A stretch of 49,011 nucleotides of DNA from the NCBI GenBank assembly GCA_028715345.1, contig JAQUSB010000012.1, forward strand, positions 1 to 49,011. Direction: 5' to 3'. This DNA comes from Candidatus Omnitrophota bacterium. Its GTDB lineage: Bacteria > Omnitrophota > Gorgyraeia > 2-01-FULL-45-10. The translations under genes were made by a program, and so were the position numbers. A model generated the notes under the pieces. The model had not been told where the DNA came from, made no database searches, and was given only the letters and a program-made list of their open reading frames with translations. Positions 1-49,011 of this stretch are shown here, piece by piece (positions within the stretch are counted from its first letter, which is position 1; the number at the start of each line of letters is the position of its first letter).

Positions 1-43
1 GGAAAGAGTGTGAGAGAAGCTCGCGAGTATCGACATAGTCCGG

Positions 44-442
44 GTGACGACCATTAACGATCTGCGCGATAAGATAATTTTAACGATCGAAGCGTACCTG
101 AGTGCCAATAAAAACGCCGCCGGGAGATTTGTCCATGAAGGCGAAGAGTTCCATTTTATGAAATCCGTCAGTTTTATATTGCCTACGCAATATGAGACGG
201 ACAGTTTGGCGGGATTTGCCGATATACTCAAAAAAATAGACGTGGATTCGATATATTTTCATATTTTCGAAGCGCGTCTCAGGCTCGGAAAGAAGACCAA
301 CGACTTTTCGAATTGGATCGAGACATCGATCGGCGATAAAGAGCTGGCAGATAAGATCCTGAAACTCGATCCCTACACGTATACGCTGGAAGACCTGCGT
401 AAAACTATAATACATATAGTAGAAAAAAGGACCAAGGCGTAA
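44..442 (+). CDS. DUF5752 family protein
   Basis: This is a 132-residue soluble protein starting at GTG; an in-frame stop 33 bases upstream (11-13) makes it complete. The pattern of an FHF segment near residue 36, a PT motif near 47, an SIYFH-x-EAR motif near 68-78 and an NDFS-x-W motif near 86 matches my recollection of DUF5752, a family of unknown function often next to trehalose or related glycosyltransferases. The stop is followed one base later by treT, so the two are almost certainly co-transcribed. No signal peptide or membrane segment is visible. A role tied to trehalose synthesis is inferred from position only. No convincing ribosome binding site precedes the GTG, so the start is provisional. 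Confidence 0.72.
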   Translation: MTTINDLRDKIILTIEAYLSANKNAAGRFVHEGEEFHFMKSVSFILPTQYETDSLAGFADILKKIDVDSIYFHIFEARLRLGKKTNDFSNWIETSIGDKELADKILKLDPYTYTLEDLRKTIIHIVEKRTKA

Positions 443-443
443 A

Positions 444-1655
444 ATGGCAAGAATAGAAGAATATACACCTATCGTCGGGCAGGGAGTAATAAATAACCTG
501 AGGCTGATAGCCGAAAAATTGAAGGGCAAGAAGGTCCAGCATATAAATTCCACGGCAGTCGGCGGCGGTGTAGCCGAAATATTGAACCGCATGGTCCCGC
601 TCCTGCAGGAGCTGGGCGTCGATACGCGCTGGGACGTCATAAAAGGAGGCGAAAAGTTTTTCGCGACCACGAAAAAATTCCATAACGCCCTGCATGGTAA
701 GGAAGAGAAGATAACGAGCGACGATTTTATCAATTTTATGGAAACCGGTCAGCGAAACATCGACGAGATGGATATAAGCGGCGACATAGTATTTGTCCAC
801 GATCCGCAGCCTATAATGCTTGTAAATAAAAGATCGGATAACAGATGGATCTGGCGCTGCCATGTGGACGTGTCCGATCCCGACGAGGCCGTCTGGAAGT
901 TTTTATATGATTTTATCGTCAAATATGACGCGGCCGTATTTTCCGCGCCAGAATTTTCCCGGAAACTGCCCATAAAACAGTTTTTGATAGCGCCTTCTAT
1001 CGACCCATTGAGCGATAAGAATAGAGAGCTCCCGCAGGACGTCATAGATAAAGTATTGCGTAAATACGGGATCGGGAACGATAAGCCCATAGTTACCCAG
1101 ATATCGCGTTTCGACCGTCTCAAAGACCCGATAGGCGTGATCGAAGCTTACTTAAGCGTGAAGAAATATATAGACTGCCGGCTTGTGCTGGCAGGCGGCG
1201 GAGCGGCCGATGACCCCGAAGGAGTTTCGGTATATGAAGAGTGCAAAACATACGCCGCTAAAGATAAGGATATACATGTACTTTGGATGGCCCAGGACGA
1301 TATCGAAATAAATGCGTTACAGCGCGCGTCTACCGTAATTGTCCAAAAATCGTTAAAAGAAGGTTTCGGCCTGACCGTCGCCGAAGCTTTATGGAAAGGG
1401 AAACCTGTGGTTGCGTCCCATGTAGGAGGCATACCTCTGCAGATATCGCATAAATACTCCGGCCTTCTTTGCCATTCGGTAGAAGGGGCCGCCTTCGCGA
1501 TAAAACAGCTCCTCAATAGCCCCGAGTATGCCGTGAAACTGGGCAATAACGGCCGGGAGCATATACGGAATAATTTTCTCATAACGCGCCACCTCAGAGA
1601 TTATATGTTGCTGTTCCTGTCCTTGTACCATAACGAAGACGTGGTTTACTTATGA
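444..1655 (+). CDS. treT: Trehalose synthase TreT (glycosyltransferase family 4)
   Basis: This 403-residue protein resembles archaeal TreT (about 412 residues) over its whole length. TreT joins a nucleoside-diphosphate glucose to glucose, giving trehalose in one reversible cytoplasmic step. Recognisable blocks are HINSTAVGGGVAEIL near residue 33, FVHDPQP near 116, the WRCHVD block near 135, APSIDPLS near 184, TQISRFDRLKD near 220 and the GT4 donor-site E-x7-E motif (EGFGLTVAEALWKGKP) near 305-320. It is complete, with no insertions evident. It follows the DUF5752 gene by one base and its stop overlaps the antiporter start (ATGA). Together the three genes suggest an osmoprotection operon. NDP-sugar preference cannot be read from the sequence. 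Confidence 0.93.
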   Translation: MARIEEYTPIVGQGVINNLRLIAEKLKGKKVQHINSTAVGGGVAEILNRMVPLLQELGVDTRWDVIKGGEKFFATTKKFHNALHGKEEKITSDDFINFMETGQRNIDEMDISGDIVFVHDPQPIMLVNKRSDNRWIWRCHVDVSDPDEAVWKFLYDFIVKYDAAVFSAPEFSRKLPIKQFLIAPSIDPLSDKNRELPQDVIDKVLRKYGIGNDKPIVTQISRFDRLKDPIGVIEAYLSVKKYIDCRLVLAGGGAADDPEGVSVYEECKTYAAKDKDIHVLWMAQDDIEINALQRASTVIVQKSLKEGFGLTVAEALWKGKPVVASHVGGIPLQISHKYSGLLCHSVEGAAFAIKQLLNSPEYAVKLGNNGREHIRNNFLITRHLRDYMLLFLSLYHNEDVVYL

Positions 1656-3109
1656 TGATCGAGCATATTTTATTATGGGTCGCAGCATTGATATTCGTGA
1701 GCGTTATATCAAGTAAACTCTCGGATAGATTTGCCATACCTGCTTTGTTGCTTTTTTTAGTTATAGGCATGCTTGCCGGTTCGGAAGGCATAGGCGGCAT
1801 CTATTTCGACGATGCGCAGCTGGCCAAAGCCATAGGTATCGTTGCGTTAATTTTTATTATTTTTTCCGGCGGGCTTGACACGAATTGGAAAGAAACGAGA
1901 TCCATTGTTTTCCCGGGGGTTATCCTTTCCACAATAGGGGTTTTGCTCACAGCCGTCATAACGGGATATTTCGCAATGCTTATTTTAAAATTCTCTTTTT
2001 TAGAAGGAATGCTGTTAGGCTCTATCGTATCGTCAACGGATGCCGCAGCCGTATTCAGTATCTTAAGATCCAAGCGGATCAGCCTTCGCAGCCCCCTGAA
2101 GCCGTTGCTTGAGTTTGAATCGGGCAGCAACGATCCGATGGCCGTTTTTTTGACCATAGGATTCATATCTCTCCTGACAGCGAAGAGTGCGGATGTCGCT
2201 GCGCTTATCCCGAAATTCATTATCGATATGGGAGTGGGTGCCCTGACAGGATATTTATTGTCAGGGCTCATTGTATCTTTTATTTCCCGCCTGAAACTGG
2301 AATACGAAGGGCTTTACCTGGCGCTGACGATATCACTCGTCCTTTTGACATATGTTATAGCCGTTTTTCTTAAAGGTAACGGTTTCCTTGCGGTATATAT
2401 CGTTGGCTTGATGCTTGGCCGCGCCGAATTCCCAAATAAAAAGATGATCATGAGATTCCATGACGGCTTGGCCTGGTTAATGCAGATCACTATGTTTGTG
2501 ACATTGGGGCTGCTCGTCTTTCCGTCGCGCATTGTGCCGTTACTGGGAGCAGGGGTGCTGCTTACGATTATTCTTATGATAATTGCGCGTCCGCTGAGCG
2601 TAATGCTGTGCCTTATGCCGTTTAAAATGGAATTACGAAAAAAGATCATGATCGGGTGGGTCGGATTAAGGGGCTCCGTTCCGATCATTCTGGCGACATT
2701 TCCTTTTATGGCAGGTATTCCGCAAGCCGACACTATCTTTAATGTCGTATTTTTCGTCGTTATCGCGTCGGTATTCGTTCAAGGGACATCTATCCCTTTC
2801 GTTTCCAAAATATTAAAATTAGACGTTCCGTGGGCCTACAGAAAAAGCTACCCTATAGAATTCGAAAAGATCGAAGGTGTCGACGCGGAGCTGACGGATG
2901 TCCTCGTTCCGTATGACTCGAAAGCAGTGGGCGAGAGGATCGGCGATCTGAATATCCCCGAGAAGTGCCTCATCGTCCTTATTTCCAGGAATGAAAAATT
3001 TATTATCCCGTCCGGTTCGGTGATATTAGAGGGCGGCGACGTTCTGCTGGTATTGGCCAGCGGCAAAGACTTGGCCGCGCTTCAAAAAATACTCGCGAAT
3101 CTAAAGTAA
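1652..3109 (+). CDS. CPA1 cation:proton antiporter with C-terminal TrkA-C domain (NhaP2/CvrA-like)
   Basis: This 485-residue inner-membrane antiporter exchanges K+ or Na+ for protons. Residues 1-385 hold about a dozen hydrophobic segments. Ion-site motifs typical of the CPA1 family are present: SSTDAAAV (Asp130) and ESGSNDPMAV (Asn160-Asp161). Residues about 405-485 form a TrkA-C-like cytoplasmic domain (VPYDSKAVGERIGDLNIP, then a glycine-rich end), as in the K+/H+ antiporter NhaP2/CvrA; that domain usually binds a regulatory ligand. E. coli CvrA is longer (about 578 residues). The start overlaps the treT stop by four bases, so translation is probably coupled. Co-expression with trehalose synthase fits an osmotic or turgor role. 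Substrate ion is not decidable here. Confidence 0.9.
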   Translation: MMIEHILLWVAALIFVSVISSKLSDRFAIPALLLFLVIGMLAGSEGIGGIYFDDAQLAKAIGIVALIFIIFSGGLDTNWKETRSIVFPGVILSTIGVLLTAVITGYFAMLILKFSFLEGMLLGSIVSSTDAAAVFSILRSKRISLRSPLKPLLEFESGSNDPMAVFLTIGFISLLTAKSADVAALIPKFIIDMGVGALTGYLLSGLIVSFISRLKLEYEGLYLALTISLVLLTYVIAVFLKGNGFLAVYIVGLMLGRAEFPNKKMIMRFHDGLAWLMQITMFVTLGLLVFPSRIVPLLGAGVLLTIILMIIARPLSVMLCLMPFKMELRKKIMIGWVGLRGSVPIILATFPFMAGIPQADTIFNVVFFVVIASVFVQGTSIPFVSKILKLDVPWAYRKSYPIEFEKIEGVDAELTDVLVPYDSKAVGERIGDLNIPEKCLIVLISRNEKFIIPSGSVILEGGDVLLVLASGKDLAALQKILANLK

Positions 3110-3135
3110 GTAGCGCACCCTTAAGGGTGCGCTAC
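3110..3135 (+). terminator. Perfect palindrome after the treT-antiporter operon, probable terminator
   Basis: A 13-base arm, GTAGCGCACCCTT, is followed directly by its exact reverse complement, starting on the base after the antiporter stop. RNA would fold to a GC-rich stem of about 11 bp with a small loop. A short T tract (ATTTTTAT) lies about 10 bases beyond rather than immediately after, so it is not a textbook intrinsic terminator. A dispersed palindromic repeat is the alternative. Confidence 0.6.
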
Positions 3136-3165
3136 GATTGTGGATAATTTTTATGAGGATCTAGA

Positions 3166-3477
3166 ATGAAAACAAAATCGGTCGATTTGGTAAGCTTGCC
3201 GGGTTATCAAAAAGATTCTATCGTGAGCCAGGAGATCATAAAGAAAGAAGCAGGGACGGTAACGATATTTGCCTTTGATAAAGGCCAGGGTTTAAGCGAA
3301 CATACTGCCCCTTTCGATGCTTTGGTTTATATCCTGGACGGGCAAGCAAAGATCAATATTTCAGGCAAGCCGCATCTTCTTAAGAAAGGCCGGATGATCT
3401 TAATGCCGGCAAATAAGCCGCACTCGTTAAAAGCGGTTAGAAGGTTTAAGATGCTATTGGTTATGGTGAAAAATTAA
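3166..3477 (+). CDS. Small cupin-domain protein
   Basis: This 103-residue protein is a single cupin barrel. Motif 1 is around residues 42-60 (GLSEHTAPFDALVYILDG) and motif 2 around 85-92 (PANKPHSL). The first motif keeps one histidine but has Thr-Ala-Pro where many cupins have a second metal-binding histidine, so metal coordination may be partial. Members of this small Cupin_2 group are common stand-alone proteins whose substrates are mostly unknown. A GAGGATCT stretch before the ATG is a plausible ribosome binding site. It sits after the palindrome that closes the treT operon and converges with the minus-strand gene at 3512. Function is not assigned. Confidence 0.85.
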   Translation: MKTKSVDLVSLPGYQKDSIVSQEIIKKEAGTVTIFAFDKGQGLSEHTAPFDALVYILDGQAKINISGKPHLLKKGRMILMPANKPHSLKAVRRFKMLLVMVKN

Positions 3478-3511
3478 TAGAGTGTCCCCGACTGGCACGT
3501 CCCCCAAAGGG

Positions 3512-3871
3512 TTATTTACGGCGGGCCTTCTCCAATTTCAGTACTCTCTCTTCCAATTTCGTTACCTTATCTTCCAGAGCTTTGAAGTTTTCGGTCATGC
3601 TCTTAAATCTTCGCGCCGCGTATTCTCCAGCCTCTTCCATTTTTACCTGGGAGCCTTCCATGTAGAATTGCGTACCCTCAGGTACCACCATATTTATGCC
3701 GCCGATCTTCTTTACCTCCATACCGGGCCGGACCTCATTGATATTCTCGGGGGTCATCTTATGTACGTCCTTGCCATTTTTGTCGTAATCGGTCTGCGCG
3801 CAGATAGCGTTTTGCAGAAAGAATAACGCGATCGCCGCACCGCCTACCGCCGCTTTTTTCAGATTTGTCAT
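3512..3871 (-). CDS. Small exported protein with C-terminal coiled coil, unknown function
   Basis: From the ATG at 3871 the product has 119 residues. It begins with a signal peptide (basic MTNLKK, a hydrophobic stretch, cleavage likely after ICA near residue 25). The central part carries GMEVKKIGGINMVVPEGTQ. Residues about 88-119 form a charged amphipathic helix with heptad spacing (FKALEDKVTKLEERVLKLEK), a likely coiled coil. A TTG seven codons upstream (3892) overlaps the stop of the preceding gene as TTGA and is an alternative start; neither has a good ribosome binding site. It is co-directional and probably co-transcribed with the gene at 3889-4248. I do not recognise a family. Confidence 0.7.
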   Translation of the reverse strand: MTNLKKAAVGGAAIALFFLQNAICAQTDYDKNGKDVHKMTPENINEVRPGMEVKKIGGINMVVPEGTQFYMEGSQVKMEEAGEYAARRFKSMTENFKALEDKVTKLEERVLKLEKARRK

Positions 3872-3888
3872 AATTGATCGCCGTATGT

Positions 3889-4248
3889 TCAACTGGTGCG
3901 TTTGACAGTCATGCTGACTACTATAGGCATGCCCAATCCCACCGATGGGTTGCGGTATTTTATGACTGCCCGGTCGAATTGGTTTAAGTCCATCATGCCG
4001 ATAGTATCGGAGCCTTTGGTTATGAGAGCGTCATCAGGTACTTTTAGAGTAATCTCGTCATTGGCTATCGTAGGATAAGTCTGGGTCCATTTTACCACTA
4101 TGACACCTTTTATGGTGTCGAGAGACACTATCTCTCCCGCTAAAGTATATACTGTGACCGTTTCTACAGCGTCTTCGCACATAACCGGTGTGACGGCTAC
4201 TATGGCGCAGAGCGCGACCAGCATGGAAAAGAAAAAATTTGCCGGCAT
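3889..4248 (-). CDS. Small exported protein, unknown function
   Basis: The start is set at the ATG at 4248 because AAGGAGG lies eight bases upstream on the minus strand; an upstream GTG at 4257 would overlap that ribosome binding site. The 119-residue product has an N-terminal signal peptide (hydrophobic stretch, cleavage likely after VMC or CEDA near residues 23-26). The mature part is rich in beta strand pattern (VTVYTLAGEIVSLD, then GVIVVKW, then DEITLKVPDDALI), suggesting a small barrel like those that bind ions or nucleotides, but I cannot name a family. It precedes the coiled-coil exported gene with the two ends overlapping, so the pair probably acts together in the periplasm. Confidence 0.72.
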   Translation of the reverse strand: MPANFFFSMLVALCAIVAVTPVMCEDAVETVTVYTLAGEIVSLDTIKGVIVVKWTQTYPTIANDEITLKVPDDALITKGSDTIGMMDLNQFDRAVIKYRNPSVGLGMPIVVSMTVKRTS

Positions 4249-4327
4249 ATCGAGCACCTCCTTGTTGGGTTTAAGTTTACTATAAGATCAGGAAAAGTCA
4301 AGGCGCGGTGTTTATTCTATAATAGAC

Positions 4328-4355
4328 TTGACATTATCATAGATATCATTATACT
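4328..4355 (+). promoter_or_regulatory. Sigma70-like promoter ahead of the secretion gene cluster
   Basis: A consensus -35 TTGACA (4328-4333) and a near-consensus -10 TATACT (4350-4355) are separated by 16 bases in an AT-rich stretch with no genes. Transcription would start near 4362, about 50 bases before the GspA-like start at 4411. It is the best-looking promoter in the window and the only clear one before the gspA-C-D run. Confidence 0.7.
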
Positions 4356-4410
4356 TAGTAATAGTAATATATATTGCGGGTTATCTTTCATATATTATAA
4401 AAGGTTTATA

Positions 4411-5254
4411 ATGAGTTATTACAGAATATTGGGGCTGGAAGCAGAACCTTTTTCCACAAGCCCGGACCCGCAGTTTTTTTTACCAATCCAAAGAGCACAA
4501 ATCCGTCCTTTACCGCCTACGCATAGCAGTCGAGTTAAAACGAGGTTTAAGCCTGGTCCTCGGCGATGTCGGGACAGGCAAGACGACCCTGTCGAGGAAA
4601 CTTTCCCAACTCTTAAAATCGGATTCGGGCCTCATAATGACTATGATACTAAACCCGATATACGAATCCGAAAAGCAGTTCTTGGCCGATCTGGCCGAGC
4701 GATTTGGGATAAACAATATCCCCGGCTCGACCGTCCTCGATTATCTTAAGGCGATAGAGAAGTTCCTTTTCGAAAAATGCGTCGAAGAGAATAAGACGAT
4801 CGTCCTGCTCATAGACGAATCCCAGAAATTGACCGATCCCTGCATAGAGATACTGCGCACCATCCTCAATTACGAAACCAACGAATATAAAATCCTCCAG
4901 CTTATCATAATGGGGCAGATGGAACTTCTGCCGCGCATAAGTACTATAAAGAATCTGTGGGACAGGATATCGCTAAAGTATATGCTCAACCCTCTCGACG
5001 AGGACGAAGTGAGGGAGCTTATAGCTTTCAGGTTGAAACAGGCCGGCTATGCGTCTAAGCACCTTCTCTTTACCGAAAGCGCCATAGATGCCGTATATAA
5101 CCACAGCCAGGGATATCCCAGGAGGATAGCCATGCTATGCCACGACGCGTTGGAGCACCTTGTGATGCGCAACAAAGGCATAGTAACGGCCGACATAATC
5201 CAGGAAATAATAAAAAATGAGCTGTCGCCTTTCCAGGGCGCGCTTAAGTCATAA
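4411..5254 (+). CDS. gspA: GspA/ExeA-like AAA+ ATPase, interrupted by a frameshift in a T8 run
   Basis: The first 23 codons (FGLxxxPFxxSPDPxFF-type start) belong to the ExeA/GspA family, but the frame then leaves the family. Skipping one base within the T8 run at 4474-4481 restores a continuous 280-residue protein: YQSKEH follows at once, then the Walker A GDVGTGKTT (corrected residues 51-59) and Walker B LLIDESQ (about 132-138). The C-terminal part matches the GspA ATPase lid region. GspA, normally with GspB, energises assembly of the GspD secretin through peptidoglycan; no GspB or peptidoglycan-binding domain is seen here. The stop overlaps the gspC start (TAATG). The break could be a sequencing error, a real mutation or slippage at the homopolymer. 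Confidence 0.82.
4474..4481 (+). other. T8 homopolymer at the gspA frameshift
   Basis: Eight consecutive T follow CAG. Seven would keep the ExeA-family reading frame open through the Walker A motif. The family-like sequence changes frame exactly across this run, so it marks the indel or slippage site. Confidence 0.85.
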
Positions 5255-5925
5255 TGGCAGAGAATATTTCGCCGGAAGAGAAACTCTTCAGGATCATACA
5301 GAAAGAGAAGGCCGCGCCCGCGACGGCAGAACGCCCTCCGGCTTTCCATCCGCCCGCGGCCGATTGGCTCAAAAAATTCGGCGAAACGGCTCTGCAGTGG
5401 AAAGATAGATTACTCAACCCGTCAAAAGCGAAGAAGCTCGTCCTGGATCTGCAGCTGCGGACCGTTAACATATTTTTAACCGCGGTGCTTGTGTTGCTCG
5501 TCGTATCCTTGATATATTATGCCGTGAGGAATTATCCGAACACCGCAAAAGTGACGCTCGCGACGGCTACGGCTCAGACTTTTCTTCCGCCCGAAGCGAA
5601 AAGCGCCGGGCAAGTCCATAGCGCCGGAGATTACCTTAACGCTGCCAGGCAGAGGAACATATTTACAGCCACTCAGGATGCCGGCAGTGTAAGTCAGGAT
5701 GCCGGCGCGCCCGTCCAGGAATTCGACCGGGCCAGCCTGGGCGATCTGAAGGTCCAGGGAATATCGTGGGGCGATGTTCCTAAAGTTATGATACAGAGCG
5801 CGAAAGACAATAAATTTTATATATTGAAACAGGGCCAATCCGTAGGCTCGACCGGTGTTAAGGTCAAGACGATACTTCGCAATAAAGTAGTGCTCACTGC
5901 GGGGGACAAAGATTTTGAACTATAA
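5254..5925 (+). CDS. gspC: GspC-like inner-membrane component of type II secretion
   Basis: The product has 223 residues. Residues 1-68 are cytoplasmic and polar, unusually long and proline/alanine-rich. Residues about 72-92 form a single membrane span (IFLTAVLVLLVVSLIYYAV). The periplasmic part contains RNIF near 135, a hallmark of GspC/PilP-type proteins, and a homology-region-like beta domain at about 162-223 (LKVQGISWGD through VVLTAGDKDFEL). In type II secretion this domain contacts the N0 domain of the secretin. There is no C-terminal PDZ domain, which in classical GspC helps choose substrates. The start overlaps the gspA stop and the end overlaps gspD by 11 bases. PilP is the alternative name if the apparatus is pilus-like. 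Confidence 0.83.
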   Translation: MAENISPEEKLFRIIQKEKAAPATAERPPAFHPPAADWLKKFGETALQWKDRLLNPSKAKKLVLDLQLRTVNIFLTAVLVLLVVSLIYYAVRNYPNTAKVTLATATAQTFLPPEAKSAGQVHSAGDYLNAARQRNIFTATQDAGSVSQDAGAPVQEFDRASLGDLKVQGISWGDVPKVMIQSAKDNKFYILKQGQSVGSTGVKVKTILRNKVVLTAGDKDFEL

Positions 5926-7501
5926 GAAATTTGCCGTAATTTCGATGAGTCTGCTCCTTCTGGCCACCCCGGCCTGCGGAGAGCCGGGCTCATATATATC
6001 CGAGCCCGTCGAGATGTCTCACCATCCTTCTATATCCGAATACGGCATCGAGGGGCTGAAGAAACGCCTTTCCTTAGATATACGCTCGATGGACATAAAC
6101 CAGTTCCTGAAGTTTCTCGCTACCGAAGGCTCGCTGAATATAGTAACTACGAAAAACGTCTCCGGCCTGGTCAGTTTACTCATAAACGACGTGACGATAG
6201 CGGATGCGCTCGAGATAGCCCTTTCCGCGAACAACCTCGCGAGCGAAAAGAAGGAAAATATCATTTCGATAATGACGAACGCGGAATACAAGGCCATGTA
6301 CGGCGTCGATTTTTACGACCAGCGGATGACTTTCGTTTACCAGTTGAAATATGCTTCCGTAAAAAACGTCTCTGCCATGCTTGCCAATATAAAAAGCGAT
6401 ATAGGCAAAGTCATATCGGATGAATCGACCGGGACCATAGTCATCATAGATACTCCGGCGAAAATACGGGAGATGAAGGAAGTGATAAAGCAGCAGGAGC
6501 TGCCTACCGTTACGAGAGTCTACCCGACGGAGACCAAAGTATTCGAAATGAAATACGCCAAGATAGAGACGATAAAAGACGAGTTGACGAAGCTGCTCAC
6601 TCCCGATATAGGCACGATGAGGACGGACACCAGGACCAACAGCGTGATGATCACCGACCTGCCGTACCAATTCAGGCGTATCGAGACGATGCTGCACGCT
6701 TTCGACAGGAAGGCGAGGCAGGTCTTCATAGAGGCGCACATAGTAGAAGTAACGCTTGGCGACCAGTTCCAGTGGGGCGTCGACTGGGAGAAGGTCATAC
6801 GTATAGCCGGCACCCACGGGATCAAGTTCATACCGAGCATATCGCTGCCCCTGGCCGCTGCGACGACGATGGGGACCCTGTCGATACAGACGGCGAATGC
6901 GACGACGCCAAATGCCATCATACAGATGCTCGGCACGGTCACGGAGACGAGGATACTCTCCAACCCGCACCTTACGGTAGAGGAGGGTAAGGAGGCAAAG
7001 ATAGAAGTCATCGAAAAGCAGCCGTATCAGGAAGATACGACGACGACGGCTTCCGGCGGCACTACCACGGCTTCGAAGAGCTATCAGTGGGTGAATGTCG
7101 GCATCACTTTAAATGTTACTACGAGGATAAATAAAGACGGCAATATAAACATGCTCATAAAGCCGGAGGTAAGCTCTATCGAGACATGGTACGGCGGCAT
7201 GGCGCAGGCAGCCGGCGCGGTGCCTGTAGTGAAATCGTCGAATGCACAGACGACGGTAAATGTCAAAGACGGCACTACGATAATCATAGCCGGCATGATA
7301 TCCGACAATAAAGTCAGGACGATAAATAAGATACCGTTCTTCGGCGATCTGCCTGTAGTAGGCAAAGCATTTCAGAACATAAGCGATAATATATCGCGGA
7401 CGGAAACCATAGTCTTTTTGACCCCGAAGCTGGTCGAGGGTGATAAGAGCTTCCTGTTGGAAAAGGAATTGCCCAAGATGTCCGGCGGGATACGGGAATA
7501 A
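5915..7501 (+). CDS. gspD: Secretin GspD/PilQ (outer-membrane channel)
   Basis: This 528-residue secretin starts at TTG inside the end of gspC. Residues 1-22 form a signal peptide; a cysteine follows but the lipobox is poor, so lipidation is doubtful. An N0/STN-like domain spans about 50-130 and two N-type ring domains about 140-195 and 208-285. The secretin core (about 285-515) has SNPHLTVEEGKEA and the signature VKDGTTIIIAGMI followed by KIPFFGDLPVVGKAF, which shape the gate and barrel. It is shorter than classical GspD (about 650 residues) because it has fewer N domains. It forms the multimeric outer-membrane pore through which cargo leaves. Neighbouring gspC supplies its inner-membrane partner. 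Confidence 0.94.
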   Translation: MNYKKFAVISMSLLLLATPACGEPGSYISEPVEMSHHPSISEYGIEGLKKRLSLDIRSMDINQFLKFLATEGSLNIVTTKNVSGLVSLLINDVTIADALEIALSANNLASEKKENIISIMTNAEYKAMYGVDFYDQRMTFVYQLKYASVKNVSAMLANIKSDIGKVISDESTGTIVIIDTPAKIREMKEVIKQQELPTVTRVYPTETKVFEMKYAKIETIKDELTKLLTPDIGTMRTDTRTNSVMITDLPYQFRRIETMLHAFDRKARQVFIEAHIVEVTLGDQFQWGVDWEKVIRIAGTHGIKFIPSISLPLAAATTMGTLSIQTANATTPNAIIQMLGTVTETRILSNPHLTVEEGKEAKIEVIEKQPYQEDTTTTASGGTTTASKSYQWVNVGITLNVTTRINKDGNINMLIKPEVSSIETWYGGMAQAAGAVPVVKSSNAQTTVNVKDGTTIIIAGMISDNKVRTINKIPFFGDLPVVGKAFQNISDNISRTETIVFLTPKLVEGDKSFLLEKELPKMSGGIRE

Positions 7502-7544
7502 TTCGTGCTTGAATATGTGCCGGCGAACCTACAAAGGTGAGGAC

Positions 7545-10415
7545 ATGAAAAAAATCGCAATAATTTTGCTTCTATTCGTCTTCGTATCCGCGACCCCCGC
7601 GCGATATGCCTTCGCTGCGTGGGGCAGTTCGGACAAAGAGTCGAAGCTGCAGAAAGAGTCGTACGAAAAGCTTATAAGTAAGAACATCGAGCTGAGGAAC
7701 GAAGTCGACACATTGATAAAGGAGCAGGAGCAGCTTCGCGAGATCTACAAAGTGCTGCTCGAAAAAGTTAAAACGCTGCAGCGCGACAATGCCCTTGTAT
7801 TGAAGGATAAAGACTCGACCGAGCGCGCGGCGGAGGATGCTCAAAAAGCCATTACGGCGCTGAAGAAAGAGCTCGCCGATTCTAATTCCAGGATAATGAA
7901 GATGCAGGCGGTCATAGGAAAACCCGAAGTCGGGGTCAAAAAAGGCACAGCCGCTTATTACGAGAAGAACATACTTCACCTGAGCAATTCCCTGAAGAGT
8001 TCCGAGGCCAAATATAAAAGCGCCGCGGCGGAAAAAGACGCGCTTCTTAAGGAATTGGGAGAGATAAAGGACAAGCTTGCCGCGCAGAAGATGGATTCGG
8101 ATAATTCGGCGGGTAAGCTTAAAGAGCAGTACGCTAAGATCGAGGCCCAGGCCGGAAAGATCGACGAGCTTTCGCTCCAGCTGGAAGAAGAGCTTAAGGG
8201 TAAACAGTCCTCCGCTGAAGAACTGGAGGATGTCCGCGCCTCTTTAAAGGAAAAAGAAGGGCAGCTCAAAGAAGAGTACGATAAATTTACCGAAAACATG
8301 AGATCCATGGAAGAGATGCAGGCGAAAAAGATCGACGAGCTTTCGGCCGAGCTGAAAAAAGAGCAGGATAGCAGGGAGGACGCGGTTAAGGAACTGGGCC
8401 GGATGAAAGAGAAATTCGCCGGCCAAAAAGCCGGCTCGGAAGAAGCGCTAAGCCAGGTCAAGGACCTGTCCGTGAAGATAGATGCGCAGGCCAAAAAGAT
8501 CGACGAGCTTTCGGCCGAGCTGAAAAAAGAGCAGGATAATAAACAGTCCGCCGCCGGTGAACTGGATAGGGTCCGCGCCTCTCTGCGGGAGAAGGACGAC
8601 CAGATAAGATCGAAGGACGCGGAGATCAAAAACTCGTTATCGGCAGGAGATAAGCTTTCCGAAAAGATCAATGCCCTGGAAGCGGACGCCAAGATCGATA
8701 AGAAGGCCCTGAACGAATACGCCGCACAGATGAAGGAACAGGACGCTAAGGTCGCGAAGATAAAAGAGGAGATCGCATCTTCCGAAGTTAAATTCAGGCA
8801 AAAAGAGAAAGATATCGAAAGCCTGCGCGCAGCAGGCCAGGCTCAGAACCAGAAGATGCGCACGCTCGAGCAGGATATTTTAGAAAGCGCTTCTACTATA
8901 AAGGAACAGGCCGAGAAATTGAAATCTTCCCGAACCCGCATAGACGCGCTCGAAGCGGAGATAAAAAAGAAGAGCGATAGCCTTTCCGCGGCACAGGATG
9001 CTCTCAAATCCCGCGATGAAGATACTAAAAAGCTCAAAAAAATATTCAGCATGGACGAGCTTAGGAAAAAGCATCCCGGCATATTCACGGCGAAGAAAGA
9101 TGCGGTGAAAGAATATACGAAGAGCGACGCCGCCAAACGCGTCAAAGAGGCTATAGATAAAGCAAACGCCCGCCGAAAGATAAAAGACGAGAATCTCCGC
9201 GCGCTGGAGAAGAAGATAGCCGATGCCGTGTCGTCGGAGAACAAGCTCAAGGCTGAATTGGCGAATGCGGATGAGAAGATAAAAGAAAGCCGCAGCGGCA
9301 TAACCGGATCGGAAGAGCGTATCAAGGAAGAGAAGATAAAATTCGATTCGGAAGACGGGAAGATAAAAGAGCTCGAACTCTCTATAAACGGCGTTGCCGC
9401 TACGCAGATGGACCTGCAGGCGAAGCTGGATGCTGCGCCTAAAAAGATAGCCCAGATCGAGGCTACCCTTAAGGACCTGCCGGCTAACCTGCCGAAGGAC
9501 AGTCCGGCCGGATTTAAAACATCCGAGATGAGGTCTTTAGAAAGCCAGCTTGCTAAGGCGCGCGAAGAAGAGAGCGCTCTTAAGGATGAGGTGCGCGCTG
9601 CCGAAAACAAGATCGCAGAATTAAAAGATACGGCAGAGGCGTCGCGCGCGAAAATAAAACGCGATCTCGAGGCGAAAGTCAATGAGTGCAAGACGGAGAT
9701 AAAGGCGTTCGAGAAGAATATAATCGAAAGCAAAAATACGAAGCGCGCGCTGGGCAGGAAGATACAGAAGCTTATGCGCGATATCGATAAACTGAATAAG
9801 AAAAAAGAGGCCGTCCTGGCAGCTATAAAAAAAGACGACGAAGAGATAACGGACCTTAAAAAGATCATCGAGAAAGAAGCGGGCGAAATAAAGGATGCCG
9901 AGGACACCGGTAAGATACCGGCGGCGCAGGAGAATGCCGATGCCGAGCCTGCCGACGAGGCCCGGAATGTCATCTCGTTCTTAAGCGGCCGTATAGATGA
10001 GCTTAAAAGCAAGAATGACGAACTCCAAAAAAGTATAGCGTCCTCGAAGGCCGCGGAGACGGAAGCTGTGCGCGACAGGGAGGCTGAAAAAAGCAGGGCC
10101 GACGAAGCTATTCGAAAAACGAAAAAAGAGAATATAAATATGCATTATAACCTTGCGGTCGTCTACGAAAGGAACGGTATGTATAAAGACGCCGAGCGCG
10201 AATACCTGAAATGCCTCGATCTGGACAATAGCGACGCAGGGGTGCATTATAATTTGGCCGTCTTATACGACGACAAAATGAACAATAATTTTAAGGCCAC
10301 TAAACATTACAGGGCCTATCTGAAGCTGACCCCCAAAGGTAGAAATACCTATAAAGTTCGGCAATGGCTTACCGATATAGAGCTTGAAAGCCGCCTGGGG
10401 GTGGAGGCGCGATGA
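7545..10415 (+). CDS. Exported coiled-coil protein with C-terminal TPR repeats
   Basis: The start is the ATG at 7545, preceded by AGGTGAGG and followed by a clear signal peptide (MKKIAIILLLFVFVSA, cleavage near residue 25, AFA). An upstream in-frame ATG would destroy this peptide. The 956-residue product is almost wholly charged heptad repeat (residues about 40-850), with an internal segment KIDELSAELKKEQD repeated. Residues about 865-955 hold two TPR-like units (NMHYNLAVVYERNGMYKDAEREYLK and a second copy). It should form a long periplasmic rod with a protein-binding end. It lies after gspD and its stop overlaps the sensor kinase start (ATGA), so it may feed the kinase or scaffold the secretion complex. 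No named family recognised. Confidence 0.85.
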   Translation: MKKIAIILLLFVFVSATPARYAFAAWGSSDKESKLQKESYEKLISKNIELRNEVDTLIKEQEQLREIYKVLLEKVKTLQRDNALVLKDKDSTERAAEDAQKAITALKKELADSNSRIMKMQAVIGKPEVGVKKGTAAYYEKNILHLSNSLKSSEAKYKSAAAEKDALLKELGEIKDKLAAQKMDSDNSAGKLKEQYAKIEAQAGKIDELSLQLEEELKGKQSSAEELEDVRASLKEKEGQLKEEYDKFTENMRSMEEMQAKKIDELSAELKKEQDSREDAVKELGRMKEKFAGQKAGSEEALSQVKDLSVKIDAQAKKIDELSAELKKEQDNKQSAAGELDRVRASLREKDDQIRSKDAEIKNSLSAGDKLSEKINALEADAKIDKKALNEYAAQMKEQDAKVAKIKEEIASSEVKFRQKEKDIESLRAAGQAQNQKMRTLEQDILESASTIKEQAEKLKSSRTRIDALEAEIKKKSDSLSAAQDALKSRDEDTKKLKKIFSMDELRKKHPGIFTAKKDAVKEYTKSDAAKRVKEAIDKANARRKIKDENLRALEKKIADAVSSENKLKAELANADEKIKESRSGITGSEERIKEEKIKFDSEDGKIKELELSINGVAATQMDLQAKLDAAPKKIAQIEATLKDLPANLPKDSPAGFKTSEMRSLESQLAKAREEESALKDEVRAAENKIAELKDTAEASRAKIKRDLEAKVNECKTEIKAFEKNIIESKNTKRALGRKIQKLMRDIDKLNKKKEAVLAAIKKDDEEITDLKKIIEKEAGEIKDAEDTGKIPAAQENADAEPADEARNVISFLSGRIDELKSKNDELQKSIASSKAAETEAVRDREAEKSRADEAIRKTKKENINMHYNLAVVYERNGMYKDAEREYLKCLDLDNSDAGVHYNLAVLYDDKMNNNFKATKHYRAYLKLTPKGRNTYKVRQWLTDIELESRLGVEAR
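8325..8538 (+). repeat. 46-base exact repeat inside the coiled-coil gene
   Basis: Positions 8325-8370 and 8493-8538 are identical over 46 bases, 168 bases apart (56 residues, eight heptads). A decayed third copy begins near 8159. This points to growth of the rod by in-frame duplication of eight-heptad blocks. Confidence 0.85.
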
Positions 10416-11605
10416 GGCTGAAAGTAACGCTCATATTCACGCTCTCCATACTTATCCCCACCGTGCTGTTGGCATACTTCGGCCTTAAGGCGGTCAGGAG
10501 CGAGCGATCGATCGTCGAGCGGAGCATGCAGGAGCGGTACGAGACCATGGCTGATATCATCGAAAACGAGATCGATACTACGCTCGCCGGCGTTTCGCGC
10601 TCGTTTGTTAAAAATAAAACGGTCGTAGAATTGATAATCCTCGACCAGGCGTCGTTATTCAAAGACCAGGTATCCGTGCACAGGGCCGACGGCTCCGTCC
10701 TGGGGGAGGCCGATAAAAAATACCTGAAGAATCCTGTAGTGACGCGGCGGCTTAAGAACCTGCCGTATACGCTGACCGTATACGAGCGTTACCCGGCGCT
10801 TTTGGAAAGATACGAGGACAGGAAGAAAGCCCTCTATTTTTACGTTACGATAATAGCGATATCCGCGGTCTTGATACTTGCGGGCGCCGCGTTTACCCTC
10901 GGCGCATTGTCGCGGCAGTGGCAGCTGGCTGAGCTCAAGAGTGAGTTCGCATCCAGCCTTTCGCACGACCTCCGCCGCCCGCTCACATCCATACGGATGT
11001 TCTCCGAGATGCTGAAAGACAACCTTGTCGCCAGCGACGAGAAACGCCGTGAATATTACACCGCGATAAATAGCGAATCGGAGCGGCTTACCCAGCTTGC
11101 GAATAATATACTCGATTTTTCCCGCATAGAGAACGGCCGTAAGGTCAAGCATTTGAAACAGGAAGATGTCGCCAGGCTCGTGAAAGAGACGGTCGACTAT
11201 TTCCAGTCTTACAGCCTGGACGAGGCTCATCCCGTTTCGATATCGATACCGCAAGGACTGCCCTTCATACGTATAGATGCAAGCACGATATCCCAGGCCA
11301 TCCTTAACCTTCTATCTAATGCCGCCAAATATTCCGATCCGGGCAAAGCCATAAAAGTTTCCGTAAAGAAAAGGCTCAAAGACCTGGCGATCGAGGTCGC
11401 CGACGAAGGTACGGGCGTACCTAAATCCGAACAGAAGAAGATATTCCGTAAATTTTACCGCGTCCATAAAGATACGGCTGACGTGGAAGGCTCCGGGCTT
11501 GGGTTGGCGCTGGTCAAATACGCCGCAGAGATCCACGGCGGACGTGTCGAACTCGTAAGCAAAGTAGGCGAGGGCAGCAGATTTACGCTCACCCTGCCGC
11601 TATAA
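10412..11605 (+). CDS. Membrane sensor histidine kinase
   Basis: This 397-residue kinase has membrane spans at about 5-25 and 141-165 enclosing a periplasmic sensor of about 115 residues of no recognised family. No HAMP domain is evident; the second span leads within about 10 residues to the dimerisation helix. The phospho-acceptor is His185 in SLSHDLRRPLTS. The ATPase domain shows the N box (LNLLSNAAKYS, Asn303), G1 (DEGTGVP, 331-337), F box (FRKFYR) and G2 (GSGLGLA, 360-366). It is complete. The start overlaps the coiled-coil/TPR gene, and the partner regulator follows by five bases. Kinase before regulator is the reverse of the commonest order. The periplasmic coiled-coil protein is a plausible signal source by position. 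Confidence 0.95.
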   Translation: MRLKVTLIFTLSILIPTVLLAYFGLKAVRSERSIVERSMQERYETMADIIENEIDTTLAGVSRSFVKNKTVVELIILDQASLFKDQVSVHRADGSVLGEADKKYLKNPVVTRRLKNLPYTLTVYERYPALLERYEDRKKALYFYVTIIAISAVLILAGAAFTLGALSRQWQLAELKSEFASSLSHDLRRPLTSIRMFSEMLKDNLVASDEKRREYYTAINSESERLTQLANNILDFSRIENGRKVKHLKQEDVARLVKETVDYFQSYSLDEAHPVSISIPQGLPFIRIDASTISQAILNLLSNAAKYSDPGKAIKVSVKKRLKDLAIEVADEGTGVPKSEQKKIFRKFYRVHKDTADVEGSGLGLALVKYAAEIHGGRVELVSKVGEGSRFTLTLPL

Positions 11606-11610
11606 TTATA

Positions 11611-12288
11611 ATGCCGAAAATCCTGATAGTCGAAGACGATAAACACATACTGACCGGGCTTGTGGACTCGCTCGCGATGGAGGGCTATAAGACCGTCATT
11701 GCCAGGGACGGCAAGGAGGCGCTCGCCCAGGCTAAGGATAAAGCGCCGGATCTTATTATACTCGACATAATGCTTCCCAAGCTTAACGGCTACGAGGTAT
11801 GTAAACAGCTGCGTTCGCGCGGGATGAATATACCGATCATCATATTGAGCGCCCGCGCGCAGGAAGCCGATAAGGTGCTCGGCCTCGAGCTGGGCGCCGA
11901 TGACTACGTTACGAAGCCGTTTTCGCCGCGCGAGCTTATAACGCGCGTCAAGACCGTGCTGCGCAGGATGGAGACGGCCGGCAAAGTCGACGACAAGCTT
12001 TCTTTCGGCAACATAAAGATAGATTTCAGGAAGTTCCAGGCGTCCAAAGGCGGTAAGGAGATAAAGCTGACGGATGCGGAGTGTAAGATATTGAAGCTTC
12101 TCCTGGCGAGCCCGGGCGAGCCGGTCTCGCGGCATAAGATATTATCCGAGATCTGGACCAATGAGGAGGTCACTACCCGCACGGTCGATACGCACATATG
12201 GAATCTCCGGGAAAAGCTGGAGGACGATCCGTCGGACCCTAAACATATATTGACGGTGCACAGGATAGGATATAAATTTGCGGAGTAG
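11611..12288 (+). CDS. OmpR/PhoB-family response regulator
   Basis: The 225-residue regulator has a receiver domain (1-120) with acidic Asp9-Asp10, phospho-acceptor Asp52 in LIILDIMLP, switch Ser80 and Lys102 in TKPFSP. A winged-helix DNA-binding domain follows (about 128-225), with the typical C-terminal TRTVDTHIWNLREKL and IGYKF. All receiver residues needed for phosphorylation are present. It pairs with the kinase directly upstream. PhoB-type regulators bind tandem direct repeats spaced about 11 bases apart, and exactly such repeats lie 21 bases after this gene, ahead of the DUF2341 and giant genes. Control of those genes is therefore a sequence-supported inference. Confidence 0.95.
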   Translation: MPKILIVEDDKHILTGLVDSLAMEGYKTVIARDGKEALAQAKDKAPDLIILDIMLPKLNGYEVCKQLRSRGMNIPIIILSARAQEADKVLGLELGADDYVTKPFSPRELITRVKTVLRRMETAGKVDDKLSFGNIKIDFRKFQASKGGKEIKLTDAECKILKLLLASPGEPVSRHKILSEIWTNEEVTTRTVDTHIWNLREKLEDDPSDPKHILTVHRIGYKFAE

Positions 12289-12308
12289 CGGCGGACCTAT
12301 GGGACGGC

Positions 12309-12352
12309 TTGACAACTTCTTGACAATTTCTTAACGCGGTTCTGACAACTTT
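12309..12352 (+). promoter_or_regulatory. Candidate response-regulator operator: four 11-base phased repeats
   Basis: Units start at 12309 (TTGACAACTTC), 12320 (TTGACAATTTC), 12331 (TTAACGCGGTT) and 12342 (CTGACAACTTT), exactly 11 bases apart. Units 1, 2 and 4 are close copies and unit 3 is degenerate. The 11-base phase is what PhoB/OmpR-type winged-helix dimers use. The array sits between the response regulator gene and the DUF2341 gene, upstream of a -10-like TATACT. Confidence 0.7.
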
Positions 12353-12367
12353 TGCCGGGATATAAGA

Positions 12368-12373
12368 TATACT
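12368..12373 (+). promoter_or_regulatory. -10 element TATACT downstream of the phased repeats
   Basis: TATACT lies 15 bases after the last 11-base repeat unit. The only -35-like match, CTGACA in unit 4, is 20 bases away, too far for good unassisted use. This is the arrangement expected of an activator-dependent promoter. Transcription would begin about 35 bases before the ATG at 12415. Confidence 0.5.
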
Positions 12374-12414
12374 AATAGTGTAAGCTAACGTAAAACAAAT
12401 GCGAGGGCGCCACA

Positions 12415-14988
12415 ATGCGTAAACTGACACTTATAATGATCCTGGCTTTAGTATCGCTTGCGATGCCGGCGGCGCAGACAGACGCCGCTACGGTAACGGC
12501 GAAGAGGGCAGTGTTCGAGCGCCCGCTCTCCTGGCGCGCGGACGGGGCGGGCCAATATGCGTTTAAGGGCAACGTTACCTTAACGAAGGCCGCCATAGCA
12601 ACCGACGGCTCGGTCCAGTCCGCATCAGGCGGCACATGCGAGCTCACTATGCCGTATACCGCAGCCGGCAAAATATCCACGATCAGCGCGAACTGGACGT
12701 TTACGGGTAAAGTTACGCTTGAGGTGAGCGCCACAGGCAATGAGAAAGATTACGTCGCCGTCACGAACGGCGTTCCTCTCGCCCGGGAGGCATTCGCTGC
12801 AGGCTCCGGCCTGAAGTGGCGCGCGGCGCTGGACGCGGGCAGCGCCCTTACCGAAGTGAAAATAGCATATACCGACTCTTCCGGGGTATCCGGCACTTTC
12901 GGAAATCCCGATATCAGCGGCTTCGCACACAGGAAAAAAGTATACATCGAAAATCCTTCCAAGACGGCGTTATATAATTTTCAGATGCAGCTGAAGATAG
13001 GCGAATCGAAAAAGTCTGCCAATTGCGCGTTTTACCTGGATACGGCGCCGCTCCCCGATTTTACCGACATACGCTTTACGCAGGCTGACGGCCAGACGAG
13101 CCTGCCTTATTTTATCGAAAACGTCAACGGCAAAAAGGCGTCCCGCACGGCGGCTGTATGGCTGAAGATCCCCGAGATACCGAAAGAAGGCCTCCCTATA
13201 TATATTTATTACGGCAATAGCAAGGCGGCCGATCTGTCGAGCGCCGCGGCGGTCTTCGATTTCTTCGACGATTTTACCGCAAATCTTAATAGCGCCGGAT
13301 GGAAGGTCGAGCTTGAGTCTAAAGACAGCCTCGTATCGGTTTCCGGTTCTACGCTTGCCATAGACGCCGCGCGCGTCACGACGTCGGCGTATAAATTTTA
13401 TAACGGCATAATAGAATACAGGGCGAAGATGGTCGCTAACGGCGGCATCGAGTGCATCATAATAGCGGGCGCGTCCCGGGACGAGGACCTGTCCGCATAT
13501 TCTTCCATCATGGCAGCGTCAGCGCACTGCATTGTGAAGAACGGTAAAGTCCTGGCAAATTATCCTAAACAGATCTCTCTCGATACATATTACGATTTCG
13601 GGATATCGGCAAACGGCGGCGACATCACTTTCGCGAGATACGCCGACGGCTCTTTCGAGGCGCCGCAGGCGGAAGTGAAAGTGTCGCTGTCGAGCGCGCC
13701 GTCGTCCGCGTCCCCGATAGGCTTCTCGGCGGGCAAAGGCGGCACCGGCTTTGTCTGCGACTGGATCCGCACGCGCCGTTATGCGGCGCTGCCTCCGCAG
13801 GTGGACGCGGCCAAGACCGCCTCTTCCGCCGAGGAGACGACCGACCTGCCGCGATTCGATTCTCTTACGCTTGCCCCGGACGGCAGCGTGGTGCCGGCCT
13901 CCGGCAAAACGACCGGTACCTACACGTCGCGCCTTACGACGATCCCGTTCGACGCCCGCATACTTACCGCAGCCTGGACCGAGGCCGCGCCGGACGACAA
14001 CCCTATAAAGGTAAGCGTATCTACAAAGGAAGACGCGTCATACGTTAGCGGCTGGTCGAACGGCAGGGCTAAATACGTTTCGAAGAAAGAATTTACGAAA
14101 GGTAATAAGCTGAGATATAAGGTCGTTATTACTAAGGCTTCCGCGGCGAAAGCGGCGCCTTCCCTGGAAAAATTTACGCTCGGTTTCGAGCCGGGCACGA
14201 TAAAGGTCATCTCGCCCGCCGGCGGTGAGATCATCGCGCCGCTTAGTGCATACTCGATAATGTGGGAGACGACGGGCTACGAAGATTCTTACTTTATGGA
14301 CATATCCTATTCCGATGACGGCGGGTTATCTTTCCGGCCGATAGCGCCGAAAGTCGCCAATACAGGCAGCTACGAATGGAAGACCCCCGAGATAGAATCC
14401 GCCGAAGTCATAATGATGGTAGCCGATTCTCTGGATAAGAGCGTATGCGGCGTCTCCGAAGCGCCGTTTTCTATAACTACATATATAGAGGAAGGCAAGG
14501 CAGTTGAAGGGAAGAAGACGACTTCCGAGAGCGAAGCTAAAGCCTCGAGCGAAACCGTAAAGAAGGAAGAGTCTAAGGCTGCCGAAGAAGAGAAGAAGCC
14601 CGGCGCCAAGAAATACGACATATTGCTTAAGCTGGGCGATAACGTTACATCTAATGCGGATGAAGACGCGCGGGCCTCTTTTAAAGAGGGCGATATAGTC
14701 ATGATAAAGCCCGCAGGCTATAACTGGTCCGATACCGAGCGCCACAGCTTTCTTATAGTGCAGGCGGAGCTTACCGAAGCCGAAGCCGCTGACCTGATGA
14801 GGCCGGAGGAGACCGTCATAGGCAAGGATAAGACGGGTAAGGATATAGTGAAAGTGACCGGAGCGAGAAAATATAAGATAGACCTGAACAAACGCGGCCT
14901 GGCCATACAAAAAGACGCCGCGATGAAGGGAATGCTGAAGTATGCGCCGGTCGTGAGCAAAGCGGAAATAGACGATAAGGGAAAATAA
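12415..14988 (+). CDS. Exported DUF2341 / Ig-like surface protein
   Basis: This 857-residue protein begins with a signal peptide (MRKLTLIMILALVSL, cleavage near residue 24). Its N-terminus closely resembles that of the giant protein that follows. A DUF2341 domain spans about 168-290 (FAHRKKVYIENPS through GLPIYIYYGN and AVFDFFDDF), typical of bacterial surface proteins and probably a jelly-roll fold. An Ig-like domain of the Kre9/KNH-like type is at about 600-690 (ISPAGGE through YEWKTPE). A Lys/Glu-rich linker at about 695-735 leads to a C-terminal domain of unknown type. No membrane anchor or sorting signal is seen. It ends 15 bases before the giant gene, so the two are surely co-transcribed and probably co-exported. 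Binding partner unknown. Confidence 0.85.
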   Translation: MRKLTLIMILALVSLAMPAAQTDAATVTAKRAVFERPLSWRADGAGQYAFKGNVTLTKAAIATDGSVQSASGGTCELTMPYTAAGKISTISANWTFTGKVTLEVSATGNEKDYVAVTNGVPLAREAFAAGSGLKWRAALDAGSALTEVKIAYTDSSGVSGTFGNPDISGFAHRKKVYIENPSKTALYNFQMQLKIGESKKSANCAFYLDTAPLPDFTDIRFTQADGQTSLPYFIENVNGKKASRTAAVWLKIPEIPKEGLPIYIYYGNSKAADLSSAAAVFDFFDDFTANLNSAGWKVELESKDSLVSVSGSTLAIDAARVTTSAYKFYNGIIEYRAKMVANGGIECIIIAGASRDEDLSAYSSIMAASAHCIVKNGKVLANYPKQISLDTYYDFGISANGGDITFARYADGSFEAPQAEVKVSLSSAPSSASPIGFSAGKGGTGFVCDWIRTRRYAALPPQVDAAKTASSAEETTDLPRFDSLTLAPDGSVVPASGKTTGTYTSRLTTIPFDARILTAAWTEAAPDDNPIKVSVSTKEDASYVSGWSNGRAKYVSKKEFTKGNKLRYKVVITKASAAKAAPSLEKFTLGFEPGTIKVISPAGGEIIAPLSAYSIMWETTGYEDSYFMDISYSDDGGLSFRPIAPKVANTGSYEWKTPEIESAEVIMMVADSLDKSVCGVSEAPFSITTYIEEGKAVEGKKTTSESEAKASSETVKKEESKAAEEEKKPGAKKYDILLKLGDNVTSNADEDARASFKEGDIVMIKPAGYNWSDTERHSFLIVQAELTEAEAADLMRPEETVIGKDKTGKDIVKVTGARKYKIDLNKRGLAIQKDAAMKGMLKYAPVVSKAEIDDKGK

Positions 14989-15003
14989 ACGCGGAGAAAT
15001 ACG

Positions 15004-18000
15004 ATGCGTAAACTGACTGTAGCGACGATCCTGGCAATGCTGGCACTGGCCGTATTCGCAGCGCCGTCCTATGCCGTCACCGAGTTCGTCTGTACGATCG
15101 CGCCGTCGGGCGGAGACTACACGTCGCTTTCTAGCTGGAACGCGAATAACCAGGCTGACCTCTCCTCCGGCACAGTAGCCTTATCCCACAGCGGTATAAC
15201 CGGTACGATAGCCGACGGTTCTTATGTAAAGGGCGCGACAAGCGGCGCGTATGGTACTGTCGTTCACGTTACCTCAAGCCAGATATGCATCAAATCAGTT
15301 ACGGGGACATTTGCATCTAATGAAAAAATAGATAAAACAAGTACCCTTAACGGTACGGCCACAGGCACAGATCATGTTACATCATCGACAGTCCCTGATA
15401 GTGTGATCGCTGTAGCCAAGATAGACGGCGACTGGACAGGCGCCCCGGACACGACAGCGGTAACGATAGACGGTTGGACGACGTCGAGCGCTAACTATAT
15501 TAAAATTTATACTACACCGACGGCCAGGCATACGGGTAAATGGAATACGGGCGCGTATATTCTATCTGTTACGGCAAGCGCGAATAGCACAGCGGCGTTA
15601 TATATTAAGGAAAACTATGTAACAGTAGAGGGGTTACAGGTGCTTTTGACAAATTCGGGGGGATATACGGCTTGCATGGGAATTAAAATAGATAGCCAAG
15701 ACGCATCGGCGACGATTAATATATGGAAGAATATTGTGCGTGGAGCCATATCCGGGACAGATTCACAGGGGTATGGAATTTACTGTAATAATTCTAATAT
15801 CACTGGGAATATTTACAATAATTTAGTGTATTCTTTTGTGAATGGATCTGTTGTTTACGAGTCAGGTATCACTATAAATACCGGGGGTACATATTATCTT
15901 TACAATAACACGGTTTATGGGAATTATTATGGCATTAAATGTAATGCCGGAACCGTAACCGCTACAAATAACATCGCTAACGCCAATAATACGGATTATG
16001 CGGGGACTATCGCTACCAGCGCTACGAATATTTCGAGCGATGCCACCTCGCCTGATACATCTTATCGCAGTAAGACCGTTACTTTTGTCAGCACTACTTC
16101 AGGCAGTGAAGACTTCCACCTCTCATCGGGCGACACGAACGCGAAGAACACCGGCACCGACCTCTCAGGTACATTCACCGATGATATAGAAGGTATTAAT
16201 AGAGGTGCGGGAACCAGTATATGGTGTATCGGCGCATCCGAATACGGCATAGTCTGGCTGGGGACCACCTCTACCTCCTGGGGAACGGCCGCCAACTGGA
16301 CAGGCGGCTCTGTCCCGGGCACGAACGACGCCGTTATATTTAATTCCACATCAGCCGCTTATGATTGCGCACTAAGCGCCGATACCACCGTCGCTTCTAT
16401 CTCTATGCAGTCCGGTTATACGGGTACGATCACCCAAGGGTCGTACACACTTACAGTAAGAAGTTTCAGTCAGGCGGCAGGGACGTTTACCGGTGGAAGC
16501 GCGGCGATAACACTCAACGGCAACTACACTCTATCCGGCGGGACATTCACATCCACGAGCGGGACGCTGGCACTAAGTACCTGTAATTGGAATCACTCAG
16601 CAGGTACTTTTACCCACAATAACGGAACGTTAGTATTTGAGGGGACGTGTACATTTAAGGTGCCTGTTACGGAAACGTTCAATATCATTACGCCAAAAAG
16701 TCAGGCTATTGGTACGATCCAAGAAGGGAATACGTTAATTGTGGTTGGGACCTTGACACTAAACCCTGGTTGCTTTTTGGGAGGTACGCTTCAGCCACAG
16801 GGCTCTCTAGTGTTGGAAACTTATAAGTATGGGTGCACTACTACCTCTACAATTAGTTATGTAACATCCGGAGATCAGACCATTGTCGCTAACAGTGGTA
16901 AATACTACTATCACTTTTCCGGTAATTTTTATATCAACAAACCTTCAGGCACAGTTACGGTTACAGGATCAGGAATACCAACTTTTGGTGCTTTTACTCT
17001 GGTATCCGGGAACTTCAGCTGTCCTAATAATGATTTGATAGTTGGATGTTACCCCGGTGATAATGCGCATCATTTCACTTTAAGCGGGGGGACATTTACA
17101 GCGCCAGGATCCGGGCATATACTGTATATAAATAAGGGGAATTGGATTCATACTGCGGGTACTTTTAAGCATAATGACGGAACCGTGATATTTGATTCGG
17201 ACAATAGTCCCACTGCCCGTAGCATTGCAGCAACTACTACCGAGACATTCTATAATTTAACGCTATATTATGAGAGTTCGGTTACTATACCCTCTGGTAA
17301 TAAGGTAACAGTGCTTGGTGATTTCAAACTCGACAAAGGATACATAAATACTGGTACATTAGACCTAAGAGGTAACATGTTGGTAACAGCAAGCGGCTAT
17401 GGTGGATCAGCGGCTATTGAATTTAATGGGACAAGCGCGCAGACCGTGACTTTAAAATATGCAGGATTTCCAACGGGTGCGATTACCGTTAATAATTCTG
17501 CGGGGGTAACTTTTACTCCGGACAGCGGTATAACGTTTCCCGTACCCGGCGCAGTTACAATAAACAGCGGCACGCTATCCCTTGGAGGTAACACGACATT
17601 TTCTGACAATGTCACTATCAGTTCAGGCGGCACACTATCATCTTTTGTCGGCGGAGGAATCATAACTTTTAAAAACAGTAAAACTGTAACGGTTGATTCA
17701 GGCGGGACGCTCACATTATACGGAGCCCCCGGGAACCTGCTTACCTTAAATAGCGATAATACGGCCAAATGGATCTTAAACGCGGCCGCAGGGTCTATCT
17801 ATAACATAGATTATGTGAGCGCTAATTATTCGAACGGGTCGCCCAACACTATCCATGCCGGCCCAAACTCGACGATAAGTAACTGCACTAACTGGGATAC
17901 CGGCGCCTCAGTGTGCACATGGGACGGGTCGGAGTCTACGGCATGGGATACGGCCGCTAACTGGAGCACGGGTTCTGTTCCGACGTCGACTACCAGCGTC

Positions 18001-21000
18001 GTGATACCGAGCGGGTGCGCTAATTATCCTACCTTAGCCAACTCGACTACAGTGTTCGCGCTTACCGTAAATAGCGGGGCGAGCGCTACATTGAATGACG
18101 ATCTCACCGCGACCGTTGGCGTTCGTAATGCGGGCACGCTCACTCTGGCGGCTTCCAAAACCCTCACCGCCGGCGGAGTAGATTTTACGAGCGGCACATT
18201 TACCCCGGGCACAGGCTCGACGGTGATATTGACGACATCTAACGGTTCAGGAGGTTTAGTTACCGGAGGAAATAGTTTTTATGATCTGACGGTTTCTTCG
18301 GGATCATTTACGTTTAAACAAGGATTGGCGGATACGCTTACTGTTACGGGGACATTGGCTATTTCCAGTGGAGGTACACTATTATGCCCATACACGGATC
18401 TCACCACAACTACCACAGATTCTACAGGCGCTACAGTCGCCGGCGGTAAAGGCCGTACCATCACAGCCGCAAACATCGACATCCAAACAGGCGGCAGCCT
18501 TAACGCGGATGGGTGCGGGTTTGGGGCAGGCGCGGGGCCGGGCAAGGCCAACGGCGGTGCTTCTTATGGAGGTGTGGGGCAAGTGTCTACTGTAACTTAT
18601 GGTTCTGCGGGAAATCCAACTTCGCTTGGATCTGGCGCAAATACAGCAGCAGGCGGCGGAGCGATAATACTTAATGTTTCAGGTACGTTAACGGTAGCGG
18701 GAACTCTAAGTTCGAATGGTGCAGGTAGTGGTAGTTATGGTTCTTCGGGAGGTACTATTAATATCACTGCTGGTACGTTAGCAGGATCAGGTACGATATC
18801 CTCGAATGGTGGGATTCAATATTACGGGGGTAGTGGTGGACGAATATCTTTAGTGAATGTGACCACAAATAATTTTTCGGGAACACTCCAAGCTAATGGT
18901 GCTTTTGGGTACGGTGGTTACGCTGGAACTATTGCTTTTCCTTCGGGATACAATTTAACGCTGGGTGGTTCGGGCAATATGACAACATTGCGTTTGGGAA
19001 GCGATGGGTCATATAATTATACTTTTGGCACAATCACTATAAATTCAGGAGGGACATTAGAAATAGACGGTAATCCGACTATGAACTCATCCAATGGCGG
19101 AGCCGCGACAATATCCGCAACCAGTATAGATGTAAAAAGCGGTGGAGCTATAAGCGCAAATGCATTTGGTTTTTGCTGGGGACATGATGGACCTGGATAC
19201 GGTGCTAATAACATAGGCGGCACCTATGGAGGAGAGGCATGTGGTAACACAAATTTGACGTATGGGTCTTTAACAAATCCAATAAATTTAGGAAGTCAAG
19301 GTGTTTCAATTACGGGTGGAGATGGTAATGGAGGTGGGGCTGTAATATTATCTGTTTCGGGAACATTAACTGTTGATGGTAATATTAGCTCAAATGCAAA
19401 AACGGCAATTACTTACTCTGGTGGGGCCGGCGGGTCTGTAAATATTAGTTGTGCGACATTAACAGGTACAGGAACTATTACAGCTAATGGTGGGGCTAGT
19501 TATTATCCATCCGGCTCAGGCGGACGTATTGCTATTAAACAAACAACGGGTACAGGTTGGACACCAACTATTCAAGCTTTAGGCGCGACTTCTGGTGCTT
19601 CAAGTAGTAATTATAGTGCCGCGGGCACAGTCTACCTCGAAGACGCAAATGACGGCGCTGGTAAAGGCGAACTGATCATTGATAACAACAGTATCGCAAC
19701 AGCAAGCGGTGTCGATACCTTAATATCCTCTTCGGTTACGGATTGCTCTGTCGGCGACGTTATAATACGTAATGCAGGTAAATTGCAGATGGCCTCAGGA
19801 ACGACGCTGGCCTGTAAAGGCTCATGGACGAATACGGCAGGCACAGATCTTACGGAAGGTACGGTAGCATTTAGCGGCGCTACAACATCTAAAACGATCA
19901 CTGCGGGAGGAAAAGCCTTCTATAATATTTCTTTCGATGGCGCAGACGGCGGGTCATGGACACCGTCAGATACATTGTATGTTAAAGGTAACTGGACGAA
20001 CGCTGCGACCGGCGGGTTTACATGCAGTACCGGTACGGTAAGCCTCGGCGGCACAGCTCAGAAGATATTGGGATCGACGACATTCTATAATTTAAGTAAA
20101 TCCATCTCGGATGCTGCGGATACCTTAATGTTCGAGAATTCCAAGGCCCAGACGATCTCACCCGGCGGGAAGCTGACGTTAGCCGGTACTTCCAGCTACG
20201 CGCTTTCACTGCGCTCCTGCGACTCGAGCGGCGCGCAGACCGACGGCACACAATGGGAGCTGGCCGTGAACGGCCTGTCGGACGTAAGCTACGCCGATGT
20301 AAAGGATTCGGACGCTTCGGCAGGGATGATGGTTATAGGTGTAGATTCCACCGATTCCCTGAATAACCTTAATTGGAGTTTCGTTTCGGGCACGACGCGT
20401 TACTGGGTGGGCAACTCAGGAAACTGGAGCGATGCCGCGAACCATTGGGCGGCCTCTTCGGGCGGTACGGCAGGCTCGGCGAACGCGCCTGTTGCGGGCG
20501 ACAACGTCGTCTTCGACGCCAATTCCGGCTCAGGCACCGTCACTATAGACACAGCGGGTGTCTCGTTAGGCAACCTGATCGACAGCTCACCTAATATTAC
20601 GATAGCGACGAGCACGAACGGCATAGCGGTTGCAGGCAATCTGGCCGTGAACGGCACTTTGTCCGGCACCGCGGCGGTGACGGTATCGGGTACGTCGAAG
20701 ACCATATCGGGCACAGGCACCATCTCCGCGCCCTTAACCCTGGGCGCAGATTATACAATTAACGTAAACTCGGGAACACTTACCATAAGCGGTGTTATCA
20801 GCGGAGCATACGCGGTCACGAAGACAGGCTCGGGCACGGCCGTATTTTCCGGCACCAACACTTTCACCGGAGCTCTCACGGTATCGGAAGGAACGATATC
20901 GGTCCCCACGGTAAATAACGACAGCGCTGACGGCCCTCTGGGAAATAACGCCGGCGTCGTTACCCTGGGTTCATCCGGGAAGAACGTGACATTCAAATAC

Positions 21001-24000
21001 ACAGGCGCTAACGTTACAAGCACGAAGAAATTTACTATGGCCGGCGGCAGCTCTAATAGTTTCCAGGTCGACACGGCCGGTGCGACGCTTACTCTTTCCG
21101 GCGTAATCGACGGTTCCGGCGCTCTGTGTAAAACAGGCAGTCAAACATCGATGCTAATGTTGGGTGGAGAAAACACCTTCTCCGGCGGTGTGACGATCAA
21201 GGCCGGGATAGTTGCGCTTTCCACCAGCGCAAATGCAGCAGGCACTGGAACGATAACTATTGGAGATACAGGCGGGAGCGCAAGCGCTACATTGCATGTA
21301 GTAACTAATCTGACTATTGGTAATGCAATTGCAGTAGCGTCGGGTAGCAGCGGGGCGCTTAGTATAAAATCTTATGCTCCTACAACTTTTAGTAATACGA
21401 TTACTTTAGCAAATAATATTTCAATGGGCGCTGGTGGTGGATGGGGTTCTGATATTGAATGCAATGGTGATATTAATGGAACGGGAACGATTACCGTTGA
21501 TAGCGTTATAGGCAGTATTATAGCTATAAACGGCGCTATTGGCTCGGACATAACGGGTATTATTCAAAATAGTTCAGCGTCGCAACTTCAGCTTTCTGGC
21601 GACAATAGCTCTTATGCTAGAGGTGTTACAATTAAAAAAGGAACAGTAGTTTTGCTGACAAGTAATAATGCAGTTGGTACGGGAACAATTACTTTGGGTG
21701 ATATATCTGGTAGTGATAATGCAAGATTACAAATAGGACCAGGCTTAACTATTGGTAACGCAGTTACAGTGGAATCGGGTAGCAGTGGAACGGCAACAAT
21801 TGGCCCATATGATAATTCTTGGAGTGAAGTTACAGTAAGTGGAGCTATTACTTTGAGTAAGTCATTAACGGTAAATAATGCTGGGTCGTCACCAATTACT
21901 TTCAGTGGAGGCATAACTGGTACAGGTAATTTGACAATTGATAATAAAAGCAATAAGGCATTTAATTTTACTACTGGTAGCATAGACAACACAGGAACAA
22001 TTACCAACCAGGGGGCAGGAACCAGCACTACAACTATTTCAGCAACCATTGGCTCACATGTCACCGGCATCACGCAGAATTCCAGTACGTCAAAGTTGTT
22101 GCTATCCGGGAATAACTCCACCGTTGGGGGAGTCACGATCTCATCAGGCACGCTGGAGCTTTCCGGCACCACGAATCTCAATCTCTCCGGCAATTGGACA
22201 AACTCCGTCGGCACGGCAGGATTTGCCGCAAATTCTAGCACGGTTACTTTGACCGGCTCGGGTCAGAAGCTGTTAGGCTCCACTGCGTTTTACAATCTCA
22301 CGAAAAATATATCGGGCGGATCCGCCGATACGCTGTACTTCCAGTCCGGCCAGACACAGGCTGCGACAGGCGCTTTGACGCTTACCGGCGCGTTGGGCAA
22401 GATACTGACTCTTCGCTCCTGCGACTCGAGCGGTACCCAGACGGACGGAACGCAGTGGAAACTGCAGATGAGCGGAACGGGCTCCGTCACCTATGTCGAC
22501 GTGAAGGATTCGGACGCTTCCCCGGGCAAGACCGTGACAGCGACTTATGCGACCGACTCTTCGAATAACCTGAATTGGAATATCAGCGCCGCAGGAGTAG
22601 GTTCTACCGTTAAATTGTGGAAAGGCGGAACTTCGAACGTCTGGGCGCTTGCCGATAACTGGAAGCTTACCGACGGCGTCACCGCTACGACGGTGCCGTC
22701 CGCTACGGATACCGTGTATATAGACGGAAGCTATACGAACGCGCCGGTAACTACGGCGAGCGCGACGACGACTATCGGAACTTTGGTCACAAGCGGCGCT
22801 TCTACGCTTACGCTGGGCTCCGGCGGTAACCTCACCGTGAGCGGCGATTGCAATATCTATAACGGCTCTACGGTTACATACACGCAGGGCGCAGCCGCGG
22901 ATTTAACTGTGAACGGCACGCTGACTATCGCCGGCGGCGGCACACTCACATGCCCGTATACGGACCTTACCACAACCACTCAAGACTCTCAGGGCAATAC
23001 TGTTGCAGGCGGCAAAGGCCGCACCATCACCGCGGCGAATATTACTATAGATTTGGGCGGCAGCCTGAACGCGGATGGGTGCGGGTTTGGGGCAGCTGCG
23101 GGGCCGGGGATAGGAAATAGTGGAGGAAGCCATGGTGGAAGAGGCGGAGACTATAATGGCAGTGGTACAGTAGGAAATACTTATGGTGATTTTACGAATC
23201 CCGTTTCTTTAGGAAGTGGCAGTACTTCTAATTCCTCTGGGTCAAAGGGTGGTGGCGCTATCATTATCTCGTCTACAGGTACAGTAACTGTAAACGGAAC
23301 ATTGAGTGCAAATAGTTCTACCGCAAATCTTAATTATTCTACTGGTTCAGGCGGGAGTATTAATATTACCGCTGGAACTTTAACAGGGTCAGGAGTTATC
23401 CAGGCAAACGCTCTTAACGCCAATACTTCCACAGGTGCCGGTGGTCGTATCAGCTTATATAATGTAACAACGGATACTTTTAGCGGTACATTAGAAGCTA
23501 AGGGGGGAACAAATACTTATAATAATTGTGGCGCGAGAGGATATGCCGGGACTATTTGTTTGAGTAACACAAAACGCTCTAATCTTGTTATAGGAGGAAC
23601 CGGTAATATTAGTTCTTTACGATTAGGTTCGGACGGAACAAATAATTATGCTTTAGGAACCATTACTATACAATCAGAAGGAGTTTTAGAAATAGATGGT
23701 AACCCCTATATGAATTCAAGTAATGGAGGTGCGGCTACACTGAACATTACATCTTTAGATGTACAAACGGGAGGCATTTTAAAAGCGGATGGCCTTGGTT
23801 TTCCATGTTCAGCCGGGCCCGGACGTAGTACTTCGGAAGATTATGAAGGTGGTAGTTATGGAGGGGAAGGAGGCGATATAAAAGATGGTGTCGTTGGCAC
23901 GACCTATGGCTCTATTACAAATCCTATAAATTTAGGAAGCGGATCTAACGCCACGCTCGGGGGGAGTGGTGGAGGGGCTGTAATTATATCCGCTAGTGGT

Positions 24001-27000
24001 ACGGTAAATGTAAATGGGACTATTAGTGCGGATGGTTATGGTAATACTAATAGGGGGTATGGTTCGGGTGGAAGTGTAAATATTGCAGCAAGTTCGATAA
24101 CAGGTAGTGGAACAATTAGAGCTAATAGTTATACGACTGCTTACAGTGGAGGCGGCGGTCGTGTAGCTCTTAAACAGATATCAGGAACATCATGGGCGCC
24201 TACAGTTACTGCCTATGGCGGTTTAACAGGTTCAAATAAAGGCGCCGCAGGCACAGTCTACCTCGAAGACGCAAATGACGGCGCTGGTAAAGGCGAGCTG
24301 ATCATCGATAACAACAGTATCGCAACAGCAAGCGGCACGGATACCTTAATATCCTCTTCGGTTACGGATTGCAGTGTCGGTGATGTTACCATACGTAATT
24401 CAGGTACACTCCAGATGGCTTCAGGGACTACATTAACATGTAAAGGTTCATGGACGAATACGGCAGGCACAGATCTTACAGAAGGTACGGTAGCATTTAG
24501 CGGCGCTACAACATCTAAAACGATCACTGCGGGCGGAAAAGCCTTCTATAATATTTCTTTCGATGGCGCAGACGGCGGGTCATGGACACCGTCAGATACA
24601 TTGTATGTTAACGGTAACTGGACGAACGCTGCGACCGGCGGGTTTACATGCAGCGCTAGTACGGTAAGTCTCGGCGGCACAGCTCAGAAGATATTAGGAT
24701 CGACGACGTTCTATAGTTTAAGTAAATCAGTCAGCTCTGCCGATACATTATATTTCGATAATACGTCTACGCAGACATTCGCCCCAGGCGGTACGTTAAC
24801 GTTAGCAGGGGCATTGAATAATTTACTGTCTCTTCGTTCATGCGACGCCGGCGGTACGGCGAGCGACGGGTCAGCGTGGGAACTGGCAGTAAATGGATCG
24901 ATGAGCGTAAGTTATGTGGACGCGCAAGACTCCGACGCCTCATACGGCGCTACTGTACTTGCCTCCGACTCCACGGATTTGGGCAATAACTTAAACTGGA
25001 CATTCGCCGATTCCAATACCAATAGGTGGATAGGCACGACATCCACTGCATGGGCTACCGCTACCAACTGGTCTAAGGGCACGGCGCCTTCGACTACCGA
25101 TAACGTCTTAATAAACGGAACCTACGATAACGCGCCTACGCTTTCGAGCGCCGCGACAGTAGCCTCTATTAAGGTAAGCGGCGCATCGACGCTTACTTTG
25201 AACGCGCTGCTTACTACCACAGGAACCGCGCAGTTGTATACGGGCGCTGCGATAACATGCGGTACGGGCGGGGCTGTGTCTATCGGCGGTGCGTATACTC
25301 AATCCGGCGGCACCTTCACCGGCGGCGCTACGGATTGCACGATAAATGGTGCGTTTACATTATCCGGTGGGACGTTTAACGCGCCGAGCGGGACATTTAC
25401 AGTGTGTCCTACGGTGCCCGACGCTACTTCTTGGAATCATACATCAGGTACGTTTAACTGTGGAAGCGGGACGGTGGTGATTAGTAATAATTGTACCAAT
25501 TATAAAACTCAAACAATAGTTGTGCCAACTACAGAGACATTCAATGATCTCATATTAACTTCAAATAGTAACGCTATTACGACAGTTATTAGTTCTGGTA
25601 ATACGCTAATTGTGGGAGGGACTTTTACACATAGGGGTAGATACCATTCTATAAATACTGGAACAATTCAGGCGCAGGGAAATGTAATATTAAAACTTGA
25701 TGCTAATGCCGGGAGGGGGACAGCTACTATTAATTTTGTAACAGCCGGTGATCAGACTATTACAGCTGATGCCGGTTCCGGAACGTGTAACATTAACATA
25801 GCGAAACCTTCGGGGACTGTTACTGTTTCGGGAGGAAGTATGTCTATCCCCGGACTTACTATTTCATCAGGTTCTTTTAACGGGGGTTCCGGCGATATTT
25901 CAATTAATGGCCAATATATTCAATCAGGAGGTACTTTTACTTCGACAAGCGGGATTTTAACAGTAAGTTATAACGCTTCAGCCGGTACAGTATGGAATCA
26001 TACGGCAGGTACGTTTAATCATAATGATGGAACAGTAGTGATTTATGGTAGGGATATGGTAGCCCAAGTAATTAATGATACTATGTCTAACCCATTTTAT
26101 AATCTGACTATTAGATTTCCTGGTGGTCACGACGGGTATGGACTTACGATTAGCTCTGGCACTACTTTAGTGGTAAATGGTACTTTTACAGAAGGAGACA
26201 CCAGCGGGGCCACATTTTTTCTAGGTACAGGGACAATACAAGCAAATGGGCCTGTGGTGATAGGCCCATATGCTAACGGCGGGTCGGCATCTATTACTAT
26301 GTCAGGAACGTCAGCGCAAACTATTACATTTAACGGTGGAAATACTCCTGGCGGCGTTATTACAATTAATAATTCCGCAGGTGTTACAACATCCGGTTCC
26401 GCTATCTTCTCAGGAGCTGTTACGGTTAGTGCCGGCACGCTCTCTCTCGGTGATACTACGACATTTTCCGATAACGTCACTGTTTCATCCGGCGGGACAC
26501 TAACGTGCGCGGCGGGTAAGACCACTACGTTCGGCGCAGGCAAAACACTTAATGTAGCGTCGGGCGGTATAGTCAATTTCGCAGGCACAGACGCGTCCAC
26601 CCTGGTTACATTAAGAAGCAGCGCCTCAGGCGCTTACTGGGACCTGACCAAAAACGGTACGGTGAATGCGGATTACGTGGATGTGAAAGATTCGAATTCG
26701 TCGGCTACGATCATCGCCACAAATTCTACCGATTCGGGCCACAACGTCAACTGGAATATTTCCGCGACGCTTCGCTTAAATTCGTGGGATTTGAATATGG
26801 ATGCAGGGACTCTTATTATGCATTTCAACCAGGCGGTCGATCCTGCCACTCTTAACGCGGCAGGCCTCACGATACAGGACGCGGCGACAGCCGGAGCGGG
26901 CAATAGTTATGAGCTGACAGGGGGCGCTACTTCCAGTCCCCAGGGGGCGGATATTACGGTTAATTTAACCGCAACCGATCTGAACGCTATCAAGGCCAAC

Positions 27001-30000
27001 GCCAATATCGCCAAATCAAGCGCTTCTACTTATATAAGGACCACAGCCGCTACCATCAAGACGCCCGTCTCTTATGGCGCGAGTTCGGTAGTTCCGATAA
27101 CGGACGGAAGCGCGATGCAGGTTACCGCATATACCGCGGACACGACGGCCCCGGCGCTATCGAGCTGGTCGCTCGATATGAACGCGTATACGATGACTCT
27201 GGATTTCAGCGAGAGCGTGAAAGCGTCGAGCTGGACGCCGACGGCGGTGACCCTGCAAAACTCGGCCTCCGCTACGAAATCGTTCACGCTTACGGCAGGC
27301 TCTACGACGGCGAGCGCTAACGGCACGCAGATCGTCGTGACTTTATGCGCGGCGGATTTTAACTCGCTCGTCGATTACACGGGCGGCGGGCTCTGCACCG
27401 CGCAGGGCGACAGTTACCTGACTTTGACCGCATCGGCGATAACCGATATGGCCGCTGCGCCCAATAGCGTTACCGCGGTTACGACAGGCGTGAACGCGTC
27501 GGCATACACCGCGAACACCCAGCCAGCCACCAATTTCTACCTGACTACCTCGGGGGCGTCGCAGACTACTGTTACGGCCGGTGAGGCGAAACAGATCACG
27601 GTAACGGCTTATGACGCTTCGGGTTACAGAATGCCGGCTTATGCGGGAGATAAGGGTATCGTATTTTCGGGATCGAACGCATCGCCGGGAGAATATAATC
27701 CGACAGCCAGAGATAAGACTAACGCCGATTTGGATTTCGGGACTTTGACCGCTCTCACTTTTTCTAACGGCCGGGTATCTACCTACCTTATGTTGTACTG
27801 TAAAGAGAACGCTTCGATAAAAGCTACCGACGGCACAGTGATAACTGCCGATGTCAATGCTTTGCAGGCCACCGTAGGCGCCGAAGTCAAGCAGTCGCTC
27901 GCTTTTTCGCAAGCGCCTTCCTCGACGGGCACCATTAACGTCGTATTGGAGACGCAGCCGGAAGTGATAGTGAAAGACTTATACGGCAACCAGGTCGATA
28001 CCGACGGCGACAGCATCACTCTGTACGCGTATGATCCTTCGACGGGCGCTCCGGTGACGTCCGGGGCCATTATCGCGACGGCGAACCCGGTAGTTACTAC
28101 GGCGGGTAAGGCGGTCTTCGAAGGAGTGACGTTCGATACTGCCGCTACCATTTATCTGTTTGCCGATTCCAGCGGACTTATGTCCTCATCCTCGGGCAAC
28201 ATAATATTTACGACGGCAGGGACCAGCACCGTCGACGCGCCAAGTTCCGCTGTGGCCGATTTCGACCTTATACCTACGAACGATAACGTTAACGGCCAGA
28301 AATTTGCGGTATTAAAATTTAAAGTTACGGATCACGGCGGCGATGCTACTCCTACGAATATAGACGTGATAAAGATAGCGATAGGCGGGACGGGCGCTAA
28401 TGCCGGCGGCAATGGCACCACTATCCCTGCCGATATAGCCTGGGCGGGAATATCTAAGACCGACGGGGCGAGCTTTATAGCGACACCGGTGAGTATCGAT
28501 AATAACTACATTACGTTCGGCGCCTCCGGCACGGTCATGGACACGGTGAGCGATACAGGGACGGGCTCGAGCACCGAATACGCCGTCTACATATATATGC
28601 GTAACGGGAAGCTGACCGCTACGGAAGGGCAGACTTATACATTCGGTACCGATGAATCGCTCCTGACGCCGCACGCGACAGGCTCTTCGCTGATGTCGCC
28701 TACGGCGTCCGCGACGCCGCCTGCGACAGTGACGGGAACTATAACAGTGGACCAGACCCACTGGGAGATCATCGATGCCTTAAGCGGCAGTTCCGCGATA
28801 AGCGCTACCGCAGGCACGAAGAAGGAGCTCATGATACGCGCCGTAGACGCGAATAAGAATATCGATAAAGATTACGGCGACGCCACATTCGGCGCGAATA
28901 AGACGCTCGTATTCAGCGGGCTATCTACCATAGGCTCGCATTATCCTACGATAGAGAGTACTAATTTCGGCGTCAGCACCGTCTTGAGATTTTACGCCGG
29001 CGCTACTCAATATGCTTCCGGGACAGATACGGGCGGGGCGACGCTGATGGCATACACGAGGGAATCGGGCAGTATCTCGATAACCTCGCCGGTAAACCCG
29101 TCCACCGGGATCGCGTATATAATGCACAGTAATTCAGTGGCAGCGGCCGCGGCGAGCCCGAGCGTTCTTACGGCTACAAGCGGCGGAGGCCAGACGGGTA
29201 AGACGTCCAAACAGCTGCCGGCTTCGCTTGTCGCGACGGCAACGGACGCATACGGTAATACGGTCCCGGACCAGGCGATCACATTCTCTGTGGCCGGCCC
29301 CGGCGCCGCGACGATGACCCCGTCAGACGGCATAGTCAACACCGATTCCGTAGGACGGTCCTCGATATTGCTTACCCCGGGCGCGACTGACGGGGCGTAT
29401 GTGGTTACCGCCACGCCGAGCGGGTGGGGCTCGGCGGTTACATTCGACGATTGTTACGCTCGCACGCCCAGAGGTATATACATAGTCAGCGGTGACGGCC
29501 AGTCTAAGGCGATAAACCTCGCTTTGGATGACCAACTCGTCTGTAAACTCGTCGATGTGGCTTCCGGGAACGGGAATGCGATACCTGCCGAGACGATAGA
29601 TTTCAGTTTCTCGTCGGTGCCTACGGATGCGATAAACTACTCGGTCGCTCCGTCGAGCGCAGTGACGGGGCTTATGTCGAGCGCTGCTCCGGGACAGGTC
29701 ACTACTACATCGGTTAAGCTGGGCGACAAAGCGGGCGCTTACTATATAAGAGCGACTTATACAGGCGTTACGCCGAACCTTACGACAGATTTTACGGCTA
29801 ATGCCGCATCTCTGGGGGCGACCAAGATAGTATTGACCGGGCCTTCTTCTATCACGGCGGGCCCTCCGAGCGTAGCGGCTACGCCGTTTGTTATTACGGC
29901 TAAAGACGCTTACAATAACATAGTTGCCATGACTACGGCCACTACATTTGACCTTACTACGACACATTCGTCTTCGGGCTCGTTCTACTCGGACAGCTTG

Positions 30001-33000
30001 TGCGCCGGCGCCCCCATAACCTCGGTTACTATAGGAGTGGGGTCATCGGCGGGGCAATTCTACTATAAAGATACGCTTACAGGTTCATGCACTATTACAG
30101 CTACGAAAGCCACGGGCGGGCAATCTCTGCCTGACGGCTCCATGAGCTCGGCTTCAGCCGCCATAATACCGGCGAGCATCAGTTACTTTACCGTTGCCGC
30201 CGGCGACTCTACTACCGTCACAGCCGGCGCGGCCAGAACGATCACGGTAACCGCTTACGACCCCTTTAATAACCCGGCGACGAACGCCGGCACGGTCCCC
30301 GTGACATTCGACTCTACGCTTGTAAATTTGTCTCCTTCGGGCCAGGCTCCTACGGTCAATGGCGTAGCCATAGGCAGCTCGACGCCGCTTGATTTCAGTC
30401 CCGGCACCGGAGCCGTAAGCGTGCCGTTACTTTTGTACAAAACCGAGACTGCACAGATAAAAGCGGCTTCGGGAAGCGCTACCACGCCGAGTCCGCTGTC
30501 GCTTAAGGTCAAACACACCTCGGCCGACCACGCTGAATTTGCGACCAATATCTCGAGTCCTCAGTCTGCCGGCGCGGCATTTTCGCTGCCGGCCATCAAT
30601 GTCGTCGACCTGTACGGCAACGTATGCGACGCGACGAACGGCGGCACACCTTATAGCGATACGCCGTCTTCCAATAACGTTACTTACACGCTTTCTACGG
30701 GCTCTACTATGAGCCCGGACCAGCTGAATACGAATACTTATACGAGGACAGTTGCTTTCGCAAACGGCGTATCTACTACGGCCCTTACCGCTACTATATA
30801 TAAAGCCGAAACCGCTAACATAACCGCGGCCGTATCCGGAGTGAGCGCGGGCACTAATACGGCTTCTAATTCGGTTACCATAGAAGCCGGCGAGATAAAT
30901 AAGCTTAATTTCGAGCAACAGCCGCCGCTTACATGCGTTACTTCGCAGCTATTGTCGCCGCAGCCTAAGGTGGCGGTGGGCGATGCATACGGCAATCCAT
31001 GCACTAATGCTACGGCAAATATAACCATCGCGGCAGTTACCGATACGAACGGTACGCCTGCTACGAACGGTATCCTGAGCGGTACGACGACGAAGGCCCT
31101 GTCGAGCGGCGTGGCCGCATATACCGACATAACTTATAGCTATCCCGAGACCATATACCTGAAGGCGACGGTATCCGGCATAAGCCTGGCCGCGATATAC
31201 TCGTCCCAGACGCAGTTCACCGCCACATATGACTTGAGCGCCGCAAATTTGACGTCTGCGGAAAAGACGGCTAAAGGTATCACCGGATCGGCCTCGTCCA
31301 TCGCAAACAGCAACGCAACCCCTGTTTACGGGTTTAAGGTCACCGATGCCGGCACGGACGGCCTCAGCGGCCTTATAACCAAGATAGTCATTAACAGGTC
31401 GGCGAACGATACTACGGGAGACTGGACTACCTATATATCGGATGCATGGATAACGGATATGACGGTAGCCGGTTCGACGCCCAGGCTTGGTACGGTTACC
31501 GCCGGCTCTATAACATTCGGAGACGGTACAAGCACTATTTACACCGTTCCTAATAATAATGCCGCGACGCCGAGGGTTTATGTGCTGAGCGTAACGCTGA
31601 AAAATCCTCTGCCGGCCGGAGCGGACGGCAAAGTTTTAGGATTTTCGCTGGTATCGAATAGCGATATAAGCGTGGATTCGGCTTTGGGTTCCGTATTTGC
31701 CGCCGCTACGACGGTTGCCGATACTTCGACGGTGACAGTAGCCGCTACGGACCTTAAAGTAGCCGGCAGCGCCGCCACGATGAATGCCGGCGACAGCGTT
31801 ACATTGACTATAAGCGCCATCGATGCCAACGGCAATATCGATAAAGATTATGCGGGAGACAAGGGGCTCACATTCAGCGGCGCCAGCTCTTCATCGAACG
31901 GCACCGTCCCGACAGTGACGGATAATATAGGCACGGCCAGGGCCTTCGGCGCGTCTACGCTTACGACTTTCGCAAGCGGCGTTAACAGCGCCTCTAAAAC
32001 CATTACTATGAAATTGTACACAGCCGAGGTAGCGTCCATTGCCGTTTCGGACGGCGTTCTCTCGACGAAGGCCGCGAGCAAATTTGCCATCACGGTAAGC
32101 GGCGGAGTAGCCTCGCAGCTTTTCTGGCAGACGCAGCCTGTCTCTATGGTCGTCGCTTACGCGCCGTGGCAGAGTTTCATAGTAACGGTCGCAGACGCTT
32201 ACGGTAATACGTCTTCGAGCACCGCGAACATAACGGTAACTCCGTCCGGGACGGGTGTACATGTCGGCGCAGGCGCCGAAGCTACGGTGGCCGCGACCGC
32301 CGGAGTAGCTACCTTCAATAATTTCTTCGTATGGTGCGATTCGTATCCGGGCGCGGTTACGTTGACCGCCTCGGCGGATGCCTCCGGCGTCACTAACTCC
32401 GTAGCGTCAAACTCTGTCCAGGTGGACCAGGTCTACCAGATCACCCTGAACTTGAAAGACTCGGTGACTGCCACGGCCCTGACGGGCGTGTCGTTGACGA
32501 TCCAGCAGACCACGAACGGCGTGACGTCGGTCGTGTACGGCCCTGTCGTGGGGAACAGCCCGTTTACGTTTACGCTGCCATACGGTACATACACCTTTAA
32601 GGCAACGCTCGATAAATACGTCGATTACAGCGCAGAGGAAACCGTCGGGGTCGCCGCAGACGGCGGCGACGGCGCTTACGATAACTCGATCGACTGGGTC
32701 AGGTATATGACCACGCTTACGGAAGCGACGGCCGATTATAACGTAAAATCGAGTTTCGTGTACGATGAAGACAACGACAAGCTCTATATCCGTCTCTGGC
32801 TCGAGAGACGCGGCAAGCTTATACTGAATAATTCATTGAACCTGTTAGGCCCGGGAACCGTCGATGTTTATGACGATGCTACCGAAACGTGGCTTACCAC
32901 GGTAAATCTTACGCCGCCGGCTTCTGCCGATCTGGTGAACGGGACTTACCTGGCCGAAGTGGATAACGTAATAACGTCCTCTTCGAACCTCTTGGGTAAG

Positions 33001-34428
33001 GCCCTGACTTCCGGCAAGACGTATTTTGCGCAGTGCAGGATAAATTACGGCGGGCTTGCCGGCACTGCCAATCTTTACGAAAGCGGCACTACTCTTACGG
33101 TTACCAATACCCAGAAGCTGGGCGAGGAGATCATGAGCAAACTCGGAGTGCCCGCGGGTGAAACTCTGTCGGGCCAGGTAGCGACGGTATTATCGGCCGT
33201 GAGTACTGCGAGCACAAAGATAGACCAGGTAAGCACCAAAGTCGATACGGTCGGCGCCAAAGTGGACACCGTTTCGTCCAAAGTCGATACGGTCGGCACG
33301 GATGTCAGCGCTACAAGCTCTAACGTTACGGCCATACTCTCGGATGTAGAGACTACTCTTCCTGCACAGATAACTTCCACCGTTACGTCGATAGCGGAGA
33401 AAGGCGTGCTGTCGGAAATACTTACGCGCGATTCCATCATACGAGTCGGTGACAGCATAGCCATAAGGTACCGCACTGCTACGGGCCTCAGTCCGATCAT
33501 AACAGTTTATGATTCGAACGGCGCTGTCGTCGTCCCCGGGCCTACGGTCAGCGGTACGTCTTATTCCAAGTATTCCGGCATTCCGATGAAGGAGATCAGC
33601 TCCGGCACAGGCATTTATGAATCTACGGTCACGGCAGAGGACAGTTGGGCGCCCGGCGACAGCATGGTGGATTATACTGTAGTATGCCAGGAGTCGACTA
33701 AAGGGTCTAAAGACAGCATGATACTTACGGTCTCGCCGTTATTCGTGGCCGGCGCCACAGTGGAGCAGTCTATAGAGAATTTGGGATACGCGGTTACGAA
33801 AGTTTACTCGAGGGCGGGTACCATACAAACTCTTTTAGGTACGAAGACGGATAATACCCGTAACGGCACGGTCATGGGCCAGGTCAACAACTTAAACAGC
33901 ACCATAAACGGCCTGAATCTTACCTCGGTCGCCAGCGATTCGAAGCAGGCGAGGATGAATGCCCTGAAGGCCGCCGAAGATATCAGTACCATAAAAGATC
34001 AATTCAGCAGTATGCAGGCCAAGATAGATTCGCTCAAAGACCTTACGACACAGTTGGATACTTTTAAATCGAGCCTTGCCAAGATATCCGGGGCCACCGG
34101 CACTACTACTATAGTAGGCGCGGGCGTTGCCACGTCTGGCATCAGCGGCGGCATAGCTCCCGAAGAGGCCGGACTGCACGGCGGGATCACCGGCGAGAAG
34201 ATCACCATGAAAGTGGCCAAGGCGGAAGGCTTGCCTGGCGCTAAGATCAAAGAAGCGTCCGCGCAGGACATAGCCAGTCTCATGGCAGGCGATTTTGCCA
34301 AGGCAAACGATGTCAGGGATATAGGCAATAAAGTCGAGGAACTGACCGCGCTTACAAAGATAATTACGAAACTCATCGAGAGCACTTCGAACAAACCTGT
34401 AATCGAAGGATGGTTCGAGAAAGAATAA
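15004..34428 (+). CDS. Giant secreted beta-solenoid/Ig-repeat surface protein (6474 residues)
   Basis: A single open frame of 19,425 bases encodes roughly a 640-kDa protein. Residues 1-24 are a signal peptide ending PSYA; GGAG eight bases before the ATG sets the start. By residue: 35-410 parallel beta-helix; about 416-960 module I; 966-1793 module II (Gly/Ser-rich strand repeats); 1798-2536 module III (autotransporter-associated strand type, NTFTG/NTFSGG); 2537-3336 module II again; 3340-3920 module I again; 3925-4173 two SbsA-like Ig domains; 4173-5810 many Ig-like repeats (KDAYNN, VVDLYGN motifs); 5813-5893 a carboxypeptidase-regulatory-like domain; 6039-6139 and 6250-6360 coiled coils around an Ig-like domain. 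Several modules open with a WxxxxNW motif. There is no LPXTG, barrel or C-terminal membrane span. Likely a cell-surface or released adhesin exported by the adjacent secretin system; function is inferred. Confidence 0.93.
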   Translation: MRKLTVATILAMLALAVFAAPSYAVTEFVCTIAPSGGDYTSLSSWNANNQADLSSGTVALSHSGITGTIADGSYVKGATSGAYGTVVHVTSSQICIKSVTGTFASNEKIDKTSTLNGTATGTDHVTSSTVPDSVIAVAKIDGDWTGAPDTTAVTIDGWTTSSANYIKIYTTPTARHTGKWNTGAYILSVTASANSTAALYIKENYVTVEGLQVLLTNSGGYTACMGIKIDSQDASATINIWKNIVRGAISGTDSQGYGIYCNNSNITGNIYNNLVYSFVNGSVVYESGITINTGGTYYLYNNTVYGNYYGIKCNAGTVTATNNIANANNTDYAGTIATSATNISSDATSPDTSYRSKTVTFVSTTSGSEDFHLSSGDTNAKNTGTDLSGTFTDDIEGINRGAGTSIWCIGASEYGIVWLGTTSTSWGTAANWTGGSVPGTNDAVIFNSTSAAYDCALSADTTVASISMQSGYTGTITQGSYTLTVRSFSQAAGTFTGGSAAITLNGNYTLSGGTFTSTSGTLALSTCNWNHSAGTFTHNNGTLVFEGTCTFKVPVTETFNIITPKSQAIGTIQEGNTLIVVGTLTLNPGCFLGGTLQPQGSLVLETYKYGCTTTSTISYVTSGDQTIVANSGKYYYHFSGNFYINKPSGTVTVTGSGIPTFGAFTLVSGNFSCPNNDLIVGCYPGDNAHHFTLSGGTFTAPGSGHILYINKGNWIHTAGTFKHNDGTVIFDSDNSPTARSIAATTTETFYNLTLYYESSVTIPSGNKVTVLGDFKLDKGYINTGTLDLRGNMLVTASGYGGSAAIEFNGTSAQTVTLKYAGFPTGAITVNNSAGVTFTPDSGITFPVPGAVTINSGTLSLGGNTTFSDNVTISSGGTLSSFVGGGIITFKNSKTVTVDSGGTLTLYGAPGNLLTLNSDNTAKWILNAAAGSIYNIDYVSANYSNGSPNTIHAGPNSTISNCTNWDTGASVCTWDGSESTAWDTAANWSTGSVPTSTTSVVIPSGCANYPTLANSTTVFALTVNSGASATLNDDLTATVGVRNAGTLTLAASKTLTAGGVDFTSGTFTPGTGSTVILTTSNGSGGLVTGGNSFYDLTVSSGSFTFKQGLADTLTVTGTLAISSGGTLLCPYTDLTTTTTDSTGATVAGGKGRTITAANIDIQTGGSLNADGCGFGAGAGPGKANGGASYGGVGQVSTVTYGSAGNPTSLGSGANTAAGGGAIILNVSGTLTVAGTLSSNGAGSGSYGSSGGTINITAGTLAGSGTISSNGGIQYYGGSGGRISLVNVTTNNFSGTLQANGAFGYGGYAGTIAFPSGYNLTLGGSGNMTTLRLGSDGSYNYTFGTITINSGGTLEIDGNPTMNSSNGGAATISATSIDVKSGGAISANAFGFCWGHDGPGYGANNIGGTYGGEACGNTNLTYGSLTNPINLGSQGVSITGGDGNGGGAVILSVSGTLTVDGNISSNAKTAITYSGGAGGSVNISCATLTGTGTITANGGASYYPSGSGGRIAIKQTTGTGWTPTIQALGATSGASSSNYSAAGTVYLEDANDGAGKGELIIDNNSIATASGVDTLISSSVTDCSVGDVIIRNAGKLQMASGTTLACKGSWTNTAGTDLTEGTVAFSGATTSKTITAGGKAFYNISFDGADGGSWTPSDTLYVKGNWTNAATGGFTCSTGTVSLGGTAQKILGSTTFYNLSKSISDAADTLMFENSKAQTISPGGKLTLAGTSSYALSLRSCDSSGAQTDGTQWELAVNGLSDVSYADVKDSDASAGMMVIGVDSTDSLNNLNWSFVSGTTRYWVGNSGNWSDAANHWAASSGGTAGSANAPVAGDNVVFDANSGSGTVTIDTAGVSLGNLIDSSPNITIATSTNGIAVAGNLAVNGTLSGTAAVTVSGTSKTISGTGTISAPLTLGADYTINVNSGTLTISGVISGAYAVTKTGSGTAVFSGTNTFTGALTVSEGTISVPTVNNDSADGPLGNNAGVVTLGSSGKNVTFKYTGANVTSTKKFTMAGGSSNSFQVDTAGATLTLSGVIDGSGALCKTGSQTSMLMLGGENTFSGGVTIKAGIVALSTSANAAGTGTITIGDTGGSASATLHVVTNLTIGNAIAVASGSSGALSIKSYAPTTFSNTITLANNISMGAGGGWGSDIECNGDINGTGTITVDSVIGSIIAINGAIGSDITGIIQNSSASQLQLSGDNSSYARGVTIKKGTVVLLTSNNAVGTGTITLGDISGSDNARLQIGPGLTIGNAVTVESGSSGTATIGPYDNSWSEVTVSGAITLSKSLTVNNAGSSPITFSGGITGTGNLTIDNKSNKAFNFTTGSIDNTGTITNQGAGTSTTTISATIGSHVTGITQNSSTSKLLLSGNNSTVGGVTISSGTLELSGTTNLNLSGNWTNSVGTAGFAANSSTVTLTGSGQKLLGSTAFYNLTKNISGGSADTLYFQSGQTQAATGALTLTGALGKILTLRSCDSSGTQTDGTQWKLQMSGTGSVTYVDVKDSDASPGKTVTATYATDSSNNLNWNISAAGVGSTVKLWKGGTSNVWALADNWKLTDGVTATTVPSATDTVYIDGSYTNAPVTTASATTTIGTLVTSGASTLTLGSGGNLTVSGDCNIYNGSTVTYTQGAAADLTVNGTLTIAGGGTLTCPYTDLTTTTQDSQGNTVAGGKGRTITAANITIDLGGSLNADGCGFGAAAGPGIGNSGGSHGGRGGDYNGSGTVGNTYGDFTNPVSLGSGSTSNSSGSKGGGAIIISSTGTVTVNGTLSANSSTANLNYSTGSGGSINITAGTLTGSGVIQANALNANTSTGAGGRISLYNVTTDTFSGTLEAKGGTNTYNNCGARGYAGTICLSNTKRSNLVIGGTGNISSLRLGSDGTNNYALGTITIQSEGVLEIDGNPYMNSSNGGAATLNITSLDVQTGGILKADGLGFPCSAGPGRSTSEDYEGGSYGGEGGDIKDGVVGTTYGSITNPINLGSGSNATLGGSGGGAVIISASGTVNVNGTISADGYGNTNRGYGSGGSVNIAASSITGSGTIRANSYTTAYSGGGGRVALKQISGTSWAPTVTAYGGLTGSNKGAAGTVYLEDANDGAGKGELIIDNNSIATASGTDTLISSSVTDCSVGDVTIRNSGTLQMASGTTLTCKGSWTNTAGTDLTEGTVAFSGATTSKTITAGGKAFYNISFDGADGGSWTPSDTLYVNGNWTNAATGGFTCSASTVSLGGTAQKILGSTTFYSLSKSVSSADTLYFDNTSTQTFAPGGTLTLAGALNNLLSLRSCDAGGTASDGSAWELAVNGSMSVSYVDAQDSDASYGATVLASDSTDLGNNLNWTFADSNTNRWIGTTSTAWATATNWSKGTAPSTTDNVLINGTYDNAPTLSSAATVASIKVSGASTLTLNALLTTTGTAQLYTGAAITCGTGGAVSIGGAYTQSGGTFTGGATDCTINGAFTLSGGTFNAPSGTFTVCPTVPDATSWNHTSGTFNCGSGTVVISNNCTNYKTQTIVVPTTETFNDLILTSNSNAITTVISSGNTLIVGGTFTHRGRYHSINTGTIQAQGNVILKLDANAGRGTATINFVTAGDQTITADAGSGTCNINIAKPSGTVTVSGGSMSIPGLTISSGSFNGGSGDISINGQYIQSGGTFTSTSGILTVSYNASAGTVWNHTAGTFNHNDGTVVIYGRDMVAQVINDTMSNPFYNLTIRFPGGHDGYGLTISSGTTLVVNGTFTEGDTSGATFFLGTGTIQANGPVVIGPYANGGSASITMSGTSAQTITFNGGNTPGGVITINNSAGVTTSGSAIFSGAVTVSAGTLSLGDTTTFSDNVTVSSGGTLTCAAGKTTTFGAGKTLNVASGGIVNFAGTDASTLVTLRSSASGAYWDLTKNGTVNADYVDVKDSNSSATIIATNSTDSGHNVNWNISATLRLNSWDLNMDAGTLIMHFNQAVDPATLNAAGLTIQDAATAGAGNSYELTGGATSSPQGADITVNLTATDLNAIKANANIAKSSASTYIRTTAATIKTPVSYGASSVVPITDGSAMQVTAYTADTTAPALSSWSLDMNAYTMTLDFSESVKASSWTPTAVTLQNSASATKSFTLTAGSTTASANGTQIVVTLCAADFNSLVDYTGGGLCTAQGDSYLTLTASAITDMAAAPNSVTAVTTGVNASAYTANTQPATNFYLTTSGASQTTVTAGEAKQITVTAYDASGYRMPAYAGDKGIVFSGSNASPGEYNPTARDKTNADLDFGTLTALTFSNGRVSTYLMLYCKENASIKATDGTVITADVNALQATVGAEVKQSLAFSQAPSSTGTINVVLETQPEVIVKDLYGNQVDTDGDSITLYAYDPSTGAPVTSGAIIATANPVVTTAGKAVFEGVTFDTAATIYLFADSSGLMSSSSGNIIFTTAGTSTVDAPSSAVADFDLIPTNDNVNGQKFAVLKFKVTDHGGDATPTNIDVIKIAIGGTGANAGGNGTTIPADIAWAGISKTDGASFIATPVSIDNNYITFGASGTVMDTVSDTGTGSSTEYAVYIYMRNGKLTATEGQTYTFGTDESLLTPHATGSSLMSPTASATPPATVTGTITVDQTHWEIIDALSGSSAISATAGTKKELMIRAVDANKNIDKDYGDATFGANKTLVFSGLSTIGSHYPTIESTNFGVSTVLRFYAGATQYASGTDTGGATLMAYTRESGSISITSPVNPSTGIAYIMHSNSVAAAAASPSVLTATSGGGQTGKTSKQLPASLVATATDAYGNTVPDQAITFSVAGPGAATMTPSDGIVNTDSVGRSSILLTPGATDGAYVVTATPSGWGSAVTFDDCYARTPRGIYIVSGDGQSKAINLALDDQLVCKLVDVASGNGNAIPAETIDFSFSSVPTDAINYSVAPSSAVTGLMSSAAPGQVTTTSVKLGDKAGAYYIRATYTGVTPNLTTDFTANAASLGATKIVLTGPSSITAGPPSVAATPFVITAKDAYNNIVAMTTATTFDLTTTHSSSGSFYSDSLCAGAPITSVTIGVGSSAGQFYYKDTLTGSCTITATKATGGQSLPDGSMSSASAAIIPASISYFTVAAGDSTTVTAGAARTITVTAYDPFNNPATNAGTVPVTFDSTLVNLSPSGQAPTVNGVAIGSSTPLDFSPGTGAVSVPLLLYKTETAQIKAASGSATTPSPLSLKVKHTSADHAEFATNISSPQSAGAAFSLPAINVVDLYGNVCDATNGGTPYSDTPSSNNVTYTLSTGSTMSPDQLNTNTYTRTVAFANGVSTTALTATIYKAETANITAAVSGVSAGTNTASNSVTIEAGEINKLNFEQQPPLTCVTSQLLSPQPKVAVGDAYGNPCTNATANITIAAVTDTNGTPATNGILSGTTTKALSSGVAAYTDITYSYPETIYLKATVSGISLAAIYSSQTQFTATYDLSAANLTSAEKTAKGITGSASSIANSNATPVYGFKVTDAGTDGLSGLITKIVINRSANDTTGDWTTYISDAWITDMTVAGSTPRLGTVTAGSITFGDGTSTIYTVPNNNAATPRVYVLSVTLKNPLPAGADGKVLGFSLVSNSDISVDSALGSVFAAATTVADTSTVTVAATDLKVAGSAATMNAGDSVTLTISAIDANGNIDKDYAGDKGLTFSGASSSSNGTVPTVTDNIGTARAFGASTLTTFASGVNSASKTITMKLYTAEVASIAVSDGVLSTKAASKFAITVSGGVASQLFWQTQPVSMVVAYAPWQSFIVTVADAYGNTSSSTANITVTPSGTGVHVGAGAEATVAATAGVATFNNFFVWCDSYPGAVTLTASADASGVTNSVASNSVQVDQVYQITLNLKDSVTATALTGVSLTIQQTTNGVTSVVYGPVVGNSPFTFTLPYGTYTFKATLDKYVDYSAEETVGVAADGGDGAYDNSIDWVRYMTTLTEATADYNVKSSFVYDEDNDKLYIRLWLERRGKLILNNSLNLLGPGTVDVYDDATETWLTTVNLTPPASADLVNGTYLAEVDNVITSSSNLLGKALTSGKTYFAQCRINYGGLAGTANLYESGTTLTVTNTQKLGEEIMSKLGVPAGETLSGQVATVLSAVSTASTKIDQVSTKVDTVGAKVDTVSSKVDTVGTDVSATSSNVTAILSDVETTLPAQITSTVTSIAEKGVLSEILTRDSIIRVGDSIAIRYRTATGLSPIITVYDSNGAVVVPGPTVSGTSYSKYSGIPMKEISSGTGIYESTVTAEDSWAPGDSMVDYTVVCQESTKGSKDSMILTVSPLFVAGATVEQSIENLGYAVTKVYSRAGTIQTLLGTKTDNTRNGTVMGQVNNLNSTINGLNLTSVASDSKQARMNALKAAEDISTIKDQFSSMQAKIDSLKDLTTQLDTFKSSLAKISGATGTTTIVGAGVATSGISGGIAPEEAGLHGGITGEKITMKVAKAEGLPGAKIKEASAQDIASLMAGDFAKANDVRDIGNKVEELTALTKIITKLIESTSNKPVIEGWFEKE
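16610..17470 (+). other. AT-rich island 1 in the giant gene (module I)
   Basis: Base composition drops relative to both sides while the frame stays open. Row 16681-16740 counts 22 G+C in 60. The protein is solenoid sequence with SWNHxxGTFxHNxGTVxF-type repeats. Borders are approximate. Confidence 0.55.
18385..18545 (+). repeat. Module II left border, copy 1
   Basis: This segment is homologous to 22951-23108. It encodes CPYTDLTTTT, then GGKGRTITAANI, and ends in a stretch (AACGCGGATGGGTGCGGG and beyond) that is nearly identical in DNA in the two copies. The AT-richer island follows at once. Confidence 0.8.
18546..19617 (+). other. AT-rich island 2 in the giant gene (module II, copy 1)
   Basis: This stretch lies between two duplicated GC-rich borders. 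Codons shift to A/T endings; row 18721-18780 counts 26 G+C in 60. It encodes Gly-rich SGGTINIT and GGRISL repeats homologous in protein, but clearly diverged in DNA, to 23109-24243. Confidence 0.65.
19618..20103 (+). repeat. Module II right border, copy 1
   Basis: It aligns without gaps to 24244-24729 at a fixed offset of 4626 bases. Hand count gives 37 mismatches in about 483 bases (about 92% identity); 19861-19980 differs at one base only. It encodes AGTVYLEDANDGAGKGELI through GGTAQKILGSTTFY. Confidence 0.9.
21120..22030 (+). other. AT-rich island 3 in the giant gene (module III)
   Basis: This has the strongest composition change seen: row 21361-21420 counts 14 G+C in 60, against 43 in 60 for row 20461-20520. 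It encodes autotransporter-type strand repeats (GTGTITIGD, GVTIKKGTV). The frame stays open. Confidence 0.65.
22951..23108 (+). repeat. Module II left border, copy 2
   Basis: This is the homologue of 18385-18545, offset 4566 bases. The last 40 bases are nearly identical in both copies, ending where the AT-rich island begins. Confidence 0.8.
23109..24243 (+). other. AT-rich island 4 in the giant gene (module II, copy 2)
   Basis: This is the counterpart of 18546-19617. The proteins share SGGSINITAGTL, LRLGSDG and LEIDGNPxMNSSNGGAA motifs, but the DNA is much more diverged than the two flanking borders and the island is about 60 bases longer. Confidence 0.65.
24244..24729 (+). repeat. Module II right border, copy 2
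   Basis: This is the homologue of 19618-20103, about 92% identical in DNA by hand count and gap-free. Identity ends abruptly after TTTAAGTAAATC. Confidence 0.9.
25440..26390 (+). other. AT-rich island 5 in the giant gene (module I, copy 2)
   Basis: Row 25501-25560 counts 18 G+C in 60. It encodes solenoid repeats homologous to island 1 (TSGTFNCGSGTVVI, TAGTFNHNDGTVVI). The sequence returns to GC-rich after 26390 and stays so to the end of the gene. Confidence 0.6.
33214..33297 (+). repeat. Four tandem 21-base units coding heptads
   Basis: Units start at 33214, 33235, 33256 and 33277. Each encodes one heptad (TKIDQVS, TKVDTVG, AKVDTVS, SKVDTVG) near residue 6071 of the giant protein. The regular hydrophobic spacing predicts a coiled-coil stalk or oligomerisation segment. 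Confidence 0.88.
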
Positions 34429-34454
34429 CGATCGTAAAAACCATAAGAGGGCAT

Positions 34455-35909
34455 ATGGGCAAAAAAAGATTGGTCATTGGTCTATTTTTTTTGTTATTTT
34501 TACTGGTTAGTACCGCGCTTTACGCCGATATAAAATTGAAGATCGCAGTCGTGAACCCTTCCGAGATCGAAAGCCAGACCACCCCTGTGCGCTACGACCT
34601 GCCCAAAGGCATGACGCCCGATATCATAACGGATGCCGGCAACATGGAACTTAAGTACGATTTTGACAAGAATAATTATTACCTTTACCAGGTCGTGAAG
34701 CTTAAGCCTTCCGAAAAGCTTGTCCTGGAGATAAAGCTTAAGGACATGTGGATAATTCCGGCCAAATATATAAATTTCTTGAAAGAGCATACGAGGGCGA
34801 TGAATGCTCAGCTTGCGAATACGCGGCATGCGAAATCCGGCGATACGCTCACCAAAAAGATAATAGACCGCCTCGACGGGATACTGAAAAAAGGGGCGGA
34901 CCAGACCATGACGATGGGCGAGCACATAAACCTTTATTATGAAAATCTCGGGATACTGGGCGAGGTCAAGGAAGATATAGGGATGCTCGAAGATCTGGTG
35001 CTGGATGTGGGCGGGATAGTCGAGGAGAGGGTCCAGGTGCCGGCCACGCTGGCCATCCCGATAAAAACGGACGAAAAGAATAGGGCCGGCGCAGTAGATA
35101 TGACTATAGAGGTCACGAACCCTTCGAAGACATCGAAGCAGACGACTAAAGTAAAATATGTATTGCCCGAAGAGGTTGCGCCGCGTTATGTGATCGACAG
35201 GGGCGATCTGGATATGGGGTATGATTTTACCAAGCAGTCTTTCTATGTTTACAAAGATAGCGTAATGCTCGATCCTTCCGAAACAAAAACTTTCGTAATA
35301 AAGATAATGGACGTGTGGCAGGTCCCCGCTCTTGAACTCGATACCCTGAAAGCCCATACCGATAACCTGATGACCCTTCTCAAGGGCACCGAATATATGG
35401 CGCAGGCAAAGCCTATGGCCGATAAAATAACGGCGAGCCTGAACGAAATAAGGAGGACCCAGGCTTTAAAAGTTTCCGCGGAGGAGCATATAGCTTATTA
35501 CCGCGATAATGAGGAGACCCTTACCGAGGCCAAGAGCCTTGTAAACCAATTGGAGAAATTCGTAAGCCAATCGGGCGCCAGCGCCGGAGTTACGGTGAAA
35601 GAAGCCGAAGTGCAGAAAGGCGGCGGCCCGAAGGAGAAGAGGGCGCGCGGATACGAAGGTATCGATTACATCGTCAGGTCCATATTCAAAGGCAAAGCGC
35701 CTACAGTTGCCACGACGTGGAAAATAATCTATACTATATTGATATTCTTAGGCATTCTGGCGGCATTATTCTTCGGCCTGTGGTTTGTGCAGGTAAAACA
35801 GAGCCACAAGCGGGGTGAGTCTATAGGCCCGGTGGAAAAACGTCCTGCGGAAAAACCGGATATGCTGACGGAGGAGAAGCCGGAAGCGCCGGGAGATAAG
35901 AGTGAGTAG
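34455..35909 (+). CDS. Membrane-anchored exported protein with duplicated domain, unknown function
   Basis: The start is the ATG at 34455, after AAGAGGG and just before a signal peptide (MGKKRLVIGLFFLLFLLV), giving 484 residues; an upstream GTG at 34410 would overlap the giant gene. Residues about 25-190 and 215-385 are two copies of one domain: a beta part (VVNPSEIESQTTPVRYDLP against VTNPSKTSKQTTKVKYVLP), a conserved DMW/DVW followed by IPA or VPA, then long helices. A membrane span lies near 423-447 (WKIIYTILIFLGILAALFFG), followed by a charged, proline-rich cytoplasmic tail. It thus faces the periplasm from the inner membrane. It comes 26 bases after the giant gene and may hold, time or sense its export. 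Family not recognised. Confidence 0.83.
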   Translation: MGKKRLVIGLFFLLFLLVSTALYADIKLKIAVVNPSEIESQTTPVRYDLPKGMTPDIITDAGNMELKYDFDKNNYYLYQVVKLKPSEKLVLEIKLKDMWIIPAKYINFLKEHTRAMNAQLANTRHAKSGDTLTKKIIDRLDGILKKGADQTMTMGEHINLYYENLGILGEVKEDIGMLEDLVLDVGGIVEERVQVPATLAIPIKTDEKNRAGAVDMTIEVTNPSKTSKQTTKVKYVLPEEVAPRYVIDRGDLDMGYDFTKQSFYVYKDSVMLDPSETKTFVIKIMDVWQVPALELDTLKAHTDNLMTLLKGTEYMAQAKPMADKITASLNEIRRTQALKVSAEEHIAYYRDNEETLTEAKSLVNQLEKFVSQSGASAGVTVKEAEVQKGGGPKEKRARGYEGIDYIVRSIFKGKAPTVATTWKIIYTILIFLGILAALFFGLWFVQVKQSHKRGESIGPVEKRPAEKPDMLTEEKPEAPGDKSE

Positions 35910-35958
35910 ACGCAGGTAATGACAAGAGTTTGAATTATATCTTTATTATCGGATAATT

Positions 35959-36189
35959 ATGTTTAATGCTACAATAATGACATCCCGCGGTATGATATAC
36001 AAAGGGCCCGTATGGAGCGTTTTTTTACCCGGCTCGACGGGTGAATTCGAAATACTCGACCTGCATACGCCTATCGTAAGCATGCTTAAAAGCGGCAAAA
36101 TAATCATAGACTGGAATAAAGAGATCCTTATAAAGCGCGGCGCCGTCCGCATGTCGGGCGACCGGCTTGTCGCGATAGTCGAAAGGTGA
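35959..36189 (+). CDS. atpC: F-type ATPase epsilon subunit, C-terminal domain missing
   Basis: The product has 76 residues against about 135 in usual epsilon. The whole length matches the N-terminal beta-sandwich (TSRGMIYKGPVWSVFLPGSTGEFEILDLHTPIVSML, then IKRGAVRMSGDRLVAIVE). This domain sits on gamma and the c-ring. The C-terminal helical hairpin, which in many bacteria inhibits ATP hydrolysis, is absent: a stop follows and the next gene starts 16 bases on. Loss of the hairpin is known in some lineages and would remove that brake. It is first in the ATPase cluster, whereas in standard operons epsilon is last, after beta. No clear ribosome binding site precedes the ATG. Confidence 0.88.
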   Translation: MFNATIMTSRGMIYKGPVWSVFLPGSTGEFEILDLHTPIVSMLKSGKIIIDWNKEILIKRGAVRMSGDRLVAIVER

Positions 36190-36205
36190 AAGAGGGGCGG
36201 TAAAG

Positions 36206-36919
36206 ATGCTTATCAAATTGATCATAATACAGATAATCACATTCCTCATAATCCTCATTGTTCTGAAAAAACTTCTGTATACCGAAACCGCAAAAGAGAT
36301 CGAGCGTTTGAAGAAACTTAAGGAAGAATTTACGCATAAAGAAAAAGAGCTGCAGGTGCGGATAGCTTCGACGCAGGAAAGTATTACGCAAAAGATGGCA
36401 AAGGCCGAAGAAGACGTCCGCATATACCGCGAAGCGAAGAAGAAAGAAGCGGAGTCTCTTAAGCAGGAGATCCTGGCCGGAGCGCGCGACAGGGCCGAAG
36501 AGACGATAAAAGCTGCGGTGAATTCGAGGGAAAAGATACGCGAAGAGATAATGCTCGAGATGAAAGGCAGGCTTCCGGCCGCCGCCGCCGGCATATTCAA
36601 AGAAGCCCTGTCCGCGGAGATGGTAGAGTTTGTACACGGCAGGCTGGTTTCGGAGGCTGTGTCCAGGATAAAGAAGATGGATAAAAATATACTCAAAGGC
36701 AAATCGGGAAAGGGCGAGTTGATCTCGGCGTATCCGCTGAAAAAGAGCGAAAGAGATAATATATTATCGGCCGTTTCCGAACGCGCCGGGCGCGAAGCGG
36801 CGCTGGCCGAAAGAGATGATAAGGCGCTGATAGCAGGCGTGATAGTTAAATTCGGCTCGCTCGTTATAGACGGCAGCCTCGAGAATAGATTGAAACAGGC
36901 GGAGGAGAGGTTAGGCTGA
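36206..36919 (+). CDS. atpF: F-type ATPase b subunit fused to delta C-terminal domain
   Basis: The product has 237 residues. Residues 3-24 form a membrane span and about 25-125 a charged helix with right-handed-coil spacing, as in the b stator stalk. Residues about 170-237 match the delta C-terminal domain: ISAYPLKKSERDNIL, then a D-x-x-LIAGV-x-V-x-FG motif and VIDGSLENRLKQ, the usual delta ending. The six-helix N-terminal domain of delta, which binds alpha, is not recognisable. Mycobacterial b-delta fusions keep the full delta, so this is a smaller variant. GAGGGGCGG before the ATG is a good ribosome binding site. It would be the peripheral stalk linking membrane and F1 head. Confidence 0.86.
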   Translation: MLIKLIIIQIITFLIILIVLKKLLYTETAKEIERLKKLKEEFTHKEKELQVRIASTQESITQKMAKAEEDVRIYREAKKKEAESLKQEILAGARDRAEETIKAAVNSREKIREEIMLEMKGRLPAAAAGIFKEALSAEMVEFVHGRLVSEAVSRIKKMDKNILKGKSGKGELISAYPLKKSERDNILSAVSERAGREAALAERDDKALIAGVIVKFGSLVIDGSLENRLKQAEERLG

Positions 36920-36926
36920 TCCGCTG

Positions 36927-36980
36927 TGTCATTCCCGCGGAAGAGGCGGTTCTGTCATTTTTGCGAAAGCGGGGATCTAT
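36927..36980 (+). repeat. Dispersed hairpin-type repeat remnant between b/delta and c genes
   Basis: TGTCATTCCCGCGG at 36927 is echoed by TGTCATTTTTGCGAAAGCGG at 36953, ending GGATCTAT. This looks like the TGTCATTCCCGC-GAAA-GCGGGAATC family of short palindromic repeats scattered through many bacterial genomes, here imperfect and partly doubled. It sits in the only sizeable gap (82 bases) of the ATPase cluster. Confidence 0.55.
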
Positions 36981-37001
36981 AAGAAGGCAGGGTCTGATTA
37001 T

Positions 37002-37214
37002 ATGCGCACTATACTTGTAGTTACGCTGATGATAGCCACCATATTGGGTCCGTCGGTAGTTATAGGCATGATAGCCTATGGCTCTATCCGCGCGCTGGGC
37101 AGGAACCCTTCCGCCGCGCCCAAGATACTGCTCGCGATGATAATAGCGCTGATATTTGCGGAGGCCGTGGCGGTCGTTTCGCTATTGATATTGTTCCAGT
37201 TGTTCAACGGATAA
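37002..37214 (+). CDS. atpE: F-type ATPase c subunit (proteolipid ring)
   Basis: This 70-residue hairpin has two membrane helices (about 3-30 and 40-67) joined by a polar loop with the family RNP signature (Arg34-Asn35-Pro36). The ion-carrying carboxylate is Glu54 in IALIFAEAVAVVSLLI. Sodium-type c subunits have Gln in helix 1 and Glu-Ser in helix 2. Here the helix 1 position, 13 residues before the loop Arg, is Ile, and Ala follows Glu54, so proton use is more likely. The ring would turn against subunit a, which is not encoded in this window. Alpha follows eight bases later. Confidence 0.93.
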   Translation: MRTILVVTLMIATILGPSVVIGMIAYGSIRALGRNPSAAPKILLAMIIALIFAEAVAVVSLLILFQLFNG

Positions 37215-37222
37215 TATAAATT

Positions 37223-38674
37223 ATGCCGGAATCGGTAAGTATAAGAGAAATAGGCAGGATAAAAGAGATCAAGAAGTCTATCGTCAAGATAAAGGGCCTG
37301 CCTAACTGTATGCTGGGGCAGCTTATAAATTTCGGCGACAGGACCAAGGGATTCGTGATGGGGTTTACCGAGGACGAAGTGCTCGTCCTGATGCTCGGCT
37401 TATCCACCGGGATAGGCTCCGGAGACGAGGTCTCGTCCGAAGAAGAGATGTTCAGGATACCGGTGGGGAAAAATTTCATCGGCAGGATAGTAAATCCTCT
37501 GTGCCAGCCGCTCGACGGCAAGCCGCGCGTAAGCGAAGCCGAGACGGCGTATATATTCCGCGACGCCGCGGCTATCCTCGACAGGGTGCCTATCGACGAG
37601 ATGCTCATGACCGGTATACGCGTGGTCGATTCGTCCATTCCGATAGGTAAAGGGCAAAGGCAGCTCATAATAGGCGACCGCATGACCGGCAAGACGACGA
37701 TCGCCGTCGATACCATCATAAACCAGAAGCATGACAACGTCATCTGTATATACTGCTGCATTGGCCACGATTACGCTTCCTTCGAAAAAGTAATGACCTG
37801 CTTCAAAGAGTCGGGCGTCTTCGACTATTCCGTAGTGGTCGCCGCGCTGGCCTCTTCACCTATAGGAGAACAGTACCTCGCTCCTTACGCCGCCGCCGCG
37901 CTGGGCGAGTATTTCATGTATTCGGGCAGGCATGTCCTGATCGTGCTCGACGACCTCACCAAACATGCATGGGCATACCGCGAATTATCGCTGCTCCTGG
38001 AAAGAGCGCCGGGCAGGGAGGCGTACCCGGGAGACATATTTTACCTTCACGCCCAGCTTATGGAGCGCGGCGCCAGACTTTCCGCGCGTAAAGGCGGAGG
38101 GTCGATGTCGATACTCTCGATCGTCGATACTCTCCAGGGAGACATCGCGGGTTTCATTCCGACGAATACCATATCCATGACGGACGGGCAGATATTTTTA
38201 AGTTCGGCGCTGTTTGCCGAAGGGTTCAAGCCTGCCATAGACGTGGGCTTGTCCGTTTCGCGTATAGGTACGAAAGTCCAGCCGCCGCTTTTACGGGAAC
38301 TTACCAAAGACGTCGGCTTAGGGTACATACAGTACAGGGAGCTCCTTAAGGCCACCAGGCTCAGGGCCGGGATTTCGGAAGAGTTGAATGCGCGTCTTAA
38401 GCACGGGGAGAAGATCGAGAGGATATTCATCCAGGATAAGAACCATCCCTCGCCCGTAGCGGAGCAGGTCATACTTTTTTACGCGCTTAAAAAAGGGGTG
38501 CTCGATGAACTTTCCGACGATGCATGCGAAGATTTTAAGATGAATATCCTGAAATTTGCCGAAAAAAATTATCCGCGCCTGATAGTAAAATTAGAGGCCG
38601 CGGGCGCTTTTACAGCCGAAGATAAAAAAGAACTGAACGAGTGCCTGGTATCGTTTTTCAGGAAACGGGAGTAG
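37223..38674 (+). CDS. atpA: F-type ATPase alpha subunit, N-terminally short
   Basis: The product has 483 residues. Walker A GDRMTGKT is at 151-158, about 18 residues earlier than in E. coli alpha (169-176); the protein begins inside the first beta barrel (EIGRIKEI through GLPNCMLGQLINFG). The missing piece is the N-terminal helix that binds delta. Other hallmarks are intact: PIGKGQRQLIIGDR, VLIVLDDLTKHAWAYRELSLLL, PGREAYPGD, FIPTNTISMTDGQIFL and the arginine-finger loop VGLSVSRIG near 340-350. It forms the non-catalytic sites of the F1 hexamer with beta. Its order with c before and gamma then beta after is standard; the absence of separate delta is not. Confidence 0.95.
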   Translation: MPESVSIREIGRIKEIKKSIVKIKGLPNCMLGQLINFGDRTKGFVMGFTEDEVLVLMLGLSTGIGSGDEVSSEEEMFRIPVGKNFIGRIVNPLCQPLDGKPRVSEAETAYIFRDAAAILDRVPIDEMLMTGIRVVDSSIPIGKGQRQLIIGDRMTGKTTIAVDTIINQKHDNVICIYCCIGHDYASFEKVMTCFKESGVFDYSVVVAALASSPIGEQYLAPYAAAALGEYFMYSGRHVLIVLDDLTKHAWAYRELSLLLERAPGREAYPGDIFYLHAQLMERGARLSARKGGGSMSILSIVDTLQGDIAGFIPTNTISMTDGQIFLSSALFAEGFKPAIDVGLSVSRIGTKVQPPLLRELTKDVGLGYIQYRELLKATRLRAGISEELNARLKHGEKIERIFIQDKNHPSPVAEQVILFYALKKGVLDELSDDACEDFKMNILKFAEKNYPRLIVKLEAAGAFTAEDKKELNECLVSFFRKRE

Positions 38675-38678
38675 CGTA

Positions 38679-40941
<2,263 letters not shown>

Positions 40942-40966
40942 AACAAAAACCGGACAGGAGTATTTT

Positions 40967-42667
40967 ATGGCATTGCGGATCGGGGATATACTGGTCGAAA
41001 AAAAGTTGATAACCAAAGAGCAGCTGAAGATCGCTATAAACGAGCAGCAGAAGACCGGGGAATTTTTGGGATGGATATTGATCAAATTCAAATATATCAC
41101 GGAACGGACTATGCTCGAGGCATTGGCCGAACAGCAGGGCATACCATTCATAGACTTGAAAGCGACCAAGCCCACGGCCGAGGCCATAAAGACCGTCAAG
41201 GCCAAATTCGTCTGGCACTATAAGGTCGTGCCTGTGAGCCTGGCCGGCGGCGTTTTGACGGTGGCGGTTTCTGACCCGTTCGACATGTGGCCGATCGACG
41301 ACCTTGAGGCGCATCTGGGGTACAAGGTGGAGAAAGGGCTCTCCACATCTACGGATATAGCGGAAGCTATAAAAGAGTATTACGGCGTCGGGGCGGATAC
41401 GATAGAGACGATACTTGCAAAAGAAGAGAAAGCCTCCGGCGCGGCCCATGCGGAAACGGCGATAAAAGAGAACGTCCAGGACCTGGAAAAACTTGCCGGC
41501 GACGCATCCGTGATAAAGTTGGTAAACCAGATATTGCAGCAGGCCATAAAGGACAGGGCGACCGATATACATATCGAGCATTTCAGGGATGACGCGGTGC
41601 TGCGTTACAGGGTGGACGGCATACTTTACGATACGCAGGTCAGCGGGAACATCAAATACCTTTATCCTGCCATCGTTTCCCGTATAAAGGTCATGTCGGG
41701 GCTCGATATAGTAGAGCGCAGGCTTCCTCAGGACGGCAGGGCGAAAGTCAGGATAGGCGTCAAGGAATACGAACTGCGCGTATCAGTCATCCCGACGCTC
41801 CACGGCGAAAATATAGTCATAAGGATACTCCCGACGACGATGCTTTTCAGTATCTCGGACCTCGGCATGGCGCCGGCCGACGAGAAGATACTCCAGGAAC
41901 TGCTCGGCCGGCCGCACGGTATCATATTCGTAACCGGCCCGACGGGAAGCGGTAAGACGACGACCCTGTACGCGTCTTTAAGCAAGCTCAACACCCGCGA
42001 GCGTAAAATAGTCACGATCGAGGACCCTATAGAATATGAGCTTAAAGGCATATCCCAGACGCAGATAAATTCCAAAATAGATCTTACATTTGCCGCTATG
42101 CTCAGGAGCATGCTAAGGCACGACCCCGACGTAATGATGGTCGGAGAAGTCAGGGATTTCGAAACGGCCGAAGTCACGATACAGACCGCGCTGACAGGCC
42201 ATCTCGTCTTTTCCACCATCCACACAAATGATGCAGCCAGCGGTGCGACCCGTCTTATAGATATAGGCATAGAGCCGTACCTGATCGCCTCGTCGGTAAA
42301 CGCTTTCATTGCGCAGCGTCTTGTGCGCACCATCTGTAAGAACTGCAAAGAACCTGTGAAGATGAAAAACGACAAATTCAAAGCCGAAGGCGTAACTTTG
42401 GGCAAAGAGATAACGGTATATCGCGGTAAGGGCTGCAAGGCGTGCAATAATACCGGTTATATGGGCAGGACCGGCATATACGAGATACTTTTGGTCAATG
42501 AAGAGATAAAGAAGCTGATAGTCCAGAAGACATCTTCCGATGTCATAAAAGAGAAAGCCGCCGAACTGGGTATGCATACGCTTTTACAGGACGGTTGGAC
42601 GAAGATACTTTCGGGGGCGACTACGATCGAAGAGATCATAAGAGTCATACAGTTGGAAGGAGTTTGA
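40967..42667 (+). CDS. gspE: GspE/PilB-type secretion ATPase
   Basis: This 566-residue cytoplasmic hexameric ATPase powers pseudopilus growth. An MshEN-type N-terminal domain spans about 1-145 (RIGDILVEKKLITKEQL). The motor core has Walker A GPTGSGKT (324-331), the Asp box IEDPIE (351-356), Walker B PDVMMVGEVRD (387-397) and the His box GHLVFSTIHTND (411-422). Two CxxC pairs (Cys457/Cys460, Cys490/Cys493) form the zinc site found in GspE and PilB. ACAGGAG before the ATG is a good ribosome binding site. It opens the second half of the secretion set, far from gspC and gspD; gspF starts one base after its stop. Confidence 0.96.
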   Translation: MALRIGDILVEKKLITKEQLKIAINEQQKTGEFLGWILIKFKYITERTMLEALAEQQGIPFIDLKATKPTAEAIKTVKAKFVWHYKVVPVSLAGGVLTVAVSDPFDMWPIDDLEAHLGYKVEKGLSTSTDIAEAIKEYYGVGADTIETILAKEEKASGAAHAETAIKENVQDLEKLAGDASVIKLVNQILQQAIKDRATDIHIEHFRDDAVLRYRVDGILYDTQVSGNIKYLYPAIVSRIKVMSGLDIVERRLPQDGRAKVRIGVKEYELRVSVIPTLHGENIVIRILPTTMLFSISDLGMAPADEKILQELLGRPHGIIFVTGPTGSGKTTTLYASLSKLNTRERKIVTIEDPIEYELKGISQTQINSKIDLTFAAMLRSMLRHDPDVMMVGEVRDFETAEVTIQTALTGHLVFSTIHTNDAASGATRLIDIGIEPYLIASSVNAFIAQRLVRTICKNCKEPVKMKNDKFKAEGVTLGKEITVYRGKGCKACNNTGYMGRTGIYEILLVNEEIKKLIVQKTSSDVIKEKAAELGMHTLLQDGWTKILSGATTIEEIIRVIQLEGV

Positions 42668-42668
42668 T

Positions 42669-43934
42669 ATGCCCATATATTCGTATTCGGCGAAACGCGG
42701 TCCCGGTAAACCCGTTTCCGGAGAGATAGAAGCTCCGACGCAGGAAAATGCCCTTGAAAAGATCGAGGAGATGGGGATGATCCCCGTCAAAATAGAAGAG
42801 AAGGGCCAGGCGCAGAAGGCGGCCAAAAGGCCCGCCCCGGAGAAGAAGCCTGTATTTATAGATCGTAACCAGGTTCATTCCGTTACGCCGGGCTTGAAGG
42901 CAAAAGTAAAGAGCGGAGCCCTGGATACGTTTACGAGGCAGCTTGCGAGCCTGGTAAAGTCCAACGTGCCCATGCTGCAGGCGCTGGCTCTGCTCGCGAA
43001 GCAGACCGAAGACAAGACGTTAAAAGGCATCGTCTTCGACCTTGGTAAGCAGATCAAAGACGGTAAGATGCTGTCGGAGGCTATGTCGGTATATCCGAAA
43101 ATATTCAATAACATGTATTTAAGCATGATAAGATCGGGCGAACGCAGCGGTACGCTCGACGAGGTTTTGTACAGGCTTGCCGAACACCGCGAACGCGAGC
43201 AGGAATTAAGGCATAAGATACAGGCGGCTTTAGCGTATCCGGTCCTTGTAATAGTGGTAGGGGTGGGTACGATATTCGTGATGCTGACATATTTTTTGCC
43301 GAAACTTACCGTGATCTTCAAAGGTATGAAGCAGGAATTGCCGTTGCCGACCAAGATACTCATGGGCATCACGGATTTCATGTCCGCCTACTGGTATCTT
43401 CCCGCCATCGTCTGCATATTCCTGGTATTCATGCACCCGAGATCCGGATCGCGCAAGAAGGTATTGTTCGACATGATCAAGATGCATATACCTTTCCTGT
43501 ATAAATTTACGCGCGACGCCGAGATAGCGAGGTTCGCCAAGTCGCTGGCGATACTGCTCAAAAACGGCCTCGCCGTCCATGAAAGCCTGGAACTTGCCGC
43601 GAGCTCTATCGATAACGAGGCTATGAAAGAATCGATCGCCCGCGCGGGCAGGGACATCATCGACCACGGCATGTCGCTGTCGACAAGTTTCGCAAAGACG
43701 AACATATTCCCGGAATTTACCATAAATATGATATCGGTAGGAGAAGAGAGCGGGAGAGTGACGGAAGCCCTCGATGAAATAGCGAACGTTTACGAGAGGG
43801 AAGTCAACCAGACGATAAAGATAATGTCGGCCCTCATGGAACCGGTGCTGATACTTATCGTCGGAGCCGTGGTCGGTTTCATCGTGTTCGCCATGCTGAT
43901 GCCGGTATTCAATATAGGGCTGGCGGGACGATGA
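42669..43934 (+). CDS. gspF: GspF/PilC-type inner-membrane platform protein
   Basis: This 421-residue protein has the family layout: a charged N-terminal cytoplasmic domain beginning with PIYSYSAKRGPGKPVSGEIEA, two repeated GspF domains (about 85-205 and 290-410) and three membrane spans near 193-218, 240-260 and 388-413. Hallmarks are FTRQLASLVKSNVPMLQAL (first copy), FAKSLAILLKNGLAVHESL (second copy) and SVGEESGRVTEAL. It couples the GspE motor to pseudopilin assembly. GGAAGGAG precedes the ATG. Its stop overlaps the metallopeptidase start (ATGA). Confidence 0.96.
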   Translation: MPIYSYSAKRGPGKPVSGEIEAPTQENALEKIEEMGMIPVKIEEKGQAQKAAKRPAPEKKPVFIDRNQVHSVTPGLKAKVKSGALDTFTRQLASLVKSNVPMLQALALLAKQTEDKTLKGIVFDLGKQIKDGKMLSEAMSVYPKIFNNMYLSMIRSGERSGTLDEVLYRLAEHREREQELRHKIQAALAYPVLVIVVGVGTIFVMLTYFLPKLTVIFKGMKQELPLPTKILMGITDFMSAYWYLPAIVCIFLVFMHPRSGSRKKVLFDMIKMHIPFLYKFTRDAEIARFAKSLAILLKNGLAVHESLELAASSIDNEAMKESIARAGRDIIDHGMSLSTSFAKTNIFPEFTINMISVGEESGRVTEALDEIANVYEREVNQTIKIMSALMEPVLILIVGAVVGFIVFAMLMPVFNIGLAGR

Positions 43935-44713
43935 TCGGGCGGATGGTTACCGTAGCGGCGATCGCGCTCTTCCTTTCGTATTCCGTCTCCTGCGCGGAAG
44001 AGTGGAGAGAGCTTAAGAGCGAACATTTTATAGTCTATTATTTCGACGGCGAAAATTTTGCGCGCGAAGTTTCGCAATGGGCGGAGAAATATTACGATAA
44101 TATAGCCTCCGATCTGGGCTACGCGCGATACGATAATTTCTGGACGTGGGACAAGCGGGTAAAGATCTTTCTCTACCGCAGCCGCGAGGAGTACCTGCGT
44201 TCGACTTCGGCTCAAAATTGGTCGTACGGTTTTGCGAATTATTACAAAAAAGAGATAGTCAGTTACGCAAACAGCGCTAAATTCATAGATACGCTGCTGC
44301 CGCATGAAATAACGCACCTTGTCTTCAGGGATTTCGTCGGGTTTAAAGGGGAGGTACCCATATGGCTCGACGAGGGAGTGGCGCAATGGGAAGAGGCGGG
44401 TAAAAGGAAGGCATCGGCCGAGATGATGAAGGCGCTGATAGCCCGGGGAGAGATAATCCCGCTGGAGCAGCTGATGCGTATGGACGTGTCCCGGGAAAGC
44501 AACGAATCGGCGACGAACAGATTTTATATCGAGGCGATAACGCTGGTCGGTTTTATGATACGCGAATACGGAGAATCGAAATTTACGCTTTTTTGCCGGC
44601 AGCTGCGCGACGGCGCGACGGTGAATAAGGCGCTCGAATTTACATATTCCGATTCTATGCGTAATATAGATGAACTCGAGAAGAAATGGATCGAGTATTA
44701 CAAAAGGGGGTAA
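43931..44713 (+). CDS. Exported zinc metallopeptidase, peptidase MA-like
   Basis: The product has 260 residues with a signal peptide (residues 1-22, hydrophobic VTVAAIALFLSYSV). The zinc site HEITH (125-129) is followed 19 residues later by WLDEGVAQ, whose Glu148 is the likely third ligand, as in gluzincin peptidases of the MA-like group. It is complete and the catalytic residues are present. It is embedded between gspF and gspG, overlapping the first and ending two bases before the second, so it is made with the secretion apparatus. Processing of cargo, a pseudopilin partner or cell wall are possible jobs; the sequence does not decide. It is not the prepilin peptidase, which is an integral-membrane aspartic protease. 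Confidence 0.85.
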   Translation: MIGRMVTVAAIALFLSYSVSCAEEWRELKSEHFIVYYFDGENFAREVSQWAEKYYDNIASDLGYARYDNFWTWDKRVKIFLYRSREEYLRSTSAQNWSYGFANYYKKEIVSYANSAKFIDTLLPHEITHLVFRDFVGFKGEVPIWLDEGVAQWEEAGKRKASAEMMKALIARGEIIPLEQLMRMDVSRESNESATNRFYIEAITLVGFMIREYGESKFTLFCRQLRDGATVNKALEFTYSDSMRNIDELEKKWIEYYKRG

Positions 44714-44714
44714 T

Positions 44715-45146
44715 ATGACAGGATCATCGAAAAGGAAACAGGGTTTTACGCTTATAGAGCTGATGATAGTAGTCATTATAATAGCAGCCCTCGCGGCCAT
44801 GATAGTGCCGCGTTTGTCCAACAGGGCCGACCAGGCGAAGGTGACGGTAGCGCAATCCGATATAAACGCGAATATGGCGACGGCTCTGAAGCTGTATCAG
44901 CTCGATAACGGTAATTTCCCGTCCTCAGAGCAGGGCCTCGATGCGCTTTTGGACAAACCGGCCTCCGAGCCCGCCGCCAATAACTGGAACGGTCCGTATC
45001 TGGAAACGAGACCGGTCGACCCCTGGGGAAATGTTTATAAATACAGGTGCCCCGGTACGTACAACAAAAATGGTTACGACCTTTATTCGGCGGGGAAGGA
45101 CGGTACGGAAGGGACGGAGGATGATATTACGAATTGGACCAAATAA
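44715..45146 (+). CDS. gspG: Major pseudopilin GspG
   Basis: The start at ATG 44715 follows AAAGGGGG and places a class III signal near the N-terminus (SSKRKQG-FTLIELMIVVIII); an earlier in-frame ATG at 44670 lies inside the peptidase gene. The mature protein has the invariant Glu5, the hydrophobic assembly helix, and the GspG C-terminal signature (NFPSSEQGLDALLDKP, WNGPYL, DPWGN-x-YKYRCPG, YDLYSAGKDG), where calcium binds in GspG family members. The product has 143 residues, usual length. It builds the pseudopilus shaft. Its end overlaps the next pseudopilin by 26 bases. Confidence 0.96.
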   Translation: MTGSSKRKQGFTLIELMIVVIIIAALAAMIVPRLSNRADQAKVTVAQSDINANMATALKLYQLDNGNFPSSEQGLDALLDKPASEPAANNWNGPYLETRPVDPWGNVYKYRCPGTYNKNGYDLYSAGKDGTEGTEDDITNWTK

Positions 45147-45618
45147 GACAGGTCTTCGCACAAAAAAAGGTTTTACTCTTATAGAGATACTTACTGCGGT
45201 TGCTATCCTTTCCGCCGGGATCATAGGCGTGATCAGAAGTTATATGGTATTGATGAATGCAGCCGAGGTATCGTATTTTACCGTGCAGGCTTCGTACCTT
45301 TTGAAGACGGAGATGGCCCGGATAGAAAAGGAAGCGATAGATAACTGCGGCATTAGCGCCGGCACGAAAAGCGGAAATTTCGAAGCCCCTTATTCGAATT
45401 TTAGCTGGCATGCAGAGCTGGCGGAACTTAAAGTGAGTAAGGCGAGCGAAGGAGCTAAAGGCGACGGCTCGTCGGCAAAGAGCGCTCAGGCTGCGGCGGA
45501 TGAACAGGCGGTGGAAGTCCTTCTGACCAAGGTGCACCTTACGGCGATGAAAGGCTCTTTGTATGCCTCCGGCCAGAAACTGAGTCTCTGGACATACCTG
45601 GAGAATTATTTAGAGTGA
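45121..45618 (+). CDS. gspI: Minor pseudopilin, GspI-like
   Basis: The chosen ATG at 45121 gives 165 residues, lies eight bases after GAAGG and overlaps gspG. The class III signal is KTGLRTKKG-FTLIEILTAVAILSAGIIGV, cleaved after Gly with Glu at +5. The rest is weakly conserved, with a Ser/Ala-rich insert around 110-130. Assignment to GspI is by order (G-I-J-K) and by its long AVAILSAGI helix; GspH is the alternative. It should sit at the pseudopilus tip with J and K. Confidence 0.8.
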   Translation: MILRIGPNKTGLRTKKGFTLIEILTAVAILSAGIIGVIRSYMVLMNAAEVSYFTVQASYLLKTEMARIEKEAIDNCGISAGTKSGNFEAPYSNFSWHAELAELKVSKASEGAKGDGSSAKSAQAAADEQAVEVLLTKVHLTAMKGSLYASGQKLSLWTYLENYLE

Positions 45619-46340
45619 GATCGGGATATTCGAACCGCAAAGCTATACGGGCTTTTACGCTTGTCGAGCTGCTTATTACGGCTTCGCTTATGGCGCTCGT
45701 AGCGGTGGCGATACTTTCGGTATTTGCCGCAGGAGTGAAGGTCTACGAGAGGGTTCGGGCTTACAGCGACGCTCGGACAGATATGCTCTTTTCTCTGGAA
45801 GAGATGGAGCGGGATTTGCGCAGCGTGCGTAATATTTCGCAGATAAAATTCGCAGGCGAGTCCGGCAAGGTTACGTTTCCCGCGGTAGTTCACACGAACT
45901 TCGCAGGCAAGGCAGGCACATCGCTGGGCAGCATATCTTATTACATAGACGACAGTTCCCATTATCTTGTCAAGGAAGAGAGGGACTATTCGGCCGCTAC
46001 CGCAATGGAGCCTCCGGAAGGCTTTATTACGGAAATGGTCTATGCTGAGAATATAAAATTCAGCTACTATTGCTACGACCGTGATTCGAAATCGTTTTCC
46101 TGGAAAGAGGTCTGGGCGGAGGAAGATGATCTGGCCGGCGGCGCCTCGCCGGGAAAGTCTTCGCCGCCGGCAGGGGTTGCGGCCGATAAGAAGAATATCG
46201 TTCACACGCCTCTGGGGATAAAGATAGAGATAGGTTGTGAAAGTAACGGGGAAAGCCTTGTCCTGACCAGGATGGTTTTTTTCCCGCTGGCGGTTTTCGA
46301 ATATTATTTGACGGTGGCAAATGAAAAAATGCAGCGGTAG
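45615..46340 (+). CDS. gspJ: Minor pseudopilin, GspJ-like
   Basis: The product has 241 residues from GTG, overlapping the preceding stop as GTGA. The prepilin signal is AIRA-FTLVELLITASLMALVAVAILSVF; Ala replaces the usual Gly before the cleavage site, which prepilin peptidases can tolerate. The body has the GspJ-type long loop after the helix (YERVRAYSDARTDMLFSLEEMERDLRSV). A low-complexity Gly/Ala/Pro stretch at about 175-192 is unlike the rest. It precedes gspK, overlapping by 20 bases. Confidence 0.82.
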   Translation: MRSGYSNRKAIRAFTLVELLITASLMALVAVAILSVFAAGVKVYERVRAYSDARTDMLFSLEEMERDLRSVRNISQIKFAGESGKVTFPAVVHTNFAGKAGTSLGSISYYIDDSSHYLVKEERDYSAATAMEPPEGFITEMVYAENIKFSYYCYDRDSKSFSWKEVWAEEDDLAGGASPGKSSPPAGVAADKKNIVHTPLGIKIEIGCESNGESLVLTRMVFFPLAVFEYYLTVANEKMQR

Positions 46341-47349
46341 CGTTCTTATAATAGTCCTGTGGTCGTTATTTATGCTTTCCGCCCTTGCCGCGGCAATAAG
46401 CGGGTATGTCAATTCCCGTATATCGCTGGCGGGCAAATTGTCGGAACGCGCGATCGGATATTATATGGCTAAGGCCGGCCTGGAACGCGCCATAGCCGAG
46501 GTCAAGATATTGCCGGTTAAAAAATACGACATGACACTGGATCCGTGGGCGTCTAACGATGAGATATTCAAAGACGTGAAGCTGGGCAGCGGCTCTTACA
46601 GCGTCATAGGCCTTCGAGATTTGCCTGCCGCTGCGGCGGAGGACGGCAAGGTCGAGTACGGCATGTCCGACGAGGAGAGCAAGATAAACATAAATAAGGC
46701 GCCGCAAGATGTGTTGAAGAACCTCCTCGAAATAGTCGGCGGTATCGACAGCGAAGAATCCGGCAAGATCGCTTATTCCATCATAAATTGGCGAAGCCCC
46801 GCGGATCGGGCAAATAAGGAAGGTTCCGGCTCTTTCCGTTATCAGTCCCTCGACAGGCCTTATAACTGTAAGAACGCGCCCATGGAAACGATCGAAGAGC
46901 TGCTGCTGGTCGACGGCATAACGCCGGAGATATTTGCCAGGATAAAAAGCAGGATCACTATATACACTAACGGCGCGGTAAATATAAACACAGCCGATGA
47001 GATGGTGCTGCGCGCTTTAGGTATGAGCGAAGAGCTTGCCAAAAAGATCGCTTCTTTACACGGCGCCGCCGTCGTCCAGAACGGCGATCCCGAAGAGACC
47101 CTTTTCTTTACCGACATCGCCAGCATCCCGGATGCCGTAATGAAAAAAATCTCGATATCCAGCGAAGAAAAGGGTAAAATAAATAGTTTATCCGGCGCGG
47201 GCCTTTTGTCGGTGAAATCGGATAATTTTAGCGGCATAGTTATCGGCAGGTCGTTTGCAGGGCAGAGCCTGACCGGCGGAGCTAAGATAGCTTTCGTTTT
47301 CGATCGGAACGCAAATGTAATAAAGTATTGGAGCGAGAATGTTTTTTAA
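46321..47349 (+). CDS. gspK: GspK-like tip pseudopilin
   Basis: The product has 342 residues. The N-terminus (MKKCSGSVLIIVLWSLFMLSALAAAISGYVNSR) is the GspK type, with no conserved Glu5 in the helix. Typical GspK features follow: EESKININKAPQDVLKNLL (about 115-133) and VDGITPEIFARIKSRITIYTNGAVNINTADEMVLRALG (about 195-235), two helix-hairpin-helix-like SAM segments. GspK caps the pseudopilus and binds I and J. The start lies within gspJ and the end overlaps gspL by 11 bases, so translation is tightly coupled. Confidence 0.92.
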   Translation: MKKCSGSVLIIVLWSLFMLSALAAAISGYVNSRISLAGKLSERAIGYYMAKAGLERAIAEVKILPVKKYDMTLDPWASNDEIFKDVKLGSGSYSVIGLRDLPAAAAEDGKVEYGMSDEESKININKAPQDVLKNLLEIVGGIDSEESGKIAYSIINWRSPADRANKEGSGSFRYQSLDRPYNCKNAPMETIEELLLVDGITPEIFARIKSRITIYTNGAVNINTADEMVLRALGMSEELAKKIASLHGAAVVQNGDPEETLFFTDIASIPDAVMKKISISSEEKGKINSLSGAGLLSVKSDNFSGIVIGRSFAGQSLTGGAKIAFVFDRNANVIKYWSENVF

Positions 47350-48835
47350 GAATTTCAAGAAACTTAATTTTCACGGTATAAATTTTCAGAAACCATCCGT
47401 AGTCGTCGAGATCGGCAATGACTGGATAAAGATAGCCGAGATCGCCAGATCGTCTTCCGGTGTCGAGATATCAAAACTCAGCCTGCTGAAACTGGCGCAG
47501 ATAAAAGATAATATATCGACCGCCATAGCCAACATCTTCAGGGAGTCCGGTCTCGAACGTCAACATGTCACTCTATGCATCCCCCGGCACCTTATGACCG
47601 TAAGGGTCCTCGATCTGCCTTCCGTCGATCTTAAAGAGATAAACGATATGATAAATCTTCAGGTGGGCAAACAGACGCCTTACTCCAAAGACGAGATAAT
47701 CTCCGCCCATAAGATAATATACAGTGAGAAGGAAGGCTATACGAAAGTGATGCTTGCCATAGTACAGCGTACCATCGTGAACGAGCGCATCGAGGAGCTG
47801 AAGAGTGCCGGCGTAAGCGTCGGAAAAGTTTTTATAAGTTCCGAAGGGGTATATAACTGGTTCAGTTTCTCCTGTCTTCCGGAGATAAAGGCGGCCGATA
47901 CCGATACCATAGCCGTGTTAGACATAGATTCCAATTATTCCGATTTCATAACGATATATAAGGGCAAGATGTCTTTTACGAAAAATATATTCATAGGTTC
48001 GAACCATCTTTCCGAAGCGGCCGGGACGTGGAAGGACAAACTGATAGAAGAGCTGGACCGTTGCCTGAAGCGTTACTATATAGAGGAAAAGAATACCAGG
48101 ATAGAGAAGCTCTTCATAACGGGCGCAACACGCGATATTAACGACCTGGGCCTTATACTTTCGAACACCCTTGCCATTCAGGCCGAGAAGACCGACGCCA
48201 TGAGAAATATCGCGGTGAAGAAGGACGTCAGGGCCGCGCAGGGCGACAGTATGGCATTCGTTTCGCTCTCTTCGATCGCCGGCACCGTGATGCGCGAGGG
48301 GCAATTCGACCTCGATTTTACTCCGGGCGAGCACAAAATACTGAAGATGATGGAGAAAAAACGCAAAGACCTCGTCATAATGGGCGTGCTTTGCCTGTCG
48401 ATAGTGATGGTCGTTACGTTTTTCCTTTTCGTGAGTTTCTATTATAAAAGCATGTATCTTTACCGGCTGAAGAAACATGTCAAAGAGATTTCCTCCGAGG
48501 CCGGCGAAATAGAAAAGATGAAACTGGGTATCGATCTGGTCAAAGACAACCTCGATACGAAAAATTCTTCGCTGGGTATATTGCACGAGATATATAAGAT
48601 CACGCCTTCCGACATATCGCTTGGCAGTATATATATAAGCGAAAATAAACAGGTTGTTATAAAAGGGCGGGGTTTCGAAATGTCGGACGTATTCAAATTC
48701 ATCAAAAGCCTCGAAGATTCGAAGATGTTCACCAACGTGAAGGCTTCGTACACAAGGACTAAGAGGGAGAAGGAGGGCGATAAGGATGTCGAATACGCGG
48801 AATTCGAGATCACGTGCCCGCACGAAAGGCGTTAA
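47339..48835 (+). CDS. PilM-PilN fusion (GspL-like)
   Basis: The product has 498 residues. Residues about 20-330 form an actin-like PilM domain (SVVVEIGNDWIKIAEI, CIPRHLMTVRVLDLP, AVLDIDSNYSDFITIYKG). Residues about 340-370 are a charged linker, 341-372 contains the membrane span (LVIMGVLCLSIVMVVTFFLFVSFYY), and 375-498 is a PilN-like periplasmic domain with a coiled-coil start and a ferredoxin-like end (DISLGSIYISENKQVVIKGRGFEMSDVFKFIKSLED). In type IV pili these are two proteins; in type II secretion GspL has the same overall plan. It links the GspE motor to the periplasm and pairs with the PilO/GspM protein that follows. Confidence 0.9.
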   Translation: MFFKNFKKLNFHGINFQKPSVVVEIGNDWIKIAEIARSSSGVEISKLSLLKLAQIKDNISTAIANIFRESGLERQHVTLCIPRHLMTVRVLDLPSVDLKEINDMINLQVGKQTPYSKDEIISAHKIIYSEKEGYTKVMLAIVQRTIVNERIEELKSAGVSVGKVFISSEGVYNWFSFSCLPEIKAADTDTIAVLDIDSNYSDFITIYKGKMSFTKNIFIGSNHLSEAAGTWKDKLIEELDRCLKRYYIEEKNTRIEKLFITGATRDINDLGLILSNTLAIQAEKTDAMRNIAVKKDVRAAQGDSMAFVSLSSIAGTVMREGQFDLDFTPGEHKILKMMEKKRKDLVIMGVLCLSIVMVVTFFLFVSFYYKSMYLYRLKKHVKEISSEAGEIEKMKLGIDLVKDNLDTKNSSLGILHEIYKITPSDISLGSIYISENKQVVIKGRGFEMSDVFKFIKSLEDSKMFTNVKASYTRTKREKEGDKDVEYAEFEITCPHERR

Positions 48836-48847
48836 AGGGATGTGGGT

Positions 48848-49011
48848 ATGAATATATTGAATATATTTGCCGGCATGGGTAAGAAAGAGAAGCTAGGGCT
48901 TGCGGTCGCCGTTTTGATAGGATCGCTTGCATTTTTCGACAGGCTCGTATTGATGCCTATAAGCGCCGGTTTCAGAAAAATAAATTCGGAGATAAAATTA
49001 AGCGAGCGTCA
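48848..49011 (+). CDS. PilO/GspM-like protein (partial, runs off the window)
   Basis: Only the first 54 residues are present. They show a short cytoplasmic start (MNILNIFAGMGKKEKLGLAV), a membrane span (about 18-40) and the start of a helical periplasmic part (FRKINSEIKLSE). Place and topology fit PilO/GspM, the partner of PilN/GspL. AAAGGGATG is a plausible ribosome binding site 12 bases after the preceding stop. Confidence 0.78.
   Translation, partial: MNILNIFAGMGKKEKLGLAVAVLIGSLAFFDRLVLMPISAGFRKINSEIKLSER

Follow-up and report, generated by a model that had tools for sequence, protein, structure and literature searches.

We found that a type II-type secretion gene set, a giant secreted protein with its candidate membrane anchor and an F-type ATPase lacking subunit a form a conserved gene island in many Omnitrophota bacteria, an arrangement which suggests that the ATPase may use ATP to power a surface machine and not act as an ion pump. 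The window that we analysed, 49011 bases long, is a complete contig. We are moderately confident that the island acts as one functional unit, namely a specialised second type II-type secretion system, a giant anchored by the protein that we call P499, and an a-less ATPase whose work would be passed to a membrane partner.

The front of the island carries gspA-C-D, a coiled-coil protein, a kinase, a regulator, a DUF2341 protein, the giant and P499, and the rear carries the F-type epsilon, b-delta, c, alpha, gamma and beta genes followed by gspE-F-peptidase-G-I-J-K-L (Table 1). All genes lie on the + strand, with gaps that are mostly below 50 bp and reach 126 bp at most. Pfam placed the secretin, coiled-coil/TPR, histidine kinase, OmpR-type regulator, DUF2341, F-type subunit and T2SS genes where an earlier note on this DNA had put them, or close by, bearing out the gene content and tight single-strand packing that it had described. 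The gene order given there also stands overall, except that gspA is in two frames, a Peptidase_MA_2 gene lies between gspF and gspG, and gspM is seen only as a possible start since the window is the entire contig. In three relatives (G103, G051 and G080) gspA is a single ORF, and homologues of the coiled-coil/TPR protein follow gspD in these and in G012; a gspM-sized ORF comes after gspL in G021, G012, G050 and others. The putative gspC was called from its position and from relatives, its Pfam match being weak (T2SSB, E 0.053). The secretin scored 216.8 bits with the PilQ profile and 216.3 bits with the GspD profile, each below its cut-off, and no gspH was seen in the window.

Table 1. Features of the island in the window.
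Feature	Coordinates	Strand	Basis and remarks
gspA-like AAA ATPase	4411..5254	+	two frames (4411-4749, 4637-5254); AAA_22 in second frame
gspC-like bitopic protein (putative)	5254..5925	+	weak T2SSB match E 0.053; position; homologues after gspA in G103, G051, G080
Secretin (gspD/pilQ type)	5915..7501	+	PF00263 E 1.5e-42
Coiled-coil/TPR protein, hydrophobic N terminus	7440..10415	+	true start probably near 7540
Membrane histidine kinase	10412..11605	+	HisKA, HATPase_c; two hydrophobic stretches
OmpR-type response regulator	11611..12288	+	Response_reg, Trans_reg_C
Secreted DUF2341 protein	12415..14988	+	PF10102 E 1.2e-21
Giant secreted protein, 6474 aa	15004..34428	+	PATR repeats (Pfam)
P499 membrane anchor (candidate)	34410..35909	+	predicted: two copies (beta-sandwich + three-helix bundle), one transmembrane helix, cytoplasmic tail
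F1 epsilon, N-terminal domain only, 76 aa	35959..36189	+	PF02823 E 2.4e-10
b-delta fusion (peripheral stalk)	36206..36919	+	OSCP 104-172/172, ATP-synt_B; hydrophobic N terminus; delta = C-terminal part only
c subunit, 70 aa, RNPSA loop, Glu in helix 2	37002..37214	+	PF00137 E 2.1e-6; alignment
F1 alpha, without about 20 N-terminal residues	37223..38674	+	profile matches
F1 gamma	38679..39533	+	PF00231 E 2e-30
F1 beta, catalytic residues intact	39538..40941	+	profile match; alignment
GspE with predicted MshEN (c-di-GMP binding) domain	40967..42667	+	profile matches
GspF	42669..43934	+	Pfam match
Secreted Peptidase_MA_2 protein, between gspF and gspG	43931..44713	+	PF13485 E 5.1e-15
GspG major pseudopilin	44670..45146	+	true start about 44715; TIGR01710 155.8 bits vs cut-off 88.85
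GspI-like pseudopilin	44941..45618	+	true start near 45120; N_methyl
GspJ-like pseudopilin	45615..46340	+	N_methyl E 0.0037, under cut-off; position
GspK	46321..47349	+	T2SSK_1st E 1.8e-14
GspL, PilM- and PilN-like parts in one protein	47339..48835	+	Pfam
gspM, probable start, cut by contig end	48848..49011	+	sequence

We fetched 120 related loci, of which 17 duplicates were merged by alpha sequence to leave 103 distinct ones; a locus was counted as testable when it held enough DNA on the side in question. The gspE gene lay immediately 3' of beta in 72 of 75 testable loci. The exceptions were L042, where a kinase and a regulator are inserted ahead of gspE, L069, which has another gene behind beta, and L070, a free-standing ATPase copy without gspE. 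P499 was found within 3.5 kb upstream of the ATPase in 48 of 56 testable loci (exceptions L025, L089, L098, L132, L070, L102, L127 and L138), and an ORF of at least 900 aa lay upstream of the ATPase in 35 of 44 (exceptions L025, L089, L098, L132, L070, L100, L102, L107 and L127). Two observations make the island more than chance: the window's combination recurs across the class, and a second gsp set in the same genome is contiguous and has no ATPase next to it. A chance neighbourhood or assembly artefact was rejected, as MAGs of many studies share the combination and the V. archaeovorus record has it too.

Gene order inside the island varies among relatives, and the ATPase-gspE junction stays fixed while other neighbours change. 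The composite island which the earlier note had proposed is thus upheld as a conserved unit, most firmly in its gspE-ATPase link. Its description of a gsp set split in two holds as far as the two blocks go, but the split is no accident of this contig, block order differing between genomes. We also searched the relatives for contiguous gsp genes with the ATPase and giant elsewhere, which the note had named as the case against its reading, and encountered none. The gsp genes are contiguous in G103, G051 and G080, yet the ATPase still heads the gspE block there; in G051 (locus L089) and G080 (the V. archaeovorus record, locus L098) the giant and P499 sit at the opposite end of the island, P499 being about 37 kb from the ATPase, and G080 has a second P499 at an unrelated place.

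The epsilon and c genes fall below the length of the ORF list and were found by reading the DNA together with Pfam. By the NCBIfam cut-offs the window's alpha and beta both qualify as ordinary F0F1 subunits, and TIGR03321 aligned across the full length of the b-delta fusion with a score under its cut-off. A profile search found no subunit a in any of the 120 ATPase clusters, using a profile that recovered four of four respiratory a genes, three of which had built it. Gaps between the window's genes from epsilon to beta never exceed 82 bp, which leaves no room among them for an overlooked a gene. Genomes were assigned to the special-alpha set at 45% identity or above, giving 43 among the matches listed, a count in which short fragments may be missed; a 45% fragment (G006:C190), which a beta gene adjoins, was left out. 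PF00119 (subunit a) matched in 49 of 117 genomes, as a single copy each, 22 of them among the 43, and never less than 20 kb from any of 51 special alpha places. The other 21 of the 43 ATPase genomes (among the matches listed) showed no subunit a gene anywhere; the V. archaeovorus record is one of them, with none seen in its readable (non-N) part.

Catalytic residues are well kept, with the beta catalytic Glu in 76 of 77 sequences and the alpha Arg finger in 101 of 103. The ion-binding carboxylate of c is absent from 21 of 100 distinct sequences, the other 79, the window's included, having Glu; 22 of 104 loci are without any acidic c, and mapping the loss onto the alpha tree takes about 12 changes by parsimony. 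An F-type ATPase without subunit a, or without the c carboxylate, cannot translocate ions in the usual way. With subunit a absent, and in some lineages the carboxylate too, the ATP must be spent on something else. Judged from its genes, the special ATPase appears to have lost its ion channel, and it is best read as hydrolysing ATP without pumping ions.

The C terminus of the giant is a coiled coil followed by the motif NKPVIEGWFE. Of the 103 related loci, 18 have P499 (>100 bits) embedded in an ORF of 700 aa or longer, and in the fused forms a giant-type C terminus ending N-P-..W-Y/F-E runs on into the P499 domain. Its membrane helix bears two invariant Trp (25 sequences). Foldseek against the PDB returned no match at E <=0.001 for either the full model (pLDDT 80) or the single-unit model (pLDDT 84); VIA-align gave Z up to 9.4 and 10.1 with helical bundles that cover the helical part alone, a weak guide to the fold. 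With a profile seeded from 24 loci that are all included in the counts, P499 was found in 33 of 43 special-ATPase genomes (among the matches listed) versus 1 of 74 without the ATPase (Fisher p 4e-19, with relatedness between genomes left out of account). The 10 of 43 in which it was not found include G050 (one contig) and G017 (99% complete). We consider P499 a candidate anchor marking which giant belongs to the system. The neighbouring ORF in the V. archaeovorus record is 4552 aa long and was for that reason rejected as the published giant of 39,678 aa.

In the mechanism that we propose, the island would encode a second, specialised secretion system of type II type, and the giant surface protein would be held at its C terminus by the bitopic P499. 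The ATPase would comprise alpha3-beta3-gamma-epsilon, a c ring and a b-delta stalk, minus subunit a, and ATP hydrolysis would turn gamma and the c ring against that stalk. A membrane partner encoded in the same operon would receive the work; we infer mechanical coupling to the secretion platform (GspF/GspL) or to the P499-giant complex, by which the giant could be deployed, moved or pulled during contact with other cells. Several observations count against this mechanism: the ATPase genomes in which P499 was not found, the Glu kept by most c subunits, the loci L070 and L069 where gspE does not follow beta, the ordinary F0F1 cut-offs passed by the window's alpha and beta, and the P499 genes that stand far from the ATPase in some genomes. 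A more specific version is doubtful enough to be offered as speculation: the c ring would have ceased to be an ion rotor and become a drive wheel turned by ATP hydrolysis, coupled across the inner membrane, through the conserved Trp-bearing helix of P499, to a giant adhesin threaded via the type II secretin. Such a rotary engine, used for gliding on other cells, gripping them or boring into them, would have an origin independent of the Mycoplasma gliding motor.

The ATPase might instead energise the T2SS itself, perhaps as a drive or strut for the GspF/GspL/GspM platform next to GspE, with the giant as its usual cargo. This is unlikely in our judgement, though gspE adjacency is tighter than P499 adjacency and the ATPase accompanies a T2SS in genomes without detected P499, G050 and G107 among them. 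T2SS operons of the ordinary kind function without such an ATPase, and one is present in the same genome, where contig C13 carries a second, contiguous gspE-F-G-G-I-J-K-L-M-A-C-D set with no adjoining ATPase. Moreover, GspG-family genes occur in 117 of 117 genomes versus the 43 with the special ATPase (among the matches listed), which P499 tracks.

That the ATPase is still an ion pump, with subunit a borrowed from the respiratory cluster or too divergent to be detected, we regard as very unlikely: the single a gene of 22 ATPase genomes and the Glu kept in most c subunits would allow it, but the genomes showing no a gene, the loci without an acidic c and the narrow gaps in the window argue against it. 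Least probable is an operon neighbourhood without physical interaction, in which host-contact genes are grouped for joint control. The kinase-regulator pair inside the island and the variable internal order are consistent with such grouping; against it stand the fixing of the ATPase to gspE as other neighbours change, the co-occurrence of P499 and its presence inside giant-type ORFs.

Seymour et al. (2023) found that F-type ATPases of a non-respiratory kind neighbour type-4a pilus clusters in Omnitrophota (within 10 kb on 57 of 66 contigs), and handled giant ORFs as a separate trait (PMC10066038). These 'symbiotic' ATPase loci are of the same phylum and the same locus kind as ours, and the V. 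archaeovorus record is common to both sets. The window likewise has a non-respiratory alpha less than 10 kb from pilus-type genes, as do the 72 of 75 testable loci in which gspE follows beta, although the naming, pilus versus T2SS, differs. The association of the ATPase with pilus-type genes is therefore not new, credit for it belongs to that study, and the earlier note's description of an undescribed system does not stand. Subunit a, subunit c, a type II assignment and P499 go without mention in the accessible parts of that paper, and a literature search, with preprints outside its reach, found no published description of the channel loss, the decayed c carboxylate or the giant-anchor link. 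P499 supplies a candidate anchor linking a giant to a system, and the island gives a concrete way to test what ultra-small, possibly predatory Omnitrophota do with giant proteins, a question left open in published work.

The secretion genes resemble a T2SS in their GspC-L set, in a GspG over cut-off and in a GspL-type fusion of PilM- and PilN-like parts; they differ in lying in two blocks around the ATPase and giant and in having no visible gspH. Across the relatives, GspG matches above the cut-off lay no more than 15 kb from a special alpha at 31 places in 29 genomes. No PilT was found in the window, whose only T2SSE match is gspE; G051 and G080 have a T2SSE-like ORF of 358-365 aa about 8 kb upstream. 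N-ATPases also have c, b, alpha and gamma in that order and a long b that spans delta, but those compared carry subunit a and subunit I, and the island has no a. Scores stayed below the alternate-F1F0 (N-ATPase) cut-offs (alpha 505.9/750.5, beta 488.8/752, b 50.3/224.7). In the alpha tree, with which we considered a possible origin from N-ATPase, 113 special alphas were separate from three N-type alphas; rooted on a beta outgroup (branch 4.4), support was 0.80 for the non-special clade and 0.11 for the special clade.

The Mycoplasma type 2 (G1, gliding) and type 3 (F1-like X0, MIB-MIP) ATPases are, in the accessible parts of the reports on them, likewise F1-like, without subunit a, and act with surface proteins (PMC11864180, PMC3369863, PMC12994834). 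G1 alpha is described there as lacking the N-terminal H1 helix, and the window's alpha lacks about 20 N-terminal residues. As far as the accessible account goes, the Mycoplasma clusters contain nothing recognisable as a, b or c (PMC3369863), whereas the island keeps b-delta and c. Kinship to types 2/3, claimed for alpha in the accessible text of PMC10066038, is not supported by NCBIfam scores: alpha and beta reached 394.2 and 434.2 against MMOB1660/1670 cut-offs of 600 and 850, and 309.1 and 396.8 against MSC_0619/0618 cut-offs of 520 and 570, and alpha scored lower on the Mycoplasma-family models than the same genome's respiratory alpha. The alpha tree contained no Mycoplasma sequences. If our reading is true, F1-driven mechanical work would extend to diderm bacteria with a secretion system, and a rotor ring kept with its ion channel dropped would be a third route by which F1 does mechanical work, in addition to those of Mycoplasma G1 and F1-like X0.

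The earlier note had made its claim of an undescribed system conditional on conservation, and comparison of gene order across relatives showed that the window's combination is kept. The alpha protein was searched in 117 relatives, from which 40 regions were fetched, and GTDB representative contigs were also scanned, with the best 80 of 578 relatives retained; merging 17 duplicates left 103 distinct loci. Where at least 1.5 kb of sequence was available beyond beta (75 loci), gspE follows it directly in 72; at one further locus, L042, a kinase and a regulator lie between them. The membrane-anchor protein P499 is encoded within 3.5 kb upstream of the ATPase at 48 of 56 loci, and a same-strand upstream ORF of at least 900 aa is present at 35 of 44. 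Most record titles name Omnitrophota, and others Lentisphaerae, Kiritimatiellae, Verrucomicrobia, Planctomycetales, Latescibacterota, Brocadiia or PVC. On a contig titled Brocadiia (L070, 8192-12747) the a-less ATPase is free-standing, with no T2SS genes, giant or P499 nearby. Two different alpha genes in tandem were seen at L064, L100, L103, L107, L114, L116, L117, L121 and L023, an arrangement that would permit mixed hexamers.

The window covers the whole of contig G000:C6 (49011 bases), one of 65 that make up a 1.6 Mb genome. Its gene list as first read was borne out in general but needed correction: the full ATPase cluster starts with epsilon, reduced to its N-domain, and continues with a b-delta fusion, c, alpha, gamma and beta, and a secreted peptidase separates gspF from gspG. 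A Peptidase_MA-type secreted protein accompanies the island in many relatives, either at that position or directly before the ATPase. Elsewhere, the same genome encodes a second F-type cluster of the ordinary kind (C45; our own profiles give a, c, b, delta, alpha, gamma, beta, epsilon), a second T2SS set that is contiguous, on C13 (E-F-G-G-I-J-K-L-M-A-C-D, with D truncated by the end of the stretch fetched, within which no ATPase lies beside it), and ATPases of PilB and PilT size on C20. The window island is thus an additional system.

Coordinates of features in the window
Feature	Position	Remark
Trehalose-synthase-type glycosyltransferase, Na+/H+ antiporter, cupin	444-3477	apparently unrelated to the island
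gspA	4411-5254	one frame for ~28 codons, then another; single ORF in relatives; may be an assembly error or a real frameshift
P499	34410-35909 (+)	
Secreted Peptidase_MA_2 protein	43931-44713	

The secretion apparatus had been described as split around the giant protein. The two gsp blocks are real, but gene orders in four relatives indicate that the split is one of block order, which differs between genomes. In the V. archaeovorus LiM chromosome (G080, locus L098) and in G051, ATPase-E-F-L-M-G-I-J-K precedes A-C-D-coil-kinase-regulator-DUF2341-giant-P499, with giants of 4552 and 4627 aa respectively, opposite to the window, where the block ending in giant-P499 comes first. G012, whose contig begins at the secretin, is window-like (secretin-coil-giant-P499-peptidase-ATPase-E-F), and G103 keeps the LiM order from ATPase to DUF2341, with P499 farther along the same contig.

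Subunit a was found in none of 120 ATPase clusters, although many are truncated at the edge of a contig, and the window cluster has no gap big enough for its gene; its absence within clusters is firm. A PF00119 search of the 117 genomes returned 49 a genes, one per genome, none less than 20 kb from any window-type alpha. In 21 of the 43 genomes carrying such an alpha, PF00119 found no a gene anywhere (the V. archaeovorus record being covered in part); draft assemblies can leave genes out, so absence from whole genomes is secure only as a pattern. Most c subunits retain the RNPS loop, which meets gamma-epsilon. Of 100 distinct c sequences, 79 have Glu at the carboxylate position and 21 a non-acidic residue, and for 18 of the latter no second c was found; 22 of 104 loci, duplicates included, have no acidic c. 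Carboxylate changes number about 12 on the alpha tree versus a shuffled mean of 16.5. Tandem c genes occur at L044, L055, L124, L126, L130, L133, L135, L136, L137 and L078, and at L044, L078 and L124 one of the two copies lacks the carboxylate. The catalytic Glu of beta is kept in 76 of 77 sequences and the alpha Arg finger in 101 of 103.

The window P499 contains a unit made of a beta-sandwich and a three-helix bundle twice over, followed by a single membrane helix and a charged tail; in most relatives the unit is present once, and two Trp in the helix are invariant across 25 sequences. It was found in 34 of the 117 genomes: 33 of the 43 with a window-type alpha, and one of the other 74, there as a 153-aa fragment (G079). 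The ten window-type genomes in which it was not found include the one-contig G050. P499 forms part of a longer ORF (700 aa or more) at 18 of the 103 loci, and in these fused forms a giant-type coiled coil ending N-P-..W-Y-E runs directly into the P499 unit. Separate giants, including those of the window and G021, terminate at this same motif; the ORF preceding P499 has 8471 aa in G095 and at least 8961 aa in G021. We infer that P499 anchors the C-terminal end of the giant in the inner membrane.

Whether the apparatus is a secretion system or a pilus was weighed from its component scores. GspG exceeds its NCBIfam cut-off (155.8 vs 88.85), PilM- and PilN-like parts are fused in one protein as in GspL, and T2SS models score best for GspE, GspF and GspK, yet under cut-off; we call the apparatus T2SS-type. 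For the secretin, PilQ and GspD models give equal scores, an ORF of PilT size is found about 8 kb away in G080 and G051, and PMC10066038, using txsscan, names such clusters type-4a pili. As to control by c-di-GMP, an MshEN domain is present in the window GspE, which passes NF053729, and in many relatives an ORF for a response regulator, about 300 aa long, immediately precedes the ATPase; those of G050 and G080 (two sequences, by eye) end in a GGDEF-like domain with a GGEEF motif. GspE variants of 720-770 aa (740 aa in the L048:8000-10200 region, and at other loci) carry a C-terminal extension, which in G095 looks by eye like a PilZ domain and hints further at such control.

Taken together, the island is conserved, and we consider it probable that in it an F-type ATPase, hydrolysing ATP and very probably non-pumping, is tied to a T2SS-type apparatus and an anchored giant protein. 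A more specific version, in which ATP hydrolysis would turn the c ring and the P499 helix would couple its motion to a giant adhesin threaded through the secretin, appears unlikely. The system had been put forward, if conserved, as undescribed; the association of ATPase, T2SS-type apparatus and giant is already published in part, but the literature searched yielded no earlier description of the anatomy behind the non-pumping reading.

About 20 N-terminal residues are missing from the window alpha, and delta has no N-terminal domain; in ordinary F-ATPases these two regions contact each other. Helix H1 of alpha is also lost in Mycoplasma G1, according to PMC11864180, and Mycoplasma F1-like ATPases are reported in PMC3369863, PMC11864180 and PMC12994834 to have no recognisable a, b or c. 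The window-type alpha falls below the cut-offs of the Mycoplasma F1-like families and by that measure is not a member; on their models it is outscored by the respiratory alpha of its own genome (450.5 vs 394.2 and 325.9 vs 309.1). Window alpha and beta score above the family thresholds of the ordinary F0F1 subunits alpha and beta, so annotation pipelines will label them ATP synthase.

Follow-up and report, generated by a model that had tools for sequence, protein, structure and literature searches.

The stretch of DNA analysed here (hereafter the window, 49,011 nucleotides of an Omnitrophota contig) carries a secretin cassette, a sensor histidine kinase and a response regulator, followed by the genes for a secreted DUF2341 protein and a giant secreted protein (Table 1). 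Domain matches of the regulator to PF00072 (112.5 bits) and PF00486 (85.9 bits), both above cut-off, place it in the OmpR/PhoB family, and hydropathy predicts two membrane helices in the kinase with about 110 amino acids between them. Four short direct repeats lie entirely inside the 126-nt gap between the stop of the regulator gene (12288) and the next ATG (12415); the initial annotation had located this array between an OmpR/PhoB-family regulator and the DUF2341/giant gene pair, a placement that domain matches and coordinates confirm. No terminator was found between the regulator and the array, and an Rfam search of positions 12200-12600 (E up to 1) matched no RNA element. The giant gene is presumed to be co-transcribed with the DUF2341 gene ahead of it.

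Table 1. Array, promoter and neighbouring genes in the window; "13 sites" are the array promoters found in the phylum.
Feature	Position	Strand	Remarks
Upstream cassette	4411..10415	+	ExeA/MshM-like ATPase, small membrane protein, secretin, TPR/coiled-coil protein
Sensor histidine kinase	10412..11605	+	HisKA and HATPase_c; conserved beside regulator
OmpR/PhoB-family response regulator	11611..12288	+	PF00072, PF00486; likely binder
Operator unit 1 (candidate), CTTGACAACTT	12308..12318	+	TTGACA core near-invariant across 13 sites
Operator unit 2 (candidate), CTTGACAATTT	12319..12329	+	TTGACA core near-invariant across 13 sites
Operator unit 3 (candidate), CTTAACGCGGT	12330..12340	+	Degenerate here; several relatives with full TTGACA
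Operator unit 4 (candidate), TCTGACAACTT	12341..12351	+	Occupies -35 place; TGACAA (near-)invariant, 13 sites
Spacer, 16 nt	12352..12367	+	Length identical in all 13 sites, letters not
-10 hexamer TATACT	12368..12373	+	Transcription start predicted near 12380
Secreted DUF2341 protein	12415..14988	+	PF10102; first gene after promoter
Giant secreted protein, 6474 aa	15004..34428	+	15 nt behind DUF2341 gene

The order of the cassette is kept in G017, G021, G023, G025, G040, G156, G253 and G397. Its ExeA/MshM-like ATPase gene (4411-5254), a single frame in relatives, is split by a frameshift near its start, close to a run of eight T residues (4474-4481); this may reflect an assembly error, a pseudogene or phase variation. 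In the TPR protein (7440-10415) about 95 amino acids at the C-terminus are conserved, and the long coiled-coil part differs widely in length among genomes. Pfam matches of the giant protein are all weak; one of them is to the autotransporter passenger repeat PF12951. Further downstream, a set of F-type ATPase genes (36206-40941) adjoins genes for a pilus/secretion ATPase (MshEN and T2SSE) and a platform protein (T2SSF) at 40967-43934.

The four units follow one another at exact 11-bp steps (12308-12351), with TGACA present in units 1, 2 and 4 and weak in unit 3 (CTTAACGCGGT). The 11-bp phasing noticed in the initial annotation is upheld, in a register that begins one base earlier, at 12308. 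When four successive 11-mers were scored against their own majority throughout the 49-kb window, this array gave the top score (36/44), which was unique, and none of 5000 dinucleotide-shuffled versions of the intergenic region reached it; TGACA at offsets 0, 11 and 33 likewise appeared in 0 of 5000. The genome search for the same phased motif that had been suggested at the outset returned the array once. Direct repeats of 11-bp period, about 7 bp plus a 4-bp spacer, have the form by which OmpR/PhoB-family operators are defined, all known sites of the family being direct repeats of this kind, where cooperatively bound protein may build up to tetramers (PMC4832192).

Across the phylum the array was found at 13 promoters in 11 genomes, with both the 11-bp repeat spacing and the 16-nt gap to a -10-like hexamer constant, and all 11 genomes encode an orthologue of the regulator (66-75% identical). 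The initial annotation had named the absence of the repeats from relatives with an unchanged gene order as a refutation, and the outcome is the opposite: repeats, spacing and -10 are retained in G021, G025, G040 and G397, and in the first three the regulator orthologue (70-74% identical) is followed by the same array at an equal distance to TATACT. The array is also kept in G130, G156, G253, G359, G371 and G379, where other genes lie downstream or the contig stops. Among the aligned sites, TTGACA of units 1 and 2, TGACAA of unit 4 and TAT--T at the -10 are preserved and the flanks have diverged; unit 3 is degenerate in the genomes of families f1 and f16 and has the full TTGACA in several others. 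Calculated from 10 sites (one per locus, G397 left out), information content averages 1.37 bits for the array and 1.73 for the -10, compared to 0.57 for the spacer and 0.32 upstream. Judged from these alignments, the pattern is the look of a protein-binding array with a fixed geometry to RNA polymerase. Its specificity is high: in a score scan of about 3 Mb (both strands, locus copies counted, 80 loci around other OmpR-type regulators included), true sites score 48-63 and the next best unrelated site 15.

The association with the regulator was evaluated in 384 genomes of the class. An array-only pattern allowing up to 3 mismatches gave 12 matches, compared to 1 for the reversed control. Regulator orthologues were identified in 13 of these genomes, 10 of which have the array (nine found by the pattern and the tenth, G253, by the matrix), while no strong array was found in the 371 genomes lacking an orthologue (P about 1e-15, an optimistic value because the array genomes are related and shared ancestry leaves fewer independent events). 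The three regulator-bearing genomes without an array are G017, whose contig ends right behind the regulator, G023, with another neighbourhood, and G211, where the locus is disrupted. Two weak, 3-mismatch matches fall outside the 13; one of them, in G111, has a more distant -10-like word and no regulator orthologue. The weak pattern matches L094 (G111), L099 (G375), L160 and L165-L169 are regarded as chance occurrences, all with low scores and the last two entries without a nearby regulator.

The position of the array relative to its neighbours follows the surface genes. Insertions separate regulator and array in G156 (a small four-helix gene), G253 (a nucleotidyltransferase/HEPN-type pair), G359 (2.7 kb) and G397 (2.2 kb), and in each the array nevertheless remains upstream of a surface gene or the contig end, which is what a role in controlling that gene would predict. 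Wherever the contig continues, the gene behind the array encodes a secreted protein: a DUF2341 protein in G000 and its homologues in G021, G025, G040 and G397, and in G371 a protein of 2395 amino acids with the C-terminal domain of the giant in the window. The phylum-wide search added one further genome with strong arrays, G397, which belongs to another class. Its first array has the complete cassette, with a 68%-identical regulator, on one side and a homologue of the DUF2341 gene on the other, and its second, on contig 34, is directly upstream of a homologue of the giant gene (54% identity over 2007 amino acids). The presumed operon partners of the window are therefore unlinked in G397, each with an array of its own. 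Even away from the cassette (G397 contig 34, G359 contig 59), the array is confined to genomes that have the regulator. Conservation and this co-occurrence together support the original suggestion that the array is a candidate operator linking the two-component system to the giant gene. As separate observations, the second array of G359 (L130, contig 59) lies between two genes with MNWFK-like starts that resemble partly broken copies of secreted-protein genes, and in G253 (L128) and G211 (L131) a nucleotidyltransferase/HEPN-type pair has entered the 3' end of the regulator gene, whose tail is present again on the far side of the insertion.

The promoter itself was initially described as a TATACT -10 without a well-spaced -35, and this description holds. 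The best -35-like hexamer is CTGACA in unit 4 (5/6 match), which at 20 nt from the -10 is too far away to be usable; at spacings of 15-19 nt this promoter matches the consensus in at most 2 of 6 positions. The same geometry recurs throughout, with the closest TTGACA-like word 20 nt from the -10 at every one of the 13 sites and at most a 3/6 match at 17-nt spacing at any of them. The site is thus not a sigma-70 promoter with its own -35, that is, with a hexamer 16-18 nt upstream of the -10.

The regulator has a recognition helix (TTRTVDTHIW[NS][LI]RxK) that is essentially invariant in the 13 orthologues of the class. Its RTVD-HI residues are shared with E. coli PhoB and absent from the two other OmpR-type regulators of the genome, and the bottom strand of the array repeats TTGTCA, which contains the PhoB core TGTCA. 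The term "PhoB-like" in the initial annotation is therefore apt for the spacing and the half-site core; it does not extend to identity, since curated models and context indicate that the regulator is not PhoB itself (TIGR02154, 209 of 296.2 bits; NF007546, 149 of 471; both below cut-off). Named alternatives including RpaB, MtrA, BaeR and WalR/YycF also missed their NCBIfam cut-offs (the best, RpaB, with 235.7 of 330 bits), and none of the 25 best NCBIfam models listed was passed. A role in a phosphate regulon receives no support from the curated models, PhoU loci or box scans: no link of the regulator to phosphate genes (pst/phoU) was found, the array is single in the genome, the PhoU-like gene of this genome sits among other genes with no OmpR-type regulator there, and a scan of PhoU loci from four genomes turned up no box.

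Taken together, the sequence comparisons make it probable (roughly 0.8) that the array is an OmpR/PhoB-family operator-promoter, bound in tandem by the phosphorylated regulator, which thereby activates the operon of the DUF2341 and giant surface genes. The membrane kinase would phosphorylate the adjacent regulator, which would then line up head to tail on the direct repeats of 7+4 bp; two dimers in tandem, making a tetramer, would probably span the region from about -72 to -29. Since unit 4 stands in place of the missing -35, the regulator would recruit sigma-70 RNA polymerase to the lone -10, so that the DUF2341 gene and, behind it, the 19-kb giant gene would be transcribed; activation is deduced from promoter geometry only. 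Such a circuit would operate within a secretin/pilus-type operon and would control more than one surface gene in some genomes.

The main rival explanation, which is considered improbable, is that the regulator occupies the same sites as a repressor and keeps the promoter shut until a signal releases it. The sequence evidence is the same as for activation and would fit either sign, and unit 4 overlaps the -35 region; however, an unaided polymerase would lack a -35 at all 13 sites, and OmpR/PhoB-family regulators bound at such a position are mostly activators. It is very unlikely that the array serves a different DNA-binding protein with its gene elsewhere and that co-occurrence with the kinase and regulator merely reflects linkage. 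The regulator is the likely binder, as judged indirectly from co-occurrence and its recognition helix; that helix fits the TGTCA core, the repeat pattern is typical of OmpR/PhoB regulators, and even the arrays unlinked from the cassette occur only alongside the regulator. TTGACA is also the sigma-70 -35 word, and with a -10 downstream the units could be read as redundant -35 elements of an unregulated promoter in which the regulator has no part; this too is very unlikely, as the nearest such word is too distant everywhere and units 1-3 are farther still, four exact 11-bp units would be superfluous for such a role, and the array is restricted to genomes in which the regulator is present. The probability that the array has no function and is due to chance or common descent, as is conceivable for DNA that related genomes share, can be put at practically nil given the shuffling results, the core and spacing held while flanks and spacer diverged, and the retention of the array despite insertions and at separate loci.

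A variant of the activated operator-promoter proposed here may exist in family f43 (G146, G251, G299; L177, L178, L179), where TTTTACAA occurs three times, followed by a TGACAA-like unit at the same distance to a -10-like hexamer. The variant array heads an operon leading to a kinase-regulator pair, the regulator being 49-50% identical with a recognition helix of RTLDQHI. This operon comprises genes for a secreted protein, the kinase and the regulator, with a vWA-like protein in two of the three genomes and a metallophosphatase-like gene in two of the three. These sequences suggest a wider family of four-unit operators in which motif and helix change together, although they amount to three cases only.

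Among characterized systems, the E. coli Pho box (CTGTCAT plus 4 bp, repeated) resembles the array in its direct repeats of 11-bp period, in the core TGTCA, which the array has on its bottom strand, and in its location in the -35 place, and PhoB shares the RTVD-HI recognition helix. In contrast to E. coli, the half-sites here are oppositely oriented relative to transcription, there are four units, and the array lies beside surface genes and a secretin cassette rather than pst or phoA. The Streptomyces PhoP box (GTTCACC-N4-GTTCACC) is similar in its TT-ACA-type coding-strand word, 7+4-bp architecture and several units upstream of a lone -10, and Bacillus PhoP boxes are TTAACA-like repeats; compared to these Gram-positive systems, the regulator, kinase and targets differ, and no phosphate link was found here. 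PhoP of M. tuberculosis (TCACAGC-N4-TCACAGC) has the same strict 4-bp spacer and binds as tandem dimers, with tetramers on longer repeats (PMC4832192), but its motif and regulon are different.

The giant open reading frames of these ultra-small, probably host-dependent, uncultured bacteria are poorly understood. The window combines a giant open reading frame, an F-type ATPase set and pilus/secretion genes, as do the "symbiotic" F-ATPase/type-4a pilus loci of Omnitrophota, a gene set proposed for host attachment in the phylum, where peptides of one giant ORF were threefold up in attached cells (PMC10066038). The location of the kinase between the secretin/TPR cassette and the giant gene, together with the F-ATPase and type-4a pilus genes downstream, matches that set (PMC10066038). 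The term "two-component" does not occur in the main text of that paper, and no regulator or operator for giant ORFs was found in the literature searched. A tentative and rather doubtful extension is that the extracytoplasmic domain of the kinase detects contact with a surface or a host, or the condition of the secretion machine, and that the operator switches on giant attachment proteins; if true, giant ORFs would be governed by a contact-response circuit that different classes of an uncultured phylum have kept. A defined operator and regulator predict which surface genes form one response and offer a testable handle on giant-gene control, and the operator points to a kinase whose signal would explain the timing of giant-protein production.

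Follow-up and report, generated by a model that had tools for sequence, protein, structure and literature searches.

A Giant Repeat Protein of an Omnitrophota Bacterium, Its Candidate Membrane Anchor Encoded by the Next Gene, and Their F1-ATPase/Type II Secretion-like Locus

How might a bacterium keep hold of an exported protein of 6474 residues that carries neither an outer-membrane barrel, nor a sorting motif, nor a membrane span of its own beyond the signal peptide? The question is raised by one gene in the 49,011-nt stretch of Candidatus Omnitrophota DNA analyzed here (the window), which is one entire contig of a 1.6-Mb, 65-contig assembly. An initial annotation had described the product as a surface protein without a recognizable anchor, lying beside a gene set that resembles a type II secretion system (T2SS). 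The missing barrel, motif, and span and the T2SS-like neighborhood are borne out by our analysis. The supposed lack of an anchor is not, as the likely anchor is the product of the next gene (34410-35909), and in many relatives this product and the giant are a single fused protein. Also passed over were Fo-less F1-ATPase genes (36206-40941) that lie between the giant and the T2SS genes and, across the class, co-occur with the giant-anchor pair. Our reading is that the giant is an exported filament, tethered by its neighbor and part of an F1/T2SS-like locus, and we put the probability of this explanation as a whole at roughly 0.6.

Results and Discussion

Gene content of the window. The features discussed below are as follows (nucleotide coordinates, strand, description).

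5254-5925, +: GspC-like inner-membrane protein with one transmembrane (TM) helix; no family match, assigned by position; homologue in the UBA6210 cluster
5915-7501, +: secretin (GspD/PilQ-like); PF00263, E = 1.5e-42; TIGR02515 and TIGR02517 about equal, both below cut-off
7440-10415, +: exported coiled-coil and TPR protein; true start probably downstream, at about 7545
10412-12288, +: histidine kinase and response regulator pair, by family search
12415-14988, +: DUF2341 protein with signal peptide; a homologue also lies immediately upstream of the UBA6210 giant
15004-34428, +: giant gene, 6474 aa; signal peptide, N-terminal domain, solenoid modules I-II-III-II'-I', Ig-like region, C-terminal beta/coiled-coil module
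32092-34425, +: conserved module at the C-terminus of the giant (profile A3), with PVIEGWFEKE as its terminal motif
34410-35909, +: candidate anchor protein, 499 aa; signal peptide, two beta-sandwich plus helical-bundle repeats, C-terminal TM helix (residues 439-457), charged tail
36206-36919, +: F1-like b-delta fusion with N-terminal TM helix; OSCP, E = 1e-12; ATP-synt_B, E = 3.5e-5
37223-38674, +: F1-like alpha, by family search and homologue comparison
38679-39533, +: F1-like gamma, by family search
39538-40941, +: F1-like beta, with an intact GER motif and an intact Walker A (GGAGLGKT)
40967-42667, +: GspE/PilB-type ATPase, by family models
42669-43934, +: GspF, by family models
43931-44713, +: Peptidase MA-like exported metalloprotease (HEITH); PF13485, E = 5e-15; in the cluster of many relatives
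44670-48835, +: pseudopilins GspG, GspI, GspJ, and GspK and a PilM/PilN-like GspL; contig ends at 49011

Secretin, GspE, GspF, GspG, and GspK are thus present together as a T2SS set. GspG scores 156 bits against a cut-off of 88.9, and GspE, at 603 against 630, falls just below its own. The contig stops at 49011, ahead of any GspM, and up to that point the cluster contains no PilT retraction ATPase; the only above-cut-off PilT of the genome lies on contig C20. Upstream of the set, a GspA/ExeA-like ATPase (4411-5254) is split by a single frameshift near 4485, with its start, MSYYRILGLEAEPF, in one frame and the Walker A in the next, through either a sequencing error or a real break.

The giant is one gene. 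The giant ORF spans 19,425 nt from an ATG to a single stop at its very end, whereas about 304 stops would be expected in 6474 codons at this base composition (log10 P of none = -135); each of the five other frames holds 170-590 stops over the same interval. Because the longest exact internal repeat is only 77 nt (spacing, 4.6 kb), a misjoin from short reads is possible in principle but unlikely. Colinear homologues occur in independent assemblies: the UBA6210 giant, on a 411-kb contig, is a single ORF that follows residues 1-519 and 3925-6472, and Ca. Velamenicoccus archaeovorus, whose genome is closed, encodes a 3244-aa giant that follows residues 3923-6472 with 42% identity, while the repeated block 420-3920 is supported by the present assembly only. 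An assembly artefact that fused several genes via their repeats might be read into the stretches of 76-86% protein identity shared by modules II and II' and into the contigs of close relatives, which break off near the giant position, but the shortness of the exact repeats, the frame open throughout, and the colinear homologues, one in a closed genome, make it exceedingly improbable. We conclude, in line with the initial annotation, that 15004-34428 is one genuine gene.

Architecture of the giant. The signal peptide proposed earlier (residues 1-24) is confirmed, and so is the absence of any second membrane span, the highest interior Kyte-Doolittle mean being 1.51. Comparison of the protein with itself in tiles yields the module order I-II-III-II'-I' that had been read from the sequence: module I (418-985) and module I' (3342-3929) are 35-47% alike, and module II (1094-1800) and module II' (2615-3342) are about 50-86% alike, with III between them. 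The palindrome is one of order; the modules themselves are not inverted. A search of the giant against Pfam and NCBIfam recognized almost no families, and a PDB search with the N-terminal 420 residues gave no match. The solenoid character assigned to the protein finds support in a PATR/autotransporter beta-strand repeat at 1938-1967, the only repeat family to exceed its cut-off; the N-terminal beta-helix of the initial annotation is a putative element. The Ig-like region (3925-6000) is likewise present, with one match to Pfam Big_1 that is below threshold (28.1 bits against a cut-off of 34.9); as it has space for about 15-20 Ig-like domains, the "dozens" first reported were an overstatement. 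The AlphaFold2 model of the last 607 residues, of low overall confidence (pLDDT 54), places helices at 192-266 and 387-496, and the C-terminus matches coiled-coil stalks such as that of UspA1 in sequence (E = 4e-5), which agrees with the C-terminal coiled coils described before.

Homologues of the giant range widely in length, from about 3,200 to 12,900 aa. The member at G158:C1 (226449-265025) is complete and anchor-fused at 12,858 aa, open frames of 10,674 and 8,471 aa at G129:C46 and G070:C1 are further very large members, and at G143:C81 (26795-34448) one anchor is preceded by a tandem pair of giant C-terminal modules. We considered whether such proteins could be periplasmic or cell-wall-spanning scaffolds rather than surface arms. 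A tether in the inner membrane would suit a scaffold, and the crossing of the outer membrane by the giant is only putative. However, the solenoid and the 15-20 Ig-like domains would, if extended, far exceed a periplasm, the repeat types are known from surface proteins, and the length varies widely among homologues; we judge a scaffold very unlikely and favor an arm that reaches beyond the envelope.

The next gene encodes a candidate anchor. The anchor ORF overlaps the end of the giant ORF, stop codon included, by 19 nt. Its product was modeled by AlphaFold2 with a pLDDT of 80; it belongs to no Pfam family and has no PDB relative by sequence, and a Foldseek search with the model returned a best E of 0.03, with nothing below. 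A scan of genome contigs with the single anchor sequence likewise gave no match. Across 147 genomes, anchor homologues are found directly 3' of 40 of the 41 giant C-terminal modules, the sole exception belonging to a locus in which a pair of these modules is arranged in tandem. A TM helix lies in the last 140 aa of nearly all homologues (48 of 50), and in many loci the giant stop and anchor start codons overlap or nearly do so. The giants share a terminal motif, typically P[VI]xxW[FYL]E: in 27 of 38 unfused ORFs upstream of anchors, [WFY][FLYM]E occurs within the last 16 residues, against a background of 2.4%. Two-domain anchors tend to accompany giants that end in WFE plus acidic residues (WFESEE, WFEKE), and one-domain anchors those of the WFEYK/WLEYS types. 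Giant C-termini and anchor types look as if they co-vary, a pattern that shared descent could also explain.

In about eleven examined loci, the giant and the anchor form one polypeptide of up to 12,858 aa. They are in-frame fusions without an intervening signal peptide (G040 C31, G074, G098, G102, G110, G121, G128, G133 C1, G136, G158, and G131 C25, the last a single ORF). Further fusions occur in the named records L109, L111-L113, L120, L124, L127, and L139; L121 and L123 repeat the G158 and G098 contigs, respectively, and add none. The G158 fusion is complete from signal peptide through TM helix. At the junction, the terminal motif or its equivalent leads directly into the first beta strand of the anchor, in place of the signal peptide, as in EPVVQMWYEYRSVVLKAIVINPS (G040 C31) and KPITKTWLEPGSILMNAVVVNPS (G158). 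The G133 C1 frame has N near its start and a clean junction and was kept, and a candidate in G038 was dropped because its frame passes through a run of N. These fusions are the strongest evidence, comparative rather than physical, that the separate giant and anchor would work as one unit. Since anchor homologues follow giants and the two are fused in relatives, the anchor appears to be supplied in trans here, and on this comparative basis we are confident, short of certainty, that the neighboring gene would tether the giant.

The same pairing bears on whether the giant is instead T2SS cargo, released or held at the surface by sugars, with the neighbor acting as a membrane-located periplasmic checkpoint or chaperone and the fusions as loading intermediates that would be cleaved afterwards, for instance by the metalloprotease encoded in the cluster. 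The giant is flanked by T2SS genes, many relatives encode a Peptidase MA-like protease in this cluster, and the anchor is a separate protein in the window, all of which such cargo would explain. Yet fusions with a C-terminal TM helix recur in several families of the class, and nearly every giant is followed by an anchor. We therefore consider released cargo distinctly unlikely and the giant probably a tethered component.

The pair is linked to F1 and T2SS genes. In the window, the F1 cluster holds no a, c, or epsilon subunit and is thus Fo-less. The respiratory F1Fo of the same genome is complete, with a, c, and epsilon, on contig C45, which makes the F1 set of the window a second system. ATPase beta scores are accordingly bimodal (660-847 versus 534-583 bits). 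GspE starts about 25 nt past the end of beta, so that F1 genes lie less than 10 kb from pilus/T2SS-type genes. Among the 147 genomes (≥90% complete), 57 have the special beta, 52 have the anchor, and 48 have both (Fisher p about 1e-24, in a test that ignores shared descent). The beta gene lies 3.6-6.6 kb downstream of the anchor on the same strand in 45 of 64 anchor loci, and a recurrent order is seen in named records: giant, anchor, b-delta, alpha, gamma, beta, GspE, F, G, I, J, K, L.

The linkage has exceptions. In V. archaeovorus and UBA6210, the giant-anchor pair is some 20-35 kb from the beta gene, and G050, G130, and G140 have F1 genes without an adjacent anchor. Most F1 clusters that lack an anchor are cut off immediately upstream by the end of the contig, as are the other unlinked cases examined. 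Since contigs stop where a giant is expected, giants are probably under-counted in metagenome-assembled genomes (MAGs); the records of the closest relatives (L096-L099) and many further loci stop at this position. V. archaeovorus (NZ_CP019384) itself has two giant-anchor pairs, at 655619-666239 and 1758162-1773001, with giants of 3,244 and 4,548 aa. In the first pair the giant lies at 655619-665353 and its anchor at 665298-666239, in the second the giant at 1759355-1773001 and its anchor at 1758162-1758980; the F1 genes of this genome are near 1792929.

As the anchor alignment (A4) was too divergent for a pattern scan, the scan was run with part of the special beta (A5). By this subunit, the closest named records are Omnitrophota MAGs, and V. 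archaeovorus belongs to the same class. The scan also matched ATPase beta genes of Proteobacteria and others, without T2SS genes alongside; these records (L130, L134, L135, L138, L143-L146, and similar, mostly Proteobacteria) match the patterns [VI]PSETGYQ and D[NS]V[YF]RFxQAG. Provided that it is correctly binned, a Kiritimatiellia MAG (L175) shows this gene order, from anchor through F1 set to T2SS genes, outside Omnitrophota, and the locus may therefore extend beyond the phylum.

One may ask whether the F1-like ATPase serves the pseudopilus, in its assembly, rotation, or retraction, with the giant merely co-regulated. GspE lies directly 3' of F1 beta in nearly all loci, even where anchor and giant are absent or distant, as such a role would predict. 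The presence of the special F1 in 48 of the 52 anchor genomes and the usual position of the anchor just ahead of the F1 genes speak against it, and on balance we find it somewhat unlikely. That the giant-anchor pair instead belongs to the same machine as the F1 and T2SS genes is, in our estimation, probable.

Comparison with known systems. In passages of Seymour et al. 2023 (PMC10066038), "symbiotic" F-type ATPase/type-4a pilus loci are described in Omnitrophota, including V. archaeovorus, and these loci and giant ORFs are treated as separate marks of symbiosis. Like them, the window has a second, non-respiratory F1 gene set, separate from the respiratory one of its own genome, beside pilus/T2SS-type genes. 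It differs from the reported type-4a pilus in that, by family models, its set is nearer a T2SS (GspG over cut-off, GspK). The searched passages of that main text mention no link between giant ORF and locus and no anchor family, partner, or fusion; to that extent, the window appears to hold a better-defined form of the reported locus. Giant ORFs of Omnitrophota, among them one of 39,678 aa in V. archaeovorus, also encode very large exported proteins, with a supposed role in contact or predation (Seymour et al. 2023, PMC10066038; bioRxiv preprint of West-Roberts et al. via PMC12057145). The 39,678-aa ORF adjoins neither anchor homologue of V. archaeovorus, each of which is preceded by one of the two smaller giants given above. 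In the literature searched, neither the anchor family nor the giant-anchor unit appears to have been described.

A second likeness is to the gliding motor of Mycoplasma mobile (G1-ATPase, Gli521, Gli349), whose F1-like G1-ATPase is proposed to pull the leg protein through Gli521 (PMC11864180). Both pair an F1-like alpha3 beta3 gamma without Fo with large surface adhesins, and the window holds the corresponding genes, alpha, beta, and gamma without a and c. M. mobile, however, is a monoderm with a dimeric twin motor and GliD/GliE (PMC11864180), whereas the window locus has b-delta as its stator, together with a T2SS, in a diderm envelope.

Like type V autotransporters and trimeric adhesins, the giant has PATR-type repeats and a UspA1-like coiled-coil stalk; unlike type V autotransporters, it matches no barrel family and ends in a coiled coil. 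LapA-type RTX adhesins are giant repeat adhesins that are retained in the membrane, with one end held at the cell. The window giant would likewise be a repeat adhesin held at one end, but a TM-helix partner bound at its C-terminus would retain it; no RTX repeats matched in the giant, and there are no type I secretion genes among its annotated neighbors.

Proposed mechanism. In the mechanism that we favor, the signal peptide would direct export of the giant via Sec, and the C-terminal module and terminal motif, adjacent to the anchor in gene structure, would bind it. The anchor is predicted to have type I topology in the inner membrane, its domain facing the periplasm and its charged tail, beyond the TM helix, the cytoplasm. 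The solenoid and Ig-like part may reach through or past the envelope as an adhesive or contacting arm, which in extended form would be far longer than a periplasm. Passage to the surface would most likely be given by the secretin/pseudopilus system; an inner-membrane tether, though, would be unusual for a T2SS substrate. The Fo-less alpha-gamma-beta ATPase, presumably fixed to the membrane by b-delta, could energize the machine, by analogy with the M. mobile motor proposed to pull leg proteins. That this motor moves or loads the arm is, on this analogy, a tentative suggestion. About as tentative is the fullest version, an undescribed diderm machine with which ultra-small predators or epibionts would grip other cells. 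In it, a dedicated anchor in the inner membrane would clamp the C-terminus of an adhesive arm of about 3,200-12,900 aa, and an Fo-less F1 motor, working alongside the T2SS-like pseudopilus and secretin, would move or load this arm.

Conclusions

These findings bring three puzzling traits of Omnitrophota, the giant ORFs, a spare F1-ATPase, and a pilus/T2SS-like system, together in one testable locus, and they offer an explanation of how a giant without its own anchor may stay attached. V. archaeovorus, a known predator, has two copies of the giant-anchor pair; a public proteome data set exists for it (PXD025008, cited in PMC12583861), so that expression and co-fractionation of the pair can be checked now. 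Should the F1 part drive the arm, F1-like adhesin motors would not be confined to mycoplasmas.
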